Shown: positions 1 to 64,000 of the stretch, one piece after another
Layout of the letters: every line of letters begins with the position of its first letter
Position numbering within the stretch: the first letter of the stretch is position 1
NCBI RefSeq assembly: GCF_964355755.1
Contig: NC_092670.1
Coordinates: 5,667,001-5,731,000 of the forward strand
DNA: 64,000 nt
Direction of reading: 5' to 3'
Source: Antedon mediterranea
Lineage: Eukaryota; Echinodermata; Crinoidea; Comatulida; Antedonidae
The notes under the pieces: generated by a model
Seen by the model: the letters and a program-made list of their open reading frames with translations, nothing else
What the model was told of the DNA's origin: nothing
Databases searched by the model: none
Made by a program: the position numbers and the translations under genes

Positions 1-39
1 TATGTCTTCGTCTTCAAATTCTGAATCACTGCTTATATA

Positions 40-490
40 TAGTAAGATCAATGATCTCAATCACGGAACCCATAGTAACTAGTTGTTGGTTTTTGGTTGA
101 ATATGCTAAGTCTGTCAGGCTGTAGCGTTGTGGAATGAGGTAAAGATGACAAAATATTCGAGAGTTATATACAGTCAAAGGATTACATTCGGCATTTACT
201 GAATTTGTTTCAGCCAGTTGTCATTGTTGTATTTCCTGTCGGAACATTGTGTCGAAACGCCGTGTATCTTTTGTTTCATTAAGTAGCTTCCCCACACAGT
301 CCATAGTAAGATCAATCACGGAACCCATAGTAACTAGTTGTTGGTTTTTGGTTGAATATGCTAAGTCTGTCAGGCTTTAGCGTTGTGGAATGAGGTAAAG
401 ATGAAAAAATATTCGAGAGTTATATACAGTCAAAGGATTACATTCGGCATTTACTAAATTTTTTTCAGCCAATTGTCATTGTTGTATTTT
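40..490. repeat. Direct duplication, two ~190-bp copies 255 bp apart
   Basis: Copies at about 40-234 and 305-490 share long identical blocks, for example the segment containing CGGAACCCATAGTAACTAG. They differ by a short internal insertion in the first copy and a few substitutions. No coding capacity is visible. It lies beyond the 3' end of the minus-strand membrane-protein gene and may be a segmental duplication or part of an unrecognised repeat. Confidence 0.85.
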
Positions 491-1830
491 TGGAAAAATA
501 GTGAAACTTAACATCTTGCTTCACGTTACACCAATCATTCATTGCGAAGCTCCATTGTTAAAAATTCCGGAAGAAATTAAGTACATGTTGGTATAGTTCA
601 ATCAAGACATACTTAAATATCACTTCATTATATTCTTGTCTTTTTATTTTTGTCATTGATTAACTTCCAAAACCAAACAACTCTATTGTCTTACTTCCTT
701 ACCATCGTTAACCATTGTCTTTTTCAAATTAAATAACATATCCATTGTTTTACTTCCTTACCATTGTTTACCATTGTATTAATTATAATAGGATTAACTA
801 ATGTCATACCCTCAAACGCCCTCTACGGGGGCTGTACCTTCATATATTACTACTGAAGTTGTGTTTTTAATATTAACAGAAACTTATTCCCATGCATTCA
901 TTGGAGCTGGTGTTTCTGATCGAGTTTCTTTCAAGCTGGGGGCGATGAACAAACGATTCAATGAGCCTGTAGAAGAAAAAACAAATATTATAAATGTGAT
1001 AAAGCAGTAATCAGATATCTAACAACACCTCCATCTAATTCTTACTGTATGTTGATGTCATTATTTCCAAAGGTGTTATGGTGTTGTATTTATTTGCATT
1101 ACATTTTGATACACCAATGAGAACTAATTACTGTTAACAATAGACCTACCTGATGAAAGTTCGTGAGATTTTACTCCACTAACACCAGCGGATACACTGG
1201 TTATAGAAACGACATTTTTCTTGTAATGTTTTGTTTTGCCTGTTTGATGATGCCTGTTTTAAATTAAAAAAACAAATGAGCATGTTAGTTATTTCTTCAC
1301 AATAACATAGATTCTAATACATTCTAAAAACTTTTTTTTTAAATTATAAATCCTAGTATATTTTGACATACATGCCACATTGACCAATATTCCAACCACT
1401 CACTCATTTTTATTGTAAATATATATATAAGGGAGGTTTCCCAACGCTACGAATACGATAACGAAAACGGATACGTCACACATTTGTTAAACCTTTGAGC
1501 TGATCAGTCAAATTAGTAGGATAAAAAACGAATAGTGTTTGATATCATAGATAATTTAATGAAAGTAATTTAAATAGCAGTTTTAAAGTCCTAGACAACT
1601 AATCAACACGTATCTAGGCCTACACTTCGTTCAAATTTACCACACACATATTTTGGACGACGCCCTCAAAATGTCATTGCCAGGCGAAACAGATTTTACT
1701 GGCTTACGAAAACGAATACTCTTGTACTTTGTAATAGAAGGGAAGAGATACCCAGCACAGGTAGTAAAGTAAACAACATTTTTTTTTACAATTAAACATT
1801 ACATTTTAAACATGGTAATTAACATTAACA
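491..1830. other. Non-coding, 3' flank of the membrane-protein gene
   Basis: AT-rich DNA with no convincing exon. A 69-codon open frame at 801-1010 on the plus strand has no recognisable domain and I do not call it. On the minus strand an AATAAA hexamer (complement of 1408-1413) lies about 420 bases past the stop codon of the EMI/EGF gene and could serve as its poly(A) signal; that is only a guess. Confidence 0.5.
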
Positions 1831-2051
1831 TTATACGTACTGTTTGTATACTCGAAAAACACAAAGAACAAATAAAACCGCCAAGCAACTAACTCCAATA
1901 TTGATGAATATAGTGTATGATTTGTTATCATCACTAGAGTCATCTCTCTTAGAATAAAGAGAAACCTCTATGATTTCCATCTGAATAGCAGTTTCGATAT
2001 TTTCTTTTTGTTCTTCAAATAAAGATTTCACAACTTCAGAGGGAATGTATT
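1831..2051 (-). CDS. EMI/EGF membrane protein, last exon: transmembrane segment and stop
   Basis: Seen: an open frame preceded by a good 3' splice site (TTTTGTTTCAG, ending at 2052) that continues to a stop at 1831. It opens with the residues YIPSEVVKSLFEEQKEN, continues as a charged stretch, then has about 20 hydrophobic residues (including NIGVSCLAVLFVLCVF) and ends in a short basic tail, RVYKQYV. The exon begins with two bases of a split codon, and the preceding exon (4377-4172) ends with one, so the junction is in phase. Inference: it anchors the protein in the plasma membrane as a type I protein with an almost absent cytoplasmic tail, so signalling through the tail is unlikely. The juxtamembrane part shows no family I recognise; an SEA-like fold is possible but unsupported. 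Confidence 0.75.
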
Positions 2052-2335
2052 CTGAAACAAAAAGTAATTAATGGTAATATATTGTCAAAAAACAATGCTC
2101 TTCTAACTACAGCTAGTTTCCATTCACTATTGTTCATGAGAAACAATGCTCTTCTTTAGCTAGTTTCAATCCCTCCCACTGTGTGAAGTTGCTGTTGTTT
2201 TTGGCTTTCACACCAGTCTCACCCCTTTCCACTTATATTCCAGGTTTCCTGGACTTTCTGCATTCTCACTCCTGAGGACGATCAAAGCATATTGATCGAA
2301 ACGTCGAGAAACTCAACAGTTCTTTTCAGAACTAA
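2052..2335. other. Intron sequence with a small local duplication
   Basis: The stretch around 2090-2118 (AACAATGCTCTTCT and AGCTAGTTTC) recurs at 2143-2170. The segment near 2270-2325 (GGACGATCAAAGC...GAAACGTCGAG) resembles decayed retroelement sequence of the kind often found beside LINE or Penelope relics, but I cannot assign it. Confidence 0.4.
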
Positions 2336-3990
2336 AGTGAGAAACTTAACAATCTTAAAGATAATGAATATAATAATAATAATAATAATAACAATATTGG
2401 TAATGATGATAATAATAATGTTCTTGTTAATGAAGACGAGGTCTTAAGAGAATTTGCACGTGTAAAAGTCAATAAGGCAACTGGACCAGATGGGATTTCA
2501 AACAGAATTTTAAAAGTGTGCAATATCCAACTATGTCCAATTTTTACACATATTTTTAATATTATTTTTAGAAATGGTACTGTTCCACGCATATGGAAAA
2601 CTTCTATCATAAATCCATTGCCTAAAGTTAATAAACCTAGTGTACCAAAAGATTTTAGACCAATTGCAATTACTTCAAATTTAATGAAATGCTTAGAAAG
2701 GTTGATTGTTTCTAGACTTAAGGAAAATATTGGTAATGCAGATAAGAATCAATTTGCATACAAGAAAAATAGAGGGGTTGACGATGCTGTTAATTCTTAT
2801 CTCCATGATACATATCATCACCTTGATTCAAAAAGAAATTATGTACGGTCTATATTTTTCGATTTCTCCAGTGCTTTTAATACTATTTTACCACATGTTT
2901 TAATTGATAGATTATTAAGTTTTAATGTCTCACCTCAGCTCGCCAAAGTTATATATAGTTTTTTGATTAATAGACCGCAGATGGTTAAGTGCAATGGTAT
3001 CCTATCCAACAAAGAATCTACCAGTGTTGGAGCTCCTCAAGGATGTGTTATCTCTCCAATTTTGTTCTCTTTTTATTCTAGTAGTTTTAATATTTTAAGC
3101 AAAGATTGCAATATTGTAAAATACGCTGACGATACTGTAATTAGTGGTTTTCTTTGCGATAGTAAGCATAATGTAAATGAATTTGTTAATGAAGTTGGAA
3201 GATTTGTTAATTGGTGTGAAGATATGAACTTAATACTTAATATTACTAAAACCAAAGAGATGATAATAGATTTTCGTAAAACTGCAGTTGAACATAATGT
3301 AATAACTATTAAAGGAACCGAGGTTGAAAGAGTAACCCAATACAAATACTTAGGTACTATAATTGACAACAAATTAAAATGGGAGTCAAACTCTCTCATG
3401 ATTTCCAAGAAGGCATCTCAAAGGCTCTACTTTCTCAGAAAACTCAAGCAAATTAGAGTTGATAACACTATTTTAATTCTATTTTATCAAAGTATTATTC
3501 AAAGTATTTTATCTTTTAGCATTGGATGTTTTTATGGTAACTTTACTGAAAATGATAAGAAAAATATTGAGAGACCACGTAAAATTGCACAACGTATTAT
3601 TAAAGCTGATCTTACGCCTTGTTCATTTATCTATGAAAAGAGTATTCTAAAAAAAGTAAACAATATTATGAAAGACCCCACTCATCCGTTACATTACTGT
3701 TATAACTTAAATAGATCAGGCATTAGGCTACGACCTCCAAGAGCAAATCTTTGTAGAACTAGAAAATCCTTCGTTGTAAATAGCATTCATATTTTTAATT
3801 CTAATGTAAGACGTTAATGCAATTTTTAATAGTTTTACATTTTTAACAGTATTTTTAACTTTTTATCTTGTATTTTTAATCTGTTATAATACTGCACGTT
3901 TTTAAATTGTTGCAATATTGTTGTTTTAATCTACCAAGCAAAGTGAATTTCCATTTTTATGGACAAATAAAATTTCTTGAATCTTGAATC
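2332..3990 (+). mobile_element. 5'-truncated CR1/Rex1-like LINE in an intron
   Basis: The body carries a reverse transcriptase frame (2336-3817) followed by a short 3' untranslated region. That region ends in a direct repeat of TTGAATC near 3977-3990, a typical short-repeat tail of CR1-group LINEs. The endonuclease and ORF1 are missing, so this is a dead-on-arrival copy. It sits opposite to the host gene inside the intron between the exons at 2051 and 4172. An AAT/AAC trinucleotide run near 2372-2400 marks the 5' side. Confidence 0.85.
2336..3817 (+). CDS. Reverse transcriptase of a truncated CR1/Rex1-like LINE
   Basis: The frame is open from just after a TAA at 2333-2335 to the stop at 3817 (about 493 codons); the true start lies outside the truncated copy. 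Visible RT motifs in order: KATGPDGIS near 2477, RPIAITSNLMKCLERLI near 2659-2710, FAYKKNRGVDDAV near 2755, FFDFSSAFNTI near 2857-2888, GAPQGCVISPILFS near 3030-3071, and the catalytic YADDT near 3121-3138. The thumb/C-terminal region after them is intact. The motif wording resembles the Rex1/Babar branch of the CR1 group. No internal stop is seen, so the copy is fairly young, but without an endonuclease domain it cannot move on its own. It is not a host gene. Confidence 0.88.
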   Translation, partial: SEKLNNLKDNEYNNNNNNNNIGNDDNNNVLVNEDEVLREFARVKVNKATGPDGISNRILKVCNIQLCPIFTHIFNIIFRNGTVPRIWKTSIINPLPKVNKPSVPKDFRPIAITSNLMKCLERLIVSRLKENIGNADKNQFAYKKNRGVDDAVNSYLHDTYHHLDSKRNYVRSIFFDFSSAFNTILPHVLIDRLLSFNVSPQLAKVIYSFLINRPQMVKCNGILSNKESTSVGAPQGCVISPILFSFYSSSFNILSKDCNIVKYADDTVISGFLCDSKHNVNEFVNEVGRFVNWCEDMNLILNITKTKEMIIDFRKTAVEHNVITIKGTEVERVTQYKYLGTIIDNKLKWESNSLMISKKASQRLYFLRKLKQIRVDNTILILFYQSIIQSILSFSIGCFYGNFTENDKKNIERPRKIAQRIIKADLTPCSFIYEKSILKKVNNIMKDPTHPLHYCYNLNRSGIRLRPPRANLCRTRKSFVVNSIHIFNSNVRR

Positions 3991-4171
3991 TCTAATACAC
4001 GCGGTGTACCGCAAAATTTATATCAATAACCAATGGTAATGTCATCTCAGTAGGTCAATTTTTCTATTATTTTATATTATCTAACAGTTTAATTGTTAGC
4101 ACTGTCGACTATTTACTAGAATAGTAATAATAATTTAATATCTTCAGAATAATGTGTAACCATTATTTTAC

Positions 4172-4377
4172 CATTAGTATTTCTGCGAATCATATGTCTC
4201 AGCTGCGAATGACCTTTACTTTTCGTAGAACTCCTCTGTTGTGTATAACATGTCTTAAAATAGTCGTTGTATTTGACCGACAGAATGATGTTTATTTGAG
4301 TATTGCCAATACTCTCAATTTCTTCGATCAATCTTATATTCTTGGATGTTGTAATATTTCCATTTAAGGTATCCTTT
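4172..4377 (-). CDS. EMI/EGF membrane protein, penultimate exon
   Basis: Open frame bounded by a 3' splice site (TATAAACAG, ending at 4378) and a 5' splice site (ATG|GTAAAA, at 4171-4166). It encodes about 68 residues, starting KDTLNGNITTSKNIRLIEEI and including NTQINIILSVKYNDYFKTCY. The 206-nt length gives entry phase 2 and exit phase 1, matching the exons on both sides. The residues look like a compact alpha/beta module just outside the membrane, but I recognise no family. The downstream frame past the splice donor stays open to 4116, so a read-through form with a different end is conceivable. Confidence 0.6.
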
Positions 4378-4891
4378 CTGTTTATAAACAAAAAGTCAAG
4401 TTAAATTATTAGACATATTTTATATATTGAGAAAATGTAAATATCTTTTTAATTCAGCTAAGGCTGCGATGATGATAGTGAAATAAATGAAATGAAATGA
4501 AAAAATATTAGGATGTTGTGAATGTGTAATGCAACAAAAAAAAAGATGTTGCGTGAGTCATGCATATTTAAAATAAATATTTATTGCGCAACAATAATGA
4601 TCAAATGTGCACTGTATCCTAAGTGTATTCATTGTACACTACAAACAATTATTCTACGATATACATTTCCAGTGTCATAGATGTATTTTGTGATATTGTG
4701 CCTTAACCCTTAACACTTATTATTCCAACTGATACAAAACATATGTGATGCTGTATGAGAAAATGTTTAGATCAATGCGATGGTAAGCTATATTTACTTA
4801 AAATGTTCATTTAGTTGACGGAATATTATTGACAACGAATAATCTTAATTATTTCCACTTTATAACCGCGATATAAAATAGCAAAACTCAC
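4378..4891. other. Intron, no feature seen
   Basis: AT-rich intronic DNA between two exons of the membrane-protein gene. I see no repeat or coding signal beyond short A/T runs. Confidence 0.5.
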
Positions 4892-4995
4892 TCATTGCAT
4901 TCTGTCCATGCACAACAGAGAGCAGACCTTGAATAGCAGTATGTGTTCATGGCTTTCGAAGCACTGAAGCGAAAGACTTCTTTGACGGTAATCCA
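4892..4995 (-). CDS. EMI/EGF membrane protein, probable small exon with paired cysteines
   Basis: A minus-strand frame runs from a 3' splice site (ATATCGTTACAG, ending at 4996) to a strong 5' splice site (TGA|GTGAGT, 4891-4886). It reads WITVKEVFRFSASKAMNTYC, then a cysteine-rich end containing ALCCAWTECNE. Only this frame lacks an early stop, and its exit phase 2 fits the next exon exactly (GA|A). An alternative acceptor at 4980-4981 would give phase 1 entry. The upstream Ser/Thr-rich exon has possible donors for either choice, so the left-hand junction is the least certain of the gene. No family recognised. Confidence 0.5.
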
Positions 4996-5347
4996 CTGTA
5001 ACGATATGTAAATTATTAACCGTTATATTATAAAAAATTTAGATTTGTATCGTCATTTTTTTTAGTTGACATTACTGTACATTTATTTTAAAAAGTAAAT
5101 AGGCCTATAAATTATGCACGTTGACTAATAATGGTTTAAAACCCTGCAATAATTGTTAGTGTAATCATACCTGTCGGCCTTTTAATATCAATAAAACGGC
5201 TTCTTCGTAATTATCACCTGTAAGATATGAACGTTTGATGTTTTTCTGTTAAAACAATAATTCACTTTTGTGGTTTTATGGTAGACGTACGCTCTTCCTT
5301 GACATGACTAATTTAAACATATTTAAATTTCAATAACATGTGCATAC

Positions 5348-5965
5348 TGGAAAAATGTGTTGTTGAAACATTCTCTGTTTTAGTAGCTGTCTCTGTGGTT
5401 ACTATAAGGTCAACCATATTTGATTCTTCAGAAACAATCTGTTGTGTCGATGTATATGTTTCTGGAATAACTGAAGTTTGACCAGTATATATATTTCCAT
5501 AATTACTACTTGAACTTGAGGATATGTCATCTAGAATAGCTTTTGTTTCAAGGGTTCTTTCTTTTTCTAGAATTGAAATTTGCTCAGTTGTTTTATCGTT
5601 TCTATTATCAATATTTGAGGCCATGTCATCTAAAGTAGCTGTTGCGGCTTGTTTTGTTCTTTCTGTTTCTGAAATAGTAGTTTGTTGAGTTACTTCACTC
5701 TCTACAATAAAACTACTCGAGCCTAAGTTATTAGATGTTGTGTTCTGAGATGTTCTTTCTGTTTCTAGAATTGAAGTTCGCTCAGTTGTTTCATCGTTTC
5801 TATCATCAATATTTGAGGCCATGTCATCTAAAGTACCTGTTGCCGCTTGTTTAGTTCTTTCTGTTTCTGGAATTGTGGCTTTCTCAGCTACTTCGCTCCT
5901 CCCGCCACTACTCGAGCCTATGTTATTCACACTAGATGTTGTGTCCTGAGATGTAATTTCTTTTT
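5348..5965 (-). CDS. EMI/EGF membrane protein, Ser/Thr-rich exon with a tandem 66-67 residue repeat
   Basis: A long open frame rich in Ser, Thr, Glu and Asn. Two full units of about 66 residues are visible, each containing ERTKQAAT, LDDMASNID and ERTSILE-like blocks, followed by a partial third unit and a Ser-rich run. No cysteine or hydrophobic stretch occurs. This is the pattern of an O-glycosylated mucin-like stalk between the EGF array and the membrane. The acceptor chosen ends at 5966 (CTTCAATTCTAG), which gives G|AA and matches the exit phase of the last EGF exon. The 5' splice site is uncertain: candidates are at 5403 or 5370 (phase 0) and 5348 (phase 1). Upstream of 5965 the repeat continues but carries an in-frame TGA where other copies have an Arg codon, so that part is intronic or a decayed repeat. 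Confidence 0.65.
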
Positions 5966-6749
5966 CTAGAATTGAAGTTCACTCAGTTGTTTCAATATTT
6001 TCATCATAGCTATTCGACCACGAGATGTTTCTAATATTAAATAGTTCATTAAGTTGATGTCTACCATGGTGGTCTACCAACACGTCCTTTAAAGTCGTTT
6101 GAAAAAAAAACACGCGCGAAAACTAATGAGAAATGTCCCATTCTTAGTACAGTACGTGTCCAAACATCGACCATCATAATAGCGCTATTCTTTCATAGAT
6201 TTGAAAAAATTTACATATTTGTATAATTTTAAACTTATAATGCCCAAAATTGATCGCAAATGTTTTCTGTGACAAGTGTCAACCTTTTCTGTTACATTTT
6301 TGTTGCAGACCAACTATTACAGTTATAAGCCTACATCAATATGGAGACTACTAAGGAATCATACAGTCTGCACAACACTGAAAAGGCAAAAAACAACTAA
6401 AGAAGAATAATAGGCCTATGGCCCATTGAAAAACAATATTTTGCTGTTGTTGAATAATGCCATTTTAATATCACATAATAGTTATTCACTTTGACAAAAA
6501 GTTGGATCGAAATAGAAAATAATAATTACCTGAAAAATCTGTAATCTAAAGTAAATCAATAGTCGAACTGAGAGCCAATGGATTTTTTGTTGATTTTAAC
6601 CGTTTATTTTTGTCTTTTTATAAGTGAAAACATTATTTAAACGGAAGTGATTAACTTATTAAAAATGCGAAATGGACTATTGAACATTTTATTTTATTAA
6701 TCTTCATTTTTCAAATCACGCATTTGTATGCAGTAAACTATAGCCGTAC
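5966..6749. other. Intron including a decayed repeat unit
   Basis: The first about 40 bases are a broken copy of the Ser/Thr repeat. The rest is AT-rich intron with no feature I can name. Confidence 0.5.
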
Positions 6750-6872
6750 CTTTGCAGCCTTTCTTATCATTATCAAGTGTCCATCCGTCATTGCAATCAC
6801 AACTGAAGCTACCAATTGAGTTGGAACATTGTTGCGCACATTCGTCTATTCCAACAAAACATTCGTCAATAT
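6750..6872 (-). CDS. EMI/EGF membrane protein, calcium-binding EGF exon (most membrane-proximal)
   Basis: A phase 1-1 exon of 123 nt with splice sites TTTATCAG| and AAAG|GTACGG. It encodes one EGF module starting DIDECFVGIDECAQQC, then SIGSFSCDCNDGW, with six cysteines. The DxDEC start and the aromatic residue before the fifth cysteine fit the calcium-binding consensus, although the Asn expected near NS is only partly conserved. It is the last EGF before the Ser/Thr stalk. Confidence 0.85.
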
Positions 6873-7036
6873 CTGATAAAATTAAAAAGTTAATGTGATT
6901 ATTTTATGTATTTTTTTCATTTGCTTAATAGTAGAAAATTAGTAATAGTCACACCAAGGGTTTTTATAGTTATCGTTTCAATTAATTGATTAATAATCTT
7001 CAATTTGATTTCTGGTGTGCGGGTGTACAATTGAGG

Positions 7037-7373
7037 GACTAGTGCTGTCCCCCTTGCCACACTGAGAGTGTTAAAAAGTCGCTATCCAATCGAATTTGAA
7101 CAATACCATGAAGCCATATTCGCACAAAAGGAAGATGAAAACTAAACTGGTGATATACTGACATTTTATGTATTATTTTATTATTATATTTTTATTTGAA
7201 ACGGTACGATGAGGGAATCTGTGAGAGATTCCCAACCGAGATTCGAACCCAGAAGATTCTGATATACAGATGTCCTAACCATTAGACCACTGGGCTTTCA
7301 GTGTATTATTCAAATCCGATTAAATAACTACTCTTTAACACTCTCAGCGTAGTACGGCGGAACAGCACTAGTC
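7037..7373. mobile_element. Small inverted-repeat element with a tRNA-like core
   Basis: Imperfect inverted ends of about 40 bp: 7037-7076 starts GACTAGTGCTGT and contains GAGAGTGTTAAA; 7334-7373 is its reverse complement with several differences. Between them lies a tRNA-like stretch (7228-7296). This resembles a MITE that has picked up a tRNA-derived SINE, or a SINE with inverted flanks. No clear target duplication was found. Confidence 0.55.
7228..7296 (-). pseudogene. tRNA-like sequence with RNA polymerase III boxes
   Basis: On the minus strand TGGTCTAATGG matches the box A consensus and GGTTCGAATCT matches box B with one change. A T-arm (CTGGG/CTCGG around a TTCGAAT loop) and part of an acceptor stem (CCCA/TGGG) can be drawn. 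The anticodon stem closes only four pairs with a five-base loop, so it is not a functional tRNA. It is probably a tRNA-derived SINE head or tRNA pseudogene. Confidence 0.6.
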
Positions 7374-7591
7374 AAAAGTCACATTTGTGCAAACACACTT
7401 TCTTATTATTGTTATCTCTTTAAAAGTATGTAGAAAATTCCGTTGACTATGACGAAAGAATAACATAATTTAGACGAAAAGAGATCCGAATGATAAGTGT
7501 TTTCAATGTAAGCTTGCTTATATGAAAAGATTAAGTTATATATAATACATTATTTCAAGAAATGTAATACTTTAATGTTAGCATTCCGTAC

Positions 7592-7702
7592 CTTCACAAT
7601 TGTGTGAATCGTATGCTTCATATCCTGCGTTACAAATACACACAAAGCTACCGGGTGAGTTTGTACAATTGTGACAATTAGCGTAGGAACATTCATCAAT
7701 AT
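7592..7702 (-). CDS. EMI/EGF membrane protein, EGF exon
   Basis: Phase 1-1 exon of 111 nt between TTTTCTAG| and GAAG|GTACGG. The module begins DIDECSYANCHNC and continues SPGSFVCICNAGYEAY, six cysteines in EGF spacing, with the first loop shortened. Calcium binding is likely from the DIDEC start. Confidence 0.85.
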
Positions 7703-8116
7703 CTAGAAAAATAAATAAAGCAGCAATTAAAAAAATAATCATTATTTATCATTATTTGATCAAGCTAGTTATTCACTTACTACACGTCATAGTGGAGTAA
7801 AAGCAAGTTGTCTTTCAATGTGTTGTTTTATTATTCAGCATCCGTCAAATGAATCTTTCTAGATAAGCAAGCCTACGGAATTTTCTACATCATAATAATA
7901 TAAAATGTGACTTTTTTGCATATTTCACGGCTCAACACGGCAAAACTCCGTGTTTTTTGTGTTTTCTTAGTTTTTTGGGTTTTTTTTTTGTCAGTATTGA
8001 CAAATCATCAAAAACTTATTGGCAAAGTTGAAACGAACTTTGTCAAATTGTCTGTGATGCGATGGGAGCATTTCGTATGGAAACATCACACAATGTAGCT
8101 TTATTAAAAGGTTAGT
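7703..8116. other. Intron, nothing distinctive
   Basis: AT-rich intron with a long T run near 7980. The 63-codon plus frame at 7907-8098 reads through low-complexity sequence and is not called. Confidence 0.5.
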
Positions 8117-8124
8117 GTCTGAAG

Positions 8125-9344
8125 CGTATCCGGACAACTAACCCCTGGACAATTACCACCCTGACAACTACCACCCGGACAACTACCCACCTAGGACAAC
8201 TACCCTCTAGTCCAACTGCTATGCCTCTAGGACAACAACACCCTCTAACAACCACACCTATATCATGACACCTACACATTGGGTTATAATTACGATCTTG
8301 TAAAACTTACTGAACTTCAAAACATAGGGAGAGAGATTGATCTTAAATGAAAGCTTTTGAATTTTTTAATATGCGTATCCTCAGCAGTTATTTTACATTA
8401 AATGAGAATCGATCAAATTATTAAAACGTATTCCAATCTTGAAAAATAAAGGGGTGTGGGCTTATTGTATTCTTGTGTGACATAAAGATGCCGTATATAA
8501 ATCTAGGAACATACAGTTTACCTAGCTGCACCAGTCAATCAACCAGTCTTTCATTTCCTAAGGTATAGGTGTGGTTGTTCAGAGAGTGTTGTTGTTAGAG
8601 GGATAGTTGTCCTAGGGGCATGGCAGTTGGACTAGAGGGTAGTTGTAAGATAGTGGGACTTGACCCGATTTTGTTCTCTGTTTTCTTTTTCAAAACAAAT
8701 GTTTACCGTAAGAGCTTATTTTATGCTGTTTAATGGCATTATACGTTTACTACTACAAGTTCAGCATTAATGGAATATTGGTTTGGCTGTTACTACTTCA
8801 TAGAAGAACTTTAATTGATTTGTGTTTTACGTTTTCTCCCCACTCCTGAGAAAATAGGACAATAAACGTTTTTAGAACCCTAATTTTACTTTAGATTTTA
8901 AAAAAAACCTACACTATTAATCAATTGAATACATTAGATGATTTGAAAATCAATCTCTCTCTCTCCCCCGTTTGACAGGTTCATACATTTCTTAGTCTTC
9001 CTATTTTGAAAACATAGATAACTGCGCCAATTGAGGAAATCGTTTTTCATAGTTTGTCATAGAAGTTTAAAAAAAATAAATATCGCTACAGTTATTACAA
9101 AATAGACTACAAATCTTAGGTACATACGTCGATATTTTAATAATTTCACGTCAAATATTGTTAAATGTATAGTGTGGTACAACGCCCTCCTAGTCCCCTC
9201 TTCACACATAATTTGATTTTACAATACAAATGGCACCAAAAGAAGCAGCTTATTAATTTGGTTACCAATCGTAGTCCGGGTGGTAGTTGTCCGGGTGGTA
9301 GTTATCCGGGTGGTAGTTATCCAGGGGGTAGTTGTCCTAGACCC
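8125..9344. mobile_element. Fold-back (TU-like) element, family F1, with 8-bp target duplication
   Basis: The left end starts CGTATCCGGACAAC and the right end, read inward, starts GGGTCTAGGACAAC. Flanking GTCTGAAG occurs directly at 8117-8124 and 9345-9352, an exact 8-bp target duplication. The left arm (8125-8275) holds units related to GGACAACTACCACCC, and its complement is found in two blocks, 8563-8650 and 9271-9344. No transposase frame is present. It sits 43 bp from the next exon of the host gene. Confidence 0.8.
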
Positions 9345-9395
9345 GTCTGAAGTCATAAAACGGCTGTGTTTTATGATAACATTACATAGGCCTAC

Positions 9396-9509
9396 CTGTG
9401 CAGGTATTAGTGCCAGAATATCCATCGTCGCAGGAGCATCTAAATGTGCCAAGAAGGTTTTCACAAAAGTGTTCGCAGTTGCCATTGTTTAATAAGCATT
9501 CATTGACAT
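9396..9509 (-). CDS. EMI/EGF membrane protein, calcium-binding EGF exon
   Basis: Phase 1-1 exon of 114 nt, acceptor AATAATAG| and donor ACAG|GTAGGC. The sequence starts [16 protein letters not shown] and ends in [11 protein letters not shown]. The DVNEC start and GTFRC before the fifth cysteine fit calcium-binding EGF. Overlapping longer minus frames (9219-9485) are other-frame shadows. Confidence 0.87.
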
Positions 9510-9887
9510 CTATTATTAAAAGTAAAATAAAATCGTCATAAGCTGCAAAGCTTGAGAGCTTGATATGTCTATTTCACCGGTTTCTATTTACGGTAAATTT
9601 ACGGCTACTGGAAAATATATAAGAAAGAAAATATAATTGGCATTGATTGATAGGTTTCGAATCGCAAGGCATTTTCAGTGTCTTTCATTCAAAGGAAATG
9701 CCAGTTTTGTATTTCTTATTTGTGCCACGCTATGTGACACTGCTGTTAACTCATAAACAGTCATTGTTTGAATAATAATATCTGATGGATAAATAATGTG
9801 TCAATACATTTTATCAAATTGATTCTATTTCTATAATATTTAAATAAAGAAAATACTGAAAATCGCAAAATATAGTTAGATATTTAC

Positions 9888-9983
9888 CAATTTCACATCT
9901 ATAACCTTCATAGGTATCGGGACATTCACAATTGTTAGGTCCTACACAGTTACCGTTGTTCTCACATGGTGGATCGCAGATGG
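9888..9983 (-). CDS. EMI/EGF membrane protein, short non-calcium EGF exon
   Basis: 96-nt phase 1-1 exon between CTGTTTGTAG| and ATTG|GTAAAT. It encodes PICDPPCENNGNC, then CECPDTYEGYRC, six cysteines. This is the compact EGF type without a calcium motif, like the modules at 21505 and 10886. It alternates with the calcium-binding type, as in fibrillin-like and EMI/EGF proteins. Confidence 0.87.
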
Positions 9984-10307
9984 CTACAAACAGATTAAAT
10001 GAATCAGATTTTGATAAGGTTATTTTGAAGTTGCAATAAAGTTAAAAACTTCCGTAGAAAAAATTGAAAACGATATAATTAAAATGACAAAATAAATGGT
10101 TAAATTCAACCCAAAACCCATTGTTTAGCAGACAATTAGACCATTTTTAATTTGAATTACACCATATTTTTTTACAAGTAAATACATTTTATTTTTCAAT
10201 CTCATTCGTGGTCAGAGCGGATAAGTCGTGTCGTTTTCTATAATTACAACTTTTACATTTTAAATAAGTGTAATTATACTTATTATACAAATCTTTAGCC
10301 AACGTAC

Positions 10308-10424
10308 GTAAACAATCCGTAAGCATTGATAATTCATATCCTGGCCAACAGTCGCACTGAAATCCTCCAAATGTGTTGGTACAAACTTGGGCACATCCAC
10401 CATTATTTGTCCAACACTCATTTA
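10308..10424 (-). CDS. EMI/EGF membrane protein, calcium-binding EGF exon
   Basis: 117-nt phase 1-1 exon; acceptor TTTTCACTAG|, donor TTAC|GTACGT. It reads [29 protein letters not shown], then a last cysteine (DC). The split first codon together with the preceding exon gives Leu rather than the usual Asp/Val before NEC. Confidence 0.85.
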
Positions 10425-10885
10425 CTAGTGAAAAATGAAAAAAAAACTATTTGAATTCCTTTCTCTCCGTTATAGAAGAATTGATTGTATAAAATGGCTA
10501 ATAGGTTCTAAAAAATCGCATAACATGTCTGGTTGTAATGACCAATAATAACATTCATGAAACTGACAATTAGGCGAAGAATGTGTGGACGAAGCGACAA
10601 GATTTAAGTAGCAAACATTCGCTAATCACCCGAAACATGATCGTATCAGCGAAGAGTAAAATTCTACTTATACCTCATCATACCTAGCGACAACATGTAG
10701 CATGCATTGAAGACCTACATATTCTTCTGACACCAACCTACAACCTATGATGAACTTGTATTTTGAAGCCTTTCTGCTTACTAGCTTACAACATGTTTCA
10801 GTGACGTAGTGTATTGATCTGTACACTGTTATAAAAGTAAAAATATGCGCACTGGGTATATTAACTGCTGTTTAAGTCTACTTAC

Positions 10886-10978
10886 AATCATCGCATGCGT
10901 CTCCTACATAATTCTCTTGACATTCACAATAATCTGGAGCCGTGCACGTTCCGTGAACACATGGTGGATCACACACAG
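10886..10978 (-). CDS. EMI/EGF membrane protein, short non-calcium EGF exon
   Basis: 93-nt phase 1-1 exon; acceptor TATATAG|, donor GATT|GTAAGT. The module is AVCDPPCVHGTC, then CECQENYVGDAC, very similar to the exon at 9888-9983, so the two are probably old duplicates. Confidence 0.87.
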
Positions 10979-11071
10979 CTATATAGTAAAACAATCACAA
11001 TTTATCATTGTAAATCATTTACTATCTTTACCTTGATGAGAGAGTGTCTTAAGTTGATGCACTGACAGAGG

Positions 11072-11851
11072 GGGTGTCTAGAAAACTCAGATCTCAGATA
11101 TATCTGAGTTTTCTAGATCTAGAAAACTCAGATATCAAATGGATCGTTCCATTATTATTAGAGGGTAGCATAGTTGAAATACTACACAGTATTATACGTT
11201 TTCTTACTAATAATAATAATGATTGTAACTTGTAGTAGCAGCCTACGACTTAAATCATAAAGAGATACAGTATACACCTTTTAAAGTGTAGGCTTAGCAT
11301 TTAGGCCTAGCTAAGCAAACTCCATTCAAGGCTCAACGTGTGGGCGCTATCGCGATGTATCGCGAAGCGTAGGCCTGGTCCTACAGTACTAGACTAGAAG
11401 TGGTCAACTCGTACCCAAAATAACTCGTACCTATTCCCAAATTGGCTAACTCGTACCTCAACCAACTCGTACCCACACCAACTCGTACATACCTCATTTT
11501 AAAGCCTACATTTTAACGGTAACATGCCCTGTATTTTCTTTATGATTTAAGCCGTAGGCCGCTTCTACATGTTACAATATTAGTAAGAAAACGTACACAG
11601 TCAGTTTTAATAATACTCTAGTATTTCAAATGACCTACCTGCTGATTATTAATGGAATGATCCAAATGACCTACCAACCAATCAAATGATGATCTGAGTT
11701 TTCTCTAGTTCCATTTTGGAACTAGAAAAGTCAGATATTGATATCTGAGTTTTCTAGATCTAGAAAAGTCAGATATCTGAGTTTTCTAGATCTAGAAAAC
11801 TTAGATATATCTGAGATCTGAGTTTTCTAGATCTGAGTTTTCTAGACACCC
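11072..11851. mobile_element. Fold-back element, family F2, with direct target duplication
   Basis: Begins GGGTGTCTAGAAAACTCAG and ends with its exact complement. CTGACAGAGG is present directly at 11062-11071 and 11852-11861 (10 bp; 8-10 depending on which G belongs to the element). The arms contain mirrored copies of TCTAGATCTAGAAAACTCAG-like units, then a longer shared stretch (GAAATACTA...CGTTTTCTTACTAATA). The centre (11405-11500) holds five copies of an AACTCGTACC motif. No coding frame seen. Confidence 0.85.
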
Positions 11852-12222
11852 CTGACAGAGGACATGATCCGTAGCGTAATGAACAATGTATCAATTCGTT
11901 GGAGTCGGCGCTATACAAGAACTTGTATATTACATTACAGTACCCCTTTCCACACTGTTTGGTTCGGGTTGATAACATTTATTTATGCAATAGAAATAAA
12001 AGTAATAACAACATAACAATTTAAAAAACTGTAGGCCTATTCATTTTTTTACAATAACATTTGGATGAGCATAAGTTTTCTTGTTTTTAGTAGTTTATTT
12101 AAACAAAACTTGCTCTTATTAGTTTTACTACATGCGATCTTTGAAATTTAAATACAACAATGTCTCAATTAATGATAGTGGTAGATGTGACGATTTGTGG
12201 TCTGTACTTTGCAAATGCCTAC

Positions 12223-12342
12223 CTTCGCATTGTCTATCATCATTCTCTACATAACCAGTACGACATCGGCAATAATAACTTCCGACAGTGTTGATACAGA
12301 TATGATGACAGCCACCATTGGTGGCACTGCATTCATTGATAT
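12223..12342 (-). CDS. EMI/EGF membrane protein, calcium-binding EGF exon, copy 3 of a triplicated exon
   Basis: 120-nt phase 1-1 exon, acceptor ATTTTCAAAG|, donor GAAG|GTAGGC. It encodes [33 protein letters not shown], then RQCE: a full calcium-binding EGF consensus, including an Asn/aromatic pair before the fifth cysteine. It is almost identical to the exons at 12631 and 13038, together with the surrounding intron. Confidence 0.92.
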
Positions 12343-12630
12343 CTTTGAAAATATAACCACATACGGTAGTTAGCATAAATTAAAACGGTTACTGTAGTGC
12401 AAATGACAGTACTATCGGTAGAGGTAAAATTAATATAATAATATCCCCATCGTAAACAATAGTAATAGCATTAACAGTAGCAGCAGCATGTTTTTAGTAG
12501 TTTATTTAAACACAACTTGCTCTTATTATTTTTACTACATGCGATCTTTGAAGTTTAAATACAACAATGTCTCAATTAATGATAGTGGTAGATGAGACGA
12601 TTTGTGGTCTGTACTAATACAAATGCCTAC

Positions 12631-12750
12631 CTTCGCATTGTCTATCATCATTCTCTGCATAACCAGTACGACATCGGCAATAATAACTTCCGACAGTGTT
12701 GATACAGATATGATGACAGCCACCATTGGTGGCACTGCATTCATTGATAT
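12631..12750 (-). CDS. EMI/EGF membrane protein, calcium-binding EGF exon, copy 2 of a triplicated exon
   Basis: Same splice sites and length as its neighbours. The only coding change I see is Ala for Val in GYAEND. The frame is intact across all 120 nt. A nearby longer frame in another register (12535-12768) is a shadow. Confidence 0.92.
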
Positions 12751-13037
12751 CTTTGAAAATATAACCACATTCGGTAGTTAGCATAAATTAAAACGGTTAC
12801 TGTAGTGCAAATGACAGTACTATCGGTAGAGGCAAAATTAATATAATAATATCCCCATCGTAAACAATAGTAATAGCGTTAACAGTAGCAGCAGCATGTT
12901 TTTAGTAGTTTATTTAAACACAACTTGCTCTTATTATTTTTACTACATGCGATCTTTGAAGTTTAAATACTACAATGTCTCAATTAATGATAGTGGTAGA
13001 TGTGACGATTGGTGGTCTGTACTTTGCAAATGCCTAC

Positions 13038-13157
13038 CTTCGCATTGTCTATCATCATTCTCTACATAACCAGTACGACATCGGCAATAATAACTTCCGA
13101 CAGTGTTGATACAGATATGATGACAGCCACCATTGGTGGCACTGCATTCATTGATAT
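13038..13157 (-). CDS. EMI/EGF membrane protein, calcium-binding EGF exon, copy 1 of a triplicated exon
   Basis: First of the three in transcript order, identical in protein to the copy at 12223. It receives the splice from the exon at 21505 across an 8.3-kb intron that holds the paired fold-back elements; the phase (G|AT giving Asp) is kept. Confidence 0.92.
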
Positions 13158-13283
13158 CTTTGAAAATATAACCACATACGGTAGTTAGCATAAATTAAAA
13201 CGGTTACTGTAGTGCAAATGACAGTACTATCGGTAGAGGCAAAATTAATATAATAATATCCCCATCGTAAACAATAGTAATAG

Positions 13284-13400
13284 CATTAACAGTAGCAGCA
13301 GCATTAACAGTAGAAGCAGCATTAACAGTAGCAGCAGCATTAACAGTAGAAGCAGCATTAACAGTAGCAGCAGCAAAAGCACCACCAGCAGCAATAGCAA
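13284..13400. repeat. 18-bp minisatellite (ATTAACAGTAGCAGCAGC)
   Basis: About five to six imperfect copies alternating GTAGCAGCAGC and GTAGAAGCAGC. The two earlier 407-bp units have one copy at the equivalent place, so it expanded only in the third unit. The long minus frames here (poly-Leu or Ala/Thr) are products of the repeat, not genes. Confidence 0.9.
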
Positions 13401-13926
13401 CAATGACTGCAATAGCAACAGCAACATAAATAGAAGCAACATAAATATACCGCAACAGCAAAACACAACCAGCAGCAACAGACAGACAGCTCCATCACAA
13501 AGTCGACCACGATTTTATTTCGGTATGGTATTTAAACCTTTATGAAGCGCCGCCGCTAGTACGCTGTTTTAATCATATCGGTTGCGTTTGATATCGATCG
13601 CGTTGTTACTTTGGTCGCGCTAAATGTCGTGTTTATCCTACAGTATTAGTACACATACACTTAATAACATACTACATAATATGTGCTTTTTAAAAATCAT
13701 TTAAAAAATAGTTCCTTGTTTTAAAAATTTTCTAAAAAGATTTAAAGTTTCGAAAATGTTAATCTAAAATTAGTTACCATAGCCACAATTATACGAATCT
13801 TTCTTCAACAATAACACAAAACAACTTCGAATACCGCACTGTATGATACCGTATTACTATGCCTACATTTTATGGCTTAAGGGCTGTCGAATCACCTTTT
13901 TTCACGTACGCATGTGAATCCTGTAC
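13401..13926. other. Intron, nothing distinctive
   Basis: AT-rich intron sequence with a residual CAG/CAA-rich edge to about 13480. No coding or repeat signal beyond that. Confidence 0.5.
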
Positions 13927-15980
13927 GGTTCTAGGACACCTACCCCCTAGACAGTTACCCCCCGGATGTTTACCACCCGGACAACTACCCCCTTAGGACA
14001 ACTACCCCCCGGACAACTACCCCCGGACAACTACCCCCTTAGGACAACTACCCCCTTAGGATAACAACCCCCCGGACAACTACCCCCCGGACAACCACCC
14101 CCTTAGGACAACTACCCCCTTAGGACAACTACCCCCCGGTCAACTACCCCCCGGTCAACTACCCCCCGGTCAACTACCCCCCCCCCCCAATCTAAAAGTA
14201 GACAAATATATAGGACCGGTTTCTGTAAAAATGAAATCATCTGTTTTTAACGGGTGTTTCGAAACTAGAGACCCGAGACCAGAGACCTGACACGAGACCC
14301 AATACGAAAAGGGAGACCTATATTTGGTCTCCCTTTTCGTATATTAGGGTCTCCCTTTTCGTATAGTGTGGTCTCTTTTTTCGTATAGTGGGGTCTCCCT
14401 TTTCTTATAGTGGGTCTCCCTTTTCGTATATTTGGGTCTCCCATTTCGTATATTTGGGTCTCCCTTTTCGTATATTTGGTCTCCCTTTTCGTATATTTAG
14501 GTCTCCCTTTTCGTATATTAGGGTCTCCCTTTTCGTATAGTGGGGTCTCCCTTTTCGTATAGTGGGGTCTCCCTTTTCGTACGTGGGTCTCCCTTTTCGT
14601 ATATTTAGGTCTCCCTTTTCGTATTGGGTCTCGGGTCTCATGGTCTCTGGTCTCGGGTCTCTAGTTTCGAAACACCCGTTTTTAACCGATTATTCTGTTT
14701 AACAGCACGCTAGGCCCTAGATGTGCTAGATTTAAAGTACCGTATTTATTGAAAAAAACGGCCTGGGCTGTTTATTGTTTAGGTGGTTTTTAGGTGGACA
14801 TTTATTGGAAGAAAGTTGTTTATTCAATGGGAGAGGGTATAATCTAATGGAAATAGACGCCGATTATTCCATATGATGTGTCATGGGAGTGACATGGTCA
14901 CCGTTTATTTGAGGGGAATTTATTTAAAGATCGCCGTTTATTCGGTGAGTGAACATTGAGGTCAAATATCAAAAGTGATATTATTCTTCAAGTGTACAAA
15001 AATACAAATGACAAATTTGAGACAAAAATTAATTCTTTTAAGACCAGTGGTTATCGAAGCATTGTCCTGACGCAAAAATTATTATTATTATTAGCGAACC
15101 CAGTCTTTACAGTAAATACAGGGAGTACTATATAATACGTTCGACTATCCTATGATCATGTGTGACAATCTTCAGTTTATACCAGGCTATATTTATGTTC
15201 AATCTTTTACTTTTGTTTACAATAATGAATAGTAATTCGTCAAAGTAACGAATTGAAATATAGTTATTAATTCCTATTATCGGCTGTTGCAGAGTCAGGT
15301 TGTTGAATGGTCTGGGTGGTAGTTGTCCGTCCGGGGGGTAGTTGTTCTAAAGGGATAGTTTTCTGGGTGATAGTTGTCCAGGGGTTAGTTGTCCTACGGA
15401 GGTAGTTGTCCTAAAAGATTATTTGCCCTCGGAGTATTTTCCAGGTCCAGAAGGTAGTTGTCCTACGGGGAGTATTGTGTCAGAGGCAGTTGTTCGCGGG
15501 GTAATTACCCGGGGGGGGGGGGGGTAATTCTCTGGGGGTAATTGTCAAGGGTAAATTGTTCCTAGGGGTAATTGTCCGGGGGTAGTTGTCCAGGGGTTAG
15601 TTGTCCTACGGAGGTAGTTGTCCTAAAAGATTATTTGCCCTCGGAGTATTGTCCAGGAAGTAGTTGTCCTACGGGGAGTATTGTGTCAGAGGTAGTTGTC
15701 CGCGGGGTAATTACCCGGGGAGGAGGGGGTAATTGTCCGGGGGGTAATTGTCCGGGGGGTAATTGTTCCTAGGGGGTAATTGTCCGGGGGGTAGTTGTCC
15801 AGGGGGTAGTTGTCCTAAGGGGGTAGTTGTCCTAAGGGGGTAGTTGTCCGGGGGGTATTTGTCCGGGGGGTAGTTGTCCTAAAGGGGTAGTTGTCCTAAG
15901 GGGGTAGTGATCCAGGTGGTGGTTGTCCGGGGGGTAGTTTTCCGGGGGGTAAATGTCCAGGGGGTGAATATCCGGATACG
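13927..15980. mobile_element. 2.05-kb fold-back element, family F1, left arm of a giant inverted pair
   Basis: Starts GGTTCTAGGACACC; its other end, read inward, starts CGTATCCGGATATTC, the same two ends as the element at 8125-9344. Minisatellite of GGACAACTACCCCC-like units lies at 13930-14190 and the complementary GGGGGTAGTTGTCC units at 15300-15970, so the element folds on itself. Between them lie an F2 insertion (14252-14677) and a unique part (about 14690-15300). Flanks end in TGTACG on both sides (6 of 8 bases match), a possible old target duplication. Confidence 0.8.
14252..14677. mobile_element. F2 fold-back element nested in the left arm, 9-bp target duplication
   Basis: Begins GGGTGTTTCGAAACTAGAG and ends with the complement. 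GTTTTTAAC flanks it directly at 14243-14251 and 14678-14686. The interior is a tandem of GGGTCTCCCTTTTCGTATA-like units, about 14 copies in one orientation with two at the left end in the other. The 78-codon minus frame across it is a repeat artefact. Confidence 0.88.
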
Positions 15981-16067
15981 ATTGTACGTCATTGCGGCGT
16001 CCAAACGTACCATGACTTGAGATGCGATGGGTATTCCACTCATTTGTCACCGTGTCCAGTTCATCCT

Positions 16068-16366
16068 TTAAAAAAAGGCAAATATAATACTGTCATAGAT
16101 AAAATTAAATGGATCTTCTCCTCCAGGTGCCAGTATAATGATATAAAACAATGACATATCATTATCCTCATAATGGATCTTCATTCTATCATCTGTTTGT
16201 TTGTGACTACAAGTTGACAACAATCTTTTGCATATTTTTAAATGCCAATACATAGTTTCATTACTTTTGTATAATATGTCTAGCTTTCCTGAAAACACCC
16301 TTGTGTAGTATGATTTTATCATGATAACTTCTGATGCTTTTATTGTCAATGCATTCAGTACCTAAA
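16068..16366 (-). other. Possible exon or captured gene fragment
   Basis: The minus strand stays open for about 95 codons after a plausible acceptor (GACATGTTTTAG, ending near 16367). It reads KSYYTRVFSGKLDILYKSNE, then NETMYWHLKICKRLLSTC, then a hydrophobic IIILAPGG. Composition looks more coding-like than neighbouring frames, but there is no recognisable domain and no partner exon. It may be an exon fragment carried between the inverted elements, or chance. Confidence 0.25.
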
Positions 16367-16463
16367 ACATGTCAAAGTTTCTAGTCGTATTGATAATAAA
16401 TCTCCAGAAACATATATTGTTTTATTATCTACTGTACACTGGGAACAGACGTGTATAATATAC

Positions 16464-16504
16464 ACCGACAAAACTTATACATATTATGTATAAGTTTTGT
16501 CGGT
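16464..16504. repeat. Perfect 20-bp inverted repeat with 1-bp centre
   Basis: ACCGACAAAACTTATACATA at 16464-16483 is followed after one base by its exact reverse complement at 16485-16504. It could extrude as a cruciform or be a short element end pair. No coding context. Confidence 0.9.
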
Positions 16505-19289
16505 AACATTAAAAAATATTATGCAACAGTGTTACGGAATAATGACAATGAATTGGTCTATTATAGTTGTCTCTGATACCTTTTAGTACATGATTGTACT
16601 TGCACCAGGATAGAATGAGGTTTAATCCAGTTATTATTCTTATTATATTAATTATTATTTTTTTTATCTGGGGTGTATTTATTTGATTATACATGTTACC
16701 ATTATTACACCCAAACAAAATAAACGCCTTCCCTGAACATTTAAATGCCCGGGCCTTTTATTCGGGTAACTTCTAGCATTCTTAACTGTTGAGCTCGAGT
16801 ATTTATTCGAATTAACACCCTCTTTGAATAAAAGCCTTCCTCAAATAAACGCCACCATTCCCTCCAATAGAACATCATGTGGAATAAACGCTCCTCCACA
16901 TGCATTTACAAAATAATTGTATCACAACACATTTCATTAACTACCATAATCTACAATTTACCAAGCATTTTGACATAATTTTATCATCTTTTGATATTAA
17001 TTGTGCTGTATTTTTTTACATCTAGGTGGTATTTATTTGATTATACATGTTACCATATTATACCCCAAATAATGATGCCTCCCCTCCCCCTAAAAACCCT
17101 TTTGAACAATAAATGCCCAGGGCGTTTAATCGGATACACATGGCAAGTTACTTCTAGCATTCTGAAAAGAACTGTTGAGCTTGACGTTTACATCAAAATG
17201 TTCTCGTGGACAGCAATAACTAGTAGGCCTACTTGAAATTGAAACAATTTAAAGTATCAGTTATTGCATAACATTACTGTCTAAGGATAGGATAAGTTGT
17301 GTAGAGATATGTTTTTTGTTTGAAACATTAGTAATAGTATTTTCTGTTCATCTTTTAACCACATTTTCTATTACAATGAATGTAAATATGTATATTTCGA
17401 ACAATTTGATACCAAATTTAAGTTTCTATGACCAGTACTTACAGAGATATGAAGATGCCCTGGTATGTGGGTCAAAGGTCAGAAATGGCATTTCTGATCA
17501 TTTTTTACTAAAATGCCCCATTAGACGGAATATAAATGCATGCCTTCTGAACATTTTGAGATCAAAATTGACTTGCTGCGACCAGTGGTTGCCGAGATAC
17601 AAGTACCTTTATTTATTTGTTCATATAACCCTTGACCCTGACCCTTTGACCTTTGTAAAATTTTTCAAAATGTGTGTAAGAAATAACAAAATATATATTT
17701 CGAACAATTTAAAACCAAATTCAAGTGTCTACGACCAGTAGTTACGGAGATAAATACATGCCCTGTGTTGTGGGTCAAAGGTCAGAAATGGCATTTCCGG
17801 TCATTTTTAACTAAAATGTCCCATTAGACTGAATATAAATGTATACCTTCTGATCAATTTGAGACCAAAATTACTTCGCTGTGACCAGTGGTTGTTGAGA
17901 TTTAAGGACATATTGGCGTTTGGTCTTCTTATGACCTTTCACCCTGACCTTTTGACCTTTCGCCACATTTTCAAAATGTGTAACCAAGCCAAAAATGATT
18001 GTTTGACCACCCTAAACCAATTTCTGAAGTCAAATTCTCTGGACCTCAAAGTGCATACGAAAGTTGATCTAGCTACTAGAGTATTTTTAGATGAAATGAG
18101 AAAACTGCACAGATTTTGACCAACCATTTTCATATGATAAAAGCTCTGAAAATCATACATAATTCAAAACAACCTAATCATAAACAATGAAATACAATAT
18201 TAATTAGCTGGAGAATTTAGGCCCGTGCGTAGGACATTAGTTTTTTTAATGATAAAACTAAAAATCTTCCCAAATATCATTAAATTAATATAGAGAACCA
18301 ACAAAAAATTTCTGAAAATTTTAATATTTTTTTCACCGATGTATCAAAAAACCTTCAGTCCCTAAGAAAAAAGCTTTGGTACTGACTCGGAACAATGTAA
18401 TGTATCAACAAAACAAACTCCGGTTCACAAGCATACTTAGCATTGTGACATGTGTAACAATGTTTATAGCTTGCTATATGCAGACGATAGTGCTTAATGT
18501 CAAGTAGGCCTAGATCCGATATATAAGTACTTGAATCATGTAATGATTGGTTGGTTGATAATAAATTATAAATATAGGAAAAAACTAGGCTATTTTATTT
18601 TGAACAATTCACAGATAAAAACAAGTAAATAAGTTCTCGATTTGTTGTAACGGAACTTAAAATAAATTACATAGGCTTATCACCTGATCAGTCGTTAAAT
18701 AGTGGAAATGTTGTTAGTACAATGTTAGACAAAAAACATTGTGCAAGACAAAATTTTGTTTATAGAAAAGCATCATTTCTTAATCAATACGCTAGTAAAC
18801 GTTATGTTCATCATGCATGGTATTATATTCTGCAAGTTCAAAGAAAAAAGTAATGCAGAATAATAGTATTATTATTATATAGTCTGTTATAATTATACTG
18901 AATGAATTAATGACCAAGATATGTTGGACAAAATTAAGTTTATTAATTAATGTTGTAGATAGTTGTACAATTTAAGTTATACACAGTCCATAGTTGCAGA
19001 GAAGATTTATTCTTTAAATACAAATGTGTAAAATGTAATAACAATGCCTTGCACTAGTCTTTGCACTCATTCAAGATGCCATACAGCTCACTATGTCGGT
19101 CGGTTGGTCGGATGGTCGGTTGGTCGGTAAACAAATTTTAGCACGCGACTGCAGCCATGTATATGGCCTTGTTTAAGATCAACTAAGAATAGCCCACTCA
19201 AACCACCCTCAAACAGCATCTCAAATTCAATGATTGAAGGTTGTAATCCTGATCCCGAGATCCCGATTCTATAAATAATGATTCATTTC

Positions 19290-21327
19290 CGTATCCGGAT
19301 ATTCACCCCCTGGACATTTACCCCCCGGAAAACTACCCCCCGGACAACCACCACCTGGATCACTACCCCCTTAGGACAACTACCCCTTTAGGACAACTAC
19401 CCCCGGACAAATACCCCCCGGACAACTACCCCCTTAGGACAACTACCCCCTTAGGACAACTACCCCCTGGACAACTACCCCCCGGACAATTACCCCCTAG
19501 GAACAATTACCCCCCGGACAATTACCCCCCGGACAATTACCCCCTCCTCCACGGGTAATTACCCCGCGGACAACTACCTCTGACACAATACTCCCCGTAG
19601 GACAACTACTTCCTGGACAATACTCCGAGGGCAAATAATCTTTTAGGACAACTACCTCCGTAGGACAACTAACCCCTGGACAACTACCCCCGGACAATTA
19701 CCCCTAGGAACAATTTACCCTTGACAATTACCCCCAGAGAATTACCCCCCCCCCCCCCGGGTAATTACCCCGCGGACAACTGCCTCTGACACAATACTCC
19801 CCGTAGGACAACTACCTTCTGGACCTGGAAAATACTCCGAGGGCAAATAATCTTTTAGGACAACTACCTCCGTAGGACAACTAACCCCTGGACAACTACC
19901 ACCCAGAAAACTATCCCTTTAGAACAACTACCCCCCGGACGGACAACTACCACCCAGACCATTCAACAACCTGACTCTGCAACAGCCGATAATAGGAATT
20001 AATAACTATATTTCAATTCGTTACTTTGACGAATTACTATTCATTATTGTAAACAAAAGTAAAAGATTGAACATAAATATAGCCTGGTATAAACTGAAGA
20101 TTGTCACACATGATCATAGGATAGTCGAACGTATTATATAGTACTCCCTGTATTTACTGTAAAGACTGGGTTCGCTAATAATAATAATAATTTTTGCGTC
20201 AGGACAATGCTTCGATAACCACTGGTCTTAAAAGAATTAATTTTTGTCTCAAATTTGTCATTTGTATTTTTGTACACTTGAAGAATAATATCACTTTTGA
20301 TATTTGACCTCAATGTTCACTCACCGAATAAACGGCGATCTTTAAATAAATTCCCCTCAAATAAACGGTGACCATGTCACTCCCATGACACATCATATGG
20401 AATAATCGGCGTCTATTTCCATTAGATTATACCCCCTCCCATTGAATAAACAACTTTCTTCCAATAAATGTCCACCTAAAAACCACCTAAACAATAAACA
20501 GCCCAGGCCGTTTTTTTCAATAAATACGGTACTTTAAATCTAGCACATCTAGGGCCTAGCGTGCTGTTAAACAGAATAATCGGTTAAAAACGGGTGTTTC
20601 GAAACTAGAGACCCGAGACCAGAGACCATGAGACCCGAGACCCAATACGAAAAGGGAGACCTAAATATACGAAAAGGGAGACCCACGTACGAAAAGGGAG
20701 ACCCCACTATACGAAAAGGGAGACCCCACTATACGAAAAGGGAGACCCTAATATACGAAAAGGGAGACCTAAATATACGAAAAGGGAGACCAAATATACG
20801 AAAAGGGAGACCCAAATATACGAAATGGGAGACCCAAATATACGAAAAGGGAGACCCACTATAAGAAAAGGGAGACCCCACTATACGAAAAAAGAGACCA
20901 CACTATACGAAAAGGGAGACCCTAATATACGAAAAGGGAGACCCAAATATAGGTCTCCCTTTTCGTATTGGGTCTCGTGTCAGGTCTCTGGTCTCGGGTC
21001 TCTAGTTTCGAAACACCCGTTAAAAACAGATGATTTCATTTTTACAGAAACCGGTCCTATATATTTGTCTACTTTTAGATTGGGGGGGGGGGGTAGTTGA
21101 CCGGGGGGTAGTTGACCGGGGGGTAGTTGACCGGGGGGTAGTTGTCCTAAGGGGGTAGTTGTCCTAAGGGGGTGGTTGTCCGGGGGGTAGTTGTCCGGGG
21201 GGTTGTTATCCTAAGGGGGTAGTTGTCCGGGGGGTAGTTGTCCGGGGGGTAGTTGTCCTAAGGGGGTAGTTGTCCGGGTGGTAAACATCCGGGGGGTAAC
21301 TGTCTAGGGGGTAGGTGTCCTAGAACC
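19290..21327. mobile_element. 2.04-kb fold-back element, family F1, right arm (mirror of 13927-15980)
   Basis: A near-exact reverse complement of the left arm over its whole length, including the unique part and the nested F2 insertion with its target duplication. It differs mainly by a repeat unit or so in the minisatellites. Its own flanks (ATTCATTTC and TCTACATG) do not match each other, so it may be a copied arm rather than an independent insertion. Confidence 0.85.
20592..21018. mobile_element. F2 fold-back element nested in the right arm
   Basis: Mirror copy of 14252-14677, flanked by GTTAAAAAC at 20583-20591 and 21019-21027. The same insertion point in both arms shows that it predates arm duplication. 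Confidence 0.88.
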
Positions 21328-21504
21328 TCTACATGTTAGAATAATATATTACCCGAGAGCATAATTGATCAATTAGAAATTAAATGGTCCACATTTCAGC
21401 ATCCAAATAAGAGTGTATGGTTTACATACAATTTCGAACTGAAATGCAGATACTGTACTGACATTTCTAAATATTGTTCACAATATGTATTACCGGTAAC
21501 TCAC

Positions 21505-21597
21505 CAGTGCACCGTGGTCCACCAAATCCGGACGAGCATTGACAAGTATTTGGAGACACACATGTTCCACCAACACCACAGCATCGTGAGCATATTG
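21505..21597 (-). CDS. EMI/EGF membrane protein, first EGF exon after the EMI domain
   Basis: 93-nt phase 1-1 exon; a strong polypyrimidine acceptor (T-run then CTAAAAG|) and donor ACTG|GTGAGT. Joined to the EMI exon it reads GCTIPICSRCCGVGGTC and then CQCSSGFGGPRC. The sequence C-x-P-I-C directly after an EMI domain is the usual EMI-to-EGF junction in MEGF-type proteins. Non-calcium, compact EGF type. Confidence 0.9.
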
Positions 21598-21643
21598 CTT
21601 TTAGAAAAAAAAAGATGAGTGCCGTTTTTATAACACGTACCTG

Positions 21644-22718
21644 GGGTGTCACGAAACCTAAGACCACGAAAGCTAAGACCCCCTAAGACCTAAGATCACG
21701 AAAGCTAAGACCCAACACCTAAGATTACAAATACTAAGATATACTACAGCTTCTTAAAAACAATACTTGTTTATCCATACATAATTTTAAACACAGTAGG
21801 TTTAATTTATTACCATAAATATAATTTAATACTACCGCAAAACATAGATAAACTCACATTATTTTCGCCCGTTGAGTAAATGTATATTTTTTCTTTACAA
21901 CAAACAAACTTGACGGGTTGTTTGTTGGTATATATTTACTCCATTGTGTTGGTTCAGAGGATGTTTTTCTTACGCACCTGCCTTTCTTGTATTTTGACTC
22001 CAAATTTGTTGACTAACTTTATCCTGAACACCACACTTTAAAATTAGGACTTATAAGTACTTTCAGAAGGAGAAACACATAATAACAAATAAATAAATCC
22101 TTTAAATTGATGATTTTACAGATGTGTTTCTTTGTATACTGTAATGTAACTCCTCGAGCTCCCCATGCTCAATGTTTTTGTTTCTATGGAGCGCCAAAAG
22201 AGCAACAATAATAGTACAAGTATAAAAACAGAAAGAAAACGAAACAAAAAAACTTATCATGATTTTTAAATTAAAATTTATTTGCCAGTATTTATTTCTT
22301 CGTACTTGCATGATTATACTATTATCATTACAATTTTAATTTTACATTGTTCCATCCACACTGTAGATGGACTCCACAGAGTTTTCAGCCCTCTATATAA
22401 TTTTTGCTCTTTTGACGTTCCATAGAAACAAAAACATTGAACATGGGGTAGGCCTACTGTACTGTAGGCTAGTCATTTTGTGTGCGAGAAAAACGTCTGT
22501 AAAATCATCAATTTAAAAATGTATTTGTTACTTTTTATATGATTCTTTTTCATGAAAGTGCCAATTCTAAGGTGTGGTATTCAGAATAAATGTTTGGAGT
22601 TAAAATACAAGGCAGGTGCGAAAGATAAATATTTGAAATCTTAGGTCTGGGTCTTAGCTTTCGTGATCTTAGGTCTTAGGGGGTCTTAGCTTTCGTGGTC
22701 TTAGGTTTCGTGACACCC
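21644..22718. mobile_element. F2 fold-back element, 1075 bp, with 10-bp target duplication (one mismatch)
   Basis: Begins GGGTGTCACGAAACCTAAGAC and ends with the complement. CACGTACCTG at 21634-21643 and CATGTACCTG at 22719-22728 flank it. Subterminal units ACGAAAGCTAAGACC repeat in both arms. The palindrome extends inward (for example GCTCAATGTTTTTGTTTCTATGG near 22168-22190 and its complement near 22420-22442). No intact transposase. The short minus frame at 22102-22311 is a shadow of the arm. Confidence 0.85.
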
Positions 22719-23121
22719 CATGTACCTGCTCTTAACTCCAACACAAAAATCACGGTCGATTCCAATCTATTTGGATTTTGGTCTTATATATAAGGTAACA
22801 TCGGATAAACTATTGTAACTACTGAAAAATATCTTAATTCTGATTTCTGTTACACAAATTTAACATAACATTTAACACAGATGTTATATCTGAAAATCAT
22901 GAATGGAGCTGAACTTTAAAGTTATCTGACAAAGTTCTTAAGTCGACCTATTTTTCATATTTTATTTAGGCATTAGGAGTAGGCCTATAAGTATAATAAT
23001 TATGTGTTTCAAGGACAGTATAACAATCAACAGCAGAACATATATATCATGGTATTTTCAAATTAAATTATTAATAATTATTATTTTTACGAATGTCATA
23101 ATTGCACACATGACTACTCAC

Positions 23122-23228
23122 GAATTGTACAGCCTCTTAGTCTGTCTTCAGCCCATCCATCACAGCAAAAGTAGTTTGTAAAGGTAACCAAGTATCTTTT
23201 AGTGCGGTACCGACGACTGTACCGACGA
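23122..23228 (-). CDS. EMI/EGF membrane protein, second half of the EMI domain
   Basis: Reads RRYSRRYRTKRYLVTF, then NYFCCDGWAEDRLRGCTI: the CC-x-GW and Gly-Cys features that close an EMI domain. The donor is ATTC|GTGAGT (phase 1). The acceptor used here (TTTGTTTAAAG|, ending at 23229) gives 24 residues between the W-x-x-C and CC cysteines, which matches the MEGF10-type spacing as I recall it. Two other in-frame acceptors (start 23216 or 23195) would shorten this loop. EMI domains mediate protein-protein contacts and multimerisation. Confidence 0.85.
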
Positions 23229-23559
23229 CTTTAAACAAATGCACATTAATTAGTCAAAGTATGGTGAAAACAAATACCAACAAAATATAAGGTAAGTACA
23301 AATTAATTGTATGTCTAATAGTGAGTTAACTATCCATATCTTAATAGAAGAATTAAGTGATCCGTACAAACGACAACATTAAATCTGTTTATTTAATTAC
23401 ACAACAAAAACATATCAAAGGATAAGAGTAATATATTTACGTGTAATATCACATGTTACTAAATTGTATGAGAATTATCCACTAAGGCGCAGTATTGGTC
23501 TAAAGCAGTAGGCTAGGCAATCTATCTAAAAAACAGCCCAAAGTGAAACAAACTGCAAA

Positions 23560-24500
23560 CAGAGATTTTTCTTTGTGAAATGGTCACATCTGATGAGGAG
23601 ATCAAAATTTGAGCATTACAACTCTGTCACTCATCCCAGTGATATGAAAATTAGCTTAAATATGCAAATTAGGGTGAAATTACAGGGTTACCATCTCAAA
23701 AACTACCAGTCTGGGAGAGTTAATTTTTTCAATAGTTGACTTTTACCTTGACCCCATTTCTCAATGTTTGCATACATAATGTGACTAAAATGTCTGTAGA
23801 GACTTTGTTTTCCCTCAAATGACCAAGATATAGGTTCCTAATAGCAATTAGTAATCCCCAAAATCACACCTTTGTCACACACATTGAAAGTATGCAAATT
23901 AGCAGTACAAGTTAAAAAAAATATACAAATAAGGGGGAAAATTTACAGTTGTCCTATATCTAAAAAACCACTAATGCTAGAGAGTTGATTTTTTTTCACA
24001 GCCGTATTCAGAATGTACATATTTCCATTTGCTCCAATAAAACATTTTACAAAAAATGACCGGAAGTACGACATTTGACCCTCAACCTTATGATGAAACT
24101 AAAATGTCTGTAGAGACTTTGTTCTTCCCTCAAATGACTCAGATACAGGTTTCTAATAGCCAACATAGGACTGTTTAGTAAATCTCAAAATCACACCTGT
24201 ATCACTCACCTCAAAAGTATGCAAATTATTAGTACAAGTTACATGAAGTATGCAAATTAAGAGATGCAATTACAGGTTCATATATATCGAAAACACTAAG
24301 GTTAGAGAGGTGATTTTTTTCAAAAATGTGTTCAGAATGTACGTATTAATATTTGCTCTAAATTGAAACATTTTACGACAAAATGACCGGAAATACAACA
24401 TTTGACCCCATTTATCAATGTTTGTATACATAATGCGACTAAAATGTCATTAGAGACTTTATTTTGGACTCAAATTACTGGGATACAGGTTTCCTATAGT
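23560..24500. repeat. Three diverged tandem copies of a ~314-340 bp intronic repeat
   Basis: Marker phrases such as GTCTGTAGAGACTTTGTTTT recur near 23792, 24106 and 24446. Each copy also has TATGCAAATTA and CTCAAATGAC-like blocks. Non-coding; it occupies the intron between the two EMI exons. Confidence 0.8.
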
Positions 24501-24737
24501 CGGCATACAAGGAAAAGCAAAGGCAAATCATAAACAACCATCCTGCGCCTCTCTCGTATTATCACGCTATGTACCATGCCCAAAACAATAATATAAACAG
24601 TCAATGAACAGGACTAAAGTTTGGTTCCCACTTGGAAGCAACGCAAGTGAGTCAAATCAAATGCGACAGTTCAGGATGTCATCCTTCGCGTCGATAACTT
24701 AGGCTTACATTCTTTATTAGAAATAGACATTATTTAC

Positions 24738-24863
24738 CTGTACGTTGTACACCTCCACCAATTAAATAATCCGCAACGTGTTGTACCCGAGGTCTGTCGG
24801 GAGATTTGGTACGACACTCGACGTGTCACCCACACCGATACGTCTCTGCTGCAAACATGTGCT
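24738..24863 (-). CDS. EMI/EGF membrane protein, first half of the EMI domain
   Basis: Phase 2-2 exon of 126 nt; acceptor TTTTATTAG|, donor ACAG|GTAAAT. It reads HVCSRDVSVWVTRRVSYQ, then TRCGLFNWWRCTTYR: the C...WVT...CG...W-x-x-C-x-x-Y-R layout of EMI domains. It follows the signal peptide directly, giving a mature N-terminus close to the first EMI cysteine, as in MEGF10/11 and emilin-type proteins. Confidence 0.88.
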
Positions 24864-25419
24864 CTAATAAAAGAGTATACATTTGTCATAATATGGTAAC
24901 CGCAAACACATGAAAATTAGTAGGTCAATTTACTTCATGATAGGTCGTCTGTAGGTTGCCTGACGCTTATGTGCAAGCAGGCAACCTAATAATTTTGTCA
25001 ATTGATATAACAATAAATAAAACTATTGAACTTACATGATAATACAAAATATGTAGTAAACACATTTCAATGTTATTATTTACATTGCAATGAGTAGAAC
25101 GATGTTTATGATGGAGCTTCTTCTTAATAAATGCTTCTTAAGTTTTGGCGCAAACATAATAGTTAAAATTCATGAGGTCATATATCAACAGCTGTGGCAT
25201 GTCTCCAATTGTATTGTATATCACTCGAACCACCGAAAACACTTAAACGTCATGTTTAAATCATGGTATATTTTATATTGTTTTATGAACCTTTACAGAT
25301 GAAGAACTACAAATCTTTAAAAAGCAAACCAAACTTTTTTGATGCTTTATTCGTTTGCAGAACACGTTAGACTTAGGTTTCTGAACGTTCATAACGCAAG
25401 ACGGCGGCTTTCGGTTTCC

Positions 25420-25950
25420 TTGCCTTGTACGTTTTTGTTTTCTAGTTTGAAATACGTTTCAAAATGTTGGAACGTATAAAATGGTCATAAAGCGTCTAAT
25501 TAACGTTTGTAAAAGACATAGTCATGGACCTTTAAAAATTAAAAAAAAACAAGGTTTTATGGAAACGTTTAGGAAACTTTGTTCCAAAAAACCTTTTAAG
25601 TTTTATAAACGTATGTAAACCGTTGTAAAATCAAGAAAAACATTAATAAAAAAAAGGTTTTAAAACGTTTATTTAACGTTTGTAAAACGTTTTTTAAAGA
25701 TTAAGATTTGGTCTTATTAAAAAACGTCAGTAAAAGCATTTTATACGTCTTAAAACATTGTTTTTTAAAAGGTTTTATCAACGTTTATAAACATTTATTA
25801 TTAGACAAAATCACAGCCTTTTAAAAACCAAATCACAATATTTTATGAAAACGTTTAGAAAACAGTAGGCCTATATAAGAACCATAGTCTTAAAACGTGT
25901 TCTTGGACCTTTAAAAACAAAACCAAAACGCCATAGAAACGTTTATAAAA
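25420..25950. repeat. Degenerate AACGTTT/AAACGTTTATAAA-rich tract
   Basis: Roughly 500 bp of imperfect short repeats built on AACGTTT and its complement, in the first intron. No period is clean enough to call a satellite. Confidence 0.6.
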
Positions 25951-26052
25951 CTGGATCCAGGATGTCTTCCGTAGAATTATCGTGGTGGTAGATAGACCCA
26001 TGTAGGCCTACAATTGAAATAGTAATTACACATATCAAATTATTGAACTTAC

Positions 26053-26132
26053 CGTCCTGGTGTGGGGTCAGAAACAATAACATTAATAAAACAAAGAAGA
26101 AATATGCCTACAGTAGGTAACACCTTCATCAT
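26053..26132 (-). CDS. EMI/EGF type I membrane protein, start exon with signal peptide
   Basis: The protein starts MMKVLPTVGIFLLCF, continues INVIVSDPTPG, and the donor is GACG|GTAAGT. A short basic n-region, a hydrophobic core of about 12-14 residues and a Ser-Asp boundary form a typical secretory signal peptide. The second ATG (26129) could also be used. Exit phase 2 joins exactly to the EMI exon (CG|A giving Arg-Ala-His-Val-Cys). Assembled product: signal peptide, EMI, EGF, three identical cbEGFs, six further EGFs, Ser/Thr stalk, unknown module, one membrane helix; about 850 residues over 17 exons. Inferred role: cell-surface adhesion or recognition, by analogy with MEGF-like receptors, but without their long cytoplasmic tail. 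Not assigned to a named orthologue. Confidence 0.85.
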
Positions 26133-26503
26133 TGCTGTGTGTTGTTACATTTAGTTCCTGGTTTAGTTATGTTATTAGAAATGTTAGAAATTCCAATGTC
26201 AAAGGTGGTGCCGAGTGTGGCCGTTGGGAATTACATTTGTGCGATTTACGAGCCTCAGACTCCGAATAACAATGACATTCGATTATGTGAATTTCGGATT
26301 TCTGTCCGAAAGAAAAAAGAATTTAAGCTATCAAGGTAGCTTCATCAGGGGTGAATCCTTATCCTTATTTTATGTTACTTTTTTTTTCATTGTCTTGTAT
26401 TCTACAATCGTTCGATTTAGATTGATGTGCACCTATTATTCAAGTCGGACCAAATCATTACATAATAGTTTACCAACGCGATGATTTTATGTATGCCTAT
26501 GAT
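26133..26503. other. 5' flank of the membrane-protein gene
   Basis: Presumed promoter and 5' UTR side of the minus-strand gene. I see no convincing TATA box. The plus-strand open frames at 26139-26484 show no domain. Confidence 0.4.
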
Positions 26504-26623
26504 GCATTACGGCCATACTGCGTTGAAACACCGGTTCTCGTCAGATCACCGAAGTTAAGCAACGTTGGGCCCGGTTGCATTCTGGATGGGAGACCGTCTA
26601 GAAATCGTGGCGGGTGCTGTATA
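26504..26623 (+). rRNA. 5S rRNA-like sequence, probably a pseudogene or 5S-derived SINE head
   Basis: About 120 bases align by eye with metazoan 5S rRNA: ACGGCCATACTG near the 5' end, GTCAGATCACCGAAGTTAAGC in the middle, GGATGGGAGACCG (box C region), and GGGTGCTGTATAT at the end. The terminal helix is only partly paired (GCATTAC versus CTGTATAT) and the middle has several changes, so function is doubtful. No T-run terminator follows directly. Confidence 0.8.
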
Positions 26624-26639
26624 TACTGGAGAGTGATTG

Positions 26640-26980
26640 TGTAATTGGTTATCCGCAACGAAGTTGCAGGATAACCTCTTGTGATTGTACGAAATCATCA
26701 TCAACATCAACTTTTTATTAGTTATCCGCATTCAGCGGATAACTCCTTGTAACTGTCCTGTTTCATCATTAGTTATCCGCTTAGTAGCGGATAACTCCTT
26801 GTGATTGTAGTGGATCAATATTTATTTTTTTAGTTATCCGCTTAGTAGCGGATAACTCCTTGTGATTGTATTGGATCAATATTTTTCTGTATTATTGGTT
26901 ATCCGCAACGAAGTTGCAGGATAACCTCTTGTGATTGTACGAAATCATCATCATCATCATCATCATCATCAACTTTTTAT
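26640..26980 (+). repeat. Cluster of Helentron-like 5' ends (G, A, A, A, G types)
   Basis: Five successive short 5' terminal pieces start near 26642 (GGTTATCCGC type), 26719, 26770 and 26832 (AGTTATCCGC type), and 26894 (GGTTATCCGC type). Each opens with a small palindrome. They end in T-rich or CATCATCAAC stretches where the next element begins. No gene is present. Confidence 0.8.
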
Positions 26981-28530
26981 TAGTTATCCGCATTGAGCGG
27001 ATAACTCCTTGTAACTGTACTGGATCAATTTCTATGTTTTTCTTCTTTCTTTCCTCCACTTTTTTGTGGCTCCTGTATCTCTAAAACGTGTTAACATAAC
27101 ATTTCATAACTTTGTCAACATATGAACATTTATATGAAGTTGTGCAGCATGTATTTTTTAAATACGTCAGAGTTGCGCAACATGACTTACGTGCGATTTT
27201 ATGAATTTCAATGATTGATCATAGATTAAAAACCAAGCATAATTTTTTTTTTACACTTTGTGAAAATTTAAGTTTTTTTTGTGGATTAAAAATGGCATGT
27301 TTTACAAGAAGTTACGCGCGCACGCGAATTTAAGATTTCAAAATGCGCAAAATTTATTTCTAATCAACTTTCTACGCGTTTCATGTCATTTTAAGCATGT
27401 CAACAATTCCCAGGGATGCGCAAATTTTTGCGCGCGCGGTGTACACAAAGCGTGAAATACGTCAATGTTTTACGTAAATCATATTTTTCCAGCCTTTCAT
27501 AGTAATTTTACCAAATATGGAACCATTTCGACTTAAAATTACGTCAATACGAGCACGTCGAATTTGACAATTTGCGCATGTTTTTGATGAAAAAGTTCAA
27601 AAATTCGTCAAAATCATGCCCTTTTTTAAACAGTCGTAGTTTCTAAACTAAACGGTGAAAGTTATTTTTATTACATATTCTGGAAGTTGATGAGTTGTAG
27701 ATATCGGTTCATGCTTTAATATGGCTAACCGGACATTGTGACGTCATCATATGGCCACGCGAATATAAAATATAGGATTTGTGTATCTTTCATCATAGCT
27801 CATCACATTTAATAGAGCGCATCTCCACTTATCTGTTTTTCATTTTCATCCCGATTTTTATATTTTCTAGGTCAATCAACTATCTTTCGCATGAGTTAAA
27901 AATATTTTAATTTTTATGACGTCATGATGTCTAAAAATGTAAATAACCTGGGTCACTTATTTTCATCTTTACAGTAAATTTCAATCTGTTATAGCTCGTC
28001 AGAATAAAACGTGATAATCATGATTAAAACATTTTCAGGAAGCTAATGGATTTTAGATACGAATTCATGTAAACATTTTGCCAATTAGATGTTGTGACGT
28101 CATCATATGGCCAGTTAAATAAAAAAAGTCGTATTTTCATCTTTTGCATCATAGTTCATTACATTTAAAAGAGCGCGCATCAATATTTCACATATTCAAA
28201 TTTCTTAAACACGTTAATATGTTGTTGCTGAGATAATTTCCTTCCGAAATTGCTACCTTAGTTTTTCATTTTGAAACCGTCAACATTAAAAATTGGAATA
28301 AATAGCGGGTCCCGTAATTTCACCTATTCTACACTGTATGTGATATGTATACAGATTATACTGTGTATGACACAAAATAACAGAATTCAGCAATAACAAC
28401 ATATCATATTCTTCAGTTCAGGTCATAATGCCATAATCTTTTTCTGTGTGCAATATTCCAACGTATGACGTGCACGTGGCGTTTGATGTGCGGATAACTA
28501 ACTCGTCAAAGTGACGAGTTTCATGTCTAG
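26981..28530 (+). mobile_element. Helentron-like unit 1 (A type, complete)
   Basis: 5' end AGTTATCCGCATTGAGCGG; 3' end GCGGATAACT, hairpin AACTCGTC/GACGAGTT, then TCATGTCTAG. About 1.55 kb. AT-rich interior without a shared long frame; several TGACGTCA palindromes. Confidence 0.75.
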
Positions 28531-30055
28531 TTCTTCTTCTTTCTTTCTGTATGATTTTTGTGTAACGCTTTTCTCTAAAACTCGCAAACATAACATTTCG
28601 GTAACTATGTTAACATTTTGACATTTATGTAACGTCGTCAAGCGAAGCTTTTCATGATGTTTACAATTGCGCAACGTGACGTATGCGCGATTTAACGATT
28701 TTCTCGTATCTAACATATGTCGAAAACCAAATAACATTTTAAAGTGAAACTTTGCAAAAGTTTAATTTATATCATGCGCTAACTTTCTGTTTAAAAAAAA
28801 TTGCGTGTTTTACACAAAGTTACGCGCGCACGCGTATTTAAAATTTCAAAATGCGCAAAATTAATTTATAATCAACTTTCTACGCGTTTTATGTCGTTTT
28901 AAGCATGTCAAAAATTCCCACGCGTGCGCACATTTTTACGTGTGCGGTGCGCACGTAGCATTGAAAACGTATTTTTTTCGCGTGATTTATGTTTTTCCAG
29001 CCTTTTCTAGCAATTTTACCAAATTTTAAACAATTTCGACTTAAAGATACGTCATACGAGCACATCGAATTGGACAATTTGCGCGCGTTTTTTATGAAAA
29101 GGTTAAAAAATTCGTTTAAAATAAGCCTTTTTTTAAACAGTCGTAATTTCTAAACTAGACGGTCAACTTTTTGTGGATGACATATTCTGGAAGTAGATGA
29201 GTTGTAGATATCGGATCAGGTATTAATATGGCTAACCGGACATTGTGACGTCATCGTATGGCCACGCGAATATAAAATTTAGGATTTTTGTATCTTTCGT
29301 CATAACTCATCACATTGAATAGAGCGCATCTCCACCTATTCGTTTTCCATTTTCACCCTGATTTTGATATTGTCTAGGTCAATCAACTATCTTTCGCATG
29401 AGTTAAAAATATTTTAATTTTTTTGACGTCATCATGCCTAAAAATTTAAATCACGTGTGGCATCAATTTCATCTTTACAGTAAATTTTAATCTGTTATAG
29501 CTCATAAGAATAAAATGTGATAATCACAATTAAAACTTTTTCTGGAAGCTATTGGATTGTAGATACGAAATTATGTAAAAGTGTTGCCAATCGGATGTTG
29601 TGACGTCATCATATGGCCAGTTAAATAAAAAAGGTCGTATTTTCATCTTTTGCGTCATAATTCATTACATTTAAAAGAGCGCGCATCAATATTTCACGTA
29701 TTCAAATTTCTTCTACACGCTAATACGTTGTTGCTGAGATAATTTTCTTTCGGAATTGCTAACTTCGCGTTTCATTTTAAAACCGTCAACATGTTAAAAA
29801 TTGCAATAAATAGCGGGTCCCGTAATTTCACCTATTCTACACTGTATGTGATATGGATACAGATTATACTGTGTATACTATATATGAATTTAAATAATAA
29901 AATTCAGCAATAACAACATATCATATTCTTCAGTTCAGGTCATAATGCCAACGTGAACACTTCCTTTTGTCCTCAACCTATCCCTTTAATGTTAATGTTG
30001 CACCACTTGCGCGGCGGATAACCAAACTCGTCAAAGTGACGAGTTACATGTCTAG
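28531..30055 (+). mobile_element. Helentron-like unit 2 (G-type body, 5' end displaced)
   Basis: Starts directly after the CTAG of unit 1 with a CTTCTTTCTTTC tract. It ends GCGGATAACC, hairpin, ACATGTCTAG. Its missing 5' end fits the G-type piece at 26894-26980. Confidence 0.72.
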
Positions 30056-31581
30056 TCTGTATTATTCTTTCTTTCTGTCATTTTTGTGCAGAGCATATCT
30101 CAAAAACGTGTAAAGTTAACATTTCATAACTTTGTCAACATATGGGTATTCACCTGAAGTTGTGCTTTTCTATTTTTGAATGACGTCAGAATTGCACAAC
30201 ATGACTTACGCGCGTTTTAACGAATTTCGCGTATTTAACATACATCGAAAACCATATAACAATTTAAATTGAAACTTAACAAAAGTTTTAGTTATATCTT
30301 GCGCTAACTGACTTTGTAAAAAAAATGGCATGTTTTACACGAAGTTACGCGCGCACGCGCGTTTAAAATTTCAAAATGCGAAAAATCAATTTCTAATCCA
30401 CTTTCTACGCGTTTCATGTCATTTTGAGCAGGTAAAAAATTCCCACGCGTGCGCATTTCTTTACGCGCGCCGTGCGCACGTAGCGTTGAAAACAATTTTT
30501 TTCACGTGATTTATGTTTTTCCAGCCTTTTGTAGTAATTTTACCAACTTTTAAACGATTTAGACTTAAAATTACGTCATACGGGCACGTCGAATTGGATA
30601 ATTTACGTGGGTTTTTGATGAAAAAGGTAAAAAATTCGTTAAAATTTGTCAAAATTATGCCTTTTTTTAAACAGTCGTAATTTCTAAACTGGACGGTCAA
30701 CTTTTTGTGGATGACATATTCTTGAAGTTGATGAGGTGTAGATATCGGATCATGTAATAATATGGCTAACCGGACATTGTGACGTCATCGTATGGCCACG
30801 CGAATATAAAATATAGGATTTTTGTATCTTTCATCATAGCGCATGACATTTAATAGAGCGCATCTCCAATTATCTGTTTTCCATTTTTACCCCGATTTTT
30901 ATATTATCTAGGTCAATCAACTATCTTTCATATGAGTTAAAAATATTTTAATTTTTATGACGTCATCATGTCTAAAAATGTAAATAACGTGGGTCACTTA
31001 TTTTCGTCTTTACAGTAAATTTCAATCTGTTATAGCTCGTCAGAATAAAACGTGATAATCATGATTAAAACGTTTTCTGGAAGCTATTGGATTGTAGATA
31101 CGAATTTATGTAAACATTTTGCCAATCGGATGTTGTGACGTCATCATATGACCAGTTAAATAAAAAAAGTCGTATTTTCATCTTTTGCGTCATAATTCAT
31201 CACATTTAAAAGAGCGCGCATCAATATTTTACGTATTTAAATTTCTTCTACACATTAATATGTTGTTGCCGAGATAATTTCCTTCCGAAATTGCTATCTT
31301 AGTGTTTCATTTTGATACCGTCGCTATGTTAAAAATTGGAATAAATGACGGGTCCAGTCATTTCACCTATTCTACACTGTATGTAATAATGTATACAGAT
31401 TATATTGTATATATAATATGACACAAAATAACAGAATTCAGCAATAACAACATATCATATTCTTCAGTTCAGGTCATATTGCCATAATCTTTTTCTGTGT
31501 GCAATATTCTAACGTATGACGTCTACGTGGCCTTTGTCGTGCGGATAACTAACTCGTCAAAGTGACGAGTTACATGTCTAG
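30056..31581 (+). mobile_element. Helentron-like unit 3 (A-type body, 5' end displaced)
   Basis: Starts TCTGTATTATTC and ends GCGGATAACT, hairpin, ACATGTCTAG. The 5' piece ending TCTGTATTA near 26893 restores the usual sequence, with a 9-base overlap. Confidence 0.72.
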
Positions 31582-31711
31582 TTAGTTATCCGCACTTGGC
31601 GGATAACTCCTTGTTATTGTATGGGATCTTTTTCCTTTTTGGTTATCCGCAACGAAGTTGCAGGATAACCTCTTGTGATTGTACGAAATCATCATCAACA
31701 TCAACTTTTTA
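31582..31711 (+). repeat. Two Helentron-like 5' ends (A type, then G type)
   Basis: AGTTATCCGCACTTGGCGG near 31584 and GGTTATCCGCAACGAAGTTG near 31641. Each is cut off where the next element starts. Confidence 0.78.
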
Positions 31712-33305
31712 TTGGTTATCCGCAACGAAGTTGCAGGATAACCTCTTGTGATTGTACGAAATCATCATCAACATCAACTTTTTATTTCTCTTCTTTCTTT
31801 CTGTATGATTTTTGTGGAACGCTTTTCTCGAAAACTTGCAAACATAACATTTTGTAACTTTCTCAACATATCGTCATGCACATGAAGATGTGCAGCGAAG
31901 CTTTTCATGATATTTACAATTGCGCAACGTGACCTACGCGCGATTTAATGATTTTGTCGTATTTAACATAGCTCGACAACCAAATAACATTTCAACTTGA
32001 AACTTTGCAAAAGTTTAATTTATATCATGCGCTAACTTTCTGTTGAAAAAAAATTGCGTGTTTTACACAAAGTTACGCGCGCACGCGCATATAAAATTTC
32101 AAAATGCGCAAAATTAATTTATAATCAACTTTCTACGCGTTTCATGTCGTTTTAAGCATGTCAAAAATTCCCACGCGTGCGCACATTTTTACGTGTGCGG
32201 TGCGCACGTAGCATTGAAAACGTATTTTTTTCGCGTGATTTATGTTGTTCCAGCTTTTTCAAGTAATTTTACCAAATTTTAAACAATTTCGACTTAAAGA
32301 TACGTCATACGAGCACGTCGAATTGGACAATTGGCGCGCGTTTTTTATGAAAAGGTTAAAAAATTCGTTTAAAATATGCCTTTTTTAAAACAGTCGTAAT
32401 TTCTAAACTAGACGGTCAACTTTTTGTGGATGGCATATTCTGGAAGTAGATGAGTTGTAGATATCGAATCAGGTAGTAATATGGCTAACTGGACATTGTG
32501 ACGTCATCGTATGGCCACACGAATATAAAATTTAGGATTTTTGTATCTTTCGTCATAGCTCATCACATTGAATAGAGCGCATCTCCACTTATCCGTTTTC
32601 CATTTTCACCCCGATTTTGATATTGTCTAGGTCAATCAAGTATCTTTCGCATGAGTTAAAAATATTTTAATTTTTTTGACGTCATCATGCCTAAAAATTT
32701 AAATCACGTGTGGCATTAATTTCATCTTTACAGTAAATTTTAATCTGTTATAGCTCGTAAGAATAACATGTGATAATCACGATTAAAACTTTTTCTGGAA
32801 GCTATTGGATTGTAGATACGAAATTATGTAAAAATGTTGCCAATCGGATGTTGTGACGTCATCATATGGCTAGTTAAACAAAAAAGGTCGTATTTTCATC
32901 TTTTGCGTCATAATTCATTACATTTAAAAGAGTGCGCATCAATATTTCACGTATTCAAATTTCTTCTACACGCTAATACGTTGTTGCTGAGATAATTTCC
33001 TTTCGGAATTTCTACCTTCGCGTTTCATTTTAAAACCGTCAACATGTTAAAAATTGCAATAAATAGCGGGTCCCGTAATTTCACCTATTCTACACTGTAT
33101 GTGATATGGATACAGATACTGTGTATACTATATATGAATTTAAATAATAAAATTCAGCAATAACAACATATCATATTCTTCAGTTCAGGTCATAATGCCA
33201 ACGTGAACACTTCCTTTTGTCCTCAACCTATCCTCTTAATGTTTATGTTGCACCACTTGCGCGGCGGATAACCAAACTCGTCAAAGTGACGAGTTACATG
33301 TCTAG
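31712..33305 (+). mobile_element. Helentron-like unit 4 (G type, complete)
   Basis: 5' GGTTATCCGCAACGAAGTTG, uninterrupted to the 3' hairpin and CTAG at 33302-33305. It serves as the reference for an intact G-type element (about 1.59 kb). Confidence 0.78.
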
Positions 33306-33440
33306 TTGGTTATCCGCAACGAAGTTGCAGGATAACCTCTTGTGATTGTACGAAATCATCATCAACATCAACTTTTTATTGGTTATCCGCAACGAAGTTG
33401 CAGGATAACCTCTTGTGATTGTACGAAATCATCATCATCA
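33306..33440 (+). repeat. Two Helentron-like 5' ends (both G type)
   Basis: Start at 33306 and about 33379. The first ends in ACTTTTTAT, the second in ATCATCATCA. Confidence 0.78.
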
Positions 33441-35030
33441 TTGGTTATCCGCAACGAAGTTGCAGGATAACCTCTTGTGATTGTACGAAATCATCATCTT
33501 TTTATTTTTCTTCTTTCTTTCTGTATGATTTTTGTGTAACGCTTTTCTCTAAAACTCGCAAACATAACATTTCGGTAACTATCTTAACATATTGACATTT
33601 ACGTAACGTCGTCAAGCGAAGCTTTTCATGATGTTTGCAATTGCGCAACGTGACGTACGCGCGATTTAACGATTTTCTCGTATTTAACATATGTTGAAAA
33701 TCAAATAACATTTCAACTTGAAACTTCGCAAAAGTTTAATTTATATCATGCGCTAACTTTATGTTGAAAAAAAATTGCGTGTTTTACACAAAGTTACGCG
33801 CGCACGCGCATTTAAAATTTCAAAATGCGCAAAATTAATTTATAATCAACTTTCTACGCGTTTCTGGTCGTTTTAAGCATGTCAAAAATTCCCACGCGTG
33901 CGCACATTTTTACGTGTGCGGTACGCACGTAGCATTGAAAACGTATTTTTTTCGCGTGATTTATGTTTTTCCAGCCTTTTCTAGTAATTTTACCAAATTT
34001 TAAACAATTTCGACTTAAAGATACGTCATACGAGTACGTCGAATTGGACAATTTGCGCGCGTTTTTTATGAAAAGGTTAAAAAATTCGTTTAAAATATGC
34101 CTTTTTTTAAACAGTCGTAATTTCTAAACTAGACGGTCAATTTTTTGTGGATGACATATTCTGGAAGTAGATGAGTGGTAGATATCGGATCAGGTATTGA
34201 TATGGCTAACCGGACATTGTGACGTCATCGTATGGCCACGCAAATATAAAATTTAGGATTTTTGTATCTTTCGTCATAGCTCATCACATTGAATAGAGCG
34301 CATCTCCACTTATTCGTTTTCCATTTTCACCCCGATTTTGATATTGTCTAGGTCAATCAACTATCTTTCGCATGAGTTAAAAATATTTTAATTTTTTTGA
34401 CGTCATCATGCCTAAAAATTTAAATCACGTGTGGCATTAATTTCATCTTTACAGTAAATTTTAATCTGTTATAGCTCGTAAGAATAAAATGTGATAATCA
34501 CGATTAAAACTTTTTCTGGAAGCTATTGAATTTTAGATACGAAATTATGTAAAAATGTTGCCAATCGGATGTTGTGACGTCATCATATGGTCAGTTATAT
34601 AAAAAAGGTCGTATTTTCATCTTTTGCGTCATAATTCATTACATTTAAACGAGCGCGCATCAATATTTCACGTATTCAAATTTCTTCTACACGCTAATAC
34701 GTTGTTGCTGAGATAATTTCCTTTCGGAATTGCTACCTTCGCGTTTCATTTTAAAACCGTCAACATGTTAAAAATTGCAATAAATAGCGGGTCCCGGAAT
34801 TTCACCTATTCTATGTATGTCACTGTATGTGATATGGATACAGATTATACTGTGTATACTATATATGAATTTAAATAATAAAATTCAGCAACATATCATA
34901 TTCTTCAGTTCAGGTCATAATGCCAACGTGAACACTTCCTTTTGTCCTCAACCTATCCCCTTAATGTTAATGTTGCACCACTTGCGCGGCGGATAACCAA
35001 ACTCGTCAAAGTGACGAGTTACATGTCTAG
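33441..35030 (+). mobile_element. Helentron-like unit 5 (G type, complete)
   Basis: Intact from TTGGTTATCC to CTAG (35027-35030). A short minus frame at 33854-34051 recurs in many units and is treated as non-coding. Confidence 0.76.
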
Positions 35031-36566
35031 TCATCTTTTTATTCTTCTTCTTTCTTTCTGTATGATTTTTGTGTAACGCTTTTCTCCAAAACTCGCAAAC
35101 ATAACATTTCGGTAACTATGTTAACATTTTGACATTTATGTAACGTCGTCAGGCGAAGCTTTTCATGATGTTTACAATTGCGCAACGTGACGTACGCGCG
35201 ATTTAACGATTTTCTCGTATTTAACATATGTCTACAACCAAATAACATTTCAACTTGAAACTTTGCAAAAGTTTAATTTATATCATGCGCTAACTTTCTG
35301 TTGAAAAAAAATTGCGTGTTTTACATAAAGTTACGCGCGCACGCGCATTTAAAATTTCAAAATGCGCAAAATTAATTTATAATCAACTTTCTACGCGTTT
35401 CATGTCGTTTTAAGCATGTCAAAAATTCCCACGCTTGAGCACATTTTTACGTGTGCGGTGCGCACGTAGCATTGAAAACGTATTTTTTTCGCGTGATTTA
35501 TGTTTTTCCAGCCTTTTCTAGTAATTTTACCAAATTTTAAACAATTTCGACTTAAAGATACGTCATACGAGCACGTCCAATTGGACAATTTGCGCGCGTT
35601 TTTTATGAAAAGGTTAAAAAATTCGTTTAAAATATGTCTTTTTTTAAACAGTCGTAATTTCTAAACTAGACGGTCAAATTTTTGTGGATGACATATTCTG
35701 GAAGTAGATGAGTTGTAGATATCGGATCAGGTATTAATATGGCTAACCGGACATTGTGACGTCATCGTATGGCCACACGAACATAAAATTTAGGATTTTT
35801 GTATCTTTCGTCATAGCTCATCACATTGAATAGAGCGCATCTCGACTTATCCGTTTTCCATATTCCCCCCGATTTTGATAATGTCTAGGTCAATCAACTG
35901 TCTTTCGCATGAGTTAAAAATAATTTAATTTTTTTGACGTCATCATGCCTAAAAATTTAAATCACGTGTGGCATCAATTTCATCTTTACAGACAATTTTA
36001 ATCTGTTATAGCTCGTAAGAATAAAATGTGATAATCACGATTAAAACTTTTTCTGTAAGCTATTGGATTGTAGATACGAAATTATGTAAAAATGTTGCCA
36101 ATCGGATGTTGTGACGTCATCATATGGCCAGTTAAATAAAAAAGGTCGTATTTTCATCTTTTGCATCATAATTCATTACATTTAAAAGAGCGCGCATCAA
36201 TATTTCACGTATTCAAATTTCTTCTACACGCTAATACGTTGTTGCTGAGATAATTTCCTTTCGGAATTGCTACCTTCGCGTTTCATTTTAAAACCGTCAA
36301 CATGTTAAAAATTGCAATAAATAGCGGGTCCCGTAATTTCACCTATTCTACACTGTATGTGATATGGATACAGATTATACTGTGTATACTACATATGAAT
36401 TTAAATAATAACATTCAGCAATAACAACATATCATATTCTTCAGTTCAGGTCATAATGCCATAGTGAACACTTCCTTTTGTCCTCAACCTATCCCCTTAA
36501 TGTTAATGTTGCACCACTTGCGCGGCGGATAACCAAACTCGTCAAAGTGACGAGTTACATGTCTAG
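35031..36566 (+). mobile_element. Helentron-like unit 6 (G-type body)
   Basis: Begins TCATCTTTTTATTC, which continues the 5' piece ending ATCATCATCA at 33440. G-type 3' hairpin and CTAG at the end. Confidence 0.74.
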
Positions 36567-38016
36567 TTTCTCTTCTTTCTTTCTGTATGATTTTTGTGGA
36601 ACGCTTTTCTCGAAAACTTGCAAACATAACATTTTGTAACTTTCTCAACATATCGTCGTGCACATGAAGATGTGCAGCGAAGCTTTTCATGATGTTTAAA
36701 ATTGCGCAACGTGACTTACGCGTGATTTAACGATTTTGTCGTATTTAACATAGCTCGACAACCAAATAACATTTCAACTTGAAACTTTGCAAAAGTTTAA
36801 TTTATATCATGCGCTAACTTTCTGTTGAGAAAAAATTGCGTGTTTTACACAAAGTTACGCGCGCACGCGCATATAAAATTTCAAAATGCGCAAAATTAAT
36901 TTATAATCAACTTTCTACGCGTTTCATGTCGTTTTAAGCATGTCAAAAATTCCCACGCGTGCGCACATTTTTACGTGTGCGGTGCGCACGTAGCATTGAA
37001 AACGTATTTTTTTCGCGTAATTTATGTTTTTCCAGCCTTTTCTAGTAATTTTACCAAATTTTAAACAATTTCGACTTAAAGATACGTCATACGAGCACGT
37101 CGAATTGGACAATTTGCGCGCGTTTTTTATGAAAAGGTTAAAAAATTCGTTTAAAATATGCCTTTTTTTAAACAGTCGTAATTTCTAAACTAGACGGTCA
37201 ACTTTTTATGGATGGCATATTCTGGAAATAGATGAGTTGTAGATATTGGATCAGGTATTAATATGGCTAACCGGACATTGTGACGTCATCGTATGGCCAC
37301 GCGAATATAAAATTTAGGATTTTTGTATCTTTTGTCATAGCTCATCACATTGAATAGAGCGCATCTCCACTTATCCGTTTTCCATTTTCACCCCGATTTT
37401 GATATTGTCTAGGTCAATCAACTATCTTTCGCATGAGTTAAAAATATTTTAATTTTTTTAACGTCATCGTGCCTAAAAATTTAAATCACGTGTGGCATTA
37501 ATTTCATCTTTACAGTAAATTTTAATCTGTTATAGCTCGTAAGAATAAAATGTGAAAATCACGATTAAAACTTTTTCTGGAAGCTATTGGATTGTAGATA
37601 CGAAATTATGTAAAAATGTTGCCAATCGGATGTTGTGACGTCATCATATGGCCAGTTAAATAAAAAAGGTCGTATTTTCATCTTTTGCGTCATAATTCAT
37701 TACATTTAAAAGAGCGCGCATCAATATTTCACGTATTCAAATTTCTTCTACACGCTAATACGTTGTTGCTGAGATAATTTCCTTTCGGAATTGCTACCTT
37801 CGCGTTTCATTTTAAAACCGTCAACATGTTAAAAATTGCAATAAATAGCGGGTCCCGTAATTTCACCTATTCTTCACTGTATGTGATATGGATACAGATT
37901 ATACTGTGTATACTATATATGAATTTAAATAATAAAATTCAGCAATAACAACATATCATATTCTTCAGTTCAGGTCATAATGCCAACGTGAACACTTCCT
38001 TTTGTCCTCAACCTAT
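36567..38016 (+). mobile_element. Helentron-like unit 7, first part (G-type body)
   Basis: Continues the 5' piece 33306-33378. It is split at CCTAT|CCCC by the transposon 38017-47588 and resumes at 47592-47665. Confidence 0.78.
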
Positions 38017-38744
38017 TAGACAGGTTCCATTTCTCAAAAAACGGCCTAGAAAACGAATCAAGAAGCATTTTTGGGTAGAAGCTGGGATCCACTTGATTTA
38101 GTATATTTCGACCTCGCTGATTACGAATATGGCGGATCCCAAGCGAAATTCGGCCATCTAAGCCCTTAATTTCCATAATTAAAAATGGCGGCCATTTTTT
38201 ATAATTACCCTATATCTCGAGAACCACTAGTCACAGATAATTAATTTTGGTGTCAAAATGTTTTAAATATATGTTTTTATATTCACTTTAATGACACATT
38301 TTCTCAAAAAATGGATGCAAGTCGTATTTCTGACATTTTGACCTTTGACCTTGATTTATTGTATCTCAGTAACCAATAATCGGAGAGACACAAAATAGGG
38401 CTCAAATTGTTCAGAAACTATACATTCATATTTATTATAATGAAATGTTTTTAAAAAAAATGGCCGATTCTACAACTATTGACCTTTGAACTATTAGTCA
38501 AATATAATAATATAATAATAATATAACTTTGAAAATTGTGGTCTTATGAATTTTTTTTTCTTTTTAAATTGTTTAAAAAATGTGTGTTTCTATCCAGTCT
38601 AATGGAATATTTTGTACAAGAATGGCCGATAGTATGGTTATTGACCTTTTAACTACAGCATAGGCCTACTGTATACTAAATATAATATACAGTAATTGCA
38701 TAACTATGAAATTATTTATACACAATAATAATTAGTAAAATTAT

Positions 38745-39545
38745 AAAATTCACTGCCATCAAATATGATGTGTTATGATTTATATAGATTTAAAAAGGAA
38801 TTTGAATACGCAAGTTACATTTTTTGAAATTTGAAATTTGAAATTACCTGCCATCAATATGATGGATTATGATTGTATAGTACCTGCCATCAATATGATG
38901 GATTATGATTATAGATTTAAAAAAGAATTTGAACACGTCAGCTACATTTGGAAATTTGGAAATTACCTGCCATCAATATGATGGATTATGATTATAGATT
39001 TAAAAAAGAATTTGAAGACGTAAGCTACATTTGGAAATTGGGAAATTACCTGCCATCAATATGATGGATTATGATTGTATAGTACCTGCCATCAATATGA
39101 TGGATTATGATTATAGATTTTAAAAAGAATTTGAACACGTAAGCTACATTTGAAAATTACCTGCCATCAATATGATGGATTATGATTATAGATTTTAAAA
39201 AGAATTTGAACACGTCAGTTACATTTGGAAATTAGGAAATTACCTGCCATCAATATGATGGATTATGATTGTATAGTACCTGCCATCAATATGATGGATT
39301 ATGATTATAGATTTTAAAAAGAATTTGAACACGTCAGCTACATTTGGAAATTAGGAAATTACCTGCCATCAATATGATGGATTATGATTGTATAGTACCT
39401 GCCATCAATATGATGGATTATGATTATAGATTTAAAAAAGAATTTGAACACGTAAGCTACATTTGAAAATTACTTGCCATCAATATGATGGATTATGATT
39501 GTATAGATTTAAAAGAAAATGTGAACACGTACGTAAGCTACATTT
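38745..39545. repeat. Minisatellite in the left arm (GCCATCAATATGATGGATTA units)
   Basis: About eleven copies of the palindrome-containing phrase CCATCAATATGATGG, alternating short and long spacers that contain TTTGAACACGT. The equivalent stretch of the right arm (46590-46860) has about three full copies. Confidence 0.85.
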
Positions 39546-39566
39546 GGAATGAACATGTTAAGGGCA

Positions 39567-40620
39567 TCAGTTAAGATCATTCATGCAAAGGTTTCCGTCA
39601 TCTTTAGCGTTGTTACAGCGGCATAAAGCTGTACATGGTAGTTTTGACTTCTTGCACCTACATCTATTGGTTATGCATCGTGTCTTGCATCCACAATAAA
39701 TCATCTCTAACGAAGCAGTAGGAATAGCTTCATTTTTCAGAAGCACTGGTTGAAGTTTACCATTAGATAGCTCCCAACCAAAATATGTTGGTGATGGCAA
39801 ATGCTGGATTGGCGATACAGCTTTTTTCCATACGAGTGCTTGGAAGTGTGCTCTTTTTATATGTTGGTGCACTGCATCGCTTGTTGGAAGTAATGCCCTT
39901 TTTTTTAAAGCCTAACTTTATTGGTACTTTTAACTTGACCAACACCGTAAACGTAGAAAATGAATCTTTCCGATTTCATAATAACTTGGTCACTGATAGG
40001 TTTTCTCCCAGGTCTTTAATTAGTTCATACCTTTTTTTAATACTTCCCATGCCGATGCATTTGAGTGACCACTTAGATATGAGCAGTGAAGAGTTAAATT
40101 ACTGTATGTATGTATTAATGTAATTTAACTCTTCCCTGGATATGAGGTAGTATCGCATCCACTAATAGTGTGGAATGGAATCAGTGCTTTTGCAGAACCC
40201 TCGGGCAAGGCTTGAAAAATGTCTTTTATAGATAATTTCTTTTTTTGGATGTCCCTGTCATCATCCATGTGGATACCATGCTTTGGTAGTGAGACACTAG
40301 AATCACTAGTATGTCTGTATCAAGCAACTACAACTGTGTCGTATCGGACATTGGCAGCATGACAAGTCTCGTGTCCGATTCTTCATGGTCTGACCAGAGA
40401 CAACGTATTCGTGTACAATTTTGATGATTTAACAACTGATTCTTTCATAAATCCACCAGCTGTGACAATTTCTTTGTCTATAAGAGCTTGACGAATCAAC
40501 TCCTCTGATAGAAATCGTGTCAGATCTGCATCTTGTAATGCCAACAAATTTGACCAGCAATTTGGCAGCGGTATTTCACCACTTTCTATAATTCGACGAA
40601 TTGGTCTCTGTGTTTTGGTT
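39567..40620 (-). pseudogene. Decayed XPG/FEN-like nuclease with CXC-type C-terminus
   Basis: Minus-strand fragments in order: RPIRRIIESGEIPLPN near 40600-40550; DHEESDTRLVM near 40380-40345 and DTDILVIL near 40325-40300 (the acidic E-x-D / D-x-D pattern of XPG/FEN/PIN nucleases); KSERFIFYVYGVGQV near 39990-39940; then an open 101-residue end (39872-39567) with RAHFQALVWKKA, PSPTYFGWEL and the Cys-rich CGCKTRCITNRCRCKKSK and CTALCRCNN. Frameshifts and stops separate these parts. Such proteins are common, mostly unnamed, in cnidarian and echinoderm genomes. Here it is the remnant of the transposon's own gene. Confidence 0.65.
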
Positions 40621-40689
40621 CATCTTTGTCTGGTGGTGTCCTTTATCGACAGTTTTAAGTTAGGCATGCCATGTTAAAAAAAAAAAAAA

Positions 40690-41010
40690 CCAGAGGCATT
40701 ACCTCCAACAAGCGATGCAGTGCACCAGCATATACAAAGAGCACACTTCCAAGCACTCGTATTGAAAAAAGCTGTATCGCCAATGCAGCATTTGCCATCA
40801 CCAACATATTTTGGTTGGGAGCTATCTAATGGTAAACTTCAACCAGTGCTTCTGAAAAATGAAGCTATTCCTACTGCTTCGTTAGAGATGATTTATTGTG
40901 GATGCAAGACACGATGCATAACCATATAGATGTAGGTGCAAAAAGTCAAAACTACCATGTACAGCTTTAATATGCTACTGTAACAACGCTAAAGATGACG
41001 GAAACCTTTG
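40690..41010 (+). pseudogene. Inverted copy of the CXC gene 3' end (right arm)
   Basis: Plus-strand frame 40720-40929 repeats RAHFQALVLKKA, SPTYFGWEL and CGCKTRCIT, then stops. Further pieces of the Cys-rich end follow out of frame to about 41010, where a LINE is inserted. It shows that the transposon's inverted arms include the 3' end of its gene. Confidence 0.75.
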
Positions 41011-41213
41011 CATTCGTTCGTTCGTTTTTATTTCACAATGCATCAAACTTAATATTTTTACATAATAAGTATTAAATAAAAAAATGCAAAGCCTGGAAAA
41101 GACCAAATAAGCTCAATATAGAGCTTTAAGCCTGGTTTCACCAGTACAAAATACACTAATAATTGTATTAATTACAATAGACAATAATTAAATATTAATT
41201 AAAGTAGTAGAAA

Positions 41214-41244
<31 letters not shown>

Positions 41245-41392
41245 TTTTTTTATATTTTTTTTTATACACAATTACGCTACAGGACAATACAAACACAACA
41301 AGAGGACAAACGTAAAGGGTATAGTATATGTACTATCATATATACTTGCAGGAGGTGAGACAAAAAAAAAAAAGTTTGATGAAAAAGTTTTA

Positions 41393-44300
41393 TTAGTACG
41401 ATCTGTATTGTGATAAAAGGAATTGTTTATATTTGGACTTGAATGTATTTAAGTTATTAGTATTTAGTAAGGATTGACTTAAATTATTCCATACTAGAGG
41501 ACCATGGTATTTGATAGAATTCCGGATTGTGTTATGGGTTAAATTTATTGTGGCGTAATTGTTGGCGTTTCTTGTATTGTAGTTGTGAAATTCATTATTT
41601 TTGATGAAGAAATGTTTGAAAATATTTGGAAGTTGATTGTTTGAATATCTGTGCATGAATGTGGCGATTTGTAATTTGTTAATATCGAAGATGTTTAGGG
41701 TATTAAGTTTAAAGAAAAGGGACTTTGTGTGGGCTATATAGTGAGAATTGGTACAAATGCGAATAGCCCGTTTTTGGAGTTTAAAGAGTTTGTCTAATTT
41801 AGAAATATGTGTGGAAGCCCATGGACAGAGAGTTTTATTTTTAGTATCTGTAATTCCCCAAGCAATGTTACAATAGGATAGATAAGGTAAAATTAATGTG
41901 TTATATAAAGAAAAGAGGATATTAGAGGGTAGAATATATTTAAGTTTTTTTAAGACACCGATGTTTTTTGAAATTTTATTAGCTATATTTGTTATATGGG
42001 TTTTCCAGTTTAAGTTATCATCTATAGTTACACCAAGGAACTGAGAATAAGTAACCCTTTTGATAGGAGTGTTTTCTATATGGATTGTGTTTTGATTGTC
42101 ATTGCATTTTCTATTTGGAGAAAAGTGTATATATTCAGTTTTGTTTATATTTAGTGAGAGTCTATTAAGTTTAAGCCAGTGAGATATATGTTTTAGTTCC
42201 TTATTAAAAATTCTAGTTAAGGTGTTGTAGTCAGGATGGGAGGAAAAAATGTTCGTGTCGTCGGCAAACAGGACGTATTCAAAAGAGTTGGAAGCGTTGA
42301 TGATGTCGTTGACATAGATGAGAAAAAGTAGAGGACCAAGAATTGATCCTTGGGGCACACCACATGTTATGGGAAGAACTTCTGAGGAGTAGGAGCCGAA
42401 AGAGGTGATTTGTTGTCTGTTTTGAAGATAGTTAGAAAGTAGAGATAGAGGAGTTCCACGGATTCCATAGTGACTAAGTTTAGTTAAAAGAATTGTGTGG
42501 TTAATAGTGTCAAATGCTTTAGACAAGTCCAAAAATAAGCCAATAGTATGGTGGTTTTTAGATAAGGCGTTAGAGATTTTACTTTGAATGTCCAGGATTG
42601 CAAGATCAGTAGAATGTTTTGGTCTGAAGCCATATTGGTTATCATGAAAAGATTTATGTGAAGAAAGAAAGTTGTAAAGTCTATTGTATATAAGGCGTTC
42701 GAGTATTTTAGAAAAGCAAGGCAAAATTGAGATTGGACGGTAGTTTTCAAAGGAATGGGAATCATTTTTTTTATGAATAGGAATTACTTTGGCGATTTTT
42801 AAGGATGATGGAAATACACCATTAGTTAGTGATAGATTAAAAATGTGGGTAAGGGGTCTGGTAATAAAAGGTCCAATTTTTTTAATAATCGTGGGTTCAA
42901 TATCATCAAGGCCAGCACTTTTACTGTTTTTTAGATTAGAAATTATTTCAAGAATCTCTTTACCAGATGTAGGTTGGAAGAAAATTGAATTTTGAGTGGG
43001 ATTCTTTAGATAATCAGTAAAGTTGCCATGAGTAGCCGAAATTTTAGAAGAAAGATTAGGTCCAATATCAGTAAAATAGCGATTGAATTTATTAACAATT
43101 TGAGATGGGTCAGTAATTTTTGTACCATTATCTGTAAAATAACTAGGTAGCGTCTTTGTGGTGTTTTTACAGAGAATGTTATTAATTATATTCCAGGTTT
43201 TTTTAATGTTATTTTTATAGTCGTTAAACTTATTTGTATAGTGTTGCTTACATGATGTTCTTATTAGTCGTGTGAGTTTATTTCTGTAAGTAATGTAATT
43301 GGTTTTATTAATCATATTTGGTGTTTTTATATATTTTTTATATAATTTATTTCTAGTGTTTATAGATTTGATTATACCTTTTGTTATCCATGGTTTACAA
43401 AGTTTACGTTTGTTAATTTTAGTTCTTGTCTTTGGGAGGTGAGTATCGTATAGTGAAGAAAATCTGTCGAGAAAAATATTGTAGGATTCATTTGCAGAGT
43501 TATTTTGGTAGACATCGTCCCAGTTCGTGTTCATTAAGTTAATCCCTAGAGATGCTATATTTTCTTGGTTTATCTTTCTTGAGTAATGTTTTTTGTTACA
43601 TTTTAAATTTTTTATTTGATTTGAATGGGAATTGTTTAGGATTTGGAATACTGGAAAGTGATCAGTAATGTCATTAAAAAGAATACCAGGAGTTATTTTT
43701 TGGTCAAGTACATTTGTAAAAATATTATCAATAAGTGTAGATGTTTTAGTGGTTATTCTAGTTGGTTTGTCAATTAGAGGATATAAAGATGCTGAGTACA
43801 TGGTGTTTAAGAATTCATTCGTGTAGTTATGGGTTGAGTGTTTTATAAGGTCTAGGTTAAAGTCACCACAGACAAATAATTGTTTTTTTTCCTTTGTTAT
43901 TGAATCAATGCAGTTAGAAATGTTGTTTATGAATGGTTGAAAAGAGCTATTGGGAGGCCTATAGATAATACCAACAATGCTATTTTTGGTAATAGATTCT
44001 ATTTCAATAAATAACGAATCATAATTTTGGTTTGTTGGTAAATTTATATCACTTCTGATTTTGAAATTTAGTTCATCTGAAATGTAAAGGGCAACTCCCC
44101 CGCCTCTTTTACCTGCACGGTTAGATTGTATCATTGTGTATCCTTCGATATGAGTGAGTGGAGACGGTACATTGTTGATGTTATCCAACCAGGTTTCACT
44201 AAAACCAATAATTTGGAATTTATGATTTAGAGTAAGAAGATAGTTTGTGATGGAATTAAAGTTTTTTATGAGGCTTCGGGAGTTCATATGAAGTATACTG

Positions 44301-44695
44301 AGATTGGAATTTGTGTTGATTATTTTGTTGTTAAATGAATCACTCAAATAATATTCACATTTATCATTATGATTAGTTATTTCATTAATATAGTCGTAAT
44401 CATTATTGTCGTTTAGATCAAAAGGATTAAATTGTAATGATTGCAGATTAGAATAATTTATGGTATGATCATTGTTTAACTGTTTTATTTCATGTTTGAA
44501 TTCATCATCATCAATTATGTGGTTGAAAGGAAGGGTTTCTTCAAGACATTTGCAGCAGTAAAATTTGAGCGAATTTGAGTAGGGAAAACCGGCGCAGGTT
44601 GCATGAGAAGGCTTATTGCAAATATCACAGTTAACATATGTGGCTACCCTTATACATTTATCACAAGACACACAAGACATAGAACGAGTATACAT
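41393..44695 (-). CDS. LINE ORF2: PHD-like finger, endonuclease and reverse transcriptase
   Basis: 1100 codons without a stop. Residues 8-50 give a C4HC3 PHD-like pattern (C8, C11, C23, C26, H31, C34, C47, C50). An apurinic-type endonuclease follows: HMNSRSL, GFSETWLDN (about 160), YRPPN, GDFNLD (about 278), DHFPVF (about 345). Reverse transcriptase: RPISILPCFSKILERLI (about 650), GFRPKHST, LFLDLSKAFDTI (about 718), GVPQGSILGPLLFLIYVND, and catalytic FADDT (about 810). A C-terminal helical/Cys region is present. Motif wording points to the CR1/L2/Jockey superfamily. It makes the nicking and target-primed reverse transcription enzyme. Confidence 0.93.
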   Translation of the reverse strand: MYTRSMSCVSCDKCIRVATYVNCDICNKPSHATCAGFPYSNSLKFYCCKCLEETLPFNHIIDDDEFKHEIKQLNNDHTINYSNLQSLQFNPFDLNDNNDYDYINEITNHNDKCEYYLSDSFNNKIINTNSNLSILHMNSRSLIKNFNSITNYLLTLNHKFQIIGFSETWLDNINNVPSPLTHIEGYTMIQSNRAGKRGGGVALYISDELNFKIRSDINLPTNQNYDSLFIEIESITKNSIVGIIYRPPNSSFQPFINNISNCIDSITKEKKQLFVCGDFNLDLIKHSTHNYTNEFLNTMYSASLYPLIDKPTRITTKTSTLIDNIFTNVLDQKITPGILFNDITDHFPVFQILNNSHSNQIKNLKCNKKHYSRKINQENIASLGINLMNTNWDDVYQNNSANESYNIFLDRFSSLYDTHLPKTRTKINKRKLCKPWITKGIIKSINTRNKLYKKYIKTPNMINKTNYITYRNKLTRLIRTSCKQHYTNKFNDYKNNIKKTWNIINNILCKNTTKTLPSYFTDNGTKITDPSQIVNKFNRYFTDIGPNLSSKISATHGNFTDYLKNPTQNSIFFQPTSGKEILEIISNLKNSKSAGLDDIEPTIIKKIGPFITRPLTHIFNLSLTNGVFPSSLKIAKVIPIHKKNDSHSFENYRPISILPCFSKILERLIYNRLYNFLSSHKSFHDNQYGFRPKHSTDLAILDIQSKISNALSKNHHTIGLFLDLSKAFDTINHTILLTKLSHYGIRGTPLSLLSNYLQNRQQITSFGSYSSEVLPITCGVPQGSILGPLLFLIYVNDIINASNSFEYVLFADDTNIFSSHPDYNTLTRIFNKELKHISHWLKLNRLSLNINKTEYIHFSPNRKCNDNQNTIHIENTPIKRVTYSQFLGVTIDDNLNWKTHITNIANKISKNIGVLKKLKYILPSNILFSLYNTLILPYLSYCNIAWGITDTKNKTLCPWASTHISKLDKLFKLQKRAIRICTNSHYIAHTKSLFFKLNTLNIFDINKLQIATFMHRYSNNQLPNIFKHFFIKNNEFHNYNTRNANNYATINLTHNTIRNSIKYHGPLVWNNLSQSLLNTNNLNTFKSKYKQFLLSQYRSY

Positions 44696-45219
44696 TTAAA
44701 CAATTAATAATAACAATAATAATAATAATAATAATGAGGTTTATAAATATTCGATTTATCAGATGAATTATAAGTAGGAATAATATTGCATAATCGCACA
44801 GAGCACTACAAAATTGCGTAATATGGAAGTTTTAAATTAAATTAAGGCATTGAGGTTGGTTGTTTACTTATTTTTATACCAATATATATGTTTGATAATA
44901 GAGTTATTGGTAATTAAAGTAATATTAGTTATACAATGTTTATTCTCAAAGTTATTGATTAAAAGTATTGCTAATAGTATGAAAACAAAGGGAATAATAA
45001 TGATAGGTATATAAATCAATATACTTCATAATAGTGATTTTAGGGATATCAGTTGTTACAATTATTGAATAGTAGTCGTAATAATATGATAACGGTATTA
45101 TAATAAAGAAGAATAATAATGATTAATAATACCGTACCAATTATCAATTAACTATTACGATCAAATGAATGGTATAGCAATACAAATGGGATGATAATAA
45201 TACTAGTAATAATAATACC

Positions 45220-45251
<32 letters not shown>

Positions 45252-45434
45252 ACTAATAATAACAATAATAATAATAATAATAAAAGATGATGATGACGAT
45301 AAACGACAACAGCAGGAGTAATGTAATATAAATAATTTTGGGATCAGACAGGAACAATCAAGGTTTACTGTAGCTGAATCCGCAAAGCGGAACATACAAG
45401 CAATATTAATTGATAGTTGATGTTTTAATTACAT
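44696..45434 (-). other. 739-bp spacer between LINE ORF1 and ORF2
   Basis: Very AT-rich, with several AAT/ATA trinucleotide runs (44707-44735; 45190-45285). No coding potential; the 83-codon minus frame at 45144-45395 is low-complexity. The length is unusual, because LINE ORFs normally overlap or lie close together. Confidence 0.75.
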
Positions 45435-46388
45435 CTAGAGATTACGGAGGTCGGATGTAGACCTAATGACAATCTTCTTCTTGTTGTGCAGAAGGCAGTT
45501 GATCCGTCCATCGAGCGACCACGCGGCTTCCACAGCGGCATGTGCGCCCGCTTCGCGCAGGAGGGTCATGCGAGAAGGTGTTAAGTTCTCGGTTATGGAG
45601 TAAGAAGAATTTTTAAGCAATTTCTTGTTGCGAAATACTTCTGCTCGTGCGCGGTATGTGGAAAATTTTACGATAATCGGACGAGGCCTCGGTTTAGAAC
45701 TGCTGCGTGTTTTGTTGTTATGGAGTACTCTCTTCCGTCCAAGTCGATGAGTTCGGTCAATCTCGATTAGTTCCATATCTTCGCAGATGCGTGATGTTAT
45801 AATATCTAGAGTTAAAGTATCTGTGTTTTCATTTGCCGTTTCGGGTACTCCGTGAATTAGTAGGCAGTTGCGCCTACTGTACTGTTCGAGGTCATCGATC
45901 TTGTCCACCATACCGCGATGTTCTTTTCTCAGACGGTCATTTTGCTCTTGTAGAGTAATAATGTCGCCCGCTATAGTCTCGTTGTCCATGGAGATGCTAC
46001 TGTAAATATTTTGGCTAACCTGGTCAATAATAGCGTCACTTATTGATCTTATTACGGTTTCATTTCCGCATATGGATGATATTATTTTATCCATAAGATC
46101 GGGTGACGAAAGAATATGTTTGCTTATCGTTGCTGCAACAATACTTACAAGTTCCTTATCGTCTGATAGGAGGAGCTTAACATCTTGCAAAGTAGACGAG
46201 TCCTTTGACAACAATGGGCTTTGTTGTTGTACCGGCAAGGCTTCGGTTTCTGGTATGTTGGGTGAATCAGCAGGCTGGGTAGCAGGCTGTTCTCCATCGT
46301 TGATCGGGCCTTCGGTAGGCACAGATAAATTATCGGTTGATTTCCCGGTTGTCCGTTTTGATCTTAAATTTGGCTTCGTAGACATCAT
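45435..46388 (-). CDS. LINE ORF1: coiled-coil, RRM-like nucleic-acid chaperone
   Basis: 317 codons. A Ser/Thr/Pro-rich N-terminus is followed by a helical region, then a heptad-like coiled coil ending DKIDDLEQYSRRNCLLIHGV (about residues 150-180). That phrase is typical of ORF1 proteins with an L1-ORF1-like (transposase-22) RRM domain. The later ITENLTPSRMTLLREA is the usual C-terminal domain signature. The expected role is binding the LINE RNA as a trimer. The plus frame at 46072-46392 is a shadow. Confidence 0.88.
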   Translation of the reverse strand: MMSTKPNLRSKRTTGKSTDNLSVPTEGPINDGEQPATQPADSPNIPETEALPVQQQSPLLSKDSSTLQDVKLLLSDDKELVSIVAATISKHILSSPDLMDKIISSICGNETVIRSISDAIIDQVSQNIYSSISMDNETIAGDIITLQEQNDRLRKEHRGMVDKIDDLEQYSRRNCLLIHGVPETANENTDTLTLDIITSRICEDMELIEIDRTHRLGRKRVLHNNKTRSSSKPRPRPIIVKFSTYRARAEVFRNKKLLKNSSYSITENLTPSRMTLLREAGAHAAVEAAWSLDGRINCLLHNKKKIVIRSTSDLRNL

Positions 46389-46589
46389 TTAAAAGCCTTT
46401 AGAAGTATTGGTGTTTGATTGATTATGCCGTATAGTGTATAATTATGGAGCAATTTAGAGGTTTTGTGAGCGATCTGAAATGCGTTGTTATCAGTGGCTC
46501 GACATACTACATGAATGATCAAAACTGATGCCCTTAACATGTTCATTCCAAATGTAGCTTACGTGTTCACTTTTCTTTCAAACCTATAC

Positions 46590-46860
46590 AATCATAATCC
46601 ATCATATTGATGGCAGGTAATTTCCAAATTTCCAAATGTGGCTGACGTGTTCAAATTCTTTTTTAATTCTATAATCATAATCCATCATATTGATGGCAGG
46701 TAATTTCCAAATGTAGCTGACATGTTCACATTTAAAAAAATCTATAATCACTCCATCATATTGATGGCAGGTAATTTCAAATTTCAACAAATGTAGGCCT
46801 AACTTGCGTGTTCAATTTTTTTTTTAATCTATATAAATCATAACACATCATATTTGATGG
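46590..46860. repeat. Minisatellite in the right arm, contracted
   Basis: Complement of the left-arm units, about three full copies of CCATCATATTGATGG plus one degenerate copy. Confidence 0.85.
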
Positions 46861-47588
46861 CAGTGAATTTTATAATTTTACTAATTATTATTGAGTATAA
46901 AATAATTTCATAGTTATGCAATTATATTATAATATTCAGTATACAGTAGGCCTATGCTGTAGTTTAAAGGTCAATAACCATACTATCGGCCATTCTTGTA
47001 CAAAATGTGCCATTAGACTGTATAGAAACACATATGTTTTAAACAATTTAAAAAGAAAAAAAAATTCATAAGACCACAATTTTCAAAGTTATATTATTAT
47101 TATATTATTATATTTGACTAATAGTTCAAAGGTCAATAGTTGTAGAATCGGCCATTTTTTGTAAAAACATTTCATTATAATAAATAAGAATGTATAGCTT
47201 CTGAACAATTTGAGCCCTATTTCGTGTCTCTCCGATTATTGGTTACTGAGATACGATAAATCAAGGTCAAAGGTCAAAATGTCAGAAATAAGACTTGCAT
47301 CCATTTTTTGAGAAAATGTGTCATTAAAGTGAATATAAAAACATATATTTAAAACATTTTGACACCAAAATTAATTATCTGTGACTAGTGGTTCTCGAGA
47401 TATAGGGTAATTATAAAAAATGGCCGCCATTTTTAATTATGCAAATTAAGGGCTTAGATGGCCGAATTTCGCTTGGGATCCGCCATATTCGTAATAAGCG
47501 AGGTCAAAATATCCTAAATCAAGTGGATCCCAGCTTCTACCCAAAAATGCTTCTTACATCATATTTCAGAGGAAATAGAACTTGTCTA

Positions 47589-47665
47589 TATCCCCTTAAT
47601 GTTAATGTTGCACCACTTGCGCGGCGGATAACCAAACTCGTCAAAGTGACGAGTTACATGTCTAG
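47589..47665 (+). mobile_element. Helentron-like unit 7, second part
   Basis: Resumes at CCCCTTAATG and ends with the G-type hairpin and CTAG. Together with 36567-38016 it restores one unit. Confidence 0.78.
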
Positions 47666-49202
47666 TATTCTTCTTCTTTCTTTCTGTATGATTTTTGTGT
47701 AACGCTTTTCTCTAAAACTCGCAAACATAACATTTCGGTAACTATGTTAACATTTTGACATTTATGTAACGTCGTCAAGCGAAGCTTTTCATGATGTTTA
47801 CAATTGCGCAACGTGACGTACGCGCGATTTAACGATTTTCTCGTATCTAACATATGTCGAAAACCAAATAACATTTTAAAGTGAAACTTTGCAAAAGTTT
47901 AATTTATATCATGCGCTAACTTTCTGTTGAAAAAAAATTGCGTGTTTTACACAAAGTTACGCGCGCACGCGTATTTAAAATTTCAAAATGCGCAAAATTA
48001 ATTTATAATCAACTTTCTACGCGTTTTATGTCGTTTTAAGCATGTCAAAAATTCCCACGCGTGCGCACATTTTTACGTGTGCGGTGCGCACGTAGCATTG
48101 AAAACGTATTTTTTTCGCGTGATTTATGTTTTTCCAGCCTTTTCTAGCAATTTTACCAAATTTTAAACAATTTCGACTTAAAGATACGTCATACGAGCAC
48201 GTCGAATTGGACAATTTGCGCGCGTTTTTTATGAAAAGGTTAAAAAATTCGTTTAAAATATGCCTTTTTTTAAACAGTCGTAATTTCTAAACTAGACGGT
48301 CAACTTTTTGTGGATGACATATTCTGGAAGTAGATGAGTTGTAGATATCGGATCAGGTATTAATATGGCTAACCGGACATTGTGACGTCATCGTATGGCC
48401 ACGCGAATATAAAATTTAGGATTTTTGTATCTTTCGTCATAACTCATCACATTGAATAGAGCGCATCTCCACCTATTCGTTTTCTATTTTCACCCTGATT
48501 TTGATATTGTCTAGGTCAATCAACTATCTTTCGCATGAGTTAAAAATATTTTAATTTTTTTGACGTCATCATGCCTAAAAATTTAAATCACGTGTGGCAT
48601 CAATTTCATCTTTACAGTAAATTTTAATCTGTTATAGCTCGTAAGAATAAAATGTGATAATCACGATTAAAACTTTTTCTGGAAGCTATTGGATTGTAGA
48701 TACGAAATTATGTAAAAATGTTGCCAATCGGATGTTGTGACGTCATCATATGGCCAGTTAAATGAAAAAGGTCGTATTTTCATCTTTTGCGTCATAATTC
48801 ATTACATTTAAAATAGCGCGCATCAATATTTCACGTATTCAAATTTCTTCTACACGCTAATACGTTGTTGCTGAGATAATTTCCTTTCGGAATTGCTACC
48901 TTCGCGTTTTATTTTAAAACCGTCAACATGTTAAAAATTGCAATAAATAGCAGGTCCCGTAATTTCACCTATTCTACACTGTATGTCACTGTATGTGATA
49001 TGGATACAGAATATACTGTGTATACTATATATGAATTTAAATAATAAAATTCAGCAATAACAACATATCATATTCTTCAGTTCAGATCATAATGCCAACG
49101 TAAACACTTCCTTTTGTCCTCAACCTATCCCCTTAATGTTAATGTTGCACCACTTGCGCGGCGGATAACCAAACTCGTCAAAGTGACGAGTTACATGTCT
49201 AG
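47666..49202 (+). mobile_element. Helentron-like unit 8 (G-type body)
   Basis: Begins TATTCTTCTTC; its 5' end fits the G-type piece near 31641-31711. G-type 3' end. Confidence 0.72.
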
Positions 49203-50723
49203 TTTCTCTTCTTTCTTTCTGTATGATTTTTGTGGAACGCTTTTCTCGAAAACTTGCAAACATAACATTTTGTAACTTTCTCAAAATATCGTCATGCACA
49301 TGAAGATGTGCAGCGAAGCTTTTCATGATGTTTAAAATTGCGCAACGTGACTTACGCGCGATTTAACGATTTTGTCGTATTTAACATAGCTCGACAACCA
49401 AATAACATTTCAACTTGAAACTTTGCAAAAGTTTAATTTATATCATGCGCTAACTTTCTGTTGAAAAAAAATTGCGTGTTTTACACAAAGTTACGCGCGC
49501 ACGCGCATATAAAATTTCAAAATGCGCAAAATTAATTTATAATCAACTTTCTACGCGTTTCATGTCGTTTTAAGCATGTCAAAAATTCCCACGCGTGCGC
49601 ACATTTTTACGTGTGCGGTGCGCACGTAGCATTGAAAACGTATTTTTTTCGCGTGATTTATGTTGTTCCAGCTTTTTCAAGTAATTTTACCAAATTTTAA
49701 ACAATTTCGACTTAAAGATACGTCATACGAGCACGTCGAATTGGACAATTGGCGCGCGTTTTTTATGAAAAGGTTAAAAAATTCGTTTAAAATATGCCTT
49801 TTTTTAAACAGTCGTAATTTCTAAACTAGACGGTCAACTTTTTGTGAATGGCATATTCTGGAAGTAGATGAGTTGTAGATATCGGATCAGGTAGTAATAT
49901 GGCTAACCGGACATTGTGACGTCATCGTATGGCCACACGAATATAAAATTTAGGATTTTTGTATCTTTCGTCATAGCTCATCACATTGAATAGAGCGCAT
50001 CTCCACTTATCCGTTTTCAATTTTCACCCCGATTTTGATATTGTCTAGGTCAATCAAGTATCTTTCGCATGAGTTAAAAATATTTTAATTGTTTTTACGT
50101 CATCATGCCTAAAAATTTAAATCACGTGTGGCATTAATTTCATCTTTACAGTAAATTTTAATCTGTTATAGCTCGTAAGAATAAAATGTGATAATCACGA
50201 TTAAAACTTTTTCTGGAAGCTATTGGATTGTAGATACGAAATTATGTAAAAATGTTGCCAATCGGATGTTGTGACGTCATCATATGGCCAGTTAAATAAA
50301 AAAGGTCGTATTTTCATCTTTTGCGTCATAATTCATTACATTTAAAAGAGCGCGCATCAATATTTCACGTATTCAAATTTCTTCTACACGCTAATACGTT
50401 GTTGCTGAGATAATTTCCTTTCGGAATTGCTACCTTCGCGTTTCATTTTAAAACCGTCAACATGTTAAAAATTGCAATAAATAGCGGGTCCCGTAATTTC
50501 ACCTATTCTACACTGTATGTGATATGGATACAGATACTGTGTATACTATATATGAATTTAAATAATAAAATTCAGCAATAACAACATATCATATTCTTCA
50601 GTTCAGGTCATAATGCCAACGTGAACACTTCCTTTTGTCCTCAACCTATCCTCTTAATGTTAATGTTGCACCACTTGCGCGGCGGATAACCAAACTCGTC
50701 AAAGTGACGAGTTACATGTCTAG
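49203..50723 (+). mobile_element. Helentron-like unit 9 (G-type body without a matching 5' end)
   Basis: Very similar to units 4, 14 and 17 (shared TGTTGTTCCAGCTTTTTCAA). By bracket counting it has no free 5' partner upstream. Confidence 0.72.
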
Positions 50724-52243
50724 TCTGTATTATTCTTCTGTCTTTCTTCCTTTTTTTGTCAGCCCTGTTTCTCTAAAATGTGTAAACAGAACATATCGTA
50801 ACTTTGTCAAAATATAGACATTTACGTGAAGTTGTGCACCTCCTATTTTTGAAAAACGTCAGAGTTGCGCAACGTGACTTGCACGCAATTTTATGAATTT
50901 AAATGATTGATCATAGATTAAAAACCAAAAGTCGATTTGTATTGAGACTTGGTGAAAATTTAATTTATATCAAGAGTCAATTTTCTGTGGATTAAAAATG
51001 GCATGTTTCACACAAAGTTACGCGCGCACGCGCATTTAAAATTTCAAAATGCGCAAAATTAATTTCTAATCAACTTTCTACGCGTTTCATGTAATTTTAA
51101 GCATGTCAAAAATTCCCACGCGCCCGCAAATTTTTACGTGCGCGGTGCGCATGTAGCGTTGAAAACATATTTTTTTCTCGTGATTTATGTTTTTATAGCT
51201 TTTTTTAGTAATTTTATCAACTTTTAAACAATTTCGACTTAAAATCACGTCATATGAGCACGTCGAATTGAACAATTTGTGCGCTTTTTTAATGAAAAAG
51301 TTCAAAAATTTGTCAAAATTATGCCTTTTTTTAAACAGTCGTAATTTCTAAACTGCACCGTCAACTTTTTGTGGATAACATATTCTGAAAGTTGATTAGT
51401 TGTATATATCAGATCATGTATTAATATGGCTAACCGGACATTATGACGTCATCGTATGGCCACGCAAATATAAAATAAAGGATTTTTGTATCTTTCGTTA
51501 TAGGTCATCACATTTAATAGAGCGCATCTCAACTTAGCCGTTTTCCATTTTCACCCCGATTTTTATATTGTCTAGGTCAATCAACTATCTTTCGCATGAG
51601 TTAAAAATATTTTAATTTTTATGACGTCATCATGCCTAAAAATTTAAATTACGTGTGGCATTAATTTCATCTTTACAGTAAATTTTAATCTGTTATAGCT
51701 CGTAAGAATAAAATTTGATAATCACGATTAAAACGTTTTCTAGTAGCTATTGGATTGTAGATAGGAAATCATGTGAAAATTTTGCCAATCGGATGTTGTG
51801 ATGTCATCATATGACTAGTTAAATAAAAAAAGTCGTATTTTCATCTTTTGCGTCATAATTTATTACATTTAAAAGAGCGCGCATCAATATTTTACGTATT
51901 TAAATTTCTTCTACACATTAATATGTTGTTGCCGAGATAATTTCCTTCCGAAATTGCTATCTTAGTGTTTCATTTTGATACCGTCGCCATGTTAAAAATT
52001 GGAATAAATGGCGGGTCCAGTCATTTCACCTATTCTACACTGTATGTAATATATGTATACAGATTATATTGTATACTATATGACAAAAAATAACAGAATT
52101 CAGCAATAACAACATATCATATTCTTCAGTTCAGGTCATATTGCCATAATCTTTTTCTGTGTGCAATATTCTAACGTATGACGTGCACGTGGCCTTTGTC
52201 GTGCGGATAACTAACTCGTCAAAGTGACGAGTTACATGTCTAG
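50724..52243 (+). mobile_element. Helentron-like unit 10 (A-type body)
   Basis: Begins TCTGTATTATTCTTCTGTC, continuing the A-type 5' piece near 31584-31640 exactly. A-type 3' end. Confidence 0.72.
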
Positions 52244-53754
52244 TATTATTCTTCTGTCTTTCTCCCTCACTTTTTGTGCAGAGCGTATCTCTAAAATGGG
52301 TAAACATAACATTTCATAAATTTGTCAACATATGGGCATTTACGTGAAGTTGTGCACCTCCTATTTTTGAATGACGTCAGAGTTGCGCAACGTGACTTAC
52401 GCGCGATTTTATGATTTTTTATGATTGCTCATAGACTAAAAACCAAGCATAATTTTGTTTTGACACTTTGTGAAATTTTAAGTCATATCAAGCGCAAACT
52501 TTTTGTGGATTAAAAATGGCATGTTTTACAAGAAGTTACGCGCGCACGCGCATTTAAAATTTCAAAATGCGCAAAATTAATTTATAATCAACTTTCTACG
52601 CGTTTCATGTTGTTTTAAGCATGTAAAAAATTCCCACGCGTGCGCAACTTTTTACGTGTGCGGTTGGCACGTAGCATTAAAAACATGTTTTTTTCGAGTG
52701 ATTTATGTTTTTCCAGCCTTTTATAGTAATTTTACCAACTTTTAAACACTTTCGACTTACAGTTACGTCATACGAGCACGTCGAATTGGACAATTTGCGC
52801 ACGTTTTTGATGAAAAAGTACAAATATTTGTCAAAATTTTGCCTTTTTTTAAACAGTCGAAATTTCTAAACTACACGGTCAACTTTTTGTGGATGACATA
52901 TTCCGGAAGTTGATGAGTTGTAGATATCGGATCATGTATTAATATGGCTAACCGGACATTTTAACGTCATCGTATGGCCACGCAAATATAAAATTGAGGA
53001 TTTTTGTATCTTTCGTCATAGCTCATCACATTTAATAGAGCGCATCTCCACTTATCCATTTTCCATTTTCAACCCGATTTTGATATTGTCTAGGTCAATC
53101 AACTATCTTTCGCATGAGTTAAAAATATTTTAATGATTATGACGTCATCATGCCTAAAAATTTAAATTACATGTGGCATTAATTTCATCTTTACAGAACA
53201 TTTTAATCTGTTATAGCTCGTAAGAATAAAATGTGATAATCACGATTAAAACGTTTTCTGGAAGCTATTGGATTGTAGATACAAAATCATGTAACAATTT
53301 GGCAAATCGGATGTTGTGACGTCATCATATGGCCAGTTAAATAACAAAAGTCGTATTTTCATATTTTGCGTCATAGTTCATTACATTTAAAAGAGCGCGC
53401 ATTAATATTTTACGTATTAAAATTTCTTCTACACGTTAATATGTTGTTGCTGAGATAATTTCCTTCCGAAATTGCTATATCAGTGTTTCATTTTCATACC
53501 GTCACCATGTTAAAAAATGGAATAAATGACGGGACCCGTAATTTCGCCTATCCTACACTGTATTAATATGTATACAGATTATACTATGTATACTGTAAAT
53601 AGTATATGACACACAATATACAGCATTTAGCACTAACAACATATTATACTCTTCAGTTCATGTCAATATGCCATAATCTTTTTCTGTGTCCACGTGCACG
53701 TGGCGTTTGTCGTGCGGATAACTAACTCGTCAAAGTGACGAGTTTCATGTCTAG
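52244..53754 (+). mobile_element. Helentron-like unit 11 (A-type body)
   Basis: A-type 3' hairpin; its 5' end is plausibly the piece at 26770-26831. Confidence 0.7.
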
Positions 53755-55262
53755 TTCTTCTTTCTTTCTGTCATTTTTGTGCAGAGCGTATCTCTAAAAC
53801 GTGTAAAGTTAACATTTTATAACTTTGTCAACATATGGGCAATCACGTGAAGTTGTGCTTTCCTATAATTGAATGACGTCAGAGTTGCGCAACATGACTT
53901 ACGCGCGTTTTTATGAATTTCGCGTATTTAACATAGATCGAAAACCATATAACGATTTAAATTGAAACTTAGCAAAAGTCTAATTTATATTGTGCGCTAA
54001 CTTTTTGTGCACTAAAAATGGCATGTTTTACACGAAGTTACGCGCGCACGCGCGTTTAAAATTTTACAATGCGAAAAATCAATTTCTAATCAACTTTCTA
54101 CGCGTTTCATGTCATTTTGAGCATGTCAAAAATTCCCACACGTGCGCAAATTTTTACACGCGTGGTGCACACGTAGCGTTAAAAACGTAATTTTTTTGAG
54201 TGATTTATGTTTTCCCAGCCTTTTCTATTAATTTTACCAACTTTTAAACAATTTCGACTTCAAATTACGTCATACGAGCACGTAGAATATGATAATTTGC
54301 GCGGTTTTTTGATGAAAAACTTCAAAAATTTGTCAAAATTAAGCCTTTTTTTAAACAATCGTAGTTTCTAAACTAAACGGTAAAAATTATTTTTTTTACA
54401 TATTCTGGAAGTTGATGAGTTGTAGATATCAGATCATGCATTAATATGGCTAACCGGACATTGTGACGTCATCGTATGGCCACGCGAATATGAAATTTAG
54501 GATTTTTGTATCTTTCGTCATAACTCCTCACATTTAATAGAGCGCATCTCCACTTATCCGTTTTCCATTTTCACCCCGATTTTGATATTGTCTAGGTCAA
54601 TCAACTATATTTAGCATGAGTTAAAATATTTTAATTTTTATGACGTCATCATGCCTAAAAATTTAAATTACGTGTGGCATTAATTTCATCTTTACAGTAA
54701 ATTTCAATATGCTATAGCTCGTAAGAATAAAATGTGATAATCACGATTAAAACGTTTTCTTGAAGCTATTGAATTGTAGATACAAAATCATGTGAACATT
54801 TTGCCAATCGGATGTGGTGACGTCATCATATGGCCAGTTAAATAAAAAAAAGTCGTATTTTCATATTTTGCGTCATAGTTCATTACATTTAAAAGAGCGC
54901 GCATTAATATTTCACGTATTCAAATTTCTTCTACACGTTAATATGCTGTTGCTGAGATAATTTCCTTCTAAAATTGCTACCTTCGCGTTTCATTTTAAAA
55001 CCATCAACATGTTAAAAATTGCAATAAATAGCGGGTCCCGTAATTTCCCCTATTCTACACTGTATGTGATATGTATACAGATTATACTGTTTTACTATAT
55101 GAATCAAAATAATAGAATTCAGCAATAACAACATATCATAGTCTTCAGTTCAGGTCATAATTCCATAATCTTTTTCCGTGTGCAATATTCCAACGTATGG
55201 CGTGGACGTGGCGTTTGTCGTGCGGATAACTAACTCGTCAAAGTGACGAGTTTCATGTCTAG
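53755..55262 (+). mobile_element. Helentron-like unit 12 (A-type body)
   Basis: A-type 3' hairpin with TCATGTCTAG; its 5' end is plausibly the piece at 26719-26769. Confidence 0.7.
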
Positions 55263-55399
55263 TTTTTTGGTTATCCGCAACGAAGTTGCAGGATAACCTC
55301 TTGTGATTGTACGAGATCAACATCATTGGTTATCCGCAACGAAGTTGCAGGATAACCTCTTGTGATTGTACGAAATCATCATCAACATCAACTTTTTAT
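55263..55399 (+). repeat. Two Helentron-like 5' ends (G type)
   Basis: Start near 55266 and 55326, both with the GCAACGAAGTTGC palindrome. Confidence 0.78.
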
Positions 55400-56989
55400 T
55401 AGTTATCCGCACTTGGCGGATAACTCCTTGTTATTGTATGGGATCAATATTTTTTTCTGTATTATTCTTCTTTCTTTCTCGCTATTTTTGTGTAGAGCGT
55501 TTCTCTAAAATGTGTAAACATAACATTTTATAACTTTGACAACCTGTGGGCATTTACGTGAAGTTGTGCACCTCCTATTTTTGAATTACGTCAGAGTTGC
55601 GCAACGTGACTTACGCGCGATTTTATGATTTTTTATGATTGATCATAGATTAAAAACTAAAAGTGATTTTTAATTGACACTTTGTGAAAGTTTAATTTAT
55701 ATCATGCGCTAACTTTCTGTTGGAAAAAAATTGCGTGTTTTACACAAAGTTACGCGCGCACGCGCATTTAAAATTTCAAAATGCGCAAAAATAATTTCTA
55801 ATCAACTTTCTACGCGTTTCATGTCATTTTAAGCATGTACAAAATTACCGCGCGCGCGAAAAATATTACGCGCACGGTGCGCATAGAGCATGAAAATCAT
55901 GTTTTTTTCTCTTGAATTGTGATTTTCCAGCCTTTCCTAGTCATTTTCAAAAAGATTGACATCATTTCAAATTAAAATTACGTCATACGAACACGTTGAT
56001 TTAGCCCATTTGCGCGCGTTTTAGTTGAAAAAGTTACAAAATGTTGTCAAAATTATGCCTATTTTGAATGTTTTATAGCTTCTCAGGATCAACGATTACC
56101 CCTAATTTTTTTAACTTAATATGTAAGCAGATATGTTGTAGATATGAATTCATGCAGAATTTTTACCTCACGGATGTTGTGACGTCATCATATGGCCACA
56201 CGAATGTAAAATATAGGATTTTTTTGTCTTTCGTTATTGCTCATCACATTCAATGGAGCGCATCACGCTTATATGTATTTCTTTTTCTCCGAGATTTTAA
56301 TATTGTCTAGGTCAATCAACTATCTTTCGCATGAGATAAAAATATTTTAATTTTTATGACGTCATCATGCCTAAAAATTTTAATTACGTGGGTCATTAAT
56401 TTCATCTTTACAGTAAATTTTAATCTGTAATAGCCCGTCAAAATAAAATGTGATAATCATGATTAAAACATTTTCTGGAAGCTCTTGGATTGTAGATATT
56501 AAATCATGTGAACATTTTGCCAATCAGATGCTGTGACGTCATCATATTGCAAGTTAAATAAAAAAAGTCGTATTTTCATCTTTTGCATCATAGTTCATTA
56601 TATTTAAAAGAGCGCGCATCAATATTAAACGTATTCAAATTTCTTCTACACGTTAATATGTTGTTGCTGAGATAATTTGCTTCCGAAATTGCTATATCTT
56701 AGTGTTTCATCTTGATACCGTCGCCATGTTACAAATTTGAATAAATGGCGGGTCCCGTAATTTCACCTATTCTACACTGTATGTAACATGTATACAGATT
56801 ATACTGTTTGCATGTATATACTATATGACACAAAATTGACAGAATTCAGCACTAACAACATATCATATTCTTCAGATCAGGTCATAATGCCATAATTTTT
56901 TTCTGTGTGCAATATTCTAACGTATGACGTGCACGTGGCGTTTGTCGTGCGGATAACTAACTCGTCAAAGTGACGAGTTACATGTCTAG
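55400..56989 (+). mobile_element. Helentron-like unit 13 (A type, complete)
   Basis: AGTTATCCGCACTTGGCGG at the start; GCGGATAACT, hairpin and CTAG at the end. Confidence 0.76.
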
Positions 56990-58512
56990 TTCTTCTTTCT
57001 TTCTGTATGATTTTTGTGGAACGCTTTTCTCGAAAACTTGCAAACATAACATTTTGTAACTTTCTCAACATATCGTCATGCACATGAAGATGTGCAGCGA
57101 AGCTTTTCATGATATTTACAATTGCGCAACGTGACCTACGCGCGATTTAACGATTTTGTCGTATTTAACATAGCTCGACAACCAAATAACATTTCAACTT
57201 GAAACTTTGCAAAAGTTTAATTTATATCATGCGCTAACTTTCTGTTGAAAAAAAATTGCGTGTTTTACACAAAGTTACGCGCGCACGCGCATATAAAATT
57301 TCAAAATGCGCAAAATTAATTTATAATCAACTTTCTACGCGTTTCATGTCGTTTTAAGCATGTCAAAAATTCCCACGCGTGCGCACATTTTTACGTGTGC
57401 GGTGCGCACGTAGCATTGAAAACGTATTTTTTTCGCGTGATTTATGTTGTTCCAGCTTTTTCAAGTAATTTTACCAAATTTTAAACAATTTCGACTTAAA
57501 GATACGTCATACGAGCACGTCGAATTGGACAATTGGCGCGCGTTTTTTATGAAAAGGTTAAAAAATTCGTTTAAAATATGCCTTTTTTTAAACAGTCGTA
57601 ATTTCTAAACTAGACGGTCAACTTTTTGTGGATGGCATATTCTGGAAGTAGATGAGTTGTAGATATCGAATCAGGTAGTAATATGGCTAACTGGACATTG
57701 TGACGTTATCGTATGGCCACACGAATATAAAATTTAGGATTTTTGTATCTTTCGTCATAGCTCATCAGATTGAATAGAGCGCATCTCCACTTATCCGTTT
57801 TCCATTTTCACCCCGATTTTGATATTGTCTAGGTCAATCAAGTATCTTTCGCATGAGTTAAAAATATTTTAATTTTTTTGACGTCATCATGCCTAAAAAT
57901 TTAAATCACGTGTGGCATTAATTTCATCTTTACAGTAAATTTTAATCTGTTATAGCTCGTAAGAATAAAATGTGATAATCACGATTAAAACTTTTTCTGG
58001 AAGCTATTGGATTGTAGATACGAAATTATGTAAAAATGTTGCCAATCGGATGTTGTGACATCATCATATGGCTAGTTAAACAAAAAAGGTCGTATTTTCA
58101 TCTTTTGCGTCATAATTCATTACATTTAAAAGAGTGCGCATCAATATTTCACGTATTCAAATTTCTTCTACACGCTAATACGTTGTTGCTGAGATAATTT
58201 CCTTTCGGAATTGCTACCTTCGCGTTTCATTTTAAAACCGTCAACATGTTATAAATTGCAATAAATAGCGGGTCCCGTAATTTCACCTATTCTACACTGT
58301 ATGTGTGATATGGATACAGATTATACTGTGTATACTATATATGAATTTAAATAATAAAATTCAGCAATAACAACATATCATATTCTTCAGTTCAGGTCAT
58401 AATGCCAACGTGAACACTTCCTTTTGTCCTCAACCTATCCCCTTAATGTTAATGTTGCACCACTTGCGCGGCGGATAACCAAACTCGTCAAAGTGACGAG
58501 TTACATGTCTAG
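56990..58512 (+). mobile_element. Helentron-like unit 14 (G-type body)
   Basis: Continues the 5' piece 55326-55399. G-type 3' end. Confidence 0.74.
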
Positions 58513-58715
58513 TTGGTTATCCGCAACGAAGTTGCAGGATAACCTCTTGTGATTGTACGAAATCATCAACATCAACTTTTTTGGTTATCCGCAACGAAGT
58601 TGCAGGATAACCTCTTGTGATTGTACGAAATCATCATCAACATCAACTTTTTAGTTATCCGCACATGGCAGTGTGCGGATAATTAGTTATCCGCACATGG
58701 CAGTGTGCGGATAAT
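58513..58715 (+). repeat. Helentron-like 5' ends: two G type and two short A-type palindromes
   Basis: G-type pieces start near 58513 and 58582. From 58652 a 32-bp A-type palindrome is repeated head to tail, with a third copy opening unit 15. Confidence 0.78.
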
Positions 58716-60300
58716 TAGTTATCCGCACATGGCAGTGTGCGGATAACTCCTTGTTATTGTATGGGATCTTTTTTTTCTTTTTCTGTATTATTCTTCTGTC
58801 TTTCTTCCTATTTTTGTGAGCCCTGTTTCTCTAAAATGTGTAAACAGAACATATCATAACTTTGTCAACATATAGATATTTACGTGAAGTTGTGCACCTC
58901 CTATTTTTGAAAAACGTCAGAGTTGCGCAACGTGACTTGCGCGCAATTTTATGAATTTAAATGATTGATCATAGATTAAAAACCGAAAGTCATTTTGTAT
59001 TGAGACTTGGTGAAAATTTAATTCATATCAAGAGTCAACTTTCTGTGGATTAAAAATGGCATGTTTCACACAAAGTTACGCGCGCACGCGCATTTAAAAT
59101 TTTAAAATGCGAAAAATCAATTTCTAATCAACTTTCTACGCGTTTCTTGTCATTTTGAGCATGTCAAAAATTCCCACACGTGCGCAAATTTTTACGCGCG
59201 AGGGGCGCAAGTAGCGTTAAAAACATACTTTTTTCGCGTGATTTATGTTTTTCCAGCCTTTTCTAGTAATTTTACCAACTTTTAAACAATTTCGACTTAA
59301 AATGACGTCATACGAGCACGTCGAATTGGATAATTTGCGCGCGTATTTGATCAAAAAGCTAAAAAAATCATCAAAATTATGCCTTTTTTAAAACAGTTGT
59401 AGTTTCTAAACTAAACGGTGAAAGTTATTTTTATTAAATATTCTGGAAGTTGATGAGTTGTAGATATCAAATCATACATTAATATGGCCAACAGGACATT
59501 ATGACGTCATCGTATGGCCACGCGAATATAAAATATAGGATTTTTGTCTCTTTTGTTATTGCTCATCACATTCAATGGAGCGCATCACGCTTATCCGTAT
59601 TCCATTTTCTCCGAGATTTTAATATCGTCTAGGTCAATCAACTACCTTTCGCATGAGTTAAAAATATTTTAATTTTTGTAACGTCATCATGCCTAAAAAT
59701 TTTAATTACGTGGGTCATTAATTTCATCTTTCCAGGAAATTTTAATCTGTTATCGCTCGTAAGAATAAAATCGGATAATCACGATTAAAATGTTTTCTGG
59801 AAGCTATTGGATTGTAGATACGAAATCATGTAAACATTTTGGCAATCGGATGTTGTGACGTCATCATATGGCCAGTTAAATAAAAAAAGTCGTATTTTCG
59901 TCTTTTGCGTCATAGTTCATTACATTTAAAAGAGCGCGCATCAATATTTCACGTGTTCAAATTTCTTCTACACGTTAATATGTTGTTGCTGAGATAATTT
60001 CCTTCCGAAATTGCTACATTCGCGTTTCATTTTGAAACCGTCAATATGTTAAAAATTTGAATAAATAGCGGGTCCCGTAATTTCACCTATTCTACACTGT
60101 ATGTGATATGTATACAGATTATACGCTGTATACTATATGACACAAATTAACAGAATTCAGCAATAACAACATATCATATTCTTCAGTTCAGGTCACAATG
60201 CCATAATCTTTTTCCGTGTGCAATATTCCAACGTATGACGTGCACGTGGCGTTTGTCGTGCGGATAACTAACTCGTCAAAGTGACGAGTTTCATGTCTAG
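58716..60300 (+). mobile_element. Helentron-like unit 15 (A type, complete)
   Basis: Starts with the third 32-bp palindrome and ends GCGGATAACT, hairpin, TCATGTCTAG. Confidence 0.75.
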
Positions 60301-61811
60301 TATTATTCTTCTGTCTTTCTCCCTCACTTTTTGTGCAGAGCGCATCTCTAAAATGGGTAAACATAACATTTCATAACTTTGTCAACATATGGGCATTTAC
60401 GTGAACTTGTGCACCTCCTATTTTTGAATGACGTCAGAGTTGCGCAACGTGACTTACGTGCGATTTTATGATTTTTTATGATTGCTCATAGACTAAAAAC
60501 CAAGCATAATTTAGTTTTGACACTTTGTGAAAATTTAAGTCATATCAGGTGCAAACTTTTTATTGATTAAAAATGGCATGTTGTACAAGAAGTTACGCGC
60601 GCACGCGCATTTAAAGTTTCAAAATGCGTAAAATTAATTTTTAATCAACTTTTTACACGACTCATGACATTTCGCGCATGTCAAAAATTCCCACGTGCAC
60701 GCATTTTTTTACGCGCGCGGTGGCCACGTACCGTGAAAAACATCTTTTTTTCTCATGAATTATGTTTTTCCAGCCTTCTAGAGTAATTTTACCATTTTAA
60801 AACCATTTGTGACTTTAAATTACGTCATACGAGCACGTCGAATTGAAAAATTTACGCGCGTTTTTGATCAAAAATCTAAAAAAATCGTCAAAATTATGCC
60901 TTTTTTTAAACAGTCGTAGTTTCTAAACTAAACGGTGAAAGTTATTTTTATTACATATTCTGGAAGTTGATGAGTTGTAGATATCAAATCATACATTAAT
61001 ATGGCTAACAGGACATTTTGACGTCATCGTATGGCCACACGAATATAAAATATAGGATTTTTGTCTCTTTCGTTATTGCTCATCACATTCAATGGAGCGC
61101 ATCACGCTTATCCGTATTCCATTTTCTCCGAGATTTTAATATTGTCTAGGTCAATCAACTACCTTTCGCATGAGTTAAAAATATTTTAATATTTGTAACG
61201 TCATCATGCCTAAAAATGTTAATTACTTGGGTCATTAATTTCATCTTTACAGTAAATTTTAATCTGTTATCGCTCGTAAGAACAAAATGGGATAATCACG
61301 ATTAAAATGTTTTCTGGAAGCTATTGGATTGTAGATACGAAATCATGTAAACATTTTGCCAATCGGATGTTGTGACGTCATCATATGGCCAGTTAAATAA
61401 AAAAAGTCGTATTTTCATCTTTTGCGTCATAGTTCATTACATTTAAAAGAGCGCGCATCAATATTTCACGTGTTCAAATTTCTTCCACACGTTAATATGT
61501 TGTTGCTGAGATAATTTCCTTCCGAAATTGCTACATTCGCGTTTCATTTTGAAACCGTCAATATGTTAAAAATTTGAATAAATAGCGGGTCCCGTAATTT
61601 CACCTATTCTACACTGTATGTGATATGTATACAGATTATACTGTGTATACTATATGACACAAAATAACAGAATTCAGCAATAAAAACATATCATATTCTT
61701 CAGTTCAGGTCACAATGCCATAATCTTTTTCCGTGTGCAATATTCCAACGTATGACGTGCACGTGGCGTTTGTCGTGCGGATAACTAACTCGTCAAAGTG
61801 ACGAGTTTCAT
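60301..61811 (+). mobile_element. Helentron-like unit 16 (A-type body, last bases missing)
   Basis: The 3' hairpin is present, but the terminal GTCTAG is replaced by a G-type 5' end, so the tip was lost or interrupted. Confidence 0.7.
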
Positions 61812-61932
61812 TGGTTATCCGCAACGAAGTTGCAGGATAACCTCTTGTGATTGTACGAAATCATCAACATCAACTTTTTATTAGTTATCCGCACTTGGCG
61901 GATAACTCCTTGTTATTGTATGGGATCAATAT
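61812..61932 (+). repeat. Two Helentron-like 5' ends (G, then A)
   Basis: GGTTATCCGCAACG near 61813 and AGTTATCCGCACTTGG near 61882. Each is truncated by the next insertion. Confidence 0.78.
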
Positions 61933-63536
61933 TTGGTTATCCGCAACGAAGTTGCAGGATAACCTCTTGTGATTGTACGAAATCATCAACATCAACTTTT
62001 TATTTCTCTTCTTTCTTTCTGTATGATTTTTGTGGAACGCTTTTCTCGAAAACTTGCAAACATAACATTTTGTAACTTTCTCAACATATCGTCATGCACA
62101 TGAAGATGTGCAGCGAAGCTTTTCATGATATTTACAATTGCGCAACGTGACCTACGCGCGATTTAACGATTTTGTCGTATTTAACATAGCTCGACAACCA
62201 AATAACATTTCAACTTGAAACTTTGCAAAAGTTTAATTTATATCATGCGCTAACTTTCTGTTGAAAAAAAATTGCGTGTTTTACACAAAGTTACGCGCGC
62301 ACGCGCATATAAAATTTCAAAATGCGCAAAATTAATTTATAATCAACTTTCTACGCGTTTCATGTCGTTTTAAGCATATCAAAAATTCCCACGCGTGCGC
62401 ACATTTTTACGTGTGCGGTGCGCACGTAGCATTGAAAACGTATTTTTTTCACGTGATTTATGTTGTTCCAGCTTTTTCAAGTAATTTTACCAAATTTTAA
62501 ACAATTTCGACTTAAAGATACGTCATACGAGCACGTCGAATTGGACAATTGGCGCGCGTTTTTTATGAAAAGGTTAAAAAATTCGTTTAAAATATGCCTT
62601 TTTTTAAACAGTCGTAATTTCTAAACTAGACGGTCAACTTTTTGTGGATGGCATATTCTGGAAGTAGATGAGTTGTAGATATCGAATCAGGTAGTAATAT
62701 GGCTAACTGGACATTGTGACGTCATCGTATGGCCACACGAATATAAAATTTAGGATTTTTGTATCTTTCGTCATAGCTCATCACATTGAATAGAGCGCAT
62801 CTCCACTTATCCGTTTTCCATTTTCACCCCGATTTTGATATTGTCTAGGTCAATCAAGTATCTTTCGCATGAGTTAAAAATATTTTAATTTTTTTGACGT
62901 CATCATGCCTAAAAATTTAAATCACGTGTGGCATTAATTTCATCTTTACAGTAAATTTTAATCTGTTATAGCTCGTAAGAATAAAATGTGATAATCACGA
63001 TTAAAACTTTTTCTGGAAGCTATTGGATTGTAGATACGAAATTATGTAAAAATGTTGCCAATCGGATGTTGTGACGTCATCATATGGCTAGTTAAACAAA
63101 AAAGGTCGTATTTTCATCTTTTGCGTCATAATTCATTACATTTAAAAGAGTGCGCATCAATATTTCACGTATTCAAATTTCTTCTACACGCTAATACGTT
63201 GTTGCTGAGATAATTTCCTTTCGGAATTGCTACCTTCGCGTTTTATTTTAAAACCGTCAACATGTTAAAAATTGCAATAAATAGCAGGTCCCGTAATTTC
63301 ACCTATTCTACACTGTATGTCACTGTATGTGATATGGATACAGAATATACTGTGTATACTATATATGAATTTAAATAATAAAATTCAGCAATAACAACAT
63401 ATCATATTCTTCAGTTCAGGTCATAATGCCAACGTGAACACTTCCTTTTGTCCTCAACCTATCCCCTTAATGTTAATGTTGCACCACTTGCGCGGCGGAT
63501 AACCAAACTCGTCAAAGTGACGAGTTACATGTCTAG
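61933..63536 (+). mobile_element. Helentron-like unit 17 (G type, complete)
   Basis: Intact from TTGGTTATCC to CTAG (63533-63536). Confidence 0.76.
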
Positions 63537-64000
63537 TTAGTTATCCGCACATGGCAGTGTGCGGATAACTCCTTGTTATTGTATGGGATCTTTTTTTTCT
63601 TTTTTTTCTTTTTCTGTATTATTCTTCTGTCTTTCTTCCTGTTTTTGTGAGCCCTGTTTCTCTAAAATGTGTAAACAGAACATATCGTAACTCTGTCAAC
63701 TTATAGACATTTACGTGAAGTTGTGCACCTCCTATTTTTGAAAAACGTCAGAGTTGCGCAACGTGACTTGCACGCAATTTTATGAATTTAGATGATTGAT
63801 CATAGATTAAAAACCAAAAGTCATTTTGTGTTGAGACTTGGTGAAAATTTAATTCATATCAAGAGTCAACTTTCTGTGGATTAAAAATGGCATGTTTCAC
63901 ACAAAATTAAGCGCGCACGCGCATTTAAAATTTTAAAATGCGAAAAATCCATTTCTAATCAACTTTCTACGCGTTTCTTGTCATTTTTAGCATGTCAAAA
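63537..64000 (+). mobile_element. Helentron-like unit 18 (A type, cut by the window end)
   Basis: Starts AGTTATCCGCACATGGCAG and continues like unit 15 to the edge. Confidence 0.74.

Follow-up and report, generated by a model that had tools for sequence, protein, structure and literature searches.

A central question raised by this locus is whether a long series of transposon bodies of about 1.5 kb, lying in a window of 64,000 nucleotides from the crinoid Antedon mediterranea, is a simple tandem array or a set of elements inserted within one another. Our analysis makes it very probable that non-autonomous elements of Helentron type have built the array by recursive nesting, through insertion inside the 5' linker of a resident element. 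From position 26645 to the window end, 17 3' hairpins (tails) and 22 recognisable 5' ends (heads) were observed, on the + strand throughout; one tail (61788) is truncated, so that 16 are full-length. A body follows immediately on seven of the heads (26980, 31712, 33441, 55398, 58715, 61933 and 63537), the remaining heads occur grouped, and 11 bodies are directly preceded by a CTAG (Table 1). The original prediction of about 17 tandem-looking bodies with groups of orphan 5' ends agrees with these counts, but the array extends farther than was described, its right border lying at C1:5816121, 85 kb beyond the window end.

Table 1. Features of the nested array in the window and the basis of each assignment
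Position	Strand	Feature	Basis or remark
26505..26644	+	Left half of the 5S-derived SINE holding the whole structure	Rfam 5S at 26505-26625; right half from C1:5816122
26645..26716	+	Outermost 5' head, type A; body ends C1:5816121	Linker restored with last body; SINE restored at both ends
26717..26894	+	Three orphan 5' heads, type B (26718, 26769, 26830)	26830 restores linker with body 53755; 26769 with 30056 is a mutually exclusive alternative
26895..26979	+	Orphan 5' head, type A; partner body 28531-30055	Exact linker restoration
26980..28530	+	Uninterrupted element, type B	Head and tail of same type
28531..30055	+	Headless body, type A; closes head 26895	Linker restoration
30056..31581	+	Headless body, type B; no partner in best parse	Skip-tolerant parse
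31582..31638	+	Orphan 5' head, type B; partner body 50724	Skip-tolerant parse
31639..31711	+	Orphan 5' head, type A; partner body 49203, not 47666	Skip-tolerant parse
31712..33305	+	Uninterrupted element, type A	Head and tail types
33306..33378	+	Orphan 5' head, type A; partner body 36567	Skip-tolerant parse
33379..33440	+	Orphan 5' head, type A, cut within CAT repeat; partner body 35031	Linker restoration
33441..35030	+	Uninterrupted element, type A	Head and tail types
35031..36566	+	Headless body; closes 33379	Linker restoration
36567..47665	+	Headless body; closes 33306; split by unrelated 9.6-kb element	Skip-tolerant parse
38016..47588	.	Unrelated inverted-repeat element, inserted late in body 36567	Arms 38060-38687 / 46928-47555, 97%
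47666..49202	+	Headless body, type A, unpaired	Skip-tolerant parse
49203..50723	+	Headless body; closes 31639	Skip-tolerant parse
50724..52243	+	Headless body; closes 31582	Skip-tolerant parse
52244..53754	+	Headless body, type B, unpaired	Skip-tolerant parse
53755..55262	+	Headless body; closes 26830 in best parse (ambiguous)	Skip-tolerant parse
55267..55397	+	Two orphan 5' heads, type A (55267, 55326); exact partner not found in parse	
55398..56989	+	Uninterrupted element, type B	Head and tail types
56990..58512	+	Headless body, type A, unpaired	Skip-tolerant parse
58513..58714	+	Two orphan type A heads (58513, 58581); two type B hairpins, both truncated (58651, 58683)	
58715..60300	+	Uninterrupted element, type B	Head and tail types
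60301..61810	+	Headless body, type B; 3' tip cut by following element	
61811..61932	+	Orphan heads 61811 (A), 61880 (B)	
61933..63536	+	Uninterrupted element, type A	Head and tail types
63537..64000	+	Type B element start, runs past window; next same-type tail C1:5761810	Antisense Rep-helicase-endonuclease frame between

The elements of the array are Helentron/HINE-like and non-autonomous (HINEs). They begin with a 5'-TT(G/A)GTTATCC hairpin and end in a 3' hairpin terminating in CTAG, and palindromic subterminal repeats at the two ends match each other, as GGTTATCCGC/GCGGATAACC in type A and AGTTATCCGC/GCGGATAACT in type B. Folding as DNA hairpins gave z values of -4.7 to -7.8 for the heads, and of -1.9 and -4.3 for the tails. 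The insertion point lies between a T and a preceding A or T, the target is not duplicated, and 75 of the 76 cuts in the 9-45-nt linker were at A^T or T^T, CAT repeats included. Palindromic subterminal repeats, a 3' hairpin, T-rich targets, lack of target duplication and a partner protein that combines Rep, a PIF1 helicase and an endonuclease at its C terminus are all shared with Helentrons and HINEs (the DINE-1 group; Thomas et al. 2014, PMC4067079), and the available sections of that source give 5' TT, 3' CTAG and A^T insertion for proto-Helentron-Pi, as in this array.

Such an autonomous partner is represented by a frame adjoining the array, which holds Rep, PIF1 helicase and a C-terminal endonuclease (PF14214, PF05970 and PF03372). 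By manual count, 41 of the 87 genome matches lie within frames of >2,500 aa. Type C heads and tails flank an ORF on C11, and a type B head and tail lie around the ORF here, and these may be the ends of autonomous copies; the flanks of two autonomous copies hold tandem repeats. As far as is known, the transposase frame of described Helentron elements is oriented like the ends. At both loci examined, the Rep frame is instead antisense to the HINE-type ends, a difference from Helentrons and HINEs which we did not count as an exclusion because ORF reversal is discussed in the available part of PMC5148889.

With reference to the nesting itself, linkers were restored in 21 of 25 parse-free nests, against a cross-array background of 89/480 (18.5%); none of 20,000 permutations reached this score, the permutation maximum being 14. 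A strict stack parse restored only 29 of 63 (29 of 47 for complete type A, and 0 of 10 for type B under a narrower linker grammar), so a parse allowed to skip heads or bodies was used. This skip-tolerant, non-crossing parse restored 43 of 60 linkers versus a shuffled mean of 27.8 (sd 2.3, maximum 34, 200 shuffles), with a linker grammar that had been derived in part from these arrays' own intact elements and that allowed for one T and for CAT/AAC units in any number; 17 of the 60 resumed bodies in the fetched arrays were left without a valid partner. Restoration reached 8/8 in array R1 and 8/9 in array R6, including linkers cut two to four times, and 6 of the 11 resumed bodies of the window obtained a valid partner. 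A second locus set, beyond the fetched arrays, gave 10 of 16 pairs restored, or 9 of 11 with the nearest head per body. Throughout the genome, 402 headless bodies directly behind a tail were counted, close in number to the 424 orphan heads.

The earlier suggestion of brackets rather than a simple tandem array is therefore upheld by linker restoration above the shuffles, by the second locus set and by the restored host SINE described below. Seven particular joins had been proposed, and four of them yield an intact linker: 26894-26980 with 28531 (from 26895-26978 + 28531), 33379-33440 with 35031, 33306-33378 with 36567, and 31584-31640 with 50724 (from 31582-31638 + 50724). Two have better partners, as the join of 31641-31711 with 47666 is not exact and head 31641 fits 49203, while joining 26832 to 30056 would leave two copies of TCTGTATTAT, and 26832 fits 53755 instead; the join of 26771 and 30056 is likewise valid and crosses 26832/53755, which makes this region ambiguous. 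The remaining join, 55326-55399 with 56990, fails to restore a known linker (55328 + 56990).

The whole structure is a single bracket of 122,477 bp inside one 300-base repeat, a 5S-derived SINE. Its outer flanks (window 26644 and C1:5816122), once joined, give this SINE without duplication, and the same SINE stands uninterrupted in at least 40 places elsewhere, with 98-99% identity to the joined flanks. Similarly, the outermost head and the last body, 119 kb apart, join into an intact linker known elsewhere. That unequal crossing-over built a tandem satellite from a transposon-derived unit of about 1.5 kb is disfavoured by these data and highly improbable: the bodies do follow head to tail at about 1.5 kb and some adjacent copies are near-identical (R1 heads 317 and 381, with identical bodies), but neighbouring bodies differ in type (A, B), with identities of about 80-85%, the breaks sit at TT..CTAG element ends, linkers are restored at a distance and the SINE is restored over 122 kb. 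Homogenised units with breakpoints independent of the element ends were not observed.

Target choice was found to be narrow. Genome-wide, 424 5'-into-5' junctions are in the same orientation and 0 in the opposite one. Among 125 heads in the fetched arrays, 79 lie inside a linker, 36 directly behind a tail and 2 within the 1.5-kb body. Heads without a linker serve as a natural control and were struck in 0 of 12 cases, versus 64 of 113 for heads with a linker; together with the exclusive orientation, this supports insertion just inside the 5' end. The T-rich spot named in the original prediction holds in part, as the linker contains a T run, but A^T or T^T sites anywhere within the linker are struck, and cut positions are spread across 22 distances. 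Nesting as a by-product of a general T-rich preference, which that T run and the T-rich targets favoured by Helentrons and HINEs (available sections of PMC4067079) would suggest, is very unlikely: + strand T runs of five or more number 10 in the body against 1 in the linker, and A^T/T^T sites 388 against 12, yet insertions number 2 against 79, no insertion is in the opposite orientation, and 46 of the 76 cuts follow an A, many of them within CAT repeats.

One linker base was struck independently in hosts that are 99.08% identical, with inner elements of 84.76% identity. At the recurrent CATCTTTT^TT junction, compared in four places, inner elements show 84.8-97.1% identity and hosts 97-99%; as the inner elements differ while the hosts are near-identical, these insertions are independent, and composite copying is ruled out at this junction. 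This independence and the spread of cuts over 22 distances speak against a history of few true nestings, with rare head-in-head composites amplified by transposition as units. We regard that history as rather doubtful, though one composite unit was observed, which carries 192 bp of host DNA and has both ends represented by empty sites elsewhere, and though the same account is given for fungal Helitrons with two 5' termini in the available part of PMC5148889.

Rolling-circle concatemers, whereby multimeric circles or missed termination drop several units at once without nesting, could explain the 36 heads directly after a tail; tandem arrays in plants that have several 5' ends but a single 3' end (Xiong 2016, cited in PMC12628747) and the missed termination documented for Helitrons in PMC4067079, as far as the available text of these sources goes, point the same way. 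As an account of the whole array they are distinctly unlikely, since concatemers would not split a linker and restore the same one many kb away, nor insert a type B element into one of type A at A^T, nor bring independent inner elements to the same base of near-identical hosts. The nested units are not copies of one circle, as inner and outer types differ and the inner elements are independent. Concatemers probably contribute to the direct tail-head joins (36/125 heads).

Under recursive nesting, the predicted order of last opened, first closed holds for the majority of pairs, but strict order is often broken because some heads and bodies are unpaired; these fit units that have an inner 5' end as their start and continue beyond tails. 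The expectation that inner pairs are younger than outer ones received no signal by three measures: consensus divergence in 31 pairs (14 vs 16), private substitutions in 39 pairs (inner fewer in 19, more in 18) and nearest-neighbour distance (19 vs 19). The age test neither supports nor excludes nesting, because private counts in the main cluster are 0-12 and composites blur the order.

As the junctions counted above show, new copies land mainly in the linker between 5' hairpin and body of a resident, always in its orientation, and each such insertion separates a short 5' piece of the resident from its body. Repeated events then leave runs of orphan 5' ends, with the headless bodies much later and mostly last-in-first-out, as seen for most pairs. 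A composite unit may move when an outer head fires and stops at an inner tail, or when an inner head fires past its own tail, for which the case with carried host DNA is an example; heads and bodies may thus be left unpaired because composite units also move. Rep at the 5' hairpin, or unwinding from a 5' nick, would likely expose the linker as a single-stranded target of fixed polarity and so account for the targeting. More tentatively, and with somewhat less than even probability, the 5' linker may be a landing pad, where Rep at the resident hairpin passes the unwound linker to incoming circles, so that the family targets itself in fixed orientation and spares the resident hairpin and tail; nests would make composite transposons, and the family would grow as mobile, satellite-mimicking arrays while the rest of the genome is spared.

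A literature search for this nesting pattern brought up only PMC5148889 as near, in its available part. There, the non-canonical FoHeli Helitrons of Fusarium and Metarhizium (Chellapan et al. 2016) likewise have several short 5' termini followed by a single 3' terminus. Self-insertion and ORF reversal are proposed, as is composite transposition that starts at the leftmost 5' end and stops at the first 3' end, with a double insertion into the 5' end considered for one three-copy case. The available text describes few cases with short repeats, and no matched closing bodies, control counts or target-choice test, whereas here the junctions number in the hundreds, the nests are deep, and both linkers and a host SINE are restored. 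Self-insertion and composite movement have therefore been proposed already for fungal Helitrons, while what looks new is the scale, the grammar of brackets and the targeting of linkers. Truncated Helitron arrays of plant centromeres (Xiong et al. 2016, as cited in the available part of PMC12628747) are also satellite-like, with many 5' and fewer 3' ends, and are ascribed to rolling-circle amplification of a circle without a 3' end; here, units of different types close as brackets. Head-to-tail Helitron series in bats and plants are ascribed to rolling-circle read-through in the available text of PMC5876387 and PMC4067079, whereas most joins here are nested insertions. The same sections of PMC4067079 allow clustering via missed termination or proximity, and describe neither brackets nor 5'-linker targeting.

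Such an array would represent a transposition-only route to satellite-like arrays, in which a sequence grammar records insertion order and is open to testing at single-base level. For a group of rolling-circle transposons whose integration is poorly understood, it suggests a rule of target choice, for which the linker-less heads and the same base struck in near-identical hosts serve as natural controls, and the nests show how composite and DNA-carrying units originate. Loci of this kind would be misread as tandem repeats by short-read or repeat-masking annotation. Separately, the unrelated inverted-repeat element at 38016-47588 was observed to carry a LINE-like ORF pair on the minus strand, of 1100 and 317 aa.

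From position 26645 of the window onwards, we observed 17 3' hairpins (tails) and 22 recognisable 5' ends, every one of them on the + strand, with two main types, A and B, of a Helentron/HINE-like element. Type A displays the GGTTATCCGCAACGAAGTTGCAGGATAACC hairpin and, at its 3' end, GCGGATAACCAA, type B displays TTAGTTATCCGC..GCGGATAACT at its 5' end and GCGGATAACTAA at its 3' end, and the 3' terminus common to both is a hairpin plus CATGTCTAG. A linker, consisting of a T run and CAT/AAC units in variable number, separates the 5' hairpin (head) from the start of the body, which is pyrimidine-rich (TTCTTTCTTTCT). At 28846 of array R2, on contig C2, an extra TTAAATCTAG was noticed between a tail and the head that follows it, a pattern resembling the use of two alternative 3' tips.

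With the element defined as TT(G/A)GTTATCC...CTAG, the halves of split linkers join without duplicate or gap once the element is removed, and of 76 cuts, 46 lie directly behind an A, 29 behind a T and one behind a G. The host site obeys the same rule, as window 26644 (..GTGTAA) joined to C1:5816122 (TGGTAA..) yields a 5S-derived SINE. Of 1,370 candidates, 40 were scored, and each of these 40 listed rows shows the joined flanks uninterrupted at 98-99% identity, the match starting at query position 17-24, passing the junction at position 160 and reaching the query end at 320; therefore, a single A^T of one SINE received all 122,477 bp between these flanks (window 26645 to C1:5816121). This interval harbors 44 tails and 47 recognised heads, family sequence makes up 63% of it, and its outermost head (26647), joined to the last body, gives a linker that is listed intact elsewhere in the genome.

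During the analysis of nesting, six regions besides the window array (R0) were fetched, R1 to R6. Linkers were judged by a grammar that leaves the CAT/AAC number free and allows the T run to vary by one T, and which is not fully independent because it was partly built from intact copies of the same genome. In parse-free nests, where a head and a headless body are separated only by a single complete element or by a series of abutting ones, 21 of 25 joins gave a valid linker against a background of 89/480 (18.5%) for heads combined with bodies of other arrays; none of 20,000 permutations reached 21, the maximum being 14. A parse with non-crossing brackets, in which heads or bodies may be left out, validated 43 of 60 resumed bodies (R0 13/22, R1 8/8, R2 11/18, R3-R5 3/3, R6 8/9) and left 17 without a partner, whereas the same optimiser reached a mean of 27.8 and a maximum of 34 in 200 shuffles of bodies within arrays. 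Closure was complete in R1, twice-cut linkers included, and the linker of R6 head 517 was repeatedly hit, yet still rejoins. A naive strict stack was weaker (29/63 restored), with 29/47 for complete type A cases, for which 2,000 shuffles averaged 12.6 and never exceeded 23. Outside the fetched arrays, 10 of 16 pairs taken from genome-wide rows of 5'-into-5' junctions and of headless bodies behind tails were restored (background 75/378; 13 of 20,000 permutations equally good), and assigning the nearest head to each of 11 bodies restored nine; in one of the two failures, C1:3094818, the host resumes exactly past an extra headless body.

The original prediction had proposed seven head-body pairs in the window, four of which proved exact in the linker-join test. 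Head 31641 truly matches body 49203, and the linker of 55328 with 56990 is not restored. Head 26832, assigned to 30056, fits 53755 instead; alternatively, if that pairing is excluded, 26771 fits 30056. Bodies 30056, 47666, 52244, 56990 and 60301 have no partner in the best parse, and the age comparison gave no signal, inner copies being not measurably younger.

With regard to target choice, the 125 heads of the fetched arrays lie in a linker beside a head (65), in a resumed linker (14), directly after a tail with T only in between (36, for which the parse decides whether they count as linker hits), in a body (2, one at the extreme 3' tip), after carried DNA (1) or at an array start (7). For comparison, A^T/T^T sites number 388 in a typical type A body and 12 in the linker, and + strand runs of at least five T number 10 and 1, respectively. 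Linker-less heads were interrupted in 0 of 12 cases versus 64 of 113 linker-bearing ones (Fisher p = 1e-4), and hidden hits in the former are unlikely because no linker-less body start was found after a tail. Two hosts 99.08% identical were hit at the same base by type B elements only 84.76% identical, which, as judged from these sequences, makes them independent hits.

Composite units may account for unpaired heads and bodies. One linker in R6 contains, as an inserted unit and in order, a headless body, 192 bp of other DNA and a complete element; the 192 bp occur on C3 (98-99% identity in the best two places), where they run on without an element at either end. The simplest account would be a start at an inner 5' end, passage beyond tails and an end at a later tail, leaving the outer head behind. 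At C1:3.09 Mb, a headless B body similarly follows an inner element and precedes the point where the host sequence picks up again exactly. In the mirror case, modelled in the excerpts of PMC5148889, a unit starts at an outer head and stops at the first tail; the excerpts propose composite movement and self-insertion near the 5' end on few fungal cases. Helentrons/HINEs, T-rich targets and missed termination are already known (excerpts of PMC4067079), and the excerpts returned by our literature search held no description of bracket arrays on a genome-wide scale, of linkers or a host site being restored, or of dependence on the linker.

Across the 354 Mb surveyed (18 contigs; the window is C1:5667001-5731000), exact patterns disclosed 424 5'-into-5' junctions, 402 headless bodies immediately after a tail, 203 type A and 114 type B intact linkers, and 1,548 tails, with 0 in reversed-pattern controls and 0 opposite-orientation junctions. 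About 57% (424/741) of the 5' ends so detected are therefore interrupted, an approximate figure, as the gap range differs between patterns.

Coordinates of associated features (window positions unless a contig is named)
Feature	Position	Strand	Remarks
SINE with 5S rRNA head	26505-26644; C1:5816122 onward		~300 bp, high-copy, many copies 98-99% identical
Type B hairpin, 32 bases	58651-58746		three perfect copies in a row, first two without linker
Rep-PIF1-endonuclease frame of a Helentron, frame apparently intact	L001:3502-9993, open into L002; C1:5734502 onward	minus	
Helitron_like_N frames (examples)	C8:847488, 870755, 893169, 936138; C11:10163752, 10183747		same orientation, ~20-45 kb spacing
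Unrelated 9.6-kb inverted-repeat element	38016-47588		LINE-like ORF pair (1100 and 317 aa); arms 628 nt, 97% identity; internal short tandem repeats; splits one body
GGACAACTACCCCC-type minisatellites	13932-21320		inverted arrangement near 14-16 kb and 19-21 kb

The Rep frame lies 3 kb beyond the last local element, is 2,163 aa long when read from the start given for it, stays open for up to 3,086 aa, and displays DUF6570, Helitron_like_N, PIF1 and Exo_endo_phos domains. Since HINE-type heads and tails occupy the opposite strand at both the array locus and C11, the frame seems antisense to the element ends. Helitron_like_N had 87 matches in the genome, 41 of them, counted by eye, in frames > 2,500 aa, and the recurrence of such frames in the same orientation at such distances suggests that autonomous copies may also lie within nested arrays. 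The 1100-aa ORF of the inverted-repeat element carries what we take to be reverse-transcriptase-like motifs, and the TAT flanking that element may be its target duplication. The minisatellite region is possibly another inverted-repeat element.
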